From Morinoia aosen (lineage: Eukaryota; Arthropoda; Malacostraca; Amphipoda; Talitridae): 64,000 nucleotides of DNA. Numbering within the stretch: position 1 is the stretch's first letter; every line of letters starts with the position of its first letter. Below the pieces are notes generated by a model, which was not told where the DNA came from, made no database searches, and saw only the letters and a program-made list of their open reading frames with translations. The translations under genes and the position numbers were made by a program. Below are positions 1 to 64,000 of the stretch, one piece after another. The stretch spans positions 68,881,581-68,945,580 of the forward strand of contig CM059576.1 of NCBI GenBank assembly GCA_030386875.1, read 5' to 3'.

Positions 1-3000
1 CTGCCACTAGTTACTGCACCTGCAGGTGTTGTCTGCCACTAGCTACTGCATCTGCAGGTGTTGTTGTCAGCCACTAGTTACTGCGTCTGCAGGTGTTGTT
101 GTCTGCCACTAGTTACTGCGTCTGCAGGTGTTGTCTGCCATTAGTTACTGCGTCTGCAGGTGTTGTCTGCCACAAGTTACTGCATCTGCAGGTGTTGTTG
201 TCTGCCACTAGTTACCGCGTCTGCAGGTGTTGTAGTCTGCCACTAGTTACTGCGTCTGCAGGTGTTGTTGTCTGCCACTAGTTACTGCATGTGCAGGTGT
301 TGTTGTCTGCCACTATAGTTACTGCGTCTGCAAATGTTGTTGTCTGCCACTAGTTACTGCGTGTGCAGGTGTTGTTGTCTGCCACTAGTTACTGCGTCTG
401 CAAATGTTGTTGTCTGCCACTAGTTACTGCGTCTGCAGGTGCTTTTGTCTACAACTAGTTACTGCTTCTGCAGGTTTTGTTGTCTGCCACTATTTACTGC
501 GTCTGCAGGTGTTGTCTGCCACTAGCTACTGCGTCCGCAGGTGTTGTTGTCTGCCTCTAGTTACTGCGTCTGCAGGTGTTGTTGTCTTCCACTAGTTACT
601 GCGTCTGCAGGTGTTGTCTGCCACTAGTTACTGCGTCTGCAGGTGTTGTCTGCCACTAGCTACTGCGTCTGCAGGTGTTGTTGTCAGCCACTAGTTACTG
701 CGTCTGCAGGTGTTGTTGTCTGCCACTAGTTACTGCGTCTGCAGGTGTTGTCTGCCATTAGTTACTGCGTCTGCAGGTGTTGTCTGCCACTAGCTATTGC
801 GTCTGCAGGTGTTGTCTGCCATTAGTTACAGCGTCTGCAGGTGTTGTCTGCCACTAGTTACTGCATCTGCAGGTGTTGTCTGTTACAAGTTACTGCGTCT
901 GCAGGTGTTGTCTGCCACTAGTTACTGCGTCTGCAGGTGTTGTCTGCCACTAGTTACTGCGTCTGCATGTGTTGTCTGCCACTAGTTACTGCGTATGCAG
1001 GTGTTGTTGTCTGACACTAGTTACTGCGTCTGCAGGTGTTGTCTGCCACTAGTTACTGCGTCTGCAGATGTTGTTGTCTGCCACTAGTCACTGCGTCTGC
1101 ATGTGTTGTTGTCTGCCACTAGTTACTGCGTCTGCATGTGTTGTTGTCTGCCACTAGTTACTGCGTCTGCAAATGTTGTTGTCTGCCACTAGTTACTGCG
1201 TCTGCAGGTGCTTTTGTCTACAACTAGTTACTGCTTCTGCAGGTTTTGTTGTCTGCCACTAGTTACTGCGTCTGCAGGTGTTGTCTGCCACTAGCTACTG
1301 CGTCCGCAGGTGTTGTTGTCTGCCACTAGTTACTGCGTCTGCAGGTGTTGTTGTCTGCCACTAGTTACTGCGTCTGCAGGTGTTGTCTGCCACTAGTTAC
1401 TGCGTCTGCAGGTGTTGTCTGCCACTAGCTACTGCGTCTGCAGGTGTTGTCAGCCACTAGTTCCTGCGTCTGCAGGTGTTGTTGTCTGCCACTAGTTACT
1501 GCGTCTGCAGGTGTTGTCTGCCATTAGTTACTGCGTCTGCAGGTGTTGTCTGCCACTAGTTACTGCGTCTGCAGGTGTTGTCTGCCACTAGCTACTGCGT
1601 CCGCAGGTGTTGTTGTCTACCACTAGTTACTGCATCTGCAGGTGTTGTTGTCTGCCACTAGTTACTGCGTCTACAGGTGTTGTCTGCCACTAGTTACTGC
1701 ACCTGCAGGTGTTGTCTGCCACTAGCTACTGCGTCTGCAGGTGTTGTTGTCAGCCACTAGTTACTGCGTCTGCAGGTGTTGTTGTCTGCCACTAGTTACT
1801 GCGTCTGCAGGTGTTGTCTGCCATTAGTTACTGCGTCTGCAGGTGTTGTCTTCCACTAGTTACTGCATCTGCAGGTGTTGTTGTCTGCCACTAGTTACCG
1901 CGTCTGCAGGTGTTGTAGTCTGCCACTAGTTACTGCGTCTGCAGGTGTTCTTGTCTGCCACTAGTTACTGCATGTGCAGGTGTTGTTGTCTGCCACTATA
2001 GTTACTGCGTCTGCAAATGTTGTTGTCTGCCACTAGTTACTGCATGTGCAGGTGTTGTTGTCTGCCACTAGTTACTGCGTCTGCAAATGTTGTTGTCTGC
2101 CACTAGTTACTGCGTCTGCAGGTGCTTTTGTCTGCAACTAGTTACTGCTTCTGCAGGTTTTGTTGTCTGCCACTAGTTACTGCGTCTGCAGGTGTTGTCT
2201 GCCACTAGCTACTGCGTCCGCAGGTGTTGTTGTCTGCCTCTAGTTACTGCGTCTGCAGGTGATGTTGTCTTCCACCAGTTACTGCGTCTGCAGGTGTTGT
2301 CTGTCACTAGTTACTGCGTCTGCAGGTGTTGTCTGCCACTAGCTACTGCGTCTGCAGCTGTTGTTGTCAGCCACTTGTTATTGCGTCTGCAGGTGTTGTC
2401 TGCCACTAGCTACTGCGTCCGCAGGTGTTGTTGTCTGCCACTAGTTACTGCGTCTGCAGGTGTTGTTGTCTGCCACTAGCTACTGCGTCTGCAGGTGTTG
2501 TCTGCCACTAGTTACTGCGTCTGCAGGTGTTGTCTGCCACTAGCTAGTGCGTCTGCAGGTGTTGTTGTCAGCCACTAGTTACTGCGTCTGCAGGTGTTGT
2601 TGTCTGCCACTAGGTACTGCGTCTGCAGGTGTTGTCTGCCATTAGTTACTGCGTCTGCAGGTGTTGTCTGCCACTAGCTATTGCGTCTGCAGGTGTTGTC
2701 TGCCATTAGTTACAGCGTCTGCAGGTGTTGTCTGCCACTAGTTACTGCATCTGCAGGTGTTGTCTGTTACAAGTTACTGCGTCTGCAGGTGTTGTTGTCT
2801 GCCACTAGTTACTGCGTCTGCAGGTGTTGTCTGCCACTAGTTACTGCGTCTGCAGTTGTTGTCTGCCACTAGTTACTGCGTCTGCAGGTGTTGTTGTCTG
2901 ACACTAGTTACTGCGTCTGCAGGTGTTGTCTGCCACTAGTTACTGCGTCTGCAGATGTTGTTGTCTGACACTAGTTACTGCGTCTGCAGGTGTTGTCTGC

Positions 3001-4368
3001 CACAATTTACTGCGTCTGCAGGTGTTGTTGTCTGCCACTAGTTACTGCGTCTGCATGTGTTGTTGTCTGCCACTAGTTACTGCGTCTGTATATGTTGTTG
3101 TCTGCCACTAGTTACTGCGTCTGCATGTGTTGTTGTCTGCCACTAGTTACTGCGTCTGCATGTGTTGTTGTCTACCACTAGTTACTCTGTGTGCAGGTGT
3201 TGTTGTCTGCCACTATAGTTACTGCGTCTGCAAATGTTGTTGTCTGCCACTAGTTACTCCGTGTGCAGGTGTTGTTGTCTGCCACTAGTTACTGCGTCTG
3301 CAAATGTTGTTGTCTGCCACTAGTTACTGCGTCTGCAGGTGCTTTTGTCTACAACTAGTTACTGCTTCTGCAGGTTTTGTTGTCTGCCACTAGTTACTGC
3401 GTCTGCAGGTGTTGTCTGCCACTAGCTACTGCGTCCGCAGGTGTTGTTGTCTGCCTCTAGTTACTGCGTCTGCAGATGTTGTTGTCTTCCACTAGTTACT
3501 GCGTCTGCAGGTGTTGTCTGCCACTAGTTACTGCGTCGGCAGGTGTTGTCTGCCACTAGCTACTGCGTCTGCAGTTGTTGTTGTCTGCCACTAGTTACTG
3601 CGTCTGCAGGTGTTGTTGTCTGCCACTAGTTACTGCGTCTGCAGGTGTTGTCTGCCATTAGTTACTGCGTCTGCAGGTGTTGTCTGCCACTAGTTATTGC
3701 GTCTGCAGGTGTTGTCTGTCATTAGTTACTGCGTCTGCAGGTGTTGTCTGCCACTAGGTACTGCGTCTGCAGGAGTTGTTGTCTGCCACTAGTTACTGCG
3801 TCTGCAAGTGTTGTCTGCCATTAGTTACTGCGTCTGCAGGTGTTGTCTGCCACTAGTTATTGCGTCGGCAGATGTTGTCTGCCATTAGTTACTGCGTTTG
3901 CAGGTGTTGTCTGCCACTAGTTACTGCGTCTACAGGTGTTGTCTACCACAAGTTACTGCGTCTGCAGGTGTTGTTGTCTGCCACTAGTTACTGCGTCTGC
4001 AGGTGTTGTCTGCCACTAGTTACTGCGTCTGCAGGTGTTGTTGTCTGACACTAGTTACTGCGTCTGCAGGTGTTGTCTGCCACTAGTTACTGCGTCTGCA
4101 GGTGTTGTTGTCTGACACTAGTTACTGCGTCCGCAGGTGTTGTCTGCCACTAGTTACTGCGTCTGCAGGTGTTGTTGTCTGACACTAGTTACTGCGTCTG
4201 CAGGTGTTGTCTGCCACTAGTTACTGCGTCTGCAGGTGTTGTCTGCCACTAATTACTGCGTCTGCAGGTGTTGTCTGCCACTAGTTACTGCGTCTGCAGG
4301 TGTTGTTGTCTGCCACTAGTTACTGCGTCTGCAGGTGTTGTCTGCCACTAGTTACTGCGTCTGCAGAT
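1..4368 (+). repeat. 32/35-bp satellite array
   Basis: About 130 tandem units of 32 bp, or 35 bp where an extra TGT extends GTTGT to GTTGTTGT. Nearly every unit carries ACTAGT and CTGCAG palindromes around TTACTGCGT. Sequence variants recur in order (CTATAG, AAATGTTG, GCTTTTG, GTCCGCAG), which shows higher-order repeats. The 60-95 aa open frames here are artefacts of a unit length that cycles through all frames without stops. The same unit occurs at 7661-7735, 10137-10618, 16470-16643 and 23048-23461. Confidence 0.9.
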
Positions 4369-5102
4369 GTGTTCACAGCAATGTCCCCACCACCATCAGC
4401 TAATGTCTCATTACCTACGGCTAAACGATGCAATTTTGTATATTCAGGCAGTAAGCTGCTTAGTAAATATGGCGGCGTGCATACAAAAACCGACCTCAGG
4501 TGTGTGCTTGGAAGTCAGTTATCTCAGATGACATAACGCAACTCAACCCTGCAGTTATTCTTGTCAACACTGAGCATTTCAGCATTTAACAACTAATACT
4601 CAACAATATTCGACGTACAGAATGCCATTAATGTAAGGCCCCGCGAGCGGCTGTAAAAGTTTTTTGCTCTAACACAAATACTTTGCTGATTTTAGCAAAC
4701 AACGCGAATGCCCGAACCCAGTCTAGTTGCCGTGTGTTCATTTGAGAACTGAAAATAATAACCTGAAATGGCTTTGTAATAACGATTATTTTTAAAATAT
4801 GTACTTTGGGAGGCTTAAATAATTCGTTTCTTTCGAGCAAATAAGCCTATTTTGTTACATTCACACAAAATTAGTCAAAGCATTATAAAAATTTGTTGAG
4901 CCTAACTAATTTATTTTAATGATTAGGCATTGTAACCAAATTGAAGGAATTTTCACTTTACTTCTCAATTCCACTGAACAACAACATGCTGACTTCCACT
5001 GTTGGTGCTTTATCGCTTCTTACATTTACATAAATGTAAATATCAATACATTACCGTTTTGTTCTTATTGTTACGTTGTGGTATTTGTTGTTATGGTGCT
5101 GG
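4369..5102 (+). repeat. FB arm spacer module (left arm of FB-1)
   Basis: This non-tandem stretch links the satellite to the 17-bp array. It is recognisable at both ends: TGTGTTCACAGCAATGTCCC at the satellite side and CAACAACATGCTGACTTCCA near the minisatellite side. The same module recurs inverted at 9413-10136, direct at 16644-17356, inverted at 19190-19880 and direct at 23462-24195. That constancy shows it is an element body and not unique flank. No coding sequence is supported. Confidence 0.8.
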
Positions 5103-6620
5103 TGTAGGGACGGTGCTGGTGTAGGTACGGTGCTGGTGTAGGTACGGTGCTGGTGTAGGTACGGTGCTGGTGTAGGTACTGTGCTGGTGTAGGTACGGTG
5201 CTGGTGTAGGTACGGTGCTGGTGTAGGTACGGTGCTGGTGTAGGTACGGTGCTGGTGTAGGTACGGTGCTGGTGTAGGTACTGTGCTGGTGTAGGTACGG
5301 TGCTGGTGTAGGTACGGTGCTGGTGTAGGTACGGTGCTGCTGTAGGTACGGTGCTGGTGTAGGTACGGTGCTGGTGTAGGTACGGTGCTGGTGTAGGTAC
5401 GGTGCTGGTGTAGGTACTGTGCTGGTGTAGGTACGGTGCTGGTGTAGGTACGGTGCTGGTGTAGGTACGGTGCTGGTGTAGGTACGGTGCTGGTGTAGGT
5501 ACTGTGCTGGTGTAGGTACGGTGCTGGTGTAGGTACGGTGCTGGTGTAGGTACTGTGCTGGTGTAGGTACGGTGCTGGTGTAGGTACGGTGCTGGTGTAG
5601 GTACGGTGCTGCTGTAGGTACGGTGCTGGTGTAGGTACGTTGCTGGTGTAGGTACGGTGCTGGTGTAGGTACGGTGCTGGTGTAGGTACTGTGCTGGTGT
5701 AGGTACGGTGCTGGTGTAGGTACGGTGCTGGTGTAGGTACGGTGCTGGTTTAGGTACGGTGCTGGTGTAGGTACGGTGCTGGTGTAGGTACGGTGCTGGT
5801 GTAGGTACGGTGCTGGTGTACGTACGGTGCTGGTGTAGGTACGGTGCTGCTGTAGGTACGGTGCTTGTGTAGGTACGGTACTGGTGTAGGTACGGTGCTG
5901 GTGTAGGTACGGTGCTGGTGTAGGTACAGTGCTGGTGTAGGTACGGTGCTGGTGTAGGTACGGTGCTGGTGTAGGTACGGTGCTGGTGTAGGTACGGTGC
6001 TGGTGTAGGTACGGTGCTGGTGTAGGTACGGTGCTGCTGTAGGTACGGTGCTTGTGTAGGTACGGTGCTGGTGTAGGTACGGTGCTGGTGTAGGTACGGT
6101 GCTGGTGTAGGTACCGTGCTGGTGTAGGTACGGTGCTGGTGTAGGCACTGTGCTGGTGTAGGTACGGTGCTGGTGTAGGTACGGTGCTGGTGTAGGTACG
6201 GTGCTGCTGTAGGTACGGTGCAGGTGTAGGTACGGTGCTGGTGTAGGTACGGTGCTGCTGTAGGTACGGTGCTGGTGTAGGTACGGCGCTGGTGTAGGTA
6301 CGGTGCTGGTGTAGGTACGGTGCTGGTGTAGGTACGGTGCTGGTGTAGGTACGGTGCTGGTGTAGGTACGGTGCTGGTGTAGGTACGGTGCTGGATTAGG
6401 TACGGTGCTGGTGTAGGTACGGTGCTGGTGTAGGTACGGTGCTGGTGTATGTACGGTGCTGGTGTAGGTACGGCGCTGGTGTAGGTACGGTGCTGGTGTA
6501 GGTACGGTGCTGGTGTAGGTACGGTGCTGGTGTAGGTACGGTGCTGGTGTAGGTACGGTGCTGGTGTAGGTACGGTGCTGGTGTAGGTACGGTGCTGGTG
6601 TAAGTACGGTGCTGGTGTAA
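5103..6620 (+). repeat. 17-bp minisatellite array
   Basis: Roughly 89 tandem units of GTACGGTGCTGGTGTAG with scattered single-base variants. Because 17 is not a multiple of 3 and the unit has no stop on the minus strand, it yields a 524-residue open frame of a 17-residue repeat. This has no start context or conservation argument and is treated as non-coding. The array sits at the inner end of the FB-1 left arm. Confidence 0.9.
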
Positions 6621-6870
6621 CACCACGTCGGACAGGACCCACCACCTACCCCCCCCCCCCCACCTACCCAACACTCACCCGCTGCACACGCGCTGGGGAG
6701 GTCAAGTTTGGTTGGGGAAGCTGTGAGTTGCCTGGGGAATGATAATCACGAAAATATCGTACAAATAAAAATAACAGCAATTACTGCATTACTGCTGTAA
6801 ATAAGATGACACGGAAATCAATAGTAAAATTTCTTCCCACTCATAATGCCCTAAACCAGAACATGGAGGT
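6621..6870. repeat. FB inner module with poly-C and Y block
   Basis: Starts with the junction CACGTCGGACAGGACCCACC that also follows the 17-bp array of FB-2 at 18669. A C13 run follows. The part from about 6755 (trailing the AATGCAGTAAT-like segment) is found inverted at about 18975-19130, so it is a shuffled module of the FB family. No gene seen. Confidence 0.6.
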
Positions 6871-7190
6871 TGGTGATCCTAAACCTGGAGTAGCGGATGT
6901 TCTAAACCTGGAGTTGCGGATGTCCTAAACCTGGAGTTGCGGATGTCCTAAACCTGGAGTAGCAGTTGTCCTAAACATGGAGTAGCGGATGTCCGAAACC
7001 TGGAGTAGCGGATGTCCTAAACCTGGAGTAGCGGATGTCCGAAACCTGGAGTAGCAGATATCCTAAACCTGGAGTAGCGGATGTCCGAAACCTGGAGTAG
7101 CGGATGTCCCAAACCAGGTGTAGCGGATGTCCTGAACCTGGAGTAGCGGATGTCCTAAACCTGGAGTAGCGGATGTCCCAAACCTGGGTT
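6871..7190 (+). repeat. 23-bp tandem repeat
   Basis: About 13-14 units of a 23-bp motif centred on CCTAAACCTGGAGTAGCGGA, with variants (CCGAAACC, CCCAAACC). Two inverted units occur at about 18972-19008 in FB-2, so the repeat belongs to the FB interior. Confidence 0.85.
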
Positions 7191-8403
7191 CAAGTATTAC
7201 AAGGGCACCAATAAATACACCGCTAAACAACACTAATCATTACTGAGCGAAATGATAGGTTCGGGTGATGAGAAATGAAACAAATTTCTTTAAAAATCAT
7301 ATACTAAACACAAATCAAATTCCCATAGTTAGTCTTCGAAAACGTAAAACAGTTATTTCAATGCCATATGGGCAAGTTGATGTCACATGACTGAAATTTT
7401 CAGTAAATGATATAGTGAACAATTGGAATGCAATAAAGAATCAAGTTGATGAGATCAATGTGTTGAGTTGTTAAATTAAGTGGTGCAAGTTTTTGCATTT
7501 TGATGATGTCAATTTCGACTGACCAAATTCAGATGAGCCGCTTGTCAGATATCTATAATTATGTGTGATGTCAATAATTTTGGTGAGCAGATATCGGCTA
7601 CTCTCATGTGCTCTAGCCAGGTAAGAGCGTTTCTTCTTGGTGGTGCGTCCTGGACCGGTGGGTGTTTGTCACTAGTTACTATGCTGCAGGTGTTGTCGTC
7701 TGCCACTAGTTACTGCGTCTGCAGGTGTGTTCACGGCAATTCTATCATAGGTAACTAATATTTTCATAATCAGCTAATATGTCTGCCTACGGCTAAACGA
7801 TGCAATTTTGTATATTCATAGAGTAAGCTGTATAGGAAAATTTCGGCGTGCTGGCAGTAACTGACCACAGATTTGTGTTCAGAAAGTAAAGTTTCTTAAC
7901 ACAAATTACTCTAACTCAAACGAAAAAGCTCTTTTAAGCCTAACAGAGCCCACTCCTGTCATAGGGCTAATGCTCAACAGGTAATGCTGACATCGTTCTC
8001 AGGAGTCAAACATGACTCTCAAAAATAGTTTATATCACGGTCAAACTTGCAGACAAAAGCATTCTAGCTTGCCAGCAGTTGACGCTCAGAATAATTTAGC
8101 AAATCTAATATTGTAGGATTGAAAAACACGAATGAAAAATTCTTTATTTATTAAAGTTCAAATTCCACTTGAAAAGAATGCGTTCATAATTGGTTTTCGG
8201 TTATTCATTCATTTCAAATTGAGTAAATTTCATGGCATCGTGCTTGTATTGTTTACGACCTGTAACGGTAACTAATTCATTTTCTGGTGGAGTGACCACC
8301 TCTCTCCCAGTGGTGATGCTTTTCGCATTATTTTCACGTCTTATGTTTTTAGTGTTAAAATAAATTCTCTAGCATTTGTTTTGTGAATATATACATTATA
8401 AAT
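7191..8403. repeat. FB-1 central modules W and V with two stray satellite units
   Basis: Module W (about 7365-7650, with GATGAGCCGCTTGTCAGATA) is repeated in the same orientation at about 18695-18975. Two satellite units (about 7661-7735) follow, then a diverged spacer start. Module V (about 7735-8040) recurs inverted at about 24625-24860 in FB-3. 8040-8400 has no recognised content. There is no convincing open frame. Confidence 0.6.
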
Positions 8404-8562
8404 TTGATGCTGGTGTAGGTATGGTGCTACATCCCTGTACCTACACCAGCACCGTACCTACACCAGCACCGTACCTACACCAGCACCGTACCTACACCAG
8501 CACTGTACCTACACCAGCACCGTACCTACACCAGCACCATACCTACAGCAGCACCGTTGTTA
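8404..8562. repeat. 17-bp array with inverted-repeat junction
   Basis: One plus-oriented 17-bp unit meets minus-oriented units across a conserved loop GTGCTACATCCCTGTACC, forming a hairpin. The equivalent junction is at about 19140-19185 in FB-2 and 24205-24260 in FB-3. Confidence 0.75.
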
Positions 8563-9297
8563 AATAGTAGGTTGTGGCGTATCCACATTGGGCGTTAAAT
8601 TTATAGATATTTGGTTTTGGCAATATCCTCTTTGGGTGCCAAATTGTAGATAGTTGCAATTTTTGCTGGTCCTTCTTGGGAGCCAGCGAATTGATTATTT
8701 AGGTGGGCTAGTCCTGTTTCAGCCCGATTGAAAACTAGATTGGTCCTTCTTGGGAGCCGAAATTTCAGAGTCTTCTTATCCCGGAAGGATCTTCCTGATA
8801 TCTTCAGGGAAAATGGAAAGTCAGGTTTTGGCGACTTAATTTATTAGTTGGGGCTTGCCCACAGGTTTTCAGGAGGCGAATTATTTTTCCAGCAGTTCTT
8901 GTAGTTTTTCTCTCGTAGAGTTTTTGAGATGCTTTCAAGCTGTGTTTTCAAGCGTCGCGAGCTTTTCACGCTAGTAATGCAGGCGTCGAAAGTTAGAGCC
9001 GAAATGAAATTCGAGCTGTTAAAATTTAAGCCGATATAAAAATCAAGCTTTGAAGTTTTTAGAGCCGAAGAATTTCTGGCTGTTGAAATTTTCGTTTTCG
9101 TATTTCCATTCAAGTTTTCTTCTTAGTTTTGCGATTGAAGTTTTTCTTCTCAAGTATTTCTTTTTCCTTTCAAATTTTGAGGATCGTGATGGAAGTAGGC
9201 TACTCAAGTATCTGTGCTACGAGAGCTTAGTTATGCGAGGAGAATTATTTTCCCTCCGGTTAAATTATATAAGCACAAGTCGGCATTTTTGACAATA
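8563..9297. other. Unassigned FB-1 interior
   Basis: No gene recognised. The phrase GGTCCTTCTTGGGAGCC occurs twice (about 8670 and 8742), so a short internal duplication is present. Open frames under 90 aa on both strands have no recognisable domain. Confidence 0.4.
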
Positions 9298-10618
9298 GCC
9301 TGACAACCGTACCTACACCAGCACCGTACCTACACCAGCACCGTACCTACACCACCACCGTACCTACACCAGCACCGTATCTTCACCAGCACCGTACCTA
9401 CACCAGCACCGTAACAACAAATACCACAACGTAACAATAGGAACAAAACGGTAATGTATTGATATTTACATTTATGTATATGGAAGAAGTGATATAGCAT
9501 CAACAGTGGAAGTCAGCATGTTGTTGATCAGTGGAATTGAGAAGTAAAATGAAAAATCCATCCATTTAGTTCCGAAAACTAATCATAAAAATAAATCAGT
9601 TAGCCTTCATGGCCTTCAAAAGGTTTTCCACTAATTTCGGGTGCATGTAACAAAATATGCTTATTTATCCGATGGAAACATATTTGTTCAGCCTCCTAGA
9701 GTTTAGAATTTTGGAATAATCGATATTGCAAAACAATATCAGGTTATGATTTTGTTTTCTCATAAATATAAACGGCAACTAGACCGAGTCCGAGCAATTG
9801 CTTGGCTGCAAATGGTCCGTCTGTAAATCAGAAAGTCTAAAACTTTTTGCGGCCGCTCGCGGCGCCCTTCGCAATCGACATTCTGTTCGACACGTATCGT
9901 TGTGTGGTATTGATTACACGCTGAATTGCACATCATTGAAAATAATACCTGCAAAAGTTGAGTTAGGTTCTGTCATTGAGATGACTGACTTCGAAGCCCA
10001 CACCTGAGGTCAGTTTTTGTAAGCACGCCGCCATTTTTACTAAGCAGCTTACTGCCTGAATATACAAAATTGCATCGTTTAGCCGCAGTTAATGAGACCT
10101 TAGCTGATGGTGGTGGGGACATTGCTGTGAACACATCTGCAGACGCAGTAACTAGTGGCAGACAACACTTACAAACGCAGTAACTAGTGGCAGACAACAA
10201 GGCCTGCAGACGCAGTAACTCGTGGCAGAAAACATATTCAGACGCAGTAACTAGAGGCAGACAACACTTGCAGACCCAGTAACTAGTGGCAGACAACAAG
10301 GCCTGCAGACGCAGTAACTAGTGGCAGACAACAAGGCCTGCAGACGCAGTAACTAGTGGCAGAAAACATCTTCAGACGCAGTAACTAATGGCAGACATCT
10401 TCAGACGCAGTAACTAGTGGCAGACATCTGCAGACGCAGTAACTAGTGGCAGGTAACACCAGAAAACGCAGTAACTAGTGGCAGGCAACACCTGCACACG
10501 CAGTAACTAGTGGCAGACACCAGCAGACGCAGTAACTAGCGGCAGAGAACAACACCTGCAGACGCAGTAACTAGTGGCAGACAACAACACCTGCAGACGC
10601 AGTAACTAGTGGCAGCTG
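9298..10618 (-). repeat. Right arm of FB-1 (17-bp array, spacer, satellite)
   Basis: Read on the minus strand this repeats the left arm: satellite units (10618-10137), spacer (10136-9413) and a short run of 17-bp units (9412-9298). The spacer matches 4369-5102 nearly base for base over the satellite-proximal 180 bp. The satellite here is under 0.5 kb, against over 4.3 kb on the left, so the arms have changed length unequally. Confidence 0.8.
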
Positions 10619-10857
10619 TCACTACACTGTCACAAAAAGTAATTAGTGTGGACAATTTATACGATGAATTGAACAAATTTGATCAACACCAGATACCTGG
10701 AAACAAAAAGCATATAAATGACTTGTTCATTTTGTAGAAATGGAAGAAAATAAATTGGTTCGTTCGCAATTAAATTTTTATTGTATTGTTCATGAATAAT
10801 TATTGTATTAATTCATTTTCTTGAATGTTCGGTAAAGTTGAGGACAGCAAACTAATC

Positions 10858-11262
10858 GATTTTCAATTTTTTCCATTGTAAATTGATAATGAAATCTAAA
10901 AAACATCTTTTCTTCCATGCTTTTTCGTCGCACATTAGTATTTAACGAGTTATAGCAAGGACTTAAAGTAACTTAACTAATCCAACCTAACCCAACCCAA
11001 CCTCACGCACCCTAACGACCGTTCGAGCGCATTAGAGCTGTCGGAACAGAGACTCTATCAGAGTCTACCTTGTGAAAATTTCGATAAAAGAAAACGCAGC
11101 GATTTTCCGGCTTGAATGGAATGGAAAGGATTGCAGTAACTAACCTACCGCTATAACTCATTGAATACCAATATGTGATGAAGAGTGCTTGCAGAAAAGT
11201 TGTTTATTTTGACGCCATTAACATTAAGCAAGCAACAAAAATTGAAAAATCCATTAGTGTGA
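10858..11262. mobile_element. MITE with ~105-bp inverted arms
   Basis: The left arm (from about 10858) and right arm (to about 11262) are imperfect inverted repeats that share a TTTCTTCCATGC/TTGCAGAAAA-type stretch and TTATAGC near the inner ends. A related element is at 63535-63885. There is no coding capacity. The interior holds CCAACCTAACCC-type sequence at about 10980. Confidence 0.55.
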
Positions 11263-11573
11263 TGGCCTCAAAATATCCCAAATGTTTTTCAACCTTACAT
11301 GTATGTGTGCACATATGTGTGTACTAAACTGACAACTAGCATTTTACTAAAGATAATGGTCATTTTCTGTTCACTCTCAACTTGTAACATTACCTAACTC
11401 GTCATCTCTTTATTATTGCAAAGCATTCATGTACCAACTATACATTTGTTGTACGATCATCCATTTATATTTAAATAAAATGCTTATTAACTAACGACCG
11501 TTATGTTAAAATTGTTGAATTAGAAATACAAAACTTATAATCTTCTTGGTCCTCATGCTTATGCGTACATATA

Positions 11574-13063
11574 CAGGGTGTTTCAAAAATACACGGCATA
11601 ATTTCAGGTATGTATTTCCCACATGTAGACAATCAAAATAGTTCATTACAACATATGTCCGGAAATGCTTCATTTCCGAGTTATGGCCTTCACAACATTG
11701 AAATTCACCGGAACGTTTTTCTTTCCGCAGGTCGTTGCCGTCAAAGGACACATTAAGAGGGCACTCTGACAGATCATTCCTAGGCGAAGGTTAAATTCAG
11801 TGTTGTGTTTGGCGTTCGACTGTGTGTCATGTACACAAATCAGGAGCTGGCAGAGATGCACTTGATCTACGGTAAGGCAGACGGCAATGCTGCGCTGGCT
11901 CGTCGTTTGTACCAGGAGAGGTACCCACAGCGACAATGTCCAGATCGGAAGACATTTGTAAGTCTCCATCAGCGTCTGTGCGAGTATGGAAAATTTGACT
12001 CTCCTGGATTGGGAAGGGGACGACCAAGATCTACAACTCCAGAAGAACAGGAGGAGATTCTGGAGATTGTGAACAGAACTCCTTCTATCAGCACACGAAG
12101 GTTAGCGTTGCAAGTGAATGTTCCCCATACGACTGTCTGGAGACTGCTGAAAGAGGATCAATTGTATCCTTACCATTTGCAACGTGTACAGGCGCTGTCA
12201 CCAGCAGATTACCCTGCACGAGTTAGGTACTGTCAGTGGTTCTTGCAGCAATGTGCTGCAAATCCGAACTTTCCTGCCTTAGTATTATTTACAGATGAAG
12301 CACAGTTCACACGAGATGGCATAACAAATCTCCACAATCAGCATGTATGGGCGTATGAAAACCCAAATGCAACTGTTGTATCTCATCACCAGGTGCGGTT
12401 CTCCCTCAACATGTGGGCCGGTATCATTGGTGATCGGTTAGTTGGACCCCATGTACTTGTAAACAGACTTACGGGGCAGGCGTACACAAACTTCCTGGAA
12501 AACATCATACCTGATGTTTATGACGACACTCCACTGATCGATCGTCAGCACGCTCACTTCTTGCATAACGGCGCTCCTGCACACTTCAGTCGTACGGCTC
12601 GCCGGTACTTGGATCGAAGATTTCCTGATCGATGGATAGGTAGAGGTGGCCCAATTGCTTGGCCTCCACGCTCACCTGATCTGAACCCTCTCGATTTCTA
12701 CTTGTGGGGCCATTTAAAATCATTGGTTTATTCGTCTCCGGTGCCTGATTTGGAATCCCTTCGGAATCGAATTGTGGCACGCTCTGAGGACATACGCAAC
12801 ATTCCTGGAGTGTGGGATCGTGTTCGCAGGTCAATGAGACATCGATGTGAGGTCTGTATTCAAGCAGGAGGTGGTCATTTTGAACATCTTCTGTAATGGC
12901 AACGACCTGCGGAAAGAAAAACGTTCCGGTGAATTTCAATGTTGTGAAGGCCATAACTCGGAAATGAAGCATTTCCGGACATATGTTGTAATGAACTATT
13001 TTGATTGTCTACATGTGGGAAATACATACCTGAAATTATGCCGTGTATTTTTGAAACACCCTG
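11574..13063 (+). mobile_element. DDE transposon copy 1 (IS630/Tc1-mariner superfamily)
   Basis: A 1490-bp element with 166-bp terminal inverted repeats (11574-11739 and 12898-13063) starting CAGGGTGTTTCAAAAAT. It is flanked by TA dinucleotides (11572-11573 and 13064-13065), the superfamily's target duplication. It encodes one transposase. It is the same length as, and nearly identical to, copy 2 at 51809-53298, which implies recent movement. It inserted into a LINE-B 3' fragment. Confidence 0.93.
11829..12896 (+). CDS. Transposase, DUF4817-type HTH plus DDE domain (catalytic Asp lost)
   Basis: 355-residue transposase of the IS630/Tc1-mariner superfamily, expected to bind the terminal repeats and cut and paste the element in the nucleus. 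The start is the ATG at 11829; the frame is open upstream only to a GTG. Residues 1-55 resemble the insect DUF4817 HTH (YTNQELAEMHLIYG). A second HTH follows at about 85-120 (STRRLALQVNVPHTTVWRLL). The catalytic core begins with LFTDEAQF (D156) and ends with SPDLNP (D284). The second catalytic position reads HNGAPAHF, so Asp is replaced by Asn at residue 247. Copy 2 keeps HDGAPAHF. This copy is therefore probably inactive although the frame is full length. Spacing from residue 247 to D284 is 36 residues. The stop lies 2 bp before the right terminal repeat. Confidence 0.92.
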   Translation: MYTNQELAEMHLIYGKADGNAALARRLYQERYPQRQCPDRKTFVSLHQRLCEYGKFDSPGLGRGRPRSTTPEEQEEILEIVNRTPSISTRRLALQVNVPHTTVWRLLKEDQLYPYHLQRVQALSPADYPARVRYCQWFLQQCAANPNFPALVLFTDEAQFTRDGITNLHNQHVWAYENPNATVVSHHQVRFSLNMWAGIIGDRLVGPHVLVNRLTGQAYTNFLENIIPDVYDDTPLIDRQHAHFLHNGAPAHFSRTARRYLDRRFPDRWIGRGGPIAWPPRSPDLNPLDFYLWGHLKSLVYSSPVPDLESLRNRIVARSEDIRNIPGVWDRVRRSMRHRCEVCIQAGGGHFEHLL

Positions 13064-13555
13064 TATATATATATATATCTGTATGTGTGTGTGTATGTAT
13101 GTATATATGTATGTACGTATATATATGTATATGGATTTGTATTTATATATATATTTTTTTTTTCATGCTTCCTTAAAATGACACTTTTGAACATTTACCG
13201 AAACAAGCGATTCATATATTATTTCCTGGCATCAATAATTGCGAAGTTTTATGTCATGTACATGTAAACTGTCAAAAGTTTTTTCACCCCACAATGAAAA
13301 TGCATCGTCCATGAATTTGCGTTATCTCTTATAATTATCATTACATGTATTGTCAAATGTAGATTAAGCAAGATTAGGAGTACATTGCCCTCAATCATTT
13401 ATTTTCGACTAGTGACACGAGTTTTTCAATACTCGTGTGTGTGTATCATCTAAGTGTATTAATTTTAAGATATTTAAAATCCAATGATTGTAATATTGTA
13501 CAATCTCTATTGGAAATAAAGTTTTTTCTTTCTTTCTTTCTTTCTTTCTTGTGAC

Positions 13556-14603
13556 CAGCCAAAGTAGTTTATTTTACTTATTTATTAGAGGAATTATTTT
13601 ATTTCAATACCATCAGTGTTAACTTTTCTATTTTTGCGATCAGTATTATTCAGTCCGATGTGCCTTATTGTCTTCACTGTAATTATTGAAAATTGAACCA
13701 AATCTACCACTGGGTTAAAATTTAGCTCTCTTAAAAAATAATATGGTAAAATACACTTGCGTCCACACAAAGCTAGGTAGAAGTTGGAGTTAAGGGGCCG
13801 GTAACAGCCTGGCCAAGTTTGGGTGGGTTGGTTTATGTTAGGCAGCGTACCGTTCTGTGATGTCGACAGCGAGCGAAATTATTGAAAGGCTCTTGGAAAA
13901 ACAGGTAAATTGAGGTGGAAGCCTAAACTGAAGTTTGCATTACAATTATTGGAGGTATTTTCATTATTCTAACCATCATTATGATTTTGGGAATAAGTGT
14001 GAAATCGTTACCTAGTACGTGGACAACCAGTAATGACAATGCAATAAATAGCAATGCATTAGATCATACACAGAAGTAACGATAATGGCCACAGCAAAAA
14101 ACACTCAATACGATCGATGGGGCTCCAACGTGAAAGATATTTCTATTCCATAGAAACATATATGGTGAAAATGTTCCGTTTTCAAAATATTGCAGTTACC
14201 GTAAAAAATAAATTTTGAATATATCGAGGTAATTGTATCAAAAACTGTTTTCAATGAAAATAAAGGCAAATTTCGAGCAATAAATTGGTAATCAATTACA
14301 TACTGAGATTTCGAAGATTAATTTCCATGCTTCATTTTACCTGATATAAATTCATTTGTTATAATTTATGACGCTAGATATTTTAAAACAGATTCCGTCG
14401 TGCAGGAAATTTAAGCCATAGTGAATATACCCAAAAAAAAAAACCTATTAACTTTTGGAGCCATCAGAGGCCTCTCTCTCAACGGAACCAATGCTATAGA
14501 ATCGCGCCAACATCCGAGTGTAGGCGTCTCTCAGAGATCCCTGCGGTGGGGGAGTTGTCGGCGAGCTATGGTTGTGTTGGATTGTTTTGTGGATGTGAAC
14601 TTC
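13556..14603. other. Unassigned AT-rich stretch
   Basis: No gene or recognised repeat seen. Open frames are short and lack domains. It lies between the LINE-B tail and a 24-bp minisatellite. Confidence 0.4.
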
Positions 14604-14795
14604 TACAGGCATGTTGAATGAGCTACTGTAGACATATTGATTTGTGCTACTGTAGACATGCTGATTTGTGCTACAGTAGACATGTTGATATGTGCTGCTG
14701 TAGACATGTTGATTTGTGCTACTGTAGACATGTTGACTTGTGCTACAGTAGACATGCTGATTTGTGCTACTGTAGACATGATGGTGTATCCTATA
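14604..14795 (+). repeat. 24-bp minisatellite (left, plus)
   Basis: About 8 units of a 24-bp motif containing CTGTAGACATGTTGATTTGT. An inverted short array of the same unit lies at 15822-15895, bracketing a Penelope-like remnant. The overlapping Cys/His-rich open frames are repeat artefacts. Confidence 0.85.
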
Positions 14796-14829
14796 ATATA
14801 CAAGCCGATTTACACTACAATAGACACGC

Positions 14830-15660
14830 TCCTACCAACCCTTCCCAGCTCCTTCTAGCGCACCAAGAGCTCTCTGCGCAACCAATGTGTTCAATAAACA
14901 AAAAAGCTTCACATAACCGCAGGCAATACGAACAATACGCTGAATACAATTGGAATGATAAGAAACTAATGATAGTTCTCAGCTCTTCATTACAATCTAC
15001 GTTACAAAAGACATTCTGCAAACACGGCGTGTGCATAGTACTCGACACACAGGCTTTATTTACGTAGACATTTGCTTTGTTTGAGATCATGCCTGGCCTG
15101 CCGTTATCGCTTCCTTATTGGCGATGACCCGCGGATGTAGGAGCGATGTGTTGATATGCAGCTTAGATATCTGGATAATGCGTTGGTTTCGTGCCGATCG
15201 GAAGATGAAGCTGCTTGTTTTAACGAATATATCAATGCATCTCTCCCTAATATTAAATTTACTTTAGAAATAGAGCAATCTATTCCTATATTAAAATTAG
15301 AATTAAAGTAGAGCTAAATGGGCAAATTCTGTACGTTGATGCACTCGTGAAAAAGTCCAACTCCAGGCTCATTGCCTCTGTCTTCAGGAAGCCAACGTTT
15401 ACAGGTCTTGGTACGAACTGTTTCAGTTATAGTTACTAGGGATGTGTCAAATGTTGTGCTAATACTCTGCTCCATTGAGCATACCTTGTGTCTGGGACTT
15501 TCGAAATATTCCTCATTGAAAATTAACTAATTAGAAAATTACCGGTAAACGATGAGTTCACTAAACTTATCAGTGATAATTCCTTTCAAAAAGTTCTGGA
15601 TAAAAAATACTCTTCCTATATTGTCACCTGGAGCGAGCAAAGCAGAAAAATTAGATAGAA
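14830..15660 (+). pseudogene. Penelope-like element reverse transcriptase remnant (copy 1)
   Basis: A broken PLE reverse transcriptase. Around 15165 a frame reads RYLDNALV, in place of the RYVDD-type catalytic box, followed by NIKFTLEIEQ. After a frameshift, from about 15329, another frame reads VKKSNSR and FRKPTFTGLGT, the typical PLE palm/thumb block. At 15545-15600 a further frame has EFTKLI-like and VLDKKYSS text. The second catalytic Asp is Asn in both copies. The frame has several stops and shifts. The same sequence occurs inverted at 21760-22510, so the segment was duplicated after it decayed, or both came from one dead source. The upstream part (14830-15160) has no recognised domain. 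Confidence 0.65.
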
Positions 15661-15821
15661 TTACAGTTTTTGATTTATATGAACTCTGAACTAGAAAAGG
15701 AAGTCGTATCTCTGAGCAGTTAATTTTTAATTCAGTTGATTCCATAGTGTTTTGTAGAATTAGTTTTAATATTGGTTCATTTTTAGAAAAAGAAAGACTG
15801 GATAAGTGCCTGTGTCTAAGC

Positions 15822-15895
15822 ATGTCTATTGTAGCATAAATCAGTGTCTACTGTAGCATAAATCAGCATGTCTACTGTAGCATGAATTAGCATTT
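15822..15895 (-). repeat. 24-bp minisatellite (right, inverted)
   Basis: Three units of the 24-bp motif in the opposite orientation to 14604-14795. Together they form terminal inverted tandem arrays around the PLE remnant. Confidence 0.75.
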
Positions 15896-16469
15896 CACTT
15901 GCTTTCCTCTCCTTCTCATTCGGTGATTCGAAATTAATTGTCAGCAATTCAATGTTCCATTATAAATGAAAATAAATTCCACTCGGTGCATGTAGTACCG
16001 TTGCTGTTACATAAACCTGTTTCAATAAGCCATTAATTTACCTGTTCTAATAAGCCAGTTATTTAGGACGCCGTGCAAAGTCCAATAATGATATTTAATA
16101 CATCGACCGCGTGTGTTGCAGGGACAGCGTTGAACTCAATTATTCGAGTTGGTCACGTTATTCCAACGTTCTCTATTAATATAGAAATATTTTTTACAGT
16201 GACTAATTAATTAATACATTGCACCGGTATGTGGGAGTGGATTGATCAATTCAGCGAAAGAAAATGGAGACGTATACATTATAACCTTAGGAAATACGAA
16301 TGTGTTTTCCAATGGAATATTATTTATTTGAGCACACAGCCGTCAAAATAGGCGGGATTCTACATTTTTCTTAAGTTACACTTCCAGATGTGGGTGAAAT
16401 CAAATGTATATGAAATATACAGTTATTAAGCATCCTTCATGAGCGTGAAAAAAAGACGTGATCAGCCAG
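15896..16469. repeat. Flank with inverted partner at 20710-20960
   Basis: No gene is seen. About 16240-16469 (including GGCGGGATTCTACATTTTTC and AAGCATCCTTCATGAGCGTG) is repeated inverted at about 20710-20960. FB-2 and PLE debris therefore lie inside another inverted pair. 15896-16240 is unassigned. Confidence 0.5.
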
Positions 16470-19400
16470 GCGTCTTCAGGTGTTGTTGTCTGCCACTAGT
16501 TACTGCGTCTTCAGGTGTTGTCTGCCACTAGTTACTGCGTCTGCAGGTGTTGTCTGCCACTAGTTACTGCGTCTGCAGGTGTTGTCTGCCACTAGTTACT
16601 GCGTCTACAGGTATTGTCTGCCACTAGTTACTGCGTCTGCAGATGTGTTCACAGCAATGTCCCCACCACCGTCAGCCAATGTTTCATTACCTGCGTCTAA
16701 ACGATGCAATTTTGTATATTCAGGCAGTAAGCTGATAGTAAAAATGGCAGCGTGCTTACAAAAACTGACCCCAGGTGTGTGCATGGAAGTCGATTTTATC
16801 AGATGACATAACCTAACTTAACCCATGCAAATAATCTCTTTAATATTAAGCATTTCAGAGTAATCATTAACACATAGCTTTACTTCGACCTAGAGTGACG
16901 ATATGGTCAGGCGCCGCTAGCGGTTGCAATAATTATTTAACTTTTAAAACATGTAATTTAAACGTTAGCTTAGCTTAGTGAATGCTCGAACCCAGTCTAG
17001 TTGCCGTATATTCACTTGAGAAGTTAAAATATTAACCTGACATTGTTTGTAATATCGATTTTTTTGAAATTATCAACTTTGAGAGGCTATAAAATTTGTT
17101 TCCATTGAATAGATAAGCATATTCTGTTACATTCACACGAAAATGATCAGAAATATCTAAACAATTTTGAAGGCTAACTAATTTATTTTATGATCAGTCA
17201 GTTTAATTGAATTCAAGGAATTTTCACTTTACTTCTCAATTCCACTGAACAACAACATGCTGACTTCCACTGTTGATGCTATATCGCTTCTTACATTTAC
17301 ATAAATGTAAATATCAATACATTACCGTTTTGTTCGTATTGATACGTTGTGGTATTTGTTATGGTGCTGGTGTAGGTACGGTGCTGGTGTGGGTACGGTG
17401 CTGGTGTGGGTACGGTGCTGGTGTAGGTACGGTGCTGGTGTAGGTACGGTGTTGGTGTAGGTACGGTGCTGGTGTGGGTACGGTACTGGTGTGGGTACGG
17501 TGCTGGTGTGGGTACGGTGCTGGTGTGGGTACGGTGCTGGTGTAGGTACGGTGCTGGTGTAGGTACGGTGTTGGTGTGGGTACGGTGCTGGTGTAGGTAC
17601 GGTGTTGGTGTGGGTACGGTGCTGGTGTAGGTACGGTGCTGGTGTAGGTACGGTGCTGGTGTAGGTACGGTGTTGGTGTATGTACGGTGCTGGTGTGGGT
17701 ACGGTGCTGGTGTGGGTACGGTGCTGGTGTAGGTACGGTGCTGGTGTAGGTACGGTGCTGGTGTAGGTACGGTGTTGGTGTAGGTACGGTGCTGGTGTGG
17801 GTACGGTGCTGGTGTGGGTACGGTGCTGTTGTGGGTACGGTGCTGGTGTAGGTACGGTGCTGGTGTAGGTACGGTGCTGGTGTAGTTACGGTGTTGGTGT
17901 AGGTACGGTGCTGGTGTAAGTACGGTGCTGGTGTAGGTATGGTGCTGGTGTAGGTACGGTGCTGGTGTAGGTACGGTGCTGGTGTGGGAACGAAGCTGGT
18001 GTAGGTACGGTGCTGGTGTGGGTGCGGTGCTGGTGTAGGTACGGTGCTGGTGTAGGTACGGTGCTGGTGTAGGTACGGTGCTGGTGTAGGTACGGTGCTG
18101 GTGTAGGTACGGTGCTGGTGTAGGTACGGTGCTGGTGTGGGTACGGTGCTGGTGTAGGTACGGTGCTGGTGTAGGTACGGTCCTGGTGTAAGTACGGTGC
18201 TGGTGTAGGTACGGTGCTGGTGTAGGTACGGTTCTGGTGTAGGTACGGTGCTGGTGTAGGTACGGTGCTGGTGTAGGTACGGTGCTGGTGTGGGTACGGT
18301 GCTGGTGTAGGTACGGTGCTGGTGTGAGTTCGGTGCTGGTGTAGGTACGGTGCTGGTGTAGGTACGGTGCTGGTGTAGGTACGGTGCTGGTGTAGGTACG
18401 GTGCTGGTGTAGGTACGGAGCTGGTGTGGGTACGGTGCTGGTGTAGGTACGGTGCTTGTGTAGGTACCGTGCTGGTGTAGGCACAGTGCTGGTGTAGGTA
18501 CGGTGCTGGTGTAGGTACGGTGCTGGTGTAGGTACGGTGCTGGTATAGCTACGGTGCTGGTATAGGTACAGTGCTGGTGTAGGTACGGTGCTGGTGTAGG
18601 TACGGTGCTGGTATAGGTACGGTGCTGGTGTAGGTACGGTGCTGGTGTAGGTACGGTGATGGTGCAACAGCACGTCGGACAGGACCCACCACCCAATTTT
18701 GATGTCACATGACTCAAATTTTCACTAAATGGTATAATGAACAATTGAAATGCGATATTAAATCAATGTGATGCGATAATTTTTTTTGAATTGTTGAATT
18801 AAGTGTTGCAAGATTTTGCATTTTGATGATGTCAATTTCGAATGACCAAATTCAGATGAGCCGCTTGTCAGATATCCATAGTTATGTGTGATGTCAACCA
18901 TTTTGGTGAGCAGATAGCGGCTACTGTCATGTGCTCTAGCCAGGTAAGAGCGTTTCTTCTTAGTGGTACATCCGCTACTCCAGGTTTAAGACATCCACTA
19001 CTCCAGGTTTAGGATCACCAACCTCCATGTTCTGGGTTAGGGCATTATGAGTGAGAAGATATTTTACTATTGATTTCCGTTTCATCTTATTTACAGCAGT
19101 AATGCAGCAGTTTTTCGATACGTACATTAAAATTTTTGTTCTGGTGTAGGTACGGTGTTACATCTCTGTACCTACACCAGCACCAGAACAACAAATACCA
19201 CAACGTAACAATAAGAACGAAACGGTAATGTATTGATATTTACATTCATGTAAATGTAAGAAGCGATATAGCGTCAACAGTGGAAGTCAGCATGTTGTTG
19301 TTCAGTGGAATTGAAAAGGAGAGTGCAGAATTATTTGCCTTCAATTATGATGACAGAATATCAAAATAAATTAGTTAACCATCAAACTTGTTTCCATTGT

Positions 19401-19880
19401 TTCAACTGATATCGTGTGAATGTCAACTTTCTACAATAATATAATGAATGTCGTCGTCAAAAACAAGTTTCGCAGTTTTTTTATGCATGCTATTATGAGA
19501 TTATAGCCATTATTGAACACTGTTATTTATATATTCCGAGCTGTTCAATAAAATGTATGTAAATTAGTACCGACTCCAGCATATATCATAAAAGTTGGTG
19601 AAACGTTCTTCAACCCTTAAGCAATTTTACAGCCGATTGCGACGCCTTATAAACAGTCACGTATGCAGCGCATTATGACGAATTTGTTCACTGTGTCACC
19701 GATAATTTTTGCGGTAGTTGTCTCTTTCAAAATAGTTCAGTATGTGGGAAAATACCTGCACGGTTCAATTACGTTATGTCATGTAAGATAACTGACTTCC
19801 AAGCACACACGTGAGGTCAGTTTTTTTAAGCACGCCGCCATTTTTTCTATGCAGCTTACTGCCTAAAAATATAAAAAATT
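16470..19880. mobile_element. FB-2: composite fold-back element
   Basis: Left arm: satellite (16470-16643), spacer (16644-17356), 17-bp array (17357-18668). Centre: CGTCGGACAGGACCCACCAC junction, module W (about 18695-18975), inverted 23-bp units and inverted Y module (to about 19130), then the hairpin junction (19140-19185). Right arm: inverted spacer (19190-19880), cut off before its satellite by unrelated PLE-like DNA. The order of central modules differs from FB-1, so they have been shuffled. Confidence 0.75.
17357..18668 (+). repeat. 17-bp minisatellite array of FB-2
   Basis: About 77 units of the same 17-bp motif as 5103-6620, with a common GGTGTGGGTAC variant that is rare in FB-1. The two ~460-residue minus-strand open frames across it are stop-free repeat artefacts. 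Array-specific variants indicate local homogenisation after the copies separated. Confidence 0.9.
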
Positions 19881-20709
19881 GCAGAATAAAAAGAAGAACC
19901 AGAGTAAAAACGAACATTACATTCATTGCAAACGTTTTGGAATTAAAATTCCATCATCAGTGATGGAACAGGAGAGAAAAAAATTGTTTATTTTACCAAA
20001 CAAAAACCATACATACTCCACAAAATTCTCTAAATGTCTAAAAAAGTCTACTTTGTTCATTCATATTCAAACAATAGCTTACTCCTAACTCACACAAGCA
20101 CACATGTACACGCTAATTCAGATACATCAGCGAAACACACTATGCATACACACACACACACACATACAGAATTACGGCAGTAGGTGGGAGCAATTGATAA
20201 CTTTACGGCATTAATGTCTTTGTTGAGGTTAGGTTTATGAGTGAATATGAAAAGGGACTCTAGAATTCTAAGGTCATGCTCACTGTTAGTTCGGTATAAG
20301 GTTAAAAAATTAGTGTTTTTGAATGAATGGTGTGAATTTGAATGGTTTGAATTGAATTTTTACCGACTATAGACCCATATGTGCATCTCTCAGACTGCGT
20401 TTGCATAAATTTACCAAAAGTTATATGTTTACACACAAAGTTGCGTTCATTGCAGGCATTCATGTTACATTACGGTACAAATGTGGTGATAGTTTCCTCT
20501 GATTGATTGAAATATTATCGGAGTGATCATCTTTCCCTGAGGGAATATCGATAGTTCACGTCTCATCTATTACTATGTAATCAAACGGCTATTGACTGCA
20601 GGTGTGTCGCCTTACACTATTAAATAAATTAATAAATATATAAATATAAGTTTTTGTGCGTTATTTGTCCTGTGTAGTTACGGTGAAAATCTCAGTGAAC
20701 TCATTACAT
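19881..20709. repeat. PLE-like terminal debris and microsatellite
   Basis: At 19945-19975 the minus strand carries CTGATGATGGAATTTTAATT followed by CCAAAACG, a decayed form of the hammerhead-like core at 49147. At about 20258 the text GACTCTAGAATTCTAAGGTC parallels the palindrome arms at 27098 and 46660. A (CA)n run lies at 20149-20164. No gene is supported, and the remainder is unassigned. Confidence 0.45.
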
Positions 20710-20949
20710 TGCTTGGTCCCTCTTTTTCACACTCTTGAAGGATACTTAATGACCGTATCTGGGATACGAATATTTTAATCACAGGTACAACAAGGATATA
20801 TATATTTGATGTGATGTCATGCACATCTGGAATCTTAATTTAGGAAAAATTTCGAATCCCGCCATTTTTGACGTCTATGTTTACTAGTGAATAATATTCC
20901 TTGGAAAACACAGTCTTATTACCTTAAATTATATTCTATCCATCTCCAT

Positions 20950-21165
20950 TTTCGATTTTCTCTGTTGGGTATAGGGAAAAAATTCCAAGCACAATAATCC
21001 ACTCTACCCAGGGGTCTGAATTGGGTACCGGTCTTGACCGGGGGAAAGCGTCATGGCGTCCTGGTGTTAGTTATAAGGCTTTTGAAAATCCAATGTACAA
21101 GGTGATATTTATCAGGCTTGATTGGAAACAAAGCATCCATTGATGCCTTCATTATTATTCTTCCA
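20950..21165 (+). mobile_element. tRNA-derived SINE, 5'-truncated (copy 3)
   Basis: Matches the body of the SINEs at 36585-36865 and 47420-47670: GTTGGGTATAGGG, then GGTACCGGTC, then TCAGGCTTGATTGGAAACAA near the 3' end. The tRNA-like head with A and B boxes is missing. Confidence 0.6.
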
Positions 21166-21454
21166 AAGAATTGATCCATAATTTCGCACTTTGCCGGATC
21201 GGTGTAATAATAAACTAGTTAGCATAGGAAATATTTTCTAAAAACATAGAAAATGTTCAGCATGTAATGGTGCTGAACGCACTCGATCAACCAAGAAGTG
21301 CAATAGTCATATTGTCATATAGTCATTGCTTAACATTTGATATTGTTCATTTTGCCCATTGAACGTTGTCACTTCAACACACACAGTCGATGTATTCAAT
21401 TTCATCATTGGACTTTGTACAGCATCCTAAATTACTGGCGTGTAAAACGTGTAT
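21166..21454. other. Unassigned
   Basis: No gene or recognised repeat seen. Confidence 0.3.
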
Positions 21455-21757
21455 ACAGGGTGTTCTAGAACAAAGGTATAGAATTACACGGTATAGAATT
21501 ACACACCAAGTACAAATAGCCAAATCAACATACTCGTACTTCCCTCTTTGAAATTTTCCAAAAATAATATGTTTTTTTGAAATATTAGCTGTTTATTATT
21601 TTAAGCGAGGAAATTTAATGACACAATTACCAGTAATATTTATTTTGAACTTCCAGTACTATACAAAAATTCCTCAAAATGTGTTCCGCCTACATCAATG
21701 CTACTCTGTACAGTGGAGAATTTCTTTATATTTAAAGGATTATTGAATTGCTGACAA
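21455..21757 (-). pseudogene. 3' end of a related DDE transposon
   Basis: Begins at its outer edge with TACAGGGTGTTCTAGAACAA, a diverged version of the CAGGGTGTTTC terminal repeat. On the minus strand it encodes a C-terminal tail ending SSIDVGGTHFEEFL, parallel to the CIQAGGGHFEHLL end of the two full transposases. Everything upstream of the last ~25 residues is gone; the frame runs straight into the PLE remnant at about 21757. It is a truncated cousin and not a copy of the 1490-bp element. Confidence 0.6.
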
Positions 21758-22510
21758 TGATCAAAGAGAAGGAGAGGAAGAGTATTTTTTATCCAGAATT
21801 TTTTGAAAGAAATTTTCATTGATGAGTTTAGCGAACTCATTGTTAACCGGTAATTTTCTAATCAGTTAATTTCCAATTAGGAATATTTCGAAAGTCCCAG
21901 ACACAAGGTATGCTCAATGGAGCAGAGTATTAACACAACATTTGACACATCCCTAGTAACTATAACTGAAACAGTTCGTACCAAGACCAGTGAACGTTGG
22001 CTTCCTGAAGACAGAGGTAATGAGCCTGGAGTTGGAATTTTTCACGAAAGCATCAACGTACAGAATTTGCCCATTTAGCTCTACTTTAATTCTAATTTTA
22101 ATATAGGAATAGATTGCTCTATTTCTAAAGTAAATTTAATATTAGGGAGAGATGCATTGATATATTCGTTAAAACAAGCAGCTTCATCTTCCGATCGGCA
22201 CGAAACCAACGCATTATCCAGATATCTAAGCTGCATATCAACACATCGCTCCTACATCCGCGGGTCATCGCCAATAAGGAAGCGATAACGGCAGGCCAGG
22301 CATGATCTCAAACAATGCAAATGTCTACGTAAATAAAGCCTGTGTGTCGAGTACTATGCACACGCCGTGTTTGCAAAATGTCGTTTGTAGCGTAGATTGT
22401 AATGCAGAGCTGAGAACTATCATTAGTATCTGATCATTCCAATTGTATTCAGCGCATTGTTCGTATTGCCTGCGGTTATATGAAGCTTTTTTGTTCATTA
22501 AGCGCATCGG
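21758..22510 (-). pseudogene. Penelope-like reverse transcriptase remnant (copy 2, inverted)
   Basis: Inverted duplicate of 14830-15660 sharing the same lesions, including a YLDN catalytic box (about 22213-22224 on the minus strand) and the FRKPTFTGL-type block around 21990 with similar frame breaks. It is noncoding as it stands. Confidence 0.65.
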
Positions 22511-23047
22511 TTCGTTTTCCAAAAATCGGTTCATTTTTTAGGAGGAAGAAAGACTGGTTAGGCGCATGTGGAGTGGATGTGTCTATGCGTGACTGCTGCA
22601 TGCAGACTTGGTTGTACCAAACTTCAACAATTCATTAGACACAGCCAACATTCATGAATTCCCCTCAGAACTCACCCAAACAAGCGGCCCAACTATCCCA
22701 CCTTTGCCGTCTCGGTGTTGCATTACACTCCAATGAGCCGCTCAGCCTGTAAAAATACATTAAGCTCAAGCAGAGCAAATTCAGCGTAATTGTTGCATTT
22801 GGGTATTGGTTTCGCACCCCCTGAGTCATAAAAACTCGAAAAATTGAAAATTCCTTCGATGTTGAGTTTCAACAAATTTATTCATGTTCACATTTATTTA
22901 AGTATTTCGATATTGATATACACGATATCTGTTGGAAATCGTATGAAATTCAATGTCAGACTACATTATTTTATTAATTTTGCATAAAAATATATGTGAA
23001 GTAATTTTCAACTCTAGCTTATGATTCCATTGAATCCGCCATTGTTG
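22511..23047. other. Unassigned stretch before FB-3
   Basis: No gene or recognised repeat seen. Confidence 0.3.
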
Positions 23048-24860
23048 TGTTGTCTGCAATAGTTACTGCATCTGCAGGTGTTGTCTGCATAGTTACTGCG
23101 TCTGCAGGTGTTGTCTGCCACTAGTTACTGCGTCTGCAGGTGTTGTCTGCCACTAGTTACTGCGTCTGCAGGTGTTGTCTGCCCTTAGTTACTGCGTCTG
23201 CAGGTGTTGTCTGCCCTTAGTTACTGCGTCTGCAGGTGTTGTCTGCCCTTAGTTACTGCGTCTGCAGGTGTTGTCTGCCACTAGTTACTGCGTCTGCAGG
23301 TGTTGTCTGCCATTAGTTACTGCGTCTGCAGGTGTTGTCTGCCACTAGTTACTGCATCTGCAGGTGTTGTCTGCCACTAGTTACTGCGTCTGCAGGTGTT
23401 GTCTGCCACTAGTTACTGCGTCTGCAGGTGTTGTCTGCCACTAGTTACTGCGTCTGCAGATGTGTTCACAGCAATGTCCCCACCACCATCAGTTAATTTC
23501 TCATTACCTACGGCTAAACGATGCAATTTTGTATATTCAGGCAGTAAGCTGCTTAGTAAAAATGGCGGCGTGCTACAAAAACTGACCTCAGGTTTGTGCT
23601 TGGAGGTCAATTATCTCAGATGTTTTAAGCTAACTCAACCCTCGCAGATATTTTTTATCAATACTGAGCAATTCAGAATATGATAAAAACTGCATAATTG
23701 TACGTAACGTACAAATTGTCGATAGTATGAGGCGCCGCTTGGGGCACTAAAAATTTTGAATATATTTTTATATGCTATTTAACTATCCTATAAAAGGAAT
23801 TGCGAATGCTCGAATCCAGTCTAGTTGCCGTGTATTCAGGTTAGAAGTGAAAATAATAACCTGACATTGTTTTGTAATATCGATTATTCTGAAATATTAA
23901 ACTTTGGGAGGGTGGAAGAATTGGTTTCCATCGAATAAATCAGCATATTTTGTTACATTCACACAAAATGGGTCAAAACAATCAAAATCATTTTCAAGGC
24001 TAACTAATTAATTTTTATGATCAGTCGTCTGAGTCAAATTGAATGAATTTTCACTCATTTTTTCAATTCCACTGAACAACAACATGCTGACTTCCACTGT
24101 TGATGCTATATCACTTCTTACATTTACATAAATGTTAATACCATAAACTTCCGTTGCCTTGTTCTTGTTGTTATCACGTTATGGTATTTGTTGCTATGGT
24201 GCTGGTGTTGTTATGGTGCTGGTGTAGGTGCAGGGATGTAGCTCCGTACATACACCACCACCAAAATATCAATGTATATATGAAACAAAATATTAAAAAC
24301 TGATTTATACAGCAACAAAAACATAGGAAGCGAAAACAATGCAAATAGCATCAACAATGACAGGCGGCATGTTGTCTTACGGAACATTTCTGTAGGGGTC
24401 GAATGACTATGCCAGAAAATGAATTAGTAAACATTGTTAAAAAAATGCACTGAAAAAGAAATTAACCTAATATGAAATGATTGAATGAATAACATCGAAA
24501 ATAAATTATGAAGGCATTACCCCCTTGTGGACTCGAACTTTAATAAATAAACAATCTTTCACTTCTATTATTGAATCATAAGATATTACATTTCGGCAAC
24601 TGTTTCCATATCACAACGTTTTCGTTTACCTGTTAGAACGTGATATAAACTATTTTTGGGAGTCATGGTAGACTCCCATGATGTCAGCACAACCTGTTGA
24701 GCATTAGCCCTAAGAGAGGAGTGGTCTCTGCTGGGCTTAAAGGATCCTTTAAAAAGATATTCGTTTGAGTTAGAGTACTTTGGGTTAAGAAACTTGACTT
24801 TCTGAACACAAATCTGTGGTCAGTTACTGACAGCAGGCCAAAATTTTATTATACAGCTTC
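23048..24860. mobile_element. FB-3: smaller composite fold-back element
   Basis: Satellite (23048-23461, about 13 units), spacer (23462-24195), fewer than three 17-bp units (24196-24232), the hairpin junction in inverse orientation (to about 24260), then an unassigned part and inverted module V (about 24625-24860). It shows that the junction and spacer persist even when the 17-bp array is almost absent, so the array is likely a secondary expansion. Confidence 0.7.
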
Positions 24861-25796
24861 CTTAGTAGAAGACGGTCATGGGGCCCATATGGGGCCCACA
24901 TGGGAAAATGGGAATCAAATGGGCAATGGTGATATATATATATAGAAACACATGGGCAAAAGGTGGGTAAAATATAGTTATCTCATTAAACCTAATAATG
25001 TGGGCTGCACGTGGTTTTTCAACATGGCTGCGTAATGGCCAGCCCAAATTTAGACTTTGTACCATAGTGTGTACATTTACGCAAATAAAATTTATTCTCC
25101 TAATAGAATTGCTAGGTACCAAAATATTAATAATACACTATTATATTTGGAAAAAATGCGGTCAACAATATTATTTTAAAGAAGTGTCTGTCTTATGGGA
25201 TTCTCATTTTCAGTGAATGAAAAACGAGAAAAGGTGAAAGAATACCATTTCAATGTTGTGTTTTTATATACTTAACTGTGGTTATTTCATATATTTCGAT
25301 ATTATGGCAGTTCTTCCCATTAATTCAAGCACTAATTATTGCCCGTATAATTCCTCAAAAAATTGAATATGTGATCCCTTTTCATGTTATCATTTCATGA
25401 GCTCATTCCCAGCAATTGTTTTTTGATATTTATGCGCTTGGAATTCAAGAAATTATTCTTATGTCACTAAGTGTTGTCCCTCCTTTTTTTCAATGGTAGG
25501 ACGCACTTCTTTGCAGCAAATTGGTTACTACCAGGTATGTAAGAAGCTGTAAACTTGGATTTCCTAGTAGTCCGAATAAATTAATGAAGCACAATAACAT
25601 ACAAACATGGAAAAACGAGCTCTACCAATGTTATGAAGCTTATTCGTGTAGTGTTGCGGACTGCGACTACAGTCAAAGGCAACCAACTTGAACGGCAGTC
25701 TTCGCGTGACTTTGACAGTGTGCAGTGTTTGTCATATGTACACGTCACGTTCAACCCATAATTTTTTGTGATCTGTCGTTTTACCTGTTAACGATT
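24861..25796. other. Unassigned
   Basis: No gene recognised. A short tandem GGGGCCCATAT/GGGGCCCACAT pair occurs at about 24888-24905. Open frames are under 90 aa without domains. Confidence 0.3.
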
Positions 25797-27452
25797 ATTG
25801 ACATGATGTCCGGCCGCGCTCGGGTTAAAAGCTTGCCTCTGCCCCCCTTCTATCATGATCACCTGTGCTGCATGCCAGATACCGCCAATAACTACCGTAT
25901 TGAGATATCTTATTTCCCTTATACTGTATATTCTATAGTAAAAGTGGTAACGACAGTCGGATATTAGGAAACACGTCTGGCATTTCAGAAATCTCACCAG
26001 CAGCCTCAGAAATTTTGGCCACAAGATCTTCCTTACATTTACATTCTAAATTTTTTTTGCTGAAATTTTTTAATCGAACATCATTAAAAGGAAACTTCAT
26101 CGTAGTACACCCTCGTACATTAGAAGTGTTTACAACGTAAATTCAAACTAAATATTGAGAGTAATTGTATTGTAAAATTTCATACTTTAAGAAAAGAAAG
26201 ATAGAAAAAACGTTTATTTCCAAGTTGCCAAATGAGATACATGCCAACATATTGGCTTTTAAAAGTTTCTTAATATAGGACGTCCTAATACAAAAGTTCC
26301 ATACGAGGAGTACTGATTGACAAACCATCCGAGGTGTACAAGTAGACAAGCCATACGAGGCATAATAATAGACAAACTAAACGAGGTGTACTAATAGACA
26401 AACTATCAGAGGTGTACAAATAGATAGACCATACGAGGCATATTAAATGACAAAATATACGAGGCGTACTAATAGACAAACCATACGTGGTGTGCTAATA
26501 GTCTAACAAAAGTTCCATACGAGGACAATTAAGTGCTAAGATCTCGCAAACCCAAAAGTGTTCTGAAAATTTCATAGAAAAAAATTGTTCATCTGGCCAT
26601 ATTCTGCTGGTGAAATTGTGTACCTCTTGTAAAACTTCATGCACAAACTAGCATTATCTCCGTACAGTTAGCCAGCAGGTTGTTTTATATTAACTTAATA
26701 TATCTGAACACGTCAGGGGTTTGCTTTAATTGCAACCTTATCAGAAACTTAAAAACGAAGGAAATTCTGATAAATTTATCACCTTCACTATGAACACATT
26801 TTGGAGTCCAGTTCCATCATCAGTTCAAACGGAAAACAAAAGAATTACGTCTGAAACATAAGATCAAAGTTAAATGGATTGTAGGTACTACAAATATATC
26901 ATGTAAGTAAATATACAAAGTATGAGACGGACAAAAATAATGAATAAAATACAGAAACACAAAAAGAATACATGTGACACATAAGTATGAAATGAAATTA
27001 GTCTGGTTTTGACGAGGAATCTACCTATTCACTATTTGCAAAAGGTACGAACTGTCCATATTGTTCATATGAGGGTTTCGCTTGAAGATATGCAAGGACT
27101 CTAAAATTCTGAGGTCATGCGGGGTTGAAGCTGAGTCTAAAATTTTGAAATCGGCAGGAGATATAGGAACATTGCGTTATTAACATTATTATATAATAAC
27201 TAAGGAACGACAAGTTTTTAAATATATATATTGTTCACTTTGCTTGACGACGAACTATTGTGAGACAAAACGAACAGTCTTTAAGCGTGCGTGTTCAGTT
27301 GATATCTAGTATTTATATTCCCGAAAAAGAATGAAATACTAATGAAATTCTCAAGACTTATGATGAAAATTACGACAACAATATATAATTGTAAAATTCG
27401 TAATATTTTTGTCTTTTCATCCAAATAAACATGCAGTTTCGATAAAGAATGA
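25797..27452 (+). mobile_element. Palindrome element P, left arm
   Basis: This arm is repeated inverted on the right as 27518-27805, then 46613-46798, then 48994-49871, once the nested insertions are removed. Shared landmarks include the outer GGCCGCGCTCG/CGAGCGCGGCC end, the GTACACCCTCGTACATTAGA block, a hammerhead-like core and a GTCCTTGCATATCTT-type block. The arm is about 1.35 kb without its LINE insertion. The two similar 65-79 aa frames flanking the centre (27281-27520 minus, 27491-27688 plus) are mirror images of each other and give no evidence of coding. Confidence 0.75.
26186..26518 (-). mobile_element. LINE-A 3' fragment, 5'-truncated
   Basis: Matches the 3' end of the large LINE at 37128-37460: an A/G-rich tail complement, TTTATTTCCAA, TGAGATACATGCCAACATAT, then 26-bp repeats with ACGAGGTGTACTAATAGAC. 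The equivalent place in the right arm (about 49465) has no insertion, so this is a clean retroposition into the left arm. Confidence 0.75.
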
Positions 27453-27517
27453 TCTCTAGAAAATAGCGGTCTTGCACACACCGGCGATGCATGCCAGATA
27501 CCGCAATTTATACAGGT

Positions 27518-27805
27518 CATTCTTTATCGAAACAACATGTTTATTTGGATGAAAAGACAAAAATATTACGAATTTTACAATTGCATATTGCTGTCGTAAT
27601 TTTCGTCATAAGTTTTGAGAATTTCATTAGTATTTCATTTTTTAGCGGGAATATAAATACTAGATATCAACTGAACACGCACGCTTAAAGACTGTTCGTT
27701 TTGTCTCACAATAGTTCGTCGTCAAGCAAAGTGAACAATATTTACATTCAAAAAGCTGTCGTTCCTTAGTTATTACATAATAAAGTTAATAATGTGATGT
27801 TCCTT
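27518..27805 (-). mobile_element. Palindrome element P, inner part of right arm
   Basis: Inverted match to 27165-27452 across a ~65-bp centre. It is interrupted at 27810 by the BEL element and resumes at 46613. Confidence 0.75.
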
Positions 27806-27810
27806 TATCT

Positions 27811-28402
27811 TGTCGAGATTCCAGTCATTACTCGAACGCTGAGATCCTTTGCGGACTTTATAAGGCACAAAAAGGCCTTCCGCAATAAAGGGCAAAGGCT
27901 GTGCTCCTTCTAATCAGCCTAAAATTAATAACGCTGATAATTTTACGACTAAGCGGAGCAATGGCGGGGGTTCCTCACGTCTACGGCGACAAATGTAAAT
28001 TTAAATACTAAAACGTTCGCCTGATCTTCTTGTTCGAGTCCTAAGCCATCGCGACGGATTCGAGCAAGCTAAGGAGCGTGGCGACAGAAGTCGGCCACCT
28101 CAGATTGAAACCAGCCGTGAACGTGAGAGCACCTTCTTCTCGTGTTGCTCCGTGGGACTTGGCATTCTGCCCTCGCTACCAAGGACTTCTTGGGTCTTTG
28201 ACAGCCGGCTACAGCGAAGAAGTGTTCTCCTGAACATTGTTTTCGAAGATCTTCAGGTGAGACTCCCGCTAATGACGCTCCGCTTGTCCTTAATTATCTT
28301 AAATTTCAGCGTTACCGGCCCCAGATGGGTTCCCGGTAAATTTGTGTGCCGTAGGGCCCGTTAATTCGGGGAGTTGAGTCCACTTGTTAAGGTGGCTGCG
28401 CA
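27811..28402 (+). repeat. 5' LTR of BEL element
   Basis: 592 bp, TG...CA ends. Its sequence is recovered in three pieces in the 3' LTR (36530-36584, 36866-37127, 46316-46611), which match closely with scattered substitutions and short indels. Confidence 0.88.
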
Positions 28403-29144
28403 ACAAATTTTTATTCGAAAACAATTGTTCTTTAAAATCTCAACTCTCATTTTCGAAATTTCTATTCGAAAGATAATGTCTTACAATTTTTCTTCATAAA
28501 TAGATACCTCTTAAAGAACTGAAATGTTCTAAGCCGTGCTGCTTTTGCGCAGTTTTGCCTAAACTGCAATTAAGCCGACTGGATCTCAGCGCCATCTAGT
28601 TAATGGTAGAGCTTGGCTGGAATTTGGAAGGGTAAATCCCGGTATATATCTATTCTCATCTTGAATTCTTTTTCTTTTCTTTGCAAAAAAAATAAGAGGA
28701 AATTTATCGTGTCAATTTTTAATTGCGTCTTAGCGCCGCGGTCCGGTGTAGCGAGGGCCGATTTTCAGTCTCCTTAGGTGTAAGTCGAGTGCAACCTGTG
28801 TTGTATTTTAGGCGAGGTTCCTTGTTGTGTTGCTTAAGAACCTTACGTTTTTTACAGGTTCTGGCCTTTTTGAGCCTCGTCTAACTTTTATTAGGTTCTC
28901 TCATTTACATATGAAAATATTCTTTAACTCAATTTGAGTGTAAACTTTAAAAATAGAAATGTTGTGAAAGTGACAGTAAGTGGTGGGGAAAATGTTCCTT
29001 TTTTTTGTGTCTTTCTTCTTCATTATTGATTTTCCATGTCCTTTGTTGGGATATAACTTGTCCACTTTAAAAGTGTAGACATGACTCTAGTTAGCTGAAC
29101 TTTTTTTCGAATAAGCCTTGAAATAGAAATTTGATTATTTAACT
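28403..29144 (+). other. BEL leader region
   Basis: Untranslated stretch between the 5' LTR and the gag ATG. No open frame of note and no clear primer-binding site next to the LTR. Confidence 0.5.
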
Positions 29145-30420
29145 ATGGAAACGAAAAAGTGTACTGCCTTAGCCTTAAGCATTAAATTGCGGGGCATAAA
29201 GTGTAGCATTACATCTCTTAAAAAAAAGCACTTTCTCCTAACTGTGATCCGGCCTTTCTTATTGAAGCTGTTCCTCAATTAAGTGGGCTGTTACAGTCAT
29301 TTCGAATTCTGTCCGCTACTATTCCTTCAGATGTTGGTGAGGTTTCTGAGGAGAAGCTGGTTAGGAGGTCGGAGAATGAGGTTCAGGTCATAGAACTTAT
29401 TGTAGAACTTAAAAAACTCATTTCCACTTCCCCGGTGCTAAACTCTAGTGATACCGGTGAACCTTCTGTGTCTAAGGTTTCTACTTTTGATGTTCCTTTG
29501 GATACCTTTAAAGCTCCTCAGTTGACACTGAAAAAATTCAGTGACAATGAGGGGTGCCCTTTCAACTTCCTTCACTTTCAAGAGTCCTTTTCTAATGCCC
29601 TTATGGCTAATTCTAACATGAGTGAGAAACAAAAATTTATCTTCCTCAAAAATCAGCTTCAAGGAAGAGCTCTCAGTCTTATAGAGGGACTTCCTAACGA
29701 AGAAACTAGTTTTCTACCTGTTTGGGCATTGCTTAAGCAAGATTTTCTTAACGATGATAAATTAATCTCATTAGCTCTTGATGAGATCCTGAGCTGTCCC
29801 AGTGTACAGAGTCTATCTGAAATAAATTCTTTCCTCTCTGGGGTTAAATTTCGCCTTCTTGAGCTTTCCAAGTTGGGCTTGGATTTCTCTAATGAGAAGT
29901 CGGGTAACCTACTGTTTTCTGCTGTAATTAAAACTAGATTTCCTGAATTTTTCCTATTGGAACTCCTTCGCTATTTTAAAGCGAGTTTCTTTTCATTGGA
30001 GATGTTTGAGAATGCTCATAAAGTGCTTTCTCTTCTCGAAACCAAAGTAAATCCAAACCGTCTCATGTATTTCGTAGTAAGGAAACAGAACTGGTGACCC
30101 GGATTGAGGTGAGGGACAAAACGCCATATTTACCTGAACCTAATAAGTCGCCCGATGTTAAGGTATGTCGCTTCTGTAACCAAGCTAACCACGCTTCGTT
30201 TGCATGCAGGCGATTTAATTCGCACGAAAAGCGTGTGAAACGGGCTGGTGAATTAAAATTATGTTCTACCTGTTTAAGTAGTAAGCATTTGTCTAGTGCG
30301 TGTCCCTCCAAAGTTAAGGGTCTCCCGTTCTTGTGCTCTTTGTGTAAAGCTAACAATCATGTTAGCCCTTTGTGTCCTAAATTTGTTGAATCAAGTGCCT
30401 TTGTTGCTACCTCCTCATGA
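29145..30420 (+). pseudogene. BEL gag (DUF1759-like) with three zinc knuckles
   Basis: The structural polyprotein that packages element RNA into particles. It starts at the ATG at 29145. The frame breaks at an A8 run (29220-29227), continues as the DUF1759-like region (about 29270-30060; LKKFSDNEGCPFNFLHFQ, FIFLKNQLQGRA), and shifts again near 30060. The C-terminal part has three knuckles of spacing C-x2-C-x4-H-x4-C: CRFCNQANHASFAC, CSTCLSSKHLSSAC and CSLCKANNHVSPLC. Two knuckles is the commoner number in BEL/Pao. The frame ends at TGA 30418-30420. With two frameshifts it cannot make full-length Gag. Confidence 0.85.
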
Positions 30421-30429
30421 CGGTTAAAG

Positions 30430-31367
30430 GCACGTCTAAGGATGTGCCCTCTTGTTGCTCTTACCAATAAGTATGGTGGGGTACCTAAGCGTGTTAATTT
30501 TCTAATTGATAGCGGCAGTCAGTCGTCGCTTATTGATTTGGAGACTGTGGGTTCCGACTATTCTGATGTAGACTTGCAGGAGCTAACTATTAACACAGTA
30601 GGTGCTTCTGTTCCTTTAATTCGTAAGCAAATCAGCATTGAACTCGTGCTTCCGGACAGTGAGAAGCATGAGCTTGCTGTTTTCGCTATGAGAAATTTAA
30701 ACCTCCAGATGGGTATGCGAGATTTGAAGGCTGAACTCGAAATTTAAAAACTAAGCTTCCTTTGTCGACTTCCTATCCGGAAGTTATAAATGATAGCATC
30801 CAAATTTGCGGAATTTTTGGTGTAGATGCTCTTCAAGCTTTTAAAGTTCTGGAGTTACAGCACGTAAATGGCTATAAGGCCATGCGCATTTCTAACGGGT
30901 TTCTACCCTTTGGGGAGTTAAAATGTTACAACTCCTCTTTATCTTCTCTTGTTGCTTCTAAAACTAAGAAGCTAACTAATGATCTTAAAACTTCCGTTGA
31001 AAGAAATATCAATGTTAAATTATGTAAACCTTCTCTGTCTTCTGACAATGAAACTAAAACGAAAACTAAAAGGAAAGCTGCCAAATGTGAGTTGAACGAA
31101 AATCGTTACCGTAATATTTTAAATAGTTTCTTTGAAACTACTAAGGTATGTACATCATTATTAGACGTTTCTGAGCAGTGCGTAGTTCAGACTGGACTTG
31201 ATCAGCTGCTTGACCTAGAGCTTATTGGTATACCCTCTAAGGAGGAAGAGAATGATAAGGAATTGGAAGATTTAAAGACAGTGTTAAACTTGAAGAAGGT
31301 AAATGTTCTGTCCAGTTGCCCTGAAATCGCCAACTTTTGGCTAGAATGCCTAACAATTTCGGTTTAG
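30430..31367 (+). pseudogene. BEL aspartic protease region
   Basis: A retropepsin-type protease that matures the element polyprotein. The catalytic motif IDSGSQSSLI is at about 30504-30535 (Asp in DSG). The frame then stops at 30745-30747 and resumes from about 30762 in another frame (ICGIFGVDALQAF, then NGFLPFGEL). That later block is typical of the segment between protease and reverse transcriptase in BEL/Pao polyproteins. At least one frameshift separates the halves. Confidence 0.75.
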
Positions 31368-32857
31368 CAAGATTTCTTGCTCGTAAAGTAGCGACTGATA
31401 ATGCCCTAAAGGGGATTGAGCAGGCCTATAATGACGTATTCCTTGAGCAGCTTGAATTGGGCATCATTGAACCCATTTCCGTCAAAAAGATAGATGTGCG
31501 AGCTCACAAATGGATCCCGCACAAGCCTGTAATACGTACACATGTTGAAACTTCTGAAATTCGTCCTGTGTTTAATTGCTCTTTAAAGGTCGGTGGTTTA
31601 CCCAGTCTGAACGAAGCTTCTTATGTGGGTCCTAATCTGATGAATAATTTGTTAGGACTTTTGGTCTATTTCCGTGCAAATACCGTAGTGGTTCTTTCTG
31701 ACATTTTCAAAGCTTTCTTGCAGGTGAAACTTTCTTGTGATTTTGACCGCAATCAGTTTAGCTTCATCCTTTTCAAGGACGGCAAATTTTTGTATTACCG
31801 TTACACAACTCTGTTGTTGGGGTTTGTTGCATCGCTTTATATTCTTAACTATGTGCTCAAATTGCACGCTCAAACTATTACTGATTTGACAGTTAGAGAC
31901 GTTATGGCGAATAAGCTGTACGTCGATAATTTAGTGTTCACTACTGAGAGTCCTGAACTGGCGCTGTGCACTTTTCGCAGAGCCAACAGTGCATTTGAGA
32001 AAAGTGGGTTTCCGTTACGCAAATGGAAGTCCAATAGTTCTGAACTTCTTTCCCATATTGACCCGGCTCTATGTAGTGCCAAAGTGCACTCCAGAGTGCT
32101 AGGGTACGACTATAACTCTTCTACTGATCTTCTTTCTTTGTCTGTAAAAAGGTTGGACTCTTCTTGTAAAACACGAAGAAAAATTCTTTCTGAAGTAGCG
32201 TCCATTTACGACCCCTTGGGAATTTTGTTGCCCTTTTCTGTGCGAGGTGAGCTTATTTTGAAAAAATTGACGGCCTTGAGGCTAGGTTGGGATCAGAATG
32301 TTCCGGAAGACTTATGTAATGAATGGCAGAAATATTGTTTGGAATTTTCGGAATTGAGGGATTACGAGTTTCCTAGGATGACTTTGGCTGAGACTAAAAC
32401 TACCCAACTTGTTTTATTCTGTGATGCTAGTGCTAGCGCTTTTGGTACCTGTATTTATGACGTCCAAGAGGATCGCAGCGCATTACTTTTCTCTAGAGTT
32501 AAAGTTTCGCCTTCTCGCCAGCGAAATCTTCCTTCCCTCGAACTCTTGGCAGTGTTTCTTGCCTATCAGTGTCTTGTATCTCTTCTGCGTGATGTTAATT
32601 TTCTTTATAAAGTGGCTAATGTAACTATTCTTACTGATTCACAGGTCACTCTAGCTTGGCTCTTGAGCGGTAAACCTCCTCGCAAAAATTTATTTGTAAA
32701 CAACAGGATAAAAGACATAAATGCCATGCGTAAGCAGCTTGAGTGTAAGGCCTTGGCTGCCTTTAGTTACGAGTACGTGCCCACGATGTTTAATGTTGCA
32801 GACATGCTGACGCGGGGTGTTAAGGTATCTAAATTTCTATCGAATAAATTGTTATGA
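31337..32857 (+). pseudogene. BEL reverse transcriptase and RNase H
   Basis: An uninterrupted 506-codon segment. RT: IRPVFNCSLKVGG (fingers), VLSDIFKAFLQVKL (first catalytic Asp), then LYVDNLVF at 31917-31940, where the usual second Asp of the YVDD box is Asn. RNase H: FCDASASAFGT, SLELLAVF, LTDSQVTLAW and NVADMLTRG, giving the D-E-D-D series. The order and the ASIYDPLGIL connection motif are diagnostic of BEL/Pao. The D-to-N change would be expected to cripple polymerisation. The frame overlaps the preceding one by about 30 bp but is shifted. Confidence 0.9.
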
Positions 32858-34625
32858 TTAGAAGGTTCTTCTTGGATCAGAGAAAGTAGAGATAAGTATC
32901 CTAAGGGTCACTAGGATGCATTCCGTAGCAATTTGTTTCAGACACGTGTATCGCAGTTCATGTTGCTCACCCAGGTGAAGCTTCTATTGTAACGCTTGAG
33001 CGCTTCTTCTCCTACCCAAAGCTGTTGGGTGCGGTGGAGAAGTTATTTCGGGCCGTAGCAATCTTGAAGCGCGCAGATCTGGGGAGTCTAAACTGCAAGC
33101 GTTTCTTTACCTCATTTCCTCTATGCAAAGAGAGCATTTTGCCAGCGAGATAGAGGCCTTGGAAAGCAATAATCCTCGTCCGCCTTTGCTTGTTAGATCT
33201 TTCAACTTGTTTCTTGACTCTCATAATTTAATTAGATCTAGCAGCCGCATTGTCTTAGCGGAGGAATTGGATTACAACACTAGGAACCCTATTCTGTTAT
33301 CTAGTTCTTCTCATCTAACCTATCTTCTGATCTTGCATACCCATAAAACTCTTAATCATCAGGGTGTTGAATCGACCGTGCAAAAACCCAAAATGTACGG
33401 TTATTTGATACCTCGCTGTAAGCGTACTGTGCGTGGCGTTCTATCAAAATGCATAGTATGCTAGCGGGTGAACGCTAGGGCTTTCTCTTATCCTGACCCT
33501 CCTGCTTTGCCAGACAGTCGGACTAATTTTGTGAGACCTTTCGCTACCACAGGAATGGACTTTTCAGCTCATTTCTGGGTGTTAGATCCGTTTGGCCATA
33601 AACAAAAAGTGTATCTTTTACTGTTTACGTGTTTCCAAACTAAAGCAATTCATATAGAACTTCTTCCTTCCATGACGCTGGAGGAATTCTGTTTCGCCTT
33701 TATTCGCTTCACGAACGAAAAGGGTGTGCCTAACACCGTTTACTCAGATAATGCTAAAACTTTCGTAGCTGCTTCTGACCTTTTGGTAGAAGTTTTAACT
33801 TCTTCCTTGTATGAACAACGTTTCCGCACTTTTAACATTAAATTCAAAACTATCCCAATCTATAGTCCACAATTTGGTGCGATCTGAGAACGCTTGCTTA
33901 AGTCCATCAAGGAAAGTTTGTACAAACTCTTTTGCCGTAGCACATACCCTTACTCTACCTTTTGTACTGCCATTTCTGATATCACTCTAAATCTTAATCG
34001 ACGTCCTCTTTCCTACACTGAGACGGGGGACACTATTTTGCCTACCATGCCTATTCAATTCCTTCAACTTTACCCTACTTCTAACTCTTTTATCCTTTCC
34101 GATGAGCTCCCTGACTTGGAAACCGAGGACGATGAACGTCGAGAGCATCTGCTCTCCGTGCTTGAGAGGCGCGACGTCATGTTGGCCAATTTTCGGGAGC
34201 TCTGGTACTCACAGTACTTAATCACCCTAAGAGGTCCATATCCTCTTAAATCTTTACCTCTTAATAATAAATTCTTGTCTGTAGGTCAGGTTGTCTTATT
34301 AAGGCATCCCATAAAACCTAGACCGTTTTGGACCTTAGTCCGTATCATCGCGCTGCTTCCTGGACGCGATGGCAAGGTCCGGGTTGTTAAAATTATCAAA
34401 GCTGATAACTCAGAGTCTGCCGTTAAAATTTCCTTACTTCACCCCCTGGAGTTAGCTGCTACTGATACTGCTCCAGAGGAGGGGTGGGAAAGCGCAGAGG
34501 GAAGCTCGAGTGAGGAGTTGCATCCTTCTTTCGAGCCGCCCGGGAGTTCCCTTTCTCGTGAGGGTAGTTCTGTAGTGGACGCCTCAGCCACACTTCAGCC
34601 TAATTTCATAAATCTTAAAAACTAA
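32858..34625 (+). pseudogene. BEL integrase and DUF5641 C-terminus
   Basis: The linker after RNase H (32858-33122) is frame-broken. From 33123 one frame runs to 34625 with two nonsense codons. It carries an HH-CC zinc domain (HTHKTLNHQG ... CKRTVRGVLSKCIVC), a TAG at 33465-33467, then the integrase core: GMDFSAHF, a YSDNAKTF block, a TGA at 33885-33887, and a following glutamate-containing ERLLKSIKESL. The C-terminal DUF5641 (about 34250-34450: FLSVGQVVLLRHP, PRPFWTLVRI, GRDGKVRVV) is characteristic of BEL/Pao. Both nonsense codons are single-base transition types. Confidence 0.88.
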
Positions 34626-36207
34626 CATCCTAAAATAAAATTATACAATTGTAATTATTTTTATAAATTTACAAGACCGAATTCACTCGATAAAACCCGA
34701 AATTTTACCAAAAATGTGTTTCGAAAATATTTGCCGATCACGGTTCCGTCCGTCACATCCGTTTGGAAACATTGCGCAGAACCATTTCGCAAGCGCTCAC
34801 AGCATATAAGGCCGGCTTTCCGGGCAGAGTAGTCATTTACGTAGAGATTCTCCTGCGTGTAGTGCTTGGGCCCCAGAGGGGGCACTTGTAAGTATCAAGT
34901 GTTAATGTTAAGTGTTTTATTACATATATTAACTTGTCTGTGTAGTGAGAGCTCATTTTTGTGATTAACTTAGGAACACTCACTATGTTTCCTCTGTGCC
35001 GGTGTTAGTTAGGCACAAGCTTCAAGCTCACTGCCCCATCTTTGTCATTGTTTCCTTTTGTCTTTGCTAAAACACTATAACCTTGTTTCCATCTTTAGTT
35101 TGTTTATACCGTTGTGCCTGTTTATATGCTACTACTTTTTATATGTACTTTTGCTGCGCCTAGAAGCAATTCACGCTTATAGAGGCTTCACCTTTTCTCA
35201 TATTTACTTTTGGTACATTATTGAATTGCCTCAGTGCTGTAGCTATTTTACTTCTAGCTGTTAGTTTATTTGGATTATACAACCAGTCGTCTTGCTGCTT
35301 GTGATATCAGGATAGAGCTTATGACCAGTTGGTCTTGAACACCGGTTCTGGGTGTTGAGATGATTCAGGCTGTAACTCGGGCGCTAGAGCTGCGCACTGC
35401 CCTTAGCACTAGACTCCTGCCATTGTTCTCCTTGTAAGCAGCAAACTGCAGCAGTCTTGCACATGTGTATGAATAGACTCGTTATTGTACAAATTAATCC
35501 AGCACGATGTCCCTTGACAGGATCTACTGGACCACACATTCCATGCACTCACAAACACGTATGGAGCCAAACCCTAACCCCTTAATTGCAGCCACTCTGC
35601 ATTAAGAAATCAAGGAGCTTACCACCTCCAAGTTTCTCCTCCCATGTAAACTTTCTAAACTGGAAGGCCTGCATCCCTGCAGCTAAGCCGCTAAAATCTC
35701 CAGTTGAGACTATTGGGTCGAGAGCCTCCATTCTCACCGAATTTACTCAACCGTTAAGTTTCCCACTTAACGTTGGTACCTCCCACACCTTACACCATCC
35801 TCAACTTCACACTCCAGTACACGCTTCCACAAGCCTGAACTGAACGCATCGTCTGAAGTTCTTCAACCGCCTCAGACTCTCCCCAAGAACGTCTCGAACC
35901 AAGAATCAAGCCTCGCACTTCGGCGTTCAACCTCAACTTTAATAAACCCCAAAGGCGAGCTATTCTGTTCTCTCATTCTCCCCGAGTGGTGGCTGTATGG
36001 TGGTTTTATTATTTCTTGTTGATTATTAGACGCTTGAAATATTGCGTCCGAACACCGTCCTCAACTCCTTCTGAGATTGCAAATCATTGAAACTCAACGT
36101 GCGTTAACACGCGCTGGTGACCCTTTTAAATTGCTTTGCTCTTCAAGCTTCACATAACGAAATTGAGTTCCTCAACTTTGGGCGAACTTTAGAGTTCCTT
36201 TTCTATT
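34626..36207. other. Unassigned insert within BEL 3' region (possible solo LTR)
   Basis: A 1.6-kb stretch separates the DUF5641 frame from a plausible polyprotein tail at 36208. It contains a TATA-like CATATAAGG at about 34803 and an AATAAA at about 35940, which would fit a promoter and poly(A) signal of an unrelated solo LTR. I could not find its ends or a target duplication. The short open frame 35586-35843 has no recognised domain. Confidence 0.35.
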
Positions 36208-36360
36208 GAACGCCCTAGAGATCAGCGTTATTCTTCTGAATCAGACTACTCGGAAACTTCCGAAGAACCTGAAATTGAGGCAGCTGCACGGCCTAGGCGT
36301 CAGGCAGCTCACCAGCAACGTAGCAAGCTTGCAGACTTAATTAGGAGAGGACACCTCTAA
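36208..36360 (+). pseudogene. Probable displaced C-terminal tail of BEL polyprotein
   Basis: A 50-codon open stretch, acidic then basic (SSESDYSETSEEPEIE, then RPRRQAAHQQR, then DLIRRGHL and TAA). It resembles the charged ends of BEL/Pao polyproteins that follow DUF5641. It lies 170 bp upstream of the 3' LTR. No ATG is needed if it was once continuous with the 34625 frame. Confidence 0.45.
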
Positions 36361-36529
36361 TGTCCTTCCCTACTTTATTGCTCATAAAAATAATATGCGC
36401 ATAAATGTAATTAGTGTTCTTTCTATGCTTCCTCTGGAAAGTAACATTAATGTATTAAAATGTTTGAATGTTAAATCTATGTAACGGAAATTTCTGATGA
36501 AAACTCCGTTTTTTCTCTTGCCGGGATTG

Positions 36530-37127
36530 TGTCGAGGTTCCAGTCATTACTCGAACGCTGAGGTCCTTTGCGGACTTTATAAGGTTAACATCGGCATCTT
36601 TGGGATGCTTTATTTCCAATCAAGCCTGATACATATGATCTTAGCATTGGTTTTTCAAATGTCTTATAACTAACCCTATATATAGGACACCATGACGGTT
36701 CCCCGTAAAGCCGGTACCCATTTCCGACACCTGGGTTGAGTGGGGTATTGTGCTTGAGCTTTCCCTTATACCCAACAGGGAAAATCTCTGCGCCAGCGCC
36801 GGGATACGAACCCGCGACTCCAACAAACGAGCCCGATCCCTTAACCACTGTACCACGGAGAGCACAAAAAGGCACAAAAAGGCACAAAAAGGCCTTCCGC
36901 AATAAGGGGCAAAGGCGTTGCTCCTTCTAATCAGCCTAAAATTAATAACGCTGATAATTTTGCGACTAAGCAGAGCAATGGCGGGGGTTCCTCACGTCTA
37001 CGGCGACAAATGTAAATTTAAATACTAAAACGTTCGTCTGATCTTCTTGTTCGAGTCCTAAGCCATCGCGACGGATTCGAACAAGCTAAGGAGCGTGGCG
37101 ACAGAAGTCGGCCACCTCAGATTGAAA
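36530..37127 (+). repeat. 3' LTR of BEL, proximal part
   Basis: Begins TGTCGAGG. It is broken by the SINE at 36585-36865, where a CACAAAAAGG motif present once in the 5' LTR is tripled next to the SINE. It is broken again at 37127 by LINE-A and resumes at 46316. Confidence 0.85.
36585..36865 (-). mobile_element. tRNA-derived SINE (copy 1) in the 3' LTR
   Basis: The minus strand starts GTGCTCTCCGTGGTACAGTG (A-box like, about 36840-36855) and has GGGTTCGTATCCC (B-box, 36801-36813). These are internal RNA polymerase III promoter signals of a tRNA-derived head. The body then matches the other two SINE copies. The 3' end is TTGATTGGAAATAAAGCATC, probably borrowed from a partner LINE. Confidence 0.8.
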
Positions 37128-37224
37128 AAAAGAAAAAGAAAGAAAAAGAAAAATGTTTATTTCCAAAATGTCACATGAGATACATGCCAACATATTGGCT
37201 TTTAAAAGTTTCTTAAATATAGGG

Positions 37225-37675
37225 CATCCATAAACAAATGTTCCATACGAGGAGTACTAATTGACAAACCATCCGAGGTGTACAAGTAGATGAGCCATAC
37301 GAGGCATAATAATAGACAAACTATACGAGGTGTACTAATAGACAAACTGTCAGAGGTGTACAAGTAGATAGACCATACGAGGCATATTAATTGACAAAAT
37401 ATACGAGGCGCACTAATAGACAAACCATTCGTGGTGTGCTAGTAGTCTAACAAAAGTTCTATACTAGGAGTACTAATTGACAAACCATGCGAGGTGTACA
37501 AATAGATAAGCCATACGAGGCATAATAATAATAGGCAAACTATACGAGGTGTACTAATAGACAAGCTATCAGAGGTGTACAAAATAGATAGACCATACGA
37601 GGCATATTAATAGACAAAATATACGAGGCGTACTAATAGACAAACTACACGTGGCTTGCCAATAGTCTATCTCTG
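37225..37675 (-). repeat. 26-bp tandem repeat in LINE-A 3' UTR
   Basis: About 17 units of a 26-bp motif with ACGAGGTGTACTAATAGAC and an alternating ACGAGGCATAATAATAGAC variant. It is present also in the truncated copy at 26290-26518. It lies within 100 bp of the LINE 3' end. Confidence 0.85.
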
Positions 37676-39097
37676 TCAAGGGTAGTTGAATGAGAAATGA
37701 AAAATATGCCCTAAAAATACGCAAAGCCCTATCACCACCAAAAACATATTTCATATCATCTGGATATTCACCACATCATGCGGACATGGGTACATGGGAT
37801 AAAATAGAGATACAGTGTAAGCCGGTTACCACTCATGATTGACAAATATCTTCAAAATATTGGTAGAAATGGGTATGGGTAAACAAACATATATTCAATA
37901 TCAAAATTCATAGCTTGTACAACATACGGACAGAAAGATAATTTTACTACGATTCATATGCTCAAATTGCACTTTATTTCATTAATTATATATGACATTA
38001 ATCCGATTTACAGAAACGCCCTCTGGGGAAGTGATAGATCTATTTTTGAATCATTTCGCTGTTGCAATAAAATTTATTAACCGAAAGGTTTTTGCGCAAA
38101 GAAATGAAATAGAAACATGTATATCTATTTATGTAGATACATATATATACCTACACACGTACACACACATATTAATATATACTTATTGAAAATAAAATAT
38201 TAGAAAAAAATACATATATAAGATAAAAGAAAGAAGCAACCTACCATCTACTACACAGAAAATGACAGCTGAGCTCACTGTAATCCTAAGAAATTTTTGC
38301 AAAAAATAACTAAAAGGAAGAGAAGACTTCGAAAACATAAAAATGAGCTGTTTTTTAATTTCTTCGCAGAAATTTTTAAGAAAAATCAGGTTATAGTCAA
38401 GAATCAACACAACTCTTCAGCATTATACGGACATGTGTACGTGGGATAAAATGGAGTAACATTGTGGCCGGATATCACATCTGATAGGAGAATATTCACA
38501 AAATTGGCACATATAGGAAGATTAGGCCTTGATCCAAAAATAATAATTTTGATTACAGAAATTTAGAGTTTTTTCCGATTTGAAAGTTCAGTGCTAGTGT
38601 GCGCTGAACACACGGAAAAAAAATAAAAATAAAAAGACTAAATGCAATGCTTAAATAACCCCTTTCCCCCCAGCTCAGCCGAAAATCGATTAAAAACATC
38701 TTCGAGAATGATTTTGAAATAGCGAGACAACGTTAGCCAAAAATTTAATTCATTATAAGCTTTGCACAACCCTCACATCTCTAAACCTGTTTATTGGTGT
38801 ACACACAAAATGTATTTCATGGTATATTTGTCATACGGACGTTAAATATTAATACAGAAAGAGAAAGAAATAACAAAATAAAGATGAGGAAATACTCCTA
38901 ATTATGGAAAGAACGTTCGTTCTGCTGCACTGAACTGACGGCTGTGGTGCTCATTGTTGTCGACAGAAATAAGTAAGATGAATATACGAATCGCTTAGCA
39001 AACGTAAGATGAAATAGTTTCTAAATTTCTAACATAAATTTCAGGAAAAATTAAAATTCCTGATAGATGGGAAGTTCACACCGAGATGCTGCAGGCC
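37676..39097 (-). other. Remainder of LINE-A 3' UTR
   Basis: A/T-rich, no open frame of interest. Simple ATATAC/ACACAT repeats occur around 38140-38185. Confidence 0.5.
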
Positions 39098-42060
39098 CTA
39101 TGACAGAGATGCAAAATGACGTGACACATTTACTCTAAATTCTTTTCCAGTTTTAGAGTTTTTGATATGCTGGGGAAGCTTGTTCCACAAAAAAGCTCCA
39201 GAAACTGAGAGAGCTTTTTGTCCCACGTTAGATGAACGGTAACTGACTAAAACATCGTTCCTCCAGTTTGGTTTTTCGTTTTAGGATATTAGATGGAAAA
39301 AATTTTACCACCTCTGCATTATTTTGGGGGAGGTACAGAGAGGAGAATACTCGTCGAGCTTTCTGGATCATGAATCTGTTCGGTATTGGGATCCAGTCGA
39401 GTTTTCTTAAAAGAGGGGTGACATGATCGTATTTATTGAAATTTCCTTTGCATACCACTTTGGCGGCGAAGTTTACACATTTTTGCAACTCTTCCTGACG
39501 ACATTTAGGTAAGTCTCCCCACACAAGACTGCAGTAGTCCAGACGCGATAAGACTAGAGACTGAATCACTAATAATCTAGATTTTTCGTCAAGTGTGTTC
39601 TTTATACGATGAAAGAACATTAAGGTTCCGTTAATTTTGTTGCACATTGTTTCGACGTGTGAATTGAAAGTCATATTTTTGTCAAACCAAACACCCAGAT
39701 TTTTAACCTTATCGACTGGTTTAATTGTATCGTCTCCAAATGTTAGCTGGAATGGTGGTAAATTTTCAGTCGCATTCTGTGATCCAAAAATAATGCATTG
39801 CGTTTTACTTGCGTTAAGTTTGAGGCCATTACGGTCATACCACAATTTCAGATTTCTCAGAAGGTTTTCAGCGTTGGCTTGTGTTTCTGTTAAATCCGAT
39901 GTTGAGCTTGTCATGGCAATTTGTACGTCATCAGCATACATTGAGATTTTTGTGTTTGCTGGCATGGTGGGGAAATCGTTGATGAAAATTGAAAATAGGA
40001 GTGGGCCGATGATTGAACCTTGAGGAACGCCAAAGTTATTTGGTATGAATGATGACATTTTGTTATTCAAGCACACTGCATGAGAGCGGTTTCGTAGGTA
40101 GCTTTCAAACCACTGAGTGTCTATTCTGAGGTTTGAAATTTTTTGTAGAAGTTTCTTATGCTCAACACTGTCGAAAGCTTTGGAGAGGTCAAGCAATAGT
40201 AAGAGAGTTAATTTTTTTGGTCAATATCATTGTAAATTTTTTCTGTTATGTTTAACAGGGCGTCCTGAGTACTGGTATTCCTCCTGTAAGCATATTGATT
40301 TCGATGTAGTAGATGTGACTCGTCTATGTAAGACGAGAGCTGGTTTGTTATTACTTTTTCTAATATTTTGGACATTACAGGCAGGAGACTGATTGGCCTG
40401 TAGTTTGACGCTATGTCGATATCACCAGATTTATGTAATGGCTTAATTATGGATAGTTTCCATTGATCGGGAAACTTGTTTGTGACTATAGATGTATTTA
40501 TTATCAAGCGAATAAAGGGTGCTGTGACAGGGAAGCTGTCTTTTATATGTTGGAGGCTTATGCCATCATGTCCAGTCGCTTTAGTATTCTTTAGCGAGTA
40601 TAAGATTTTTCGTATCTCTATGACGCTAACTGGCTTTGGTCTCCACTTGTTGCTACTATTTGGGGATGAAACATCGCTCAGATTTGCCTCTGTAGATGTG
40701 TCTGAAACTGTCCTAGATATTTCATTGAAAACATCTTCGCCAACTTTTGAGATGAAAGTGTTAAAGTCATTCGCCATATCTGAGGGGTTGTCAAAAGTGC
40801 TTTTGCAGTCTAAATTTTTATACTGAGCAGCTTCTCTAATGATTTCCCAAGTTCTTTTAGGGTTTTGTTTTGCCGCCAAGAGTTCTTTGTGGAAGTAGTC
40901 CCGTAATGCTTCCCTAACTTTTCTTCGTAGGATCTTCTCATGATCTTTATATAATTTTCGACGCGTACTGTCTGATTCATTCAGTTTGTACTCACGCTGC
41001 AAATTTCTTTTAGCTCTGCTCAAATGTTTTATCTCATCTGTTATCCATTTAGAAATTCTTGGCTTCACTTTCTTCGTAGTGAAAGGTGCGCATTCGTTAA
41101 GAGCTGATACGAAATTTTCGTTGAAAAGCGAAACTTGTAGATTGACATCATCGATGTTTTCCATGCTTTGAAATTCACTTCATCTGTCTAATAGCTTTTC
41201 TTGAAATATTTCAGGGGAGTAGTGGTTTTTCGTGCGATGTGTAATGTAACTAGATTTCTGTTTCTCTTTTGCAATATTGATTTGGCATTCTACCGAATGG
41301 TGATCAGAAAAGGACGGTAAGATTTCTGTGCTGAGTACTGCTTGGGGATTGTTGGTAATTGCTAGGTCAAGAAGAGTTTTAGAAGTGTTGGTAATTCGCG
41401 TTGGTTCTTGGACCATTTGAGAAAGATTAAGTCTGTGCAGCATCTTGCTTAGCTGATTGTTTTTATTTGTCAGATCCACGTTAAAATCTCCGAAAACATA
41501 GAAAGACTTTTTGGCTGCAGAGATTGATCTAAGCGTATTTTCAATGAAATCTAATGTTGGACGAAGAGATGCTGACGGATGTCTGTAAAGACTGCCGATA
41601 ATGAAAGACTGTGTTTGTTTACTTGAACATTGAGCCAAACCATTTCTATGTCTTCGCATTTTTCTTTTATCGGAACTAAGGATGTAGAGTAGACATCTTT
41701 GATGAAAATGCATGAACCGCTACCTCTCTTACTCTTGACTCCGTCATAACGGTACAATTTGTACCCGGTAATGCTGAGATATGAGCTTTCGACTCGTGAA
41801 TCGAACCATGTTTCAGATACGCATAAAATATCGATATCGTTAGTGATCAACATTACTCGTACGTCATCCATTTTACCATTGAGGCTGCGAGCATTTATGT
41901 GCAATATTTTGATATTATTTACCTCAATAGGCAGATCTTTAGTGGAGTTATTGCATTTTTTAGGTCTAGCAGGGCATTTAGTATTCGTCTCTAGGTCTTT
42001 ATTGCCGCGTTCATTGTTTGTGATTTCAGCTTCATATTCAATTTGATCAATGTTATTTAG
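39098..42060 (-). pseudogene. LINE-A ORF2: endonuclease and reverse transcriptase (broken)
   Basis: About 985 codons. The endonuclease nicks target DNA and the RT copies the RNA there (target-primed reverse transcription). EEP endonuclease motifs: LHINARSLNGK, CVSETWFDS, SLYRHPS, FGDFNVDL, FSDHHSVE. RT motifs: ATGHDGIS, IIKPLHKSG, SNYRPISLLPV, DLSKAFDSV, GVPQGSIIGPLLF and SMYADDVQ (YADD intact, about 39930). The C-terminal YRSSNVGQKALS block ends at TAG 39098-39100. Breaks: a frameshift near 41630, an in-frame TGA at 41178-41180, a shift at an A7 run (40212-40218) and a shift near 39270. There is no ATG close to its start: it follows the ORF1 TGA in the same frame. It belongs to the CR1/Jockey group; the exact clade is not resolved. 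Confidence 0.9.
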
Positions 42061-44615
42061 TCACAAAATGGGGGAGGGAGCAACACGATTTTCATCACGC
42101 ATTTTCAAGAGGGCGCTATAGTGGTCCTGTTTCCGGTGTATGTTTACCGGAGGACAGTTTATCAGAGCATTTGATGTAGGGGAGATTGTCGTCTTCCAAA
42201 TCCCATTGTCTCTTTCATCAAATACGTGGATTGGTGTTCTCGTTACATTAGAAAGTATTTGGGGTATGAGGTCTCCAACTGCGTGATCGAAGACTTTCCT
42301 ATCGATGTATTTATCGATGAGTTGTTCGAAACTGCCACTGTTCTTGTCAACGAATTTTGCATACTGGTCCTTGTTTCTGGAGCTCTCAGTTTTGATGGCT
42401 TTTTTCAGAGATATATAATTCCATTTCGATTTTTGTTGTGAAGCAAGTTGCGTCGTTACGGCGTGGAGGAGACAGTGTCCGTCACCTACAGTGTAAGCGG
42501 GCTCCAATTTGAGCGATCGTTTCAAGTCGTCCAGTGTGTGTGCAACGCGTGTGCAGATTTGATTCACTGTTGATTTTTCGGTAGCAGTATTAGTTTGGTC
42601 GTTCGACGGAGGCCCGGCAGAGGCATCAGATTTTTTTCGAATAATTTGATTTTCTTTGGAATAGTTTTGAATATCGGTATTCGCTTGACTTTCCTTGGTT
42701 CCTGCGTACTCACTGGAAAGTTGAGAATTGGTTGAAAAGGAGGGCATGTCGCAATCACTATTTGTGTCTGTTGCAAGTAACGCGAATTTATTTTTCGTAC
42801 TGACATTATATTTGTCTGAGATCGAATCAGGGAAAGGCTCAGGCTTATTTACGTTCCTCATGCTGTGGGTGAGTGAGTTACTCAGACTTCTGCTTGATGA
42901 CGCAATCAATTTTGAAGGATTTGGTGTACCATGGGCAGTGATGTGCATAGGCTTATATTCTTTTTGAAAGTCTAATGTGAGACTATTTGTCTCATTCCGT
43001 AAATTTTTCGATTCATTGGAATGATCTACAATTCCATTTATTGCTTGACATTTGTTGAAACGAGGACAATATGGCACGGTGATTCGCAATGTTGATTTCA
43101 TTGCTAGTTGTTGAAGAAAACAGAAGTTCTCTTCCTGGGTCCGAGGCCATTGAAAGTTATTGAGTGCGTCACCATTCTCATTTTCTCGGTATGTTTGAAA
43201 TTGAATCAAGTTTAAACCCAGGTTTTTGCAAAAATGCCTCGCTTTGTTGAAATCGTTTGCACTGCAAGCATCGGCAATATAAATACGAGAAAGTGCGTAC
43301 TTTCTTACAATTTGTTGTTTGATTCGAGCAAGGTCTGAGGGCGAGTGGCAGAGACCATCAAAACTTAGTACATAATTTTTGAATATAGGCATGCAATTTA
43401 CAGTATGGAGAAGGTCATCGAAGCACCCTGATGGAACAGTTTTGATCCAGCACGAGCGATCGATATCCTTTCTTCTGATCGTGCTTAGGATATTATCACC
43501 TAGCAGCAAAGTGTCGTAAGGTTCTCGACAATTGTAGTCGATTTCACAAGATATACTAGCAGGTACCACAGGTGCAAGGTCTTGAGAACTTATATGTGAA
43601 TTTAAAGCAAAAAGCTGTTCGGTTAGGTTCTGAATGTTTGTTACTGCAGAGAAAATCGACGGCGGGCTAGGAGGCTCACGTTGTCTTAGGGATTTATTGA
43701 AAAACGTTGCTGTTAGAGACAAATTGTGAATAATTTCATGAATTTTTTGAGAGGTTGTTATTTGAAGCGGGTGCAAGTAGCCATTAAAAGAAGCAACAGT
43801 GTTATTTTTTTGCTCTGTACTGGAAATTTTATTTTGTTTACACAGCTTGCGCTCTGGGGTAATTTACTGCCAGTATCGGTTTGTGCGCGGAAATTATCGA
43901 ACATATTATCTGGAGAATGAGAAAAGTCTACCACGCTTGAAATGACCTTATTAGTACAAACTATTTTTTCTTGTACCACTGATGAGGATGGTGTTTGTGT
44001 CCCCGCCGCTGGCGGACAGTTCGGAGCGTTTTTGTTGACGCAGAGCTGGGGAGCTGGCACGCTGTTTTGCTTGTTCAGATGAGGAGCAGGTGGTTGTGGT
44101 GCTGCGGCTGAGACTTCACTGCTTCGAACCTTCAAATGATTGCTGGAGGTTTGGCAGATATGTTTTCCCTCATCCGGCGATATTGGTTGCATAGTCTTCA
44201 CTGACGTTGTTTCGGAAGGTGACACACATTCTTTGACGGGGTTACTGGCATCTGTTAACAAGTCTCCCGTCTTTTGAGCATTAGAATCTTGTGCGTGAGA
44301 GGATGCAGCGTCTGAGAGATTTTCGCCCGTGCCAGATGACTCAGATTTTGCAGTCATTAGTAATGCTTTAGGGGCTGAGAAACACTTGCTTATATCAGAC
44401 TTCACGAACGTCCGAGAAACATTTTTCGGTTTGAGTGTTTGAGGACCTTGAACTGATGGATTTACAGGGGCGGATTTATTAGGTCTGCCTTTCCGCTTTA
44501 TGGCTGGTGCTCTGCGCTTTTTACTGAGCTTTTCGTACGAAGCTGTACTGGAGGATGTTGTTTTTTCAGATGGGGCAACCTTCCGAGTAGTTGAACGAGT
44601 TCTATATTGATGCAT
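42061..44615 (-). pseudogene. LINE-A ORF1: nucleic-acid-binding/SGNH-like region plus OTU cysteine protease
   Basis: About 850 codons from the ATG at 44613-44615, broken once by a shift at an A7 run (43805-43811). Residues 1-280 are basic and low-complexity (RRAPAIKRKGRPNKS), presumably RNA binding. In the second frame, YDTLLLGDNILSTIRR (about 43480-43515) resembles block I of an SGNH esterase, a domain known in CR1 ORF1, but the catalytic Ser position is Asn. Near the C-terminus, VGDGHCLLHAV (about 42465-42500) and QDHYSALL (about 42105) fit the Cys and His boxes of an OTU deubiquitinase-type cysteine protease. The OTU fold is known in some retroelements; the role here is unknown. The frame ends TGA 42061-42063. 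Confidence 0.82.
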
Positions 44616-46315
44616 TGTGACGTTGATAGAGAGGGAAGAAAAATTAAAGTTTGTTCATTGGGTTAAAGTAGAAGACCTCGCCTTTTAAAGGTAGATAAAA
44701 AGAGACTGCCAGTAGGAAAGCAAGGGGGGGGGGCTTGGGGTGTAAGCCAGAGGAGGACAGAGTGTGAGCGGGAGGAGGGGGCAGGATGCTTGAGGTCGGC
44801 AGAGCAGAGCAGCGTTGCTTGCTGTCCTGCTTGGGGAAGAAAAGAGAAAAGAAAAAAAAGAAAGAAAAGAAATTCAACTTTTCCATCAGAAGATTGCTCT
44901 GGTGAACTATTCGAGAAACGTCGTATTGTTTAAATTTACTTCACATTGTGGAATTATGTTCCGTCTGTGAACACAGGCTTACTATGTTTAACATGGTAAG
45001 TTATTTCCAAAGTTGCTGGATCAAGTTTATTTAATTTTTATATCTAAAAGTTCCTTCAAAGAAGAAGAAGTGAATAATGACGACAATGACGTTCAGACTT
45101 TTGCAGGTTGACACATTTTACTCATTCAGTTTCTCAACGTTTCATAATTACAAAATTTGTAATCCCTCATTCACTTTGAAAAATTGGGTGATTAACTTTC
45201 AACAAGAAAAATAGCTATCATTGAAATGTTTGCGGATGAGGGATTGCGTTGCTCGTTCACATTTGAAGACGAAAATGACTGCCTTTTAATGCCAGATGTA
45301 GAGAAGCCGCCCGTAAGCAAGAGGGGGAGGGGTAGAGGAAAAAAGAAGTTAGAGTAGACAGAGACGGGGGTGCGGGGGATCAGGATGCTTGCGGTGATCC
45401 AGCTTGGCGTTGCTCGTTCGTCTGCTTGTGAAGAAAACAATACAATTTTTTCCGTGTGAAGATTGCTATGGTGAGCTATCCACCAGACGTCATATTGCTG
45501 AAAATTCGCCTCACGTTGTGGAATTATGTTCTAGCAGTGAACACAGATTTAAGTTAGCCACTATTACGGCGTGGCAATTTTTCCAAGGAGAGGGTAGGCT
45601 GGGGGGAGGAAGGGGTGCGGGCGCAGACTTGGGGTAGCTGGGCCCTCATAGAGGTCTATTGTTTCAGGGTGTCACATTTCATTCACTCATTTTGAGACCT
45701 TCAACATTTACAGAATTTATTTTTCTCTAAATCACTTTTTACGTCACTGTTTCATAAAGAGTTCTCAATAAAAGGACAGAGTTACTTACTGGTAAAGTAA
45801 TTTGAGCACAATTTTAAGGATTAAAGGTCGATATTGAGCGTCATAGACACTCAACATAATTTTTTGCAATAACTGATAAAAATTACAAAAGAGTTATCAC
45901 TGTGTTTTATGTTTGGCTTCACGAAATTCAAATTTGCTGCTGCGTCGGACCTTTTTTGTTTCCATGGTGGTATTAGTGGTACGTTTGTTCTATATGCGAA
46001 AAGAAGGAGGGGCAGGCGTTGCGGTTGACCAGGGAGGGAGGCTACACCGAGGGTCGCTACACAGACTTCGAGTGGAGACAAAGTTTACAGAAAGCACCAG
46101 TCTGTTTTTGCACAATAAAATTGGTAACAACTGATTGTATTTAATTACTGTTTTACACTTTCGCGATTCAATGAGGTAGAAAGCACATTCACAGATACTC
46201 AGTTCGAGTTTGGGGTTTTGGGAAAGTTTCGTTCCCTTACATTTTGAAATGTTTGACCCCGCGTTTATGCGGAGCGTCAGTTCACCTCTGCACCCGACGA
46301 GTTATCGCATGAACA
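44616..46315 (-). promoter_or_regulatory. LINE-A 5' UTR with repeated monomer-like units
   Basis: Two diverged direct repeats of about 570 bp are visible. The segment around 44700-45000 (including TTGTGGAATTATGTTC) is repeated at about 45290-45560, and a third, weaker purine-rich block (GAGGGAGGCTACACC) lies at 45990-46060. Each is strongly purine-rich on the plus strand, so pyrimidine-rich in LINE sense. Tandem 5' UTR monomers act as promoters in other LINEs; that role here is inference. Confidence 0.5.
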
Positions 46316-46611
46316 TGAAACCAGCCGTGAACGTGAGTGCACCTTCTTCTCGTGTGCTCCGAGGGACTCGGCATTCTGCTCTCGCTACCAGGGACTTTTT
46401 GGGTCCTTGACAGCCGGCTACAGTGAAGAAGTGTTCGCCTGAACATTGTTTTCGAAGATCTTCAGGTGAGACTCCCGCTAATGACGCTCCGCTTGTCCTT
46501 AATTATCTTAAATTTCAGCGTTACCGGCCCCAGATGGGCTCCCGGTAAATTTTTATGCCGTAGGGCCCGTTAATTCGGGGAGTTGAGTCCACTTGTTAAG
46601 GTGGCTGCGCA
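46316..46611 (+). repeat. 3' LTR of BEL, distal part
   Basis: Continues the LTR after LINE-A, matching 28107-28402 of the 5' LTR and ending GGCTGCGCA. It contains the GAAGATCTTCAGGTGAGACT block common to both LTRs. Confidence 0.88.
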
Positions 46612-46612
46612 C

Positions 46613-46798
46613 TATCTCCTGCCGATTTCAAAATTCTAGACTCAGCCTCAACCCCGCATGACCTCAGAATTTTAGAGTCCTTGCATATCTTTAAGCAAAA
46701 CCCTCATATGAACAATATGGAAAGTTCGTACCTTTTGCAAATAGTGAATAGGTAGATTCCTCGTCAAAACCAGCCTAATTTCATTTCATACTTATGTG
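46613..46798 (-). mobile_element. Palindrome P right arm, middle part
   Basis: Inverted match to about 26985-27170. It includes the second copy of the BEL target duplication (46613-46617) and ends at the hAT-like element's target duplication. Confidence 0.75.
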
Positions 46799-48986
46799 TA
46801 GAGGTGTGCCAAAATGCACGTGCATATATGCAAGCGCATATGAAATTATGCGAGCATTAAATATGCGGCTTGAGGTTACATATATGCGGTTGAGGAGTGT
46901 CGTATGCACAGTACTTGCATTTATATGCAAACAATATGCGATCAAGTCTTGCACATCCACTGCTGAATGACCGACTTCAGTTAGTTGGAACTTGTTTGAT
47001 GTAAATAATATTGACCTCTAAGGTAATGATTCAATACAATAGTGTTCAATATTTAGAATATCGAGCTTTTGCTATAATGAAGATAACATAAAAATATGAT
47101 TATATAAGATTTCAAAGTAGAACAAGGTTTAACCATTGTGGTTACATTTAATAATAATGTACTTTTTAATGTTGTCTAATAAGACACTTTTTTTGCTTAT
47201 CGGCATGCATAATTTTGTATTACGAAAACACTCTTTCTACACCGTACATCAGCGCGCAAATTTAATATTCTTCATGTCAGATGGAAAGAGGTAACCAACT
47301 ACTTCGATGGTCACCGAATTTGGTTGGCTGGTCTTCGTTCCTCAACAGGATAGCCATGCAAAATTGAGTTGTCATCCTTAATAATGGGAAGATCTTCTCG
47401 TGCTAGCAATCTAGAAAAAAGTTTTATTCCAATCAATTCAGCATGATAAATATCTTGTACATTGGTTTTTGAAATGCCGTATTACTATAGCACCAGGACG
47501 GTTACTCTCCTGTCGAGCCGGTATCCATTTCAGATATCTGGGTAGAGTGGGGTATTGTGTTTGAGTTTTTCTTTTACCCAACGGGGAAAATCGCTGCGAA
47601 GCGCCGGGGTTCGAACCCTTGACACCTTCACGGATGGGTCCGTTCTCAACCACTCGGCCACGGTGAGCACTAAAAGTCAGTTTCGTACATTCAATGAGAC
47701 ATGGGGTGAAACTACTAGCTTTAGGTGATTTTATCGAAGAAGAAAATGGCTCAATATCGGTTAAATTTATGCTGAACCAAAAGGATTACCTTCGTTATTC
47801 ATGTCTATGAAGTTGCAGCAGATATTTTGATAATGACAGTATATACTCTTATTAGATTGCACGACAAACTTACAGTTGTCCGGCAATAAGTAGAATACAG
47901 ATTTCCGTCCCGAAAGTCATATTCTGAGAATTCATTTTCTTAAGTATTATTCCTTACACTTTGGGGTACTTTGGAATGGTGTAACAAATAAAGATTGGTA
48001 ATCATTAGAATACTAAAAAAAATTAGTTCATTTCTTCAATCATCATATTATCCAATGCATCTGTAAATTTAAATACAAAATTTAATACAAAATTTTGCGA
48101 AAAAATTCTCATAATCTTCCCCTAGGTAATCTCTCTCATTCCGGACATCCCACAAATACCGAACATTTGCATTAGGTTTTGAATAACCAAATATTGCAGG
48201 AATATTCAAATCAGCATATAATCTCTAAATGTCAATTTCAGATTTGATTGTCCTTATGTAAGTCCAGAAAGCGAAATAACTGTAATGATGCAAATTTTGG
48301 GAATTTGTAGCATATTCAGAATTCGAGGGACTACCTTATTGAGTTCTTTCTCATTTTTTATGAGCAAGCAGAGCAGAACAAAGGTATCTATTATTAATTC
48401 AGTAAACGCATATGTTTCGGTAATTGATACAAGCTTCACAGTTGCATTTCCACTTTATCACTTTGTACGTATGGGTAGGCTTATGTGTAGAACAAAACAA
48501 GAAAACTATAACTAGGTGTACAAAAACTATTACACCATGCAATTCATGAAAACTTCAAACTCCAATAAATTCAGTTCGGACACCTCTATGTATTTTATTT
48601 ATGAACCAAATTCAACTGAAGAACAGGTCAAGTAGGAAACCTGGGCATCAGGTACTGAACATAGCGCACCGGGTAAAACTTGAGATGTTGCTTTAACAAC
48701 TGATAGTATGTATGTGAGAGATCCCATCAATGTACAAAATTTCTGGTTTTAATAATCAATTTGCAGTTTTACATTAAAAAAATCAAATTATAACATTCGT
48801 ATTACAGCATATATGCAATGATATCGTGCATATGCAATATGCATTTTGCATATTACATCCGTTATATTGCATATGCAAAATTATATGTGATTTTGCTTAT
48901 GCTCAAGATAATTCTTTGCATTGCATAAAACACTCTGCATAACTCTTGGCGTGCATATATGCAAGTAATGCAATGGCACAGCTCTA
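46799..48986. mobile_element. 2.2-kb non-autonomous hAT-like element
   Basis: Termini TAGAGGTGTGCC and GGCACAGCTCTA are inverted repeats. The flanks are CTTATGTG (46791-46798) and CTTATGT (48987-48993), close to an 8-bp duplication. The empty site is visible in the left palindrome arm at about 26978. Both subterminal regions (about 46815-46945 and 48805-48960) are packed with GCATAT motifs, the kind of clustered subterminal site bound by hAT transposases. No transposase fragment could be recognised. A SINE lies inside. Confidence 0.78.
47420..47670 (-). mobile_element. tRNA-derived SINE (copy 2) in the hAT-like element
   Basis: The minus strand starts GTGCTCACCGTGGCCGAGTG (A box TGGCCGAGTGG at 47650-47660) with B box GGTTCGAACCC (47608-47618) at normal tRNA spacing plus a variable arm, suggesting a Leu/Ser-type tRNA ancestor. 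The body matches copy 1. Confidence 0.8.
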
Positions 48987-48993
48987 CTTATGT

Positions 48994-49871
48994 CACATGT
49001 ATTCTTTTTGTGCTTCCGTATTTTATTCTTTGTTTTTGTCCGTCTCATACTTTGTATTTTTACTTACATGATATATTTGTAGTACCATCAATCTATTTAA
49101 CTTTGATCTTATATTTCAGACGTAATTCTTTTGTTTTCCGTTTGAACTGATGATGGAACTGGACTCCGAAATGTTTTCATAGTGAAGATGATAAATTTTA
49201 TCGGAATTTCCTTCGTTTTCAAGTTTCTGATAAGGTTACGATTGAAGCAAACTACTGACGTGTTCATATTTATTAAGGTAATATAATTACAATCTGCTGG
49301 CTAACTGTACGGAGATAATGCTAGTTTGTGCAGGATGTAGGCTATAACGACAAGAGGTTCACAATTTCACCAGCAGAATATGGCCAGATAAACAATTTTT
49401 TTTGTGAAATTTTCAGAACACTTTTGGGTTTTCGAGATATTAGCAGTTAATTAATTGTTTTAAAGTATGAAATTTTACGATACAATTACTCTAAAAATTT
49501 AGTTTGAATTTACGTTATAAGCACTTCTAATGTACGAGGGTGTACTACGATGAAATTTCCTATGAGTGATGTTCGATTAAAAGGTTTCAGCAAAAACGTT
49601 TTGAATGGAAATGTAAGAAAGATCTCGTGGCCAAAATTTCAGACGCTGATGGTGAGATTTCTGAAATGCCAGACTTGTTTCCTAATATCAAACTGTCGTT
49701 AACACTTTTTATGTAGAACATACACTATAAGAGAAACAAGAGAACACAATACGGTAGTTATTGGCGGTATCTGGCATGCATCGCAGGTGAATTCAAGACC
49801 TGGCGATATCTAGCATGCAGCACAGGTGATCATGATAGAAGGGGGCAGAGGCAAGCTTTTGAGACGAGCGC
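48994..49871 (-). mobile_element. Palindrome P right arm, outer part
   Basis: Inverted match to 25797-26975 less the LINE-A fragment. It ends with CGAGCGCGGCC at the target duplication of the large hAT-like element. Confidence 0.75.
49147..49171 (+). ncRNA. Hammerhead-ribozyme-like core in palindrome P
   Basis: CTGATGA is followed by TGGAACTGGACTCC, which can form a short stem (GGA/TCC), and then GAAA. This is the conserved CUGANGA-stem II-GAAA core of hammerhead ribozymes, which occur in Penelope-like element terminal repeats. Stem I, stem III and the cleavage triplet are not evident, and one extra U sits between GA and the stem. The mirror copy at 26801-26823 has AAAA instead of GAAA. Confidence 0.35.
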
Positions 49872-49879
49872 GGCCGGGA

Positions 49880-51214
49880 TAGAGATGTGACTAAAAAAAA
49901 CCATGCCTTTTTTAAAAAAAAAAACACGTTCTTTTCACAAAAAAAAAACCATGGCCAAAAAAAACGTGGATATTTTTTTTTTAATATTTTCTCTGAAAAT
50001 AACTCAGCAAGAAAAAGAACCACATTACATTATTTGTTTTTATTTCAAATTACAAAATAAAACAGCATACTTCTTAATTGATGGTTTTCTATGGTTTTAT
50101 GAAATTTTTCATTTTCTGCGGTTTCATGCTTTGATATTTCATTTATTTTACAATACATGTGAATGACCTTAAACTCCCAAAATGGTGTGTTATAATAACA
50201 TATCTTTACTTATGTCATTGATAGAGATGTGACTAAAAAACAATGCTGTTTTTTAAAAAAACATGTTTTTTTCTACAAAAATAATGACTAAAAAACATGG
50301 ATATTAATATATTTGTGACCTTAAAAATCCAATGCTGCTTTTTTAAAACATCGTTTTTTACCAAAAAATCTTGACTAAAACAACATTGCTATTATATTTT
50401 ATTGGACCAAGAAAAAATGTTTTTTTTTTAAAAACAAAAAAAATCATGACTAAAAAAACACGGATGTAAATATCAGGCAAGTGGCTTTTCTTAAATTGAA
50501 TTGTCTTTAGAAACTTATTAACAAAGAATGCTGAATAATATTATTGAAATCATGTTTATTAGAACTGTACTAGGTCTTAGAATAAAATATCTACAAAGAA
50601 TCTATTCACTCCATGAAACCTTTCGGAGACCAGCTCCATCCTCAGTCATTCTGTAAAATTTGGTGAAATGAACAATAAATTTTCACTGTTCCTTTGGAAA
50701 ACATTTGACTGAATGACTTACTGAGGATGGAGCTAGTCTCCGAAAGGTTTTATAGAGTGAATAGATTCTTTGTGGATATTTTATTCTAAGACTTGGTACG
50801 GTTCTAATGGATATTAATATATCTTATGTGACCAAAAAATCCATGCTGTTTTTTGAATGTTTTTGTTACAAAAAAATCATGACTAAAAACACGAATATTA
50901 ATATACTTTATTTTACCATAAACAACCATGCTGTTTTTTTGAAAACATCTATTTTACAGAAAAATCATGATTAAAAAATGTTTATATCAATATATTTTAT
51001 GTGCCAAAAAAAACATGCTGTTTGTTATAAATCATGTTTACTTTACCAAAAAAATCATGACTAAAAACATGGATATTAATGACTTATGGTGAAAAAAACA
51101 TGGTTTTTAAAATGTCATGTTTTTTAACCAGATAAAATTCAATAACATGTTTTTTGTAAAAAACCTTTTTTCAAAAAACATTGTTTTTTGGTCACATAAA
51201 ATAAATTAATATCC
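49880..51214. repeat. A/T-homopolymer degenerate tandem repeat
   Basis: Repeating blocks of GTGACCAAAAAA, CATGCTGTTTTTT, AAACATGTTTTTT, ATCATGACTAAAAA and ATGGATATTAATATA with a period of roughly 95-110 bp. It continues at 53320-53675 and 56826-57055. It is interrupted by the inverted pair at 50540-50815. Short Lys/Phe-rich frames in it are not genes. Confidence 0.7.
50540..50815. mobile_element. Short inverted-repeat element with hammerhead-like cores
   Basis: Arms 50545-50645 (minus) and 50705-50812 (plus) mirror each other. Each contains CTGAGGATGGAGCT, a short loop, then CTCCGAAAGG: a CUGANGA core, a GGAG/CTCC stem and GAAA (plus copy at 50721-50745). The layout matches the PLE-like arms elsewhere in the window. 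Confidence 0.5.
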
Positions 51215-51806
51215 ATGTTTTTTTACAGATTAGATTAGTCATTAGTTTTAGCCTCCCTACCCAGCAACAAATGCAATCCAAAGAGAGGAAGGATTAGATT
51301 AGATTAGTCGTTAGTTTTAGCCTCCCTACCCAGCAACAATTGCAATCCAAAGAGGGAAAGGAGGAAGGCACCATTTAGTATGGAGTTAAGGAAACGCGGA
51401 ATCTACGCAGAAAGGCATAGAAACAGTTAGTTGTGGAAGAAGATTATGAAACAAGACCAAAGTTGAAGAAGACAGTAGTAGGTGCTGAAAAACAGGACAG
51501 CAGTGAACCGAAAAAAGGTGGTCCTTAACATAAAAAAAACATTTTATTTCAACAAAAAGAAGGCCTACCTAACTCTCAGCTCAGGCCCTCACATTGTCCC
51601 CCTGGGAGTGCTAGTTAAGAGAGGAAGATTATGAAACAAGATCAAAGTTGAAGAAGACAGTACTAGGGGCTGAAAAACAGGACAGCAGTGAACCGAAAAA
51701 AAGGTGGTCCTTAATAACATAACAAAAGCATTTCAACAAAAAGAAGGCCTACCTAACTCTCAGCTTGGGCCCTTACATTGTCCCCTTGGGAGCGCTAGTT
51801 CACATA
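51215..51806 (+). repeat. Dispersed repeat R, two partial copies
   Basis: Recognised by TTAGTTTTAGCCTCCC at the start, GCTGAAAAACAGGACAGCAG in the middle and CCCCTGGGAGYGCTAGTT at the end. The last ~190 bp is duplicated in tandem here. Other copies are at 58800-59115 and 62090-62440. Transposon copy 2 interrupts this copy, and the last ~20 bp (ATCCTCCTGAGGGG) resume at 53311. Confidence 0.65.
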
Positions 51807-51808
51807 TA

Positions 51809-53298
51809 CAGGGTGTTTCAAAAATTTACGGCATAATTTCAGGTATGTATTTCCCACATGTAGACAATCAAAATAGTTCATTACAACATATGTCCGGAAA
51901 TGCTTCATTTCCGAGTTATGGCCTTCACAACATTGAAATTCACCGGAACGTTTTTCTTTCCGCAGGTCGTTGCCATTACAGAAGATGTTCAAAATGACCA
52001 CCTCCTGCTTGAATACAGACCTCACATCGATGTCTCATTGACCTGCGAACACGATCCCACACTCCAGGAATGTTGCGTATGTCCTCAGAGCGTGCCACAA
52101 TTCGATTCCGAAGGGATTCCAAATCAGGCACCGGAGACGAATAAACCAATGATTTTAAATGGCCCCACAAGTAGAAATCGAGAGGGTTCAGATCAGGTGA
52201 GCGTGGAGGCCAAGCAATTGGGCCACCTCTACCTATCCATCGATCAGGAAATCTTCGATCCAAGTACCGGCGAGCCGTACGACTGAAGTGTGCAGGAGCG
52301 CCGTCATGCAAGAAGTGAGCGTGCTGACGATCGATCAGTGGAGTGTCGTCATAAACATCAGGTATGATGTTTTCCAGGAAGTTTGTGTACGCCTGCCCCG
52401 TAAGTCTGTTTACAAGTACATGGGGTCCAACTAACCGATCACCAATGATACCGGCCCACATGTTGAGGGAGAACCGCACCTGGTGATGAGATACAACAGT
52501 TGCATTTGGGTTTTCATACGCCCATACATGCTGATTGTGGAGATTTGTTATGCCATCTCGTGTGAACTGTGCTTCATCTGTAAATAATACTAAGGCAGGA
52601 AAGTTCGGATTTGCAGCACATTGCTGCAAGAACCACTGACAGTACCTAACTCGTGCAGGGTAATCTGCTGGTGACAGCGCCTGTACACGTTGCAAATGGT
52701 AAGGATACAATTGATACTCTTTCAGCAGTCTCCAGACAGTCGTATGGGGAACATTCACTTGCAACGCTAACCTTCGTGTGCTGATAGAAGGAGTTCTGTT
52801 CACAATCTCCAGAATCTCCTCCTGTTCTTCTGGAGTTGTAGATCTTGGTCGTCCCCTTCCCAATCCAGGAGAGTCAAATTTTCCATACTCGCACAGACGC
52901 TGATGGAGACTTACAAATGTCTTCCGATCTGGACATTGTCGCTGTGGGTACCTCTCCTGGTACAAACGACGAGCCAGAGCAGGATTGCCGTCTGCCTTAC
53001 CGTAGATCAAGTGCATCTCTGCCAGCTCCTGATTTGTGTACATGACACACAGTCGAACGCCAAACACAACACTGAATTTAACCTTCGCCTAGGAATGATC
53101 TGTCAGAGTGCCCTCTTAATGTGTCCTTTGACGGCAACGACCTGCGGAAAGAAAAACGTTCCGGTGAATTTCAATGTTGTGAAGGCCATAACTCGGAAAT
53201 GAAGCATTTCCGGACATTTGTTGTAATGAACTATTTTGATTGTCTACATGTGGGAAATACATACCTGAAATTATGCCGTGTATTTTTGAAACACCCTG
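51809..53298 (-). mobile_element. DDE transposon copy 2 (IS630/Tc1-mariner superfamily)
   Basis: 1490 bp, the same length as copy 1, with TA duplications (51807-51808 and 53299-53300) and terminal inverted repeats of about 166 bp. It inserted into repeat R. The intact transposase and near identity with copy 1 make it the best candidate for an active autonomous element in the window. Confidence 0.93.
51976..53043 (-). CDS. Transposase, DUF4817-type HTH plus DDE domain (intact triad)
   Basis: 355-residue transposase from the ATG at 53041-53043 to TAA 51976-51978, uninterrupted. It acts in the nucleus to excise and insert its own element at TA. The N-terminal HTH is YTNQELAEMHLIYGK; a second HTH with STRRLALQVNVPHTTVWRLL lies at about 85-120; the catalytic residues are D156 (LFTDEAQF), D247 (HDGAPAHFS) and D284 (SPDLNPLDFYLWG), giving 90 and 36 residues between them. 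By eye it differs from copy 1 at only three residues, one of them the catalytic Asp-to-Asn change at 247 in copy 1. The C-terminus CIQAGGGHFEHLL resembles that of other insect members. Confidence 0.95.
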   Translation of the reverse strand: MYTNQELAEMHLIYGKADGNPALARRLYQERYPQRQCPDRKTFVSLHQRLCEYGKFDSPGLGRGRPRSTTPEEQEEILEIVNRTPSISTRRLALQVNVPHTTVWRLLKEYQLYPYHLQRVQALSPADYPARVRYCQWFLQQCAANPNFPALVLFTDEAQFTRDGITNLHNQHVWAYENPNATVVSHHQVRFSLNMWAGIIGDRLVGPHVLVNRLTGQAYTNFLENIIPDVYDDTPLIDRQHAHFLHDGAPAHFSRTARRYLDRRFPDRWIGRGGPIAWPPRSPDLNPLDFYLWGHLKSLVYSSPVPDLESLRNRIVARSEDIRNIPGVWDRVRRSMRHRCEVCIQAGGGHFEHLL

Positions 53299-54389
53299 TA
53301 TACAATAATTTTATCCTCCTGAGGGGATTTTTTTTTACAAATAAGTCGTGACCAAAAAATGAATAATAATAATTTTTTAATAAAAAAAACATGTTTAAAA
53401 AAAACAATGATTTTTTTGGTAACATAAAATATGTTAATATCCATGATTTTAAGACACGATTTTTTATGAAAAATACATCAAATAAAACAGCATGGTTTTC
53501 GGTCGCATAAAATATATTCATATCCAGGTTTTCTTATACATCATTGTTCGTAAAAAAACATTTTTTAAAAAACAGCATGGGGTTTTTTAGGTCTCATAAA
53601 TATAGTCATGTTTTTTTAGTACAAACACATATTTTTGGTCTCAGATATATATTCATGTTTTTTCAGTCATGATTTTTTAGTAAAAAAAAAGAAAAAAAGA
53701 AAAAAACAGTATATTTCCAATATAGATGGTACAAAAGTACCATCATTGGTTTTTAAAATCTCTTAAAATTAATACACTTAGATGATACACACACACGAGT
53801 ATTGTAAAACTCGTGTCACTAGTCGAAAATAAATGATTGAGGGCAATGTATACTCCTAATCTTGCTTAATCTACATTTGATAATACATGTAATGATAATT
53901 ATAAGAGACAACACAATTTCATGGACGATGCATTTTCATTGTGAGGTGAAAACACTTTTGACAGTTTACATGTACATGACATAAAACTTCGCAATTCCTG
54001 ATGCCAGGAAATAATACATGAATAGCTTGTTTCGGCCAATGTTCAAAAGTGTCATTTTGAGGAAGCATGAAAAATATATATATATATATATATAAATACA
54101 TTTCTCAAGAAGTTAGGAATATTTATCTTAACGATCAGACTAATTGTAAAATTTAGGGCAAGAACCACACCACAAAGCATATTATTTTTTCAAAAATTGA
54201 AAAAAAACATATTTGTGGTCATCTATAAAAACGTTTCGGGCCGAAACCCATCTTCAGCTAAGAAATCTGGAATGATACAAAAGGTCGTACGTAAAATAGA
54301 AAAACATGAGCCAGATTTTTGAACAAAAAACATTTATAAAGCAAAAAAATTTTTGCTTTGCATTTTTTTTTTGCACAATTTTTTCACGA

Positions 54390-54578
54390 TCCCACTCTTC
54401 GATCCGTTCACACACTGATTTTCAATGTAACGTAAAAATCTCAGACTCTGACTTTTCTATCATTGGCTCCTCTAGTTCTTCCATAAAACTTAGAATATTA
54501 GAATCTCTGCATATTCATAAATCCAAACCTGAGCTCAACGACATGCAAAGTGCGCATCCTCTACTTTTAGTTGGTTAG
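54390..54578 (+). pseudogene. GIY-YIG endonuclease C-terminal fragment (Penelope-like)
   Basis: The last ~62 codons of a Penelope-like polyprotein: HSSIRSHTDF, then FSIIGSSSSS, then KLRILESLHIHKSKPELN and stop TAG. The LRILESLxIHxxKPxLN block is the conserved end of the PLE GIY-YIG domain that nicks target DNA. The catalytic GIY and YIG motifs lie upstream and are gone. Confidence 0.68.
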
Positions 54579-54814
54579 TCAGTTACTCTCACCGAATTCC
54601 AGTGATCACTTGCCCTTCCGTCCCTTTGTGATCTTAGGATAGTTAGCTTCGATTTTATTTTTTAAGCGTTTTGTCTTTTGTTCCTTTGTGATGCGTAGCT
54701 GGTGCAGTTTTCGTGTCTGTTTTAAAAAATTTTTTTGCTTTATAAATGTTTTTTGTTCAAATATCTGGCACATGTTTATCTATTTTACGTACGACCTTTT
54801 GTATCATTCCAGAT

Positions 54815-54855
54815 TTCTTAGCTGAAGACGGGTTTCGGCCCGAAACGTTCTTATA
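54815..54855 (+). ncRNA. Hammerhead-like core in PLE terminal repeat
   Basis: CTGAAGACGGGTTTCGGCCC directly followed by GAAAC: CUGANGA, a CGGG/CCC-type stem II and GAAA. The mirrored copy is on the minus strand at 54225-54265 with TGGG. PLE terminal repeats are known to carry minimal hammerheads. The cleavage site and stem I could not be identified. Confidence 0.4.
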
Positions 54856-56291
54856 GATGACCACAAATATGTTTTTTTAATTTTTGGAAAAATAATATGC
54901 TTTGTGGTGTGGTTCTTGCCCTAAATTTTATAATTAGTCTGATCGTTAAGATAAATATTCCTAACTTCTTGAGAAATAATTATATAAATATACATCCGTA
55001 TACATATAAACACATATATACATATTCATACATATATATATATACATGTACATATACACACATACATATACATGTATACACGTACACATAAGCATGAGGA
55101 CCAAGAAGATAGTAAGTTTTGTATTTCTAATCCAACAATTTTAACATAGCAGTCATTAGTTGATAAGCCTTTTATTTAAACAAAAAGTGGATGATCGCAC
55201 AACAAATGTATAGTTTTTACATGAATGCTTTACAATAATAAAGAGATGACGAGTTAGGTAATGTTACAAGTTGAGAGTGAACAGAAAAAAGACCATTATC
55301 TCTAGTAAAATGCTAGTTGTCAGTCTAGTACACACATGTGTGCACATATACACGCAAATATATACATATACACATGCACGCACATAATTACACCAAACTC
55401 GTAGGGATACACAAATGCATTTCTATGCATCGAGGCAATACATACGCATTTTATTTAGTGTCATACGCACAGCGTGCACACGGATCTAGATATCTACAAG
55501 TAAGCATGTGCGCGAATATCAGCGTAAACCAGTCAGTTTAAACCAGAAATTCCAATCGAGGGAAACGGAGAAAATATCTTTCATTATCGCATGAATTTTA
55601 TAAAATTTCGTACTACAAATAGTGGCACAAAACAGTCTACCTAAGTCTGAAACATGAAAACGATTGTGGGACGTGAATAAGAAAGAAAACATTAATGTCC
55701 TATAAAGGTTTCATATTAGAAAAAAAAATCACATTATCTTTGAAATATGGCGCAAATTGTCGGCAATTGATAAACAGACATAGGTATCACATTATTATAA
55801 GCATATAACTATAAGCGTAATACTGCAGTATAAATGGGTGATCACACAACGAATTTATTGCTTTTTTTACATGGTTGCTATACAATTTCATATTAGAATA
55901 AAATGTCATATTAGAATGTCTGCAATTGATAAACACACACACACACACGTAGGTACCATGACGGTCTAGTTTGATGCTTGCACAGAAATGGAGAGGAATG
56001 ACATAAAATGCAACCTTCGACTGGTTTATCTACTCTAGTGCACACAGGTGTACGTGCACAAATGCACACCCATATGCCCACATACACCTATATACGTACA
56101 CACATATTCAAATAAGCATGTTTGCAAACGGCAGCGTATAGGCGATCAATTCACACTACCTACGCATACTCTAAAACTGTTTTGTGATATCTTGTATTAT
56201 AAAACAATAAGCGAGGGAGGTTATTGAGCAATGGAGATACCAGGCAAATGAGATTCGACAGTACTTATTTTGTGTGTTCTGTAACTAAGAA

Positions 56292-56501
56292 TTATTCTTG
56301 AGACACTAGATGACGAGTTATTTTGGCTTTAAATTCTCTCGGTCTTTGAGGGACTTTAATACTCAGGGGAAGTTTGTTCCACAGTAAAGCGCCTGATATG
56401 GACAGAGCCTTCTGCCCTAAGTGAGATGAACGATAGTTGACCAAGACATTATTGTTTCTATTCGGTTTTTGATTGGTTACAGTGGGTGGATGGAAACACA
56501 C
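56292..56501 (-). pseudogene. LINE-B reverse transcriptase C-terminal fragment
   Basis: About 69 codons including VLVNYRSSHLGQKALSIS, then GALLWNKLP and stop. It aligns by eye with the same block at the end of LINE-A ORF2 (YRSSNVGQKALS, FLWNKLP), so LINE-A and LINE-B are related families. No upstream RT remains: a second LINE-B tail begins at 56516. Confidence 0.75.
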
Positions 56502-56515
56502 TATCTCAGCATTGC

Positions 56516-56825
56516 TCTGAAAGAAAGAAAGAAAAAAGAAAAACAGTATATTTCCAATATAGATGGTACAAAAGTACCATCATTGGTTTTTAAAATCTCT
56601 TAAAATTAATACACTTAGATGATACACACACACGAGTATTGTAAAACTCGTGTCACTAGTCGAAAATAAATGATTGAGGGCAATGTATACTCCTAATCTT
56701 GCTTAATCTACATTTGATAATACATGTAATGATAATTATAAGAGACAACACAATTTCATGGACGATGCATTTTCATTGTGAGGTGAAAACACTTTTGACA
56801 GTTTACATGTACATGACATAAAACA
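56516..56825 (-). mobile_element. LINE-B 3' fragment, second copy
   Basis: Nearly identical to 53693-54000: tail complement GAAAGAAAGAAAGAAAAAAG, then TATTTCCAATATAGATGG. It is 5'-truncated at about 56825. Confidence 0.75.
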
Positions 56826-57054
56826 AACATGTTTTTTTTTAAAGGCTGCATGGGGCTCTTCAGGTCACATAAAATATATTGTTTTTTAGTCATAATTCTT
56901 TGTAAAAAATCAGCATGGTTTTATTTGGTACCAGAAAATCTATTAATATTCATTTTTATTAGTCAGAATTTTTTGTAAAAAAACAGCATATTTTTTTGGT
57001 CACCTAAAATATATTAATATCTATGGTTTTTAGTCATTTTTTTGTTATGAAAAC

Positions 57055-57365
57055 ATAGAAAAGAAACCATACAGTAAAAGTGGTGGCAGATAACCCACAA
57101 TTACCTAGAGTCTAAGAGGTACAGCAGGAGCCACAGAACTTACCACAGAACTTATATTGATGGAGTCAAAATTCAGAGCTTATTATCTCTGCAAAGTCTG
57201 ATTTTTTTTGTCACATAAAAATAAAATCAGACATAGTAGGGTTAGTAAGCTCTGAATTTTGACTCCATCAATATAAGTTCTGTGGCTCCTGCTGTTCCTC
57301 TTAGACGCCTCTAGGTAATTAAAGGTTATCTGCCACCACTTTTACTGTATGGTTTCTTTTTTATG
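57055..57365. mobile_element. Short fold-back repeat
   Basis: Two ~130-bp arms mirror each other around about 57210: AAACCATACAGTAAAAGTGG on the left and its complement at 57340-57360. A single half-copy is at 63342-63500. It lies within the hAT-like element and its relative at the window's right end, so it is probably part of that element's body. Confidence 0.65.
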
Positions 57366-57571
57366 TTTTTATCACAATAAAATGACTAAAAAACTTGGAA
57401 ATTAATATATTTTAGGTGTCCAAATAAAACCCAGACATATACTTAAGAAAATTTAGGTGTGCAAAAAAAACACATAAAAAACAAGTTTTTTTTGCAATGA
57501 AAAACAAGTTTTTTTTTGCAAAAAAAAACGCAATCAAATAAAACCGGTTTTTTTGCATCACTAGGCCGGGA

Positions 57572-58371
57572 TGCCACGTTGTGTGTGCCCTCAGATCTCG
57601 CACCTCTTCTCCTCTGTAATTCCACGAACAAAAGCCTCCCGATTCTTCATGTCAACTCATTGTATAGCTCTTACCTGATTCATTCTCAGAAGGTCTAGAC
57701 TGTTCTAAGCCACAGAGAAAGTCTCTCAATTTTGATTCGTTGGATGCTTGCATGTCCTGAAGTTTTGCACTCTGATTGGCGCACGCTCGATACCCCAAAC
57801 ATGTGATTCCTCAGAGAGCACACCATTGGTGTAGATGGTGCTGCTTTCTGCTTAAGCCTTACTCCTTCTCTTTTGAATCTGCACTCGCGCTACCCAGTTC
57901 AGCCAAAACCTCTGCCTTTTGATCCTAAGCCTGCGTGTGTGTGTGTATGTGTGTATTGTGTATCCCCAAGGTGGCTTTTCGATGCTCGAGAGCTAGCAAG
58001 TTTGAACGAGGCGCCGACCGCAGGTTTACGACTACACACATTCCAACGCTTGTAGCCCAGCAGAATGTTAAATTTCTCAAAATTTGTCGCAGCTCTCCGT
58101 GGTCTTGCCAAAAAAACATCATGTGATATATGTATTGCAACGTATTGCAACAGAAGTAAACACAGTTCTCCAATAAAGCCAGCAGAAAAGGGTGAGCCAA
58201 CAGACCTAAATGAAATATTATGACGTATAAAAATGTCATAGAGAAGTGCTGGCTGCATGCACACCAAAATTTCAATTCCACCTATTATAATGACGAAGAA
58301 TCATTGTTGTGCATTTTTCTACATATTGTCTGGATGTAATTTTTTCCACTGTGTCGCAGACCCTCTAAGAC
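57572..58371. other. Unassigned
   Basis: No supported gene. A (TG)n-type microsatellite lies at about 57932-57960. Two overlapping ~120 aa minus-strand frames (57899-58281) have no recognisable domain. Confidence 0.3.
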
Positions 58372-58402
58372 CTTCTCAGGGACCCAAGTTTGAAAACCAC
58401 TG
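58360..58402 (-). mobile_element. Possible hAT terminus
   Basis: On the minus strand it begins CAGTGGTTTTCAAACTTGGG, a terminal sequence characteristic of some hAT (Charlie-like) elements. No matching opposite end was found, so it is at most a fragment. Confidence 0.3.
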
Positions 58403-59229
58403 ACATAAAGCAGTAGAGAAGGTTGCCAGAAATGTAAATTTTCTTACAAACACAAAAAAAGAACATGAAACAATTCAAGTTTGTGACCGTCAATTCTGGA
58501 ATATAAGCGAAAAAAAAAGAATTTGCAATGCAAGTCTGACAAATGTCACGAGGATGCGACACGAAACACTTCGAAATAGAATGTCAACGGCTGATTTTCG
58601 TGCGTCATCCTAAAAAGCCATTCAGTAACTGAAAGAAAGTTCTCATTTCATTCGAAAAGACACATTATAAATTAAAGAAAATTGCGCAGAACAGCACGCA
58701 AAATGAAGAATGAATGTTAGGAAGGAAATGAAATTTTACCTAAAACAACTCAACCAAGGCGTTACATTACGTTAAATAAGATAGTTCAGACATGTTCAAT
58801 TATAAAAGTTGTTTTAAAAGAGGAAGGAGGAAGACATCATTAAGTAATAACCTATGGGAATGCAGGGTTTATGCACATGGTTTATAGAAACAGCACGTTT
58901 CACAGAAATTTATGCAACAAGGTGAAGTTGAAGCCGCAACGAATAGTGAAAAACAGGACTGCAGTAAACCAAAAAAATATGGTCCTTAACAAAACTAAAA
59001 ACATTTTCACAAAAACATGATCCCGTTAAATTTTCGTTCAGGGCCTCACATATTCCTCTCGTGAGCACTAATTCCCGTATACACAAAAGTAAAATTCTCC
59101 AGAGGTAGCCCTTAAGATCTTTAACCACACGGAAAAGAGACAATCTTTAAAGAATGTAAATTGTGATGCAGTGGTTAGACATTTGGATAGACCCATAAAT
59201 CTGCATTTCACATCTCGCAAGGAAACGCA
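58403..59229. repeat. Zinc-finger gene 3' flank with repeat R
   Basis: 58800-59115 is a diverged copy of repeat R (GTGAAAAACAGGACTGCAGT; TCACATATTCCTCTCGTGAG). The rest is unassigned. No clear poly(A) signal for the zinc-finger gene was picked out. Confidence 0.45.
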
Positions 59230-61317
59230 TTAATGTTTGCTAGCTAGGTGTTTTTCAACTTTACCCTTTCGAGCGGAAGAATACTTACATAATTCACACT
59301 TGAACAGCTGACCTTCACCATGTTTGCTAGCTAGGTGAAGTTTCAGATAACATTTTCGAGCGGAAGAATAGTTACATAATTCGCATTTGAACAGCTGACC
59401 TTCACCATGTTTGCCCGCTAGGTGAAGTTTAAGATCACTCTTTCGAGCGGAAGAATAGTTACATAATTCACACTTCAACAGCTGACCTTCACCATGTTTG
59501 CTGGCTAGGTGTCGTTCAAGATCACTCTTTCGAGCGGAAGAATAGTTACATAATTCACACTTCAACAGCGGGCCTTTACCATGTTTGCCCGCTAGGTGAA
59601 GTTTAACATTACTCTTTCTAGTGGAAGAATAGTTACATAATTCACACTTGAACAGCTGACCTTCACCATGTTTGCTGGCTTGGTGCAGTTTAACATTTCT
59701 TTTCCAAGCCGAGGAATAATCACATGATTCACACTTGAACAGCTGACCTTCACCATGCTTGCTGGCTAAGTGAAGTTTAAGACCACCCTTAGAGGCAGAG
59801 GAATATTCACACAATTCGCACTTGAACAGCTGACCTTCATCATGTTTGCTGGCTAGGTGAAGTTTAACATTACTCTTTCGAGCGGAAGAATAGTTACATA
59901 ATTCACACTTGAACAGCTGACCTTCTCCATGTTTGCTGGCTAGGTGACGCTTAATATCACCCTTATGAGCAACTGTATATGCACATAATTCACACTTGAA
60001 CAGCTGACCTTCTCCATGTTTGCGGGCTAGGTGACGCTTTATATCACCCTTACGAGGAGCTATATATGCACATAATTCACACTTCAACAGCTGACCTTCA
60101 CCATGTTTGCCCGCTAGGTGAAGTTTAACATTACTCTTTCGAGCGGAAGAATAGTTACATAATTCACACTTGAACAGCTGACCTTCACCATGTTTGCTGG
60201 CTTGGTGCAGTTTAACATTTCTTTTCCAAGCCGAGGAATAATCACATGATTCACACTTGAACAGCTGACCTTCACCATGTTTGCTGGCTAAGTGAAGTTT
60301 AAGACCACCCTTAGTGGCAGAGGAATATTCACACAATTCGCACTTGAACAGCTGACCTTCACCATGTTTGCTGGCTAGGTGAAGTTTAACATTACTCGTT
60401 CGAGCGGAAGAATAGTTACATAATTCACACTTGAACAGCTGACCTTCTCCATGTTTGCTGGCTAGGTGCCGTTTAGCATAATCCGTACGAGTAGAGAAAT
60501 AGTCACAGAACTCTGATTTGAACAGTTGTCCTTTCCTACCTTTGCTAGCTTGGTATGGTTCACGTTCGTTTCTAAGAGCAGAGTCGTTCAAGTTACGCCT
60601 GTAAAATCGACTTTGAACATGTCTGCTTATTTGAGGTCTTATTTTTCGTTTACCAGACAAACACTGTGTCAAGTTTCCTTCATTTGCCGAAGAATATTCG
60701 CAAACTTCACACTTGTACACTATACTATTGTTTAATGCACCTTTTTTAGGTGAATCAGAACTGGACTTGACGACAAAACAAGAGTTACATAAATCACATT
60801 TGCGCTCTTCCTGACCATGTTTATTACGTGGCTGTTCCCCCGTCATTTTCACACCTGGATATTGGTTACCCCCGGGTAGACCTTCGTACCGGCTTTCATT
60901 GTCATGCTGCTCCACTAAATGCCGCTTCAAAATACTCATGTCCATAGTGGAGTAATCACACAACCCACAATCGAAGTAACATCCTAATTTGTGATTGACA
61001 CGGAGGTGCAGCTCCATAAAGTTTCTCCTACCAGTGATGTTATCACAATGTTCGCACAGTAAGGGCCGTGACATGAGTCTGTCAGCAGGTGCGGCCTCAA
61101 CACCACTGCCGCTACTTGACACATCTGATGGTAACGAGTCAGCGCTTCCTTGAGATGCTGCAGCTGGTCCCTGATGAACAGCACTTGTGATGCACGCACC
61201 AGAGCTGCCTTCCCTCAACTCGTCCTCTGCTTCTGCGTGCCCTGAACGTGCCTCAGTGCAGTCATAGTCTACTTCCCTCTTGAAAGTAACTGCATGAGAG
61301 CCTGAACTTGAACTGGC
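59230..61317 (-). CDS. C2H2 zinc-finger protein, 3' terminal exon
   Basis: A 695-codon open exon, probably a nuclear DNA-binding regulator. It ends at TAA 59230-59232. It begins at a splice acceptor (TTCTTCCTCACAG ending at 61318); an in-frame stop lies 13-15 nt further upstream. After an acidic/Ser-rich start there are two separate fingers (CEHC...H, CGLC...H), three degenerate fingers lacking a Cys or His, and then 14 tandem fingers of C-x2-C-x12-H-x4-H. Each repeat is 29 residues (87 bp) with linker GEGQLFK in place of TGEKPF. Fingers 1-4 and 7-10 match in order (N/E/D/N-YSSA types), showing a block duplication. It is the only host gene in the window. The start codon lies in an upstream exon. 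Confidence 0.88.
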   Translation of the reverse strand, partial: ASSSSGSHAVTFKREVDYDCTEARSGHAEAEDELREGSSGACITSAVHQGPAAASQGSADSLPSDVSSSGSGVEAAPADRLMSRPLLCEHCDNITGRRNFMELHLRVNHKLGCYFDCGLCDYSTMDMSILKRHLVEQHDNESRYEGLPGGNQYPGVKMTGEQPRNKHGQEERKCDLCNSCFVVKSSSDSPKKGALNNSIVYKCEVCEYSSANEGNLTQCLSGKRKIRPQISRHVQSRFYRRNLNDSALRNEREPYQASKGRKGQLFKSEFCDYFSTRTDYAKRHLASKHGEGQLFKCELCNYSSARTSNVKLHLASKHGEGQLFKCELCEYSSATKGGLKLHLASKHGEGQLFKCESCDYSSAWKRNVKLHQASKHGEGQLFKCELCNYSSARKSNVKLHLAGKHGEGQLLKCELCAYIAPRKGDIKRHLARKHGEGQLFKCELCAYTVAHKGDIKRHLASKHGEGQLFKCELCNYSSARKSNVKLHLASKHDEGQLFKCELCEYSSASKGGLKLHLASKHGEGQLFKCESCDYSSAWKRNVKLHQASKHGEGQLFKCELCNYSSTRKSNVKLHLAGKHGKGPLLKCELCNYSSARKSDLERHLASKHGEGQLLKCELCNYSSARKSDLKLHLAGKHGEGQLFKCELCNYSSARKCYLKLHLASKHGEGQLFKCELCKYSSARKGKVEKHLASKH

Positions 61318-61330
61318 CTGTGAGGAAGAA
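61318..61330 (-). promoter_or_regulatory. Splice acceptor of zinc-finger exon
   Basis: On the minus strand TTCTTCCTCACAG precedes GCCAGTTCAAG: a polypyrimidine tract plus CAG. The exon would enter in phase 0. A second AG lies 20 bp inside (TTCAG before GCTCTC) and would give phase 1. Confidence 0.65.
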
Positions 61331-62965
61331 CTTTACTCGATTATTACTGGCAAGTGTTCTCGAGAAAAAAAAACACGTTATACGAAAAATTGTAATTAAA
61401 AGCAACTATGCACTTGGTAACCATGTACTTTAGAGACGAAGTTGTGCTCTAGAGCATATGTTCTTACTTTAATCTTGAGAAAATGCGCTCAACTGTTCAA
61501 AACAAAACAAAAAAGTTATGAAAATAATACAGGAAGCAAAAAATAAAGAACACACAAAATAAATTTGAAATGCACATTCTGCCTTCCCAGCCGGTTGATA
61601 CTTGAATATAGAGCAAAAGTTTAACGAAGTATTCATGCAATTGAAAATTACAAAACAAGACTCAATACAATACCGACAGTCAAAGATAGTCATTGTACGT
61701 GGTACAACAATTTTTGAAAATAAGATGTATTACACTAACCACCAATAAGCAATCAAATAGACAATTAATAATAATTTAACAGAATTGAAACTCGAAAATA
61801 ATGGAGAGTGCAGTGAAATTATTTTCTGGAACCAGAGTTAAAACATCGCTTAACAGCTGATGAGATATTATATTCTAGTGCCCTACCTCAGTTACCCCTC
61901 AAATCATATTCTAGTCTTTTTTGTGCTCAGTTATCTTAATATGTCTCAATGTAAATTTACTCAAAAAAAAAGTTCCAACTCCTACCGCAGGAGGAGCATA
62001 TAAGTAAGGCCGCTGCTTCACTCGCCTCAAACGGAACTCAATGGCTAGAGCAACAACACCAGGCCTTACAATATTATTATTATTATTTTTATGATGTAAG
62101 AAAGTTTTAGCCTCCCTTAACCATTATAAAGATGTTTTAAGAGAGGAAGGAGGAAGGCACAATTTAGTATGGAGTTGAGGGAACACAGAATCTATGCACA
62201 AAGAGCACAGAAACAGTAAGCCAAGAAAGAAGCTCATGAAACAAGAAAAAGTTGAAGAAGAAAGTAGGAGCTGAAAAACAGGACAGCGGTGAACCGAAAA
62301 AAGATGGTGAGTGACAGAAAAAAAAATCTACTCCATTTCAACACAAAGGAAGCCTACCTAACCTTTAGCTTGGGCCCTCACACAGTCCCCCTGGGAGCGC
62401 TAATTCCCATAGATACAACAGTTATATCCCCCTGAGGGGTGATGAAATGGTTTAGTAATGAATAAAGCGTATCTAAAGTGAGAGGCATTAAATCATTCAT
62501 AAAGTAATTGGAATATAAAATCCACTGAATGTCAAGTTTGGTCAATTATGTTAGAAATGCTCAAAACAATAAGAGGTGAGAGCAGTAACAATGATATAAA
62601 TGTCACAAAATAGGGGCCAAGAACAAGTAAAAACAGACATCATTGAAATAAATTCAAATTTTCTGCGGAATGATAAAAACTCCACTGAAATCAAACGGAG
62701 GCATTCAAGAAGAAAGTGAGTAAACAATTGGAAACATCCAACAGGAGTGTGTGTAACCATCGGAAACATTGAAGAGGTGAGTAAGCAATCAACAGAAAGC
62801 ACTCAAGAAGAGAGTAACGAACCAATCAGAAGCACTAAAGAGAGTAAGCAACCAAATAGAAGCACTCAAGAGAAGAGTTTTCAACCAATTAGAAACACTC
62901 CATAGGATAGTTAGCAACCAATAAGAAGCTCTCAGAAGGGGAGTGAACTATGATGAATATAGTGT
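61331..62965 (-). other. Probable intron of the zinc-finger gene, with repeat R
   Basis: A/T-rich with no supported exon. 62090-62440 is the best-preserved copy of repeat R. 62690-62945 holds a loose ~31-bp tandem repeat (AAGCAACCAATAGAAGCACT-like). Confidence 0.45.
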
Positions 62966-62971
62966 ACTCAC

Positions 62972-62999
62972 CTCGGTAACAAAGTCGTCTAGACATCAT
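62972..62999 (-). CDS. Candidate first coding exon of the zinc-finger gene
   Basis: ATGATGTCTAGACG at 62999 opens a short exon coding MMSRRLCYR, followed by a strong donor CGAG/GTGAGT (GTGAGT at 62966-62971). It leaves phase 1, which suits the alternative acceptor inside the main exon and not the stronger phase-0 one. It could belong to another transcript or be fortuitous. Confidence 0.25.
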
Positions 63000-63130
63000 T
63001 TCACCACACACTTGAGGTTTAGAGCACGGACGAAGGTGAGATTGTGAACTTGTCCCTAGTTTCAAGCATTATTATTATTGTTACTATTATCATCCATGTT
63101 TTTGCTTCTGAAAGTCAACCAGTGTTACCT

Positions 63131-63520
63131 GTGCCTAGTGATGCAAAAAAAAACGGTTTTATTTGATTGCGGTTTTTTTTGCAAAAAAAAACGTGTTTTT
63201 TATGTGTTTTTTTTTGTTTTTTTTGGTTTTTTTTGCACACCTAAATTTTGTTAAGCATATGTCTGGGTTTTTTTTTGGACACCTGAAATATATTAATATC
63301 CATGTTTTTTAGTCATTTCATTGTTATAAAAACATCAAAAAGAAACCATACAGTAAAAGTGGTGGCAGATAACCCACAATTACCTAGAGGCGTCTAAGAG
63401 GAACAGCAGGAGCCACAGAACTTATATTGATAGAGTCAAAATTCAGAGCTTACTATCTCTACTATGCCTGATTTTATATTTATGTGACCAAAAAAATCAG
63501 ACTTTGCAGAGATAATAAGG
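63131..63520. mobile_element. Relative of the large hAT-like element (partial)
   Basis: Starts TAGTGATGCAAAAAAAAACG at about 63131. It runs through A/T-homopolymer blocks, TATGTCTGGGTTT and TTTTTTAGTCATTTCATTG, then the half fold-back (63342-63500), mirroring 57563-57055. The opposite terminus was not found. Confidence 0.55.
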
Positions 63521-63534
63521 GTAAATCTGAAGGA

Positions 63535-63885
63535 TATGTCAATTATCGATTTTGTAAATTTTGATGCCTAACCTAAGCATAGTTAATTAGATCGAAATAA
63601 ACAAGTTTTCTTCTATGCACTTTCCGTCTCAAATGAGTATTTTATTAGTTATAGCGGTGAATGACTTACCGCAACTCCTGTGTTTGAAGCGGCAAGTAAT
63701 TCAAGGAGCACGTCGGACAGCAACACTGCAATGCGCACTCGCTTCCAGCGCGATCGTCATCAAAGACGAAACCAAACCTACCGCTATACCTCGTTAAATA
63801 CTCTTTTGACGAGAAAAGTGTATAGAAGAAAAGTTGTTTATTTCGATGTTTTTACCATGATTCAAGCAACAAAAATTTGAAAATT
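63535..63885. mobile_element. MITE, relative of 10858-11262
   Basis: Inverted arms: ATCGAAATAAACAAGTTTTC at 63591 mirrors TTGTTTATTTCGAT ending at 63847, with TTATAGCGGT/ACCGCTATA at the inner ends. Weaker matching continues outward to 63535 and 63885. A further half-copy starts at about 63925 and runs off the window. Confidence 0.6.
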
Positions 63886-64000
63886 GATGAGTAGCTGTTA
63901 ATTCGAGCGCATTCGTCATCATAGACGAAACTAAACTTATCGCTATAAATCGTAAAATACTCATTTGAGACGGAAGGTGCGTAAAAGAAAACTTGTTTAT

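Follow-up and report, generated by a model that had tools for sequence, protein, structure and literature searches.

The 64,000-nucleotide stretch of the Morinoia aosen genome analysed here (hereafter the window; 68.88-68.95 Mb of contig C21, in a genome of 1.99 Gb) raises the question of what kind of repeat carries two different tandem arrays in a single arm, and by what means it has spread. The initial annotation had described three fold-back copies (FB-1, FB-2 and FB-3) sharing an ordered arm, comprising a 32/35-bp satellite (the S array), a spacer of ~730 bp and a 17-bp minisatellite (the M array), and had read them as a mobile element that seeds satellite DNA. Tandem Repeats Finder and self-BLAST confirm the arm order as real, and the features of the window are as follows (coordinates, strand, feature; inverted arms are marked by a prime in the text).

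1-4370, +, S array, outer end of FB-1 left arm, leaving the window at its start (Tandem Repeats Finder, 35/67-bp period, 129.8 copies)
4370-5095, +, spacer type A, FB-1 left (J-side) arm (self-BLAST)
5086-6619, +, M array, FB-1 left arm, 89 units in register (Tandem Repeats Finder, from 5095)
6618-6650, +, J, recurrent junction after M
6740-7187, +, X, containing a 23-bp minisatellite (Tandem Repeats Finder)
7377-7650, +, Y linker, adjoining S of the B arm
7663-7728, +, S, roughly two units, at the beginning of the B arm
7729-8405, +, spacer type B (diverged arm)
8437-8557, -, M array, inverted, after the loop (Tandem Repeats Finder)
8558-9305, no strand, solo-LTR-like insert (TG...CA) within the inverted M array, which it divides; 5-bp duplication ACCGT
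9306-9413, -, M array, inverted, FB-1 right arm (Tandem Repeats Finder)
9412-10133, -, spacer type A, FB-1 right (loop-side) arm (self-BLAST)
10133-10615, -, S array, FB-1 right arm (Tandem Repeats Finder)
10616-14609, +, flank beta + beta2, with nested elements at 11290-13593; the left part of the C27 locus is collinear with it
14880-15815, +, reverse-transcriptase-like fragment; inverted copy at 21775-22512
16054-16462, +, flank F; inverted counterpart at 20720-21439
16478-16646, +, S array, FB-2 left arm (Tandem Repeats Finder, from 16484)
16646-17360, +, spacer type A, FB-2 left arm (self-BLAST)
17363-18664, +, M array, FB-2, 76 units in register (Tandem Repeats Finder)
18666-19107, +, J, Y and (inverted) X in FB-2
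19184-19883, -, spacer type A, FB-2 right arm, middle diverged, S lost
22671-23046, -, flank omega of FB-3, common to the C10, C27 and C3 loci
23047-23463, +, S array, FB-3 (Tandem Repeats Finder)
23463-24189, +, spacer type A, FB-3 (self-BLAST)
24189-24262, +, two M units (24189-24225) and conserved loop, FB-3 (Tandem Repeats Finder)
24265-24865, -, spacer type B, second arm of FB-3, truncated

Self-BLAST of the window pairs positions 3879-5199 with 10615-9306 in inverted orientation (83%), and 4194-6394 with 16470-18662 (90%) and 3936-5126 with 23047-24229 (84%) directly. M array size differs greatly by copy, as had been claimed (89.7, 76.6 and 2.2 copies in FB-1, FB-2 and FB-3, respectively), and S arrays range from 0.1 to over 4 kb across copies of the family; long inverted arms with tandem repeats of variable length, a feature of foldback-type transposons, are thus present here. 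The spacer, described as constant, is so in length but not in sequence, the A arms of the window being 65-80% identical when aligned end to end, and no long open frame was found in the arms outside the arrays. FB-1 and FB-2 do possess the inverted arms attributed to them, but not a simple centre or an intact second arm in FB-2: the "central part" of FB-1 contains a second, diverged arm of type B (S 7663-7728 and spacer 7729-8405, followed by M, loop and inverted M) as well as the 748-bp solo-LTR-like insert, and the right arm of FB-2, which lacks S and is diverged in its middle, reaches ~19883. FB-3 is more than a lone arm, 24265-24865 being a truncated, inverted type-B arm; second arms are thus damaged in both FB-2 and FB-3. 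FB-2 is enclosed by a larger inverted repeat (14880-15617 versus 22512-21775, 96%), with a further match between 16054-16455 and 21439-20720 (three pieces, 78-85%).

Genome-wide, the outer 40-mer of the spacer gives 323 matches (168 + 155) at up to three mismatches and its reversed control none, and exact two-unit M words number 1191 + 2013 versus 0; chance is excluded by these counts. The arm is dispersed to at least eight contigs, on which the 97 exact 40-mers lie (C3 3, C4 9, C10 1, C17 2, C21 74, C23 3, C24 4, C27 1), so the copies are not confined to one locus. Nor does the spacer mostly occur without its arrays: full-length A spacers carry S in 35 of 38 cases, M in 32 and both in 30 (31, 28 and 26 of 34 without the window's four A spacers). 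These counts exclude loci L001-L008, which duplicate the window or another locus, and the later additions L034-L054; L009-L028, chosen as the best spacer matches (40 scored from 759 first-look candidates), bias them towards full-length A spacers resembling that of FB-1. The expected co-occurrence of spacer and arrays in the same order at many loci is therefore observed, with the full order also present at the C10 locus; such dispersal over several chromosomes is shared with foldback-type transposons. Pattern scans for S and M in viral contigs, and for S in a genome-contig collection, returned no match.

The distribution is uneven: two regions of C21 (62-78 and 102-105 Mb) account for 76% of exact 40-mers, and the placement of 74 of the 97 on this one 121-Mb contig fits local copying. 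Five loci (L010, L011, L012, L013 and L028) can be aligned over 7.6-10 kb, as one piece or two, with 95-99% identity, indicating that segmental copying contributes to copy number; near-identical blocks are found 36 Mb apart, and these large blocks include their flanks, as in a segmental duplication or macrosatellite. Together with recurrent flanks and head-to-tail spacing of like length at three loci, such blocks would suit a history without any mobile element, in which a complex heterochromatic macrosatellite or core duplicon spread by segmental duplication, ectopic exchange and inversion only. We regard this as possible, if unlikely, given the eight contigs (including the C10 locus with its full order), the near-equidistance of many copies, spacer ends far better conserved than middles, and the tendency of arm types to hold their place in the unit.

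The spacers document these last points. Mean identity among 27 non-redundant A spacers is 80.1%. The tree built from the full set of 38 has several tips of about 0.2 that meet at weak deep forks (median tip 0.068, n = 38), and both results favour a burst-like spread. Conservation reaches 96-97.5% at columns 101-175 and 651-700 and falls to 43% in the middle. Loop-side and J-side arms group by position on the tree (6 changes versus ~11.6 when shuffled, with 0 and 1 of 500 as low), a clustering that is inflated by near-copies, comprises 6 changes and not 1, and uses labels set by the analyst (3 of 38 rows unlabelled). Four M variants, picked after the array units had been inspected, are private to FB-1 or FB-2 (7/89 and 6/89 versus 0/76; 0/89 versus 19/76 and 6/76), as expected of arrays growing in place. 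The conserved spacer ends could stem from gene conversion instead of selection; conversion driven by the arrays as their sole cause is weakened, because these four variants are unshared between FB-1 and FB-2.

Where, then, does the repeat end? Target duplications had been anticipated at the outer satellite edge, and none is present at 12 S-edge pairs (positions set by the analyst from BLAST matches, several pairs not being both ends of one whole unit). S passes into omega at one fixed base in 10/10 fetched omega loci (drawn from 28 matches starting at the first or second base of omega), which makes S internal to the dispersed unit at these loci. The S/beta junction recurs in all three cases looked at (the window and twice on C27), and a gamma S edge and a Y2 S edge each recur at five loci; S edges thus fall into several recurrent classes of differing S phase, with no common outer terminus among them. 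The S edge was rejected as the element's end, given the missing duplications and the continuation of omega beyond S. Copies derived by deletion, which lack the conserved outer block and S and join an inverted A spacer directly to omega position 68-69, have multiplied (8/8 fetched, from 9 matches starting at omega 68-69), and the conserved outer block is hence not indispensable for copying.

Two further candidates were set aside. "Alpha", considered as an integral end, is taken as nested, since it contains a non-LTR-type reverse transcriptase (RVT_1), is separated from the outer side of S by ~35 bp in L019 and L010, and is lacking from FB-3 and C10. J-X-Y was considered as an independent small transposon; with up to two mismatches allowed, 41 places carry its J end, all on family-holding contigs, so that a free J-X-Y copy is not evident among those of the places that were read.

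The arms come in three spacer types (A, B and C), each ordered S array, spacer, M array, and the recurrent core reads S-A-M-J-(X)-Y-S-B-M-loop-M'-A'-S'. Such cores take turns with a domain D, which lies between inverted S arrays and combines the reverse-transcriptase-like fragment with omega or beta/Y2, giving a larger unit that recurs about every 7.5-10 kb between neighbours. Measured periods in the window are 12.3 kb from A to A (9.2 kb net of two insertions) and 9.8 kb from A' to A' (some 7.5 kb once the nested block is subtracted), with 10.05 kb on C10 and 9.9 kb on C27; units 1 and 2 on C10 share only short matches (73-74%), having diverged and rearranged. Beyond A'-S', FB-1 continues into beta, whereas FB-3, C10 and C27 continue into omega. 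The omega copies of C10 and C27 share 90.6% identity, against 79.6% for the A' spacers directly across S, a difference that favours exchange at S. On C27 beta is inverted and lies at the opposite end of domain D, the inverted D there consisting of short pieces only (74-78%); D is thus found in both orientations between inverted S arrays, next to A'-S'. It is conceivable, though quite improbable, that all this constitutes a single selfish unit of ~10 kb with two satellites per inverted arm, whose S arrays act as a recombination switch flipping the reverse-transcriptase-bearing domain and whose fold-backs are joints between neighbouring units; satellite growth would then be part of the element's diversification.

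A foldback DNA transposon of the Galileo/FB/Tetris sort, with terminal inverted repeats ending in the S array and a transposase encoded elsewhere, would account for long inverted arms that contain tandem repeats, the occurrence of copies on eight contigs, burst-like spread and arms without a long open frame outside the arrays; Tetris likewise has no coding copies (PMC4079207). We consider this distinctly unlikely, as the differing S phase of the recurrent edge classes, omega following S at every fetched locus and the 12 pairs without duplication already weigh against S as terminus, and the selected open frames scanned contain no transposase other than that of a separate mariner-type element. 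An intact protein attributable to the element was likewise not seen. With neither a terminus, a target duplication nor a transposase of its own found, transposition of the family is something that we infer.

The reverse-transcriptase-like fragment (14880-15815) is putatively Penelope-like, by a sequence motif; three such fragments match 0 Pfam families, and no intact frame was seen. In the window (10616-16478) and at the C27 and C10 loci the fragment is enclosed by inverted S arrays; it also occurs at 9.1 and 10.8 Mb of C21, where none of the 100 listed 40-mer places fall. Hammerhead ribozyme motifs are a feature of Penelope-like elements, though not of all; none was seen in the window, the whole of which gives no Rfam match at gathering score, and positions 1-25000 searched at E up to 1 yield only two miRNA models on simple repeat. 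A giant Penelope-like retroelement might have the arms as its long inverted ends, with D between them and the fold-backs as junctions of head-to-tail neighbours. This has in its favour the fragment's place between inverted S arrays at three loci and the precedent of Terminons, giant Penelope-class elements described as forming head-to-tail arrays (PMC6431247), but is very unlikely for a fragment assigned by motif, lacking a Pfam match and an intact frame, occurring also away from the listed 40-mer places, and set in a domain whose orientation varies by locus.

We favour, at roughly even chances, the reading of an old family of non-coding, foldback-like repeats that recombination at the arrays they carry has reshuffled. 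An early transposition burst of a master unit would have dispersed the arms, and unequal exchange would have enlarged and homogenised S and M in place. With S (and M) arrays arranged as inverted pairs, recombination between them may flip or swap the enclosed domain, leaving the same arm beside different flanks; later segmental duplication would have copied large blocks, as on C21. Of the mobile element seeding satellite DNA that was first proposed, the dispersal and arm order stand and copy-specific M variants agree with it; the duplications at the S edge are not supported, and S as terminus falls away.

Fold-back elements with direct subrepeats in their arms, as in this family, include FB/NOF of D. 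melanogaster and the sea-urchin TU elements, which have precise termini with 8-9-bp duplications, neither of which was found here. The claim that no named element shows this satellite pairing agrees with the literature searched, as far as the accessible portions go, in which Tetris and Galileo are close in kind. Tetris, a foldback element of Drosophila virilis, is likewise non-coding and modular, with rearranged copies and long inverted repeats whose tandem repeats expand to satellite-like arrays; its arms, however, measure no more than 1.7 kb and each hold a single ~220-bp array, and its target duplications are 8-10 bp long (PMC4079207). In our family every arm has two arrays of short units, the spacers are of three types, the composite unit is larger and no duplication was found. 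Galileo, of the P superfamily, shares long, internally repetitive inverted ends, chimeric copies and, in one subfamily, repeat number that is independent between the two arms, and its authors suggest a behaviour similar to segmental duplications; some of its copies, in contrast, carry transposase sequence, and its inverted repeats in D. mojavensis span 18-1,250 bp (PMC3573991, PMC3688188). The Tm1 Mutator/foldback family resembles ours in its composite inverted ends of variable length, but its target duplications of 9 bp, and the Phantom-like transposase of some members, were not seen here (PMC3169594). Terminons are similar as large composite units with a reverse transcriptase domain (putative in our case) in head-to-tail arrays, but are telomeric, with telomeric repeat joints, whereas the listed places of this family are mostly interstitial (PMC6431247). 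The family also cautions that a satellite's outer edge need not equal an element's end. Whether foldback elements are especially prone to become sources of satellite DNA was put forward for investigation by the Tetris authors (PMC4079207); with hundreds of copies in one genome, two independent arrays per arm and flanks marking exchange sites, array growth, arm conservation and inversion between arrays become directly measurable in this family.

Tandem Repeats Finder and self-BLAST bore out the ordered arm described in the initial annotation, in which a 32/35-bp satellite (S), a spacer of ~730 bp and a 17-bp minisatellite (M) succeed one another in three copies within 1-24860; arrays, lengths and order were all as described. 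Aligned within the window, arms with spacer type A are 65-80% identical to each other, A and B arms 46-54%, and B arms 76%. The copies are organized as follows (a prime denotes an inverted part; J, X and Y are junction/linker parts between M and the B arm).

1-10615: FB-1, first fold-back copy, order S-A-M-J-X-Y-S-B-M-loop-M'-A'-S' (from reading and alignment)
8558-9305: TG...CA insert of 748 bp with a 5-bp duplication (ACCGT), splitting the inverted M array of FB-1
16478-19883: FB-2, order akin to FB-1, with X inverted, B mostly gone and the S' end lost
23047-24865: FB-3, loop-side half, with the B arm truncated

A search for S, M and spacer A in the other 39 kb of the window gave no match of note. 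A foreign repeat (19884-20380) occupies the place of FB-2's S', its likeness to 26500-27160 being judged by eye only. The RT-like fragment (a reverse-transcriptase-like piece inside the enclosed domain) is flanked on either side by a 24-bp minisatellite in inverted orientation (14610-14830 and 15819-15893), which elsewhere reaches 1.4 kb (L030) and ~0.7 kb (L019).

The window corresponds to C21:68881581-68945580 of a 1.99-Gb assembly (29 contigs) whose retroelements and mariner-type transposase point to an animal, probably an arthropod. This assembly was searched with the spacer, and the best 40 of 759 candidates scored yielded 43 matches: besides the window and three short ones, 39 that cover all or almost all of the spacer, at 79-83%. 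The genome holds 168+155 matches, at up to three mismatches, to a 40-base block near the spacer's outer end (reversed control, none), and a two-unit M word is found exactly 1191+2013 times (control, 0). Of the 97 exact copies among the 100 listed places of the 40-base block, 74 lie on C21, the contig of the window, and the remainder on C3, C4, C10, C17, C23, C24 and C27. The order seen in the window is kept at the loci sampled (twenty of 10 kb, plus later ones on C10 and C4): across 38 full-length A spacers from window and fetched loci, S lies on the outer side of 35, M on the inner side of 32, and 30 have both (31, 28 and 26 of 34 once the window's spacers are set aside). Where present, the adjoining arrays span 95-4370 bp (S) and 40-2560 bp (M); at these loci, which were picked by spacer, a spacer match lies no more than 3 kb from arrays of at least 60 bp in 58/58 cases for S and 41/41 for M. 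The repeat family is real: its copies are dispersed and modular, and their inverted arms carry paired satellite arrays.

Some of these copies are recent. Loci L010-L013 and L028 (C21, 66.8-66.9 and 102.8-104.3 Mb) match L010 along 7.6-10 kb, either unbroken or split in two, at 95-99% identity, a match that reaches the limits of the fetched sequence and, in L011, stops where the S array ends. Copy number therefore combines old spread with recent block duplication. Of the A spacers, 27 kept at <95% pairwise identity average 80.1% (range 72-95); conservation is 96-97.5% at columns 101-175 and 651-700 but as low as 43% in the middle. In a tree built from all 38 A spacers, several tips measure ~0.2 (all-tip median 0.068), the inner branches are short with weak support, and recent copies form tight groups. 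Loop-side and J-side arms (the two positions of A within the unit) do not form two clean clades; their labels require 6 changes against ~11.6 when shuffled (0 and 1 of 500 shuffles as low), a difference that near-copies inflate. As judged from these sequences, the pattern suggests that a unit with distinct ends spread in an early burst, and that some loci were then copied locally.

The arrays themselves appear to have grown and homogenized in place, given copy-private M variants and the self-match of the S array. Two M variants are private to FB-1 (7/89 and 6/89 units versus 0/76 in FB-2) and two to FB-2 (19/76 and 6/76 versus 0/89), all four having been picked after inspecting the arrays. The long S array of the window intermixes 32- and 35-bp units, and of its self-matches the best, at lag 2897, covers 1.5 kb at 92.8% (other listed lags ≤91%).

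We observe several recurring kinds of outer S edge, which differ in the phase of S. S passes into the flank omega at the identical base in FB-3, C10 and C27, and likewise in 10/10 further loci on C3, C17 and C21, chosen out of the 28 matches that start at omega base 1 or 2 (42 matches from the best 40 of 77 candidates scored). Nine other omega matches start at position 68-69; in 8/8 fetched, BLAST places an inverted A spacer right up to the joint, and these fusions share a deletion that removed S together with the outer block. Target duplications had been predicted at the outer satellite edge; among 12 S-edge pairs, several of them not whole-unit ends, no direct repeat exceeded 5 bases or beat shuffles, and the predicted duplications were therefore not found. 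The S edge is not the end of the element. Non-LTR retrotransposon sequence lies ~35 bp beyond S in L019 (7508-8600) and L010 (1-2466), its extent differing between loci, and a 33-bp minisatellite abuts S on C4 and C21 (L031, 74-1344; L026, 1-138).

Comparison of flanks suggests that modules swap at S: between C10 and C27, omega is 90.6% identical over 2.4 kb, but the A' spacers across the S array from it are 79.6% identical. In FB-1, A'-S' is followed by the flanks beta and beta2 and the RT-like fragment; in C27 it is followed by omega and then the RT-like fragment inverted, and at the far end inverted beta meets the S of the next arm at a base identical to the window's (the inverted pieces in C27 are short, 188-345 bases at 74-78%). 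Thus one kind of domain, enclosed by inverted S arrays, occurs both ways round; the simplest account would be that these arrays recombine with each other and so flip the domain. Same-strand landmarks recur at 12.3 kb from A to A in the window (9.2 kb net of two insertions), 9.8 kb from A' to A' (~7.5 kb net of a nested block), 10.05 kb in C10 and 9.9 kb in C27; this recurrent spacing suggests head-to-tail units, though neighbours have diverged.

Other features lie in the window and the fetched loci. A mariner/Tc1-type element is present twice in the window (11570-13068 and 51804-53302; 99.5% over 1499 bp, inverted ends of ~170 bp), with a 370-aa frame matching DUF4817, and DDE_3 below cut-off. 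A BEL/Pao-type retrotransposon (29222-34625) has several separate frames, with Peptidase_A17, and RVT_1 and integrase core below cut-off. Minus-strand frames at 39228-44654, carrying reverse transcriptase and OTU-like protease domains, are probably a single non-LTR retrotransposon. At 59230-61332, an open frame of 700 aa that encodes many C2H2 zinc fingers overlies an 87-bp tandem repeat (14.3 copies). Within an arm of L022 (4354-5600) lie RNase H and integrase zinc-binding frames of an LTR retrotransposon.

The proposal that this is a mobile element is supported in part, for how the family arose; its structure today was shaped in large measure by block duplication, which is seen, and by array recombination, which we infer. 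No terminus, target duplication or transposase of the family was found at the S edges and in the selected open frames examined, and membership of a superfamily is hence not claimed. In the literature listings and excerpts consulted, no element paired two arrays in one arm. Among the closest in kind, from excerpts of their descriptions, are Tetris (PMC4079207) and Galileo (PMC3573991, PMC3688188), both foldback-like, with arrays within them and frequent rearranged copies; in one such excerpt, the authors of the Galileo work consider that its behaviour is perhaps similar to that of segmental duplications (PMC3573991).
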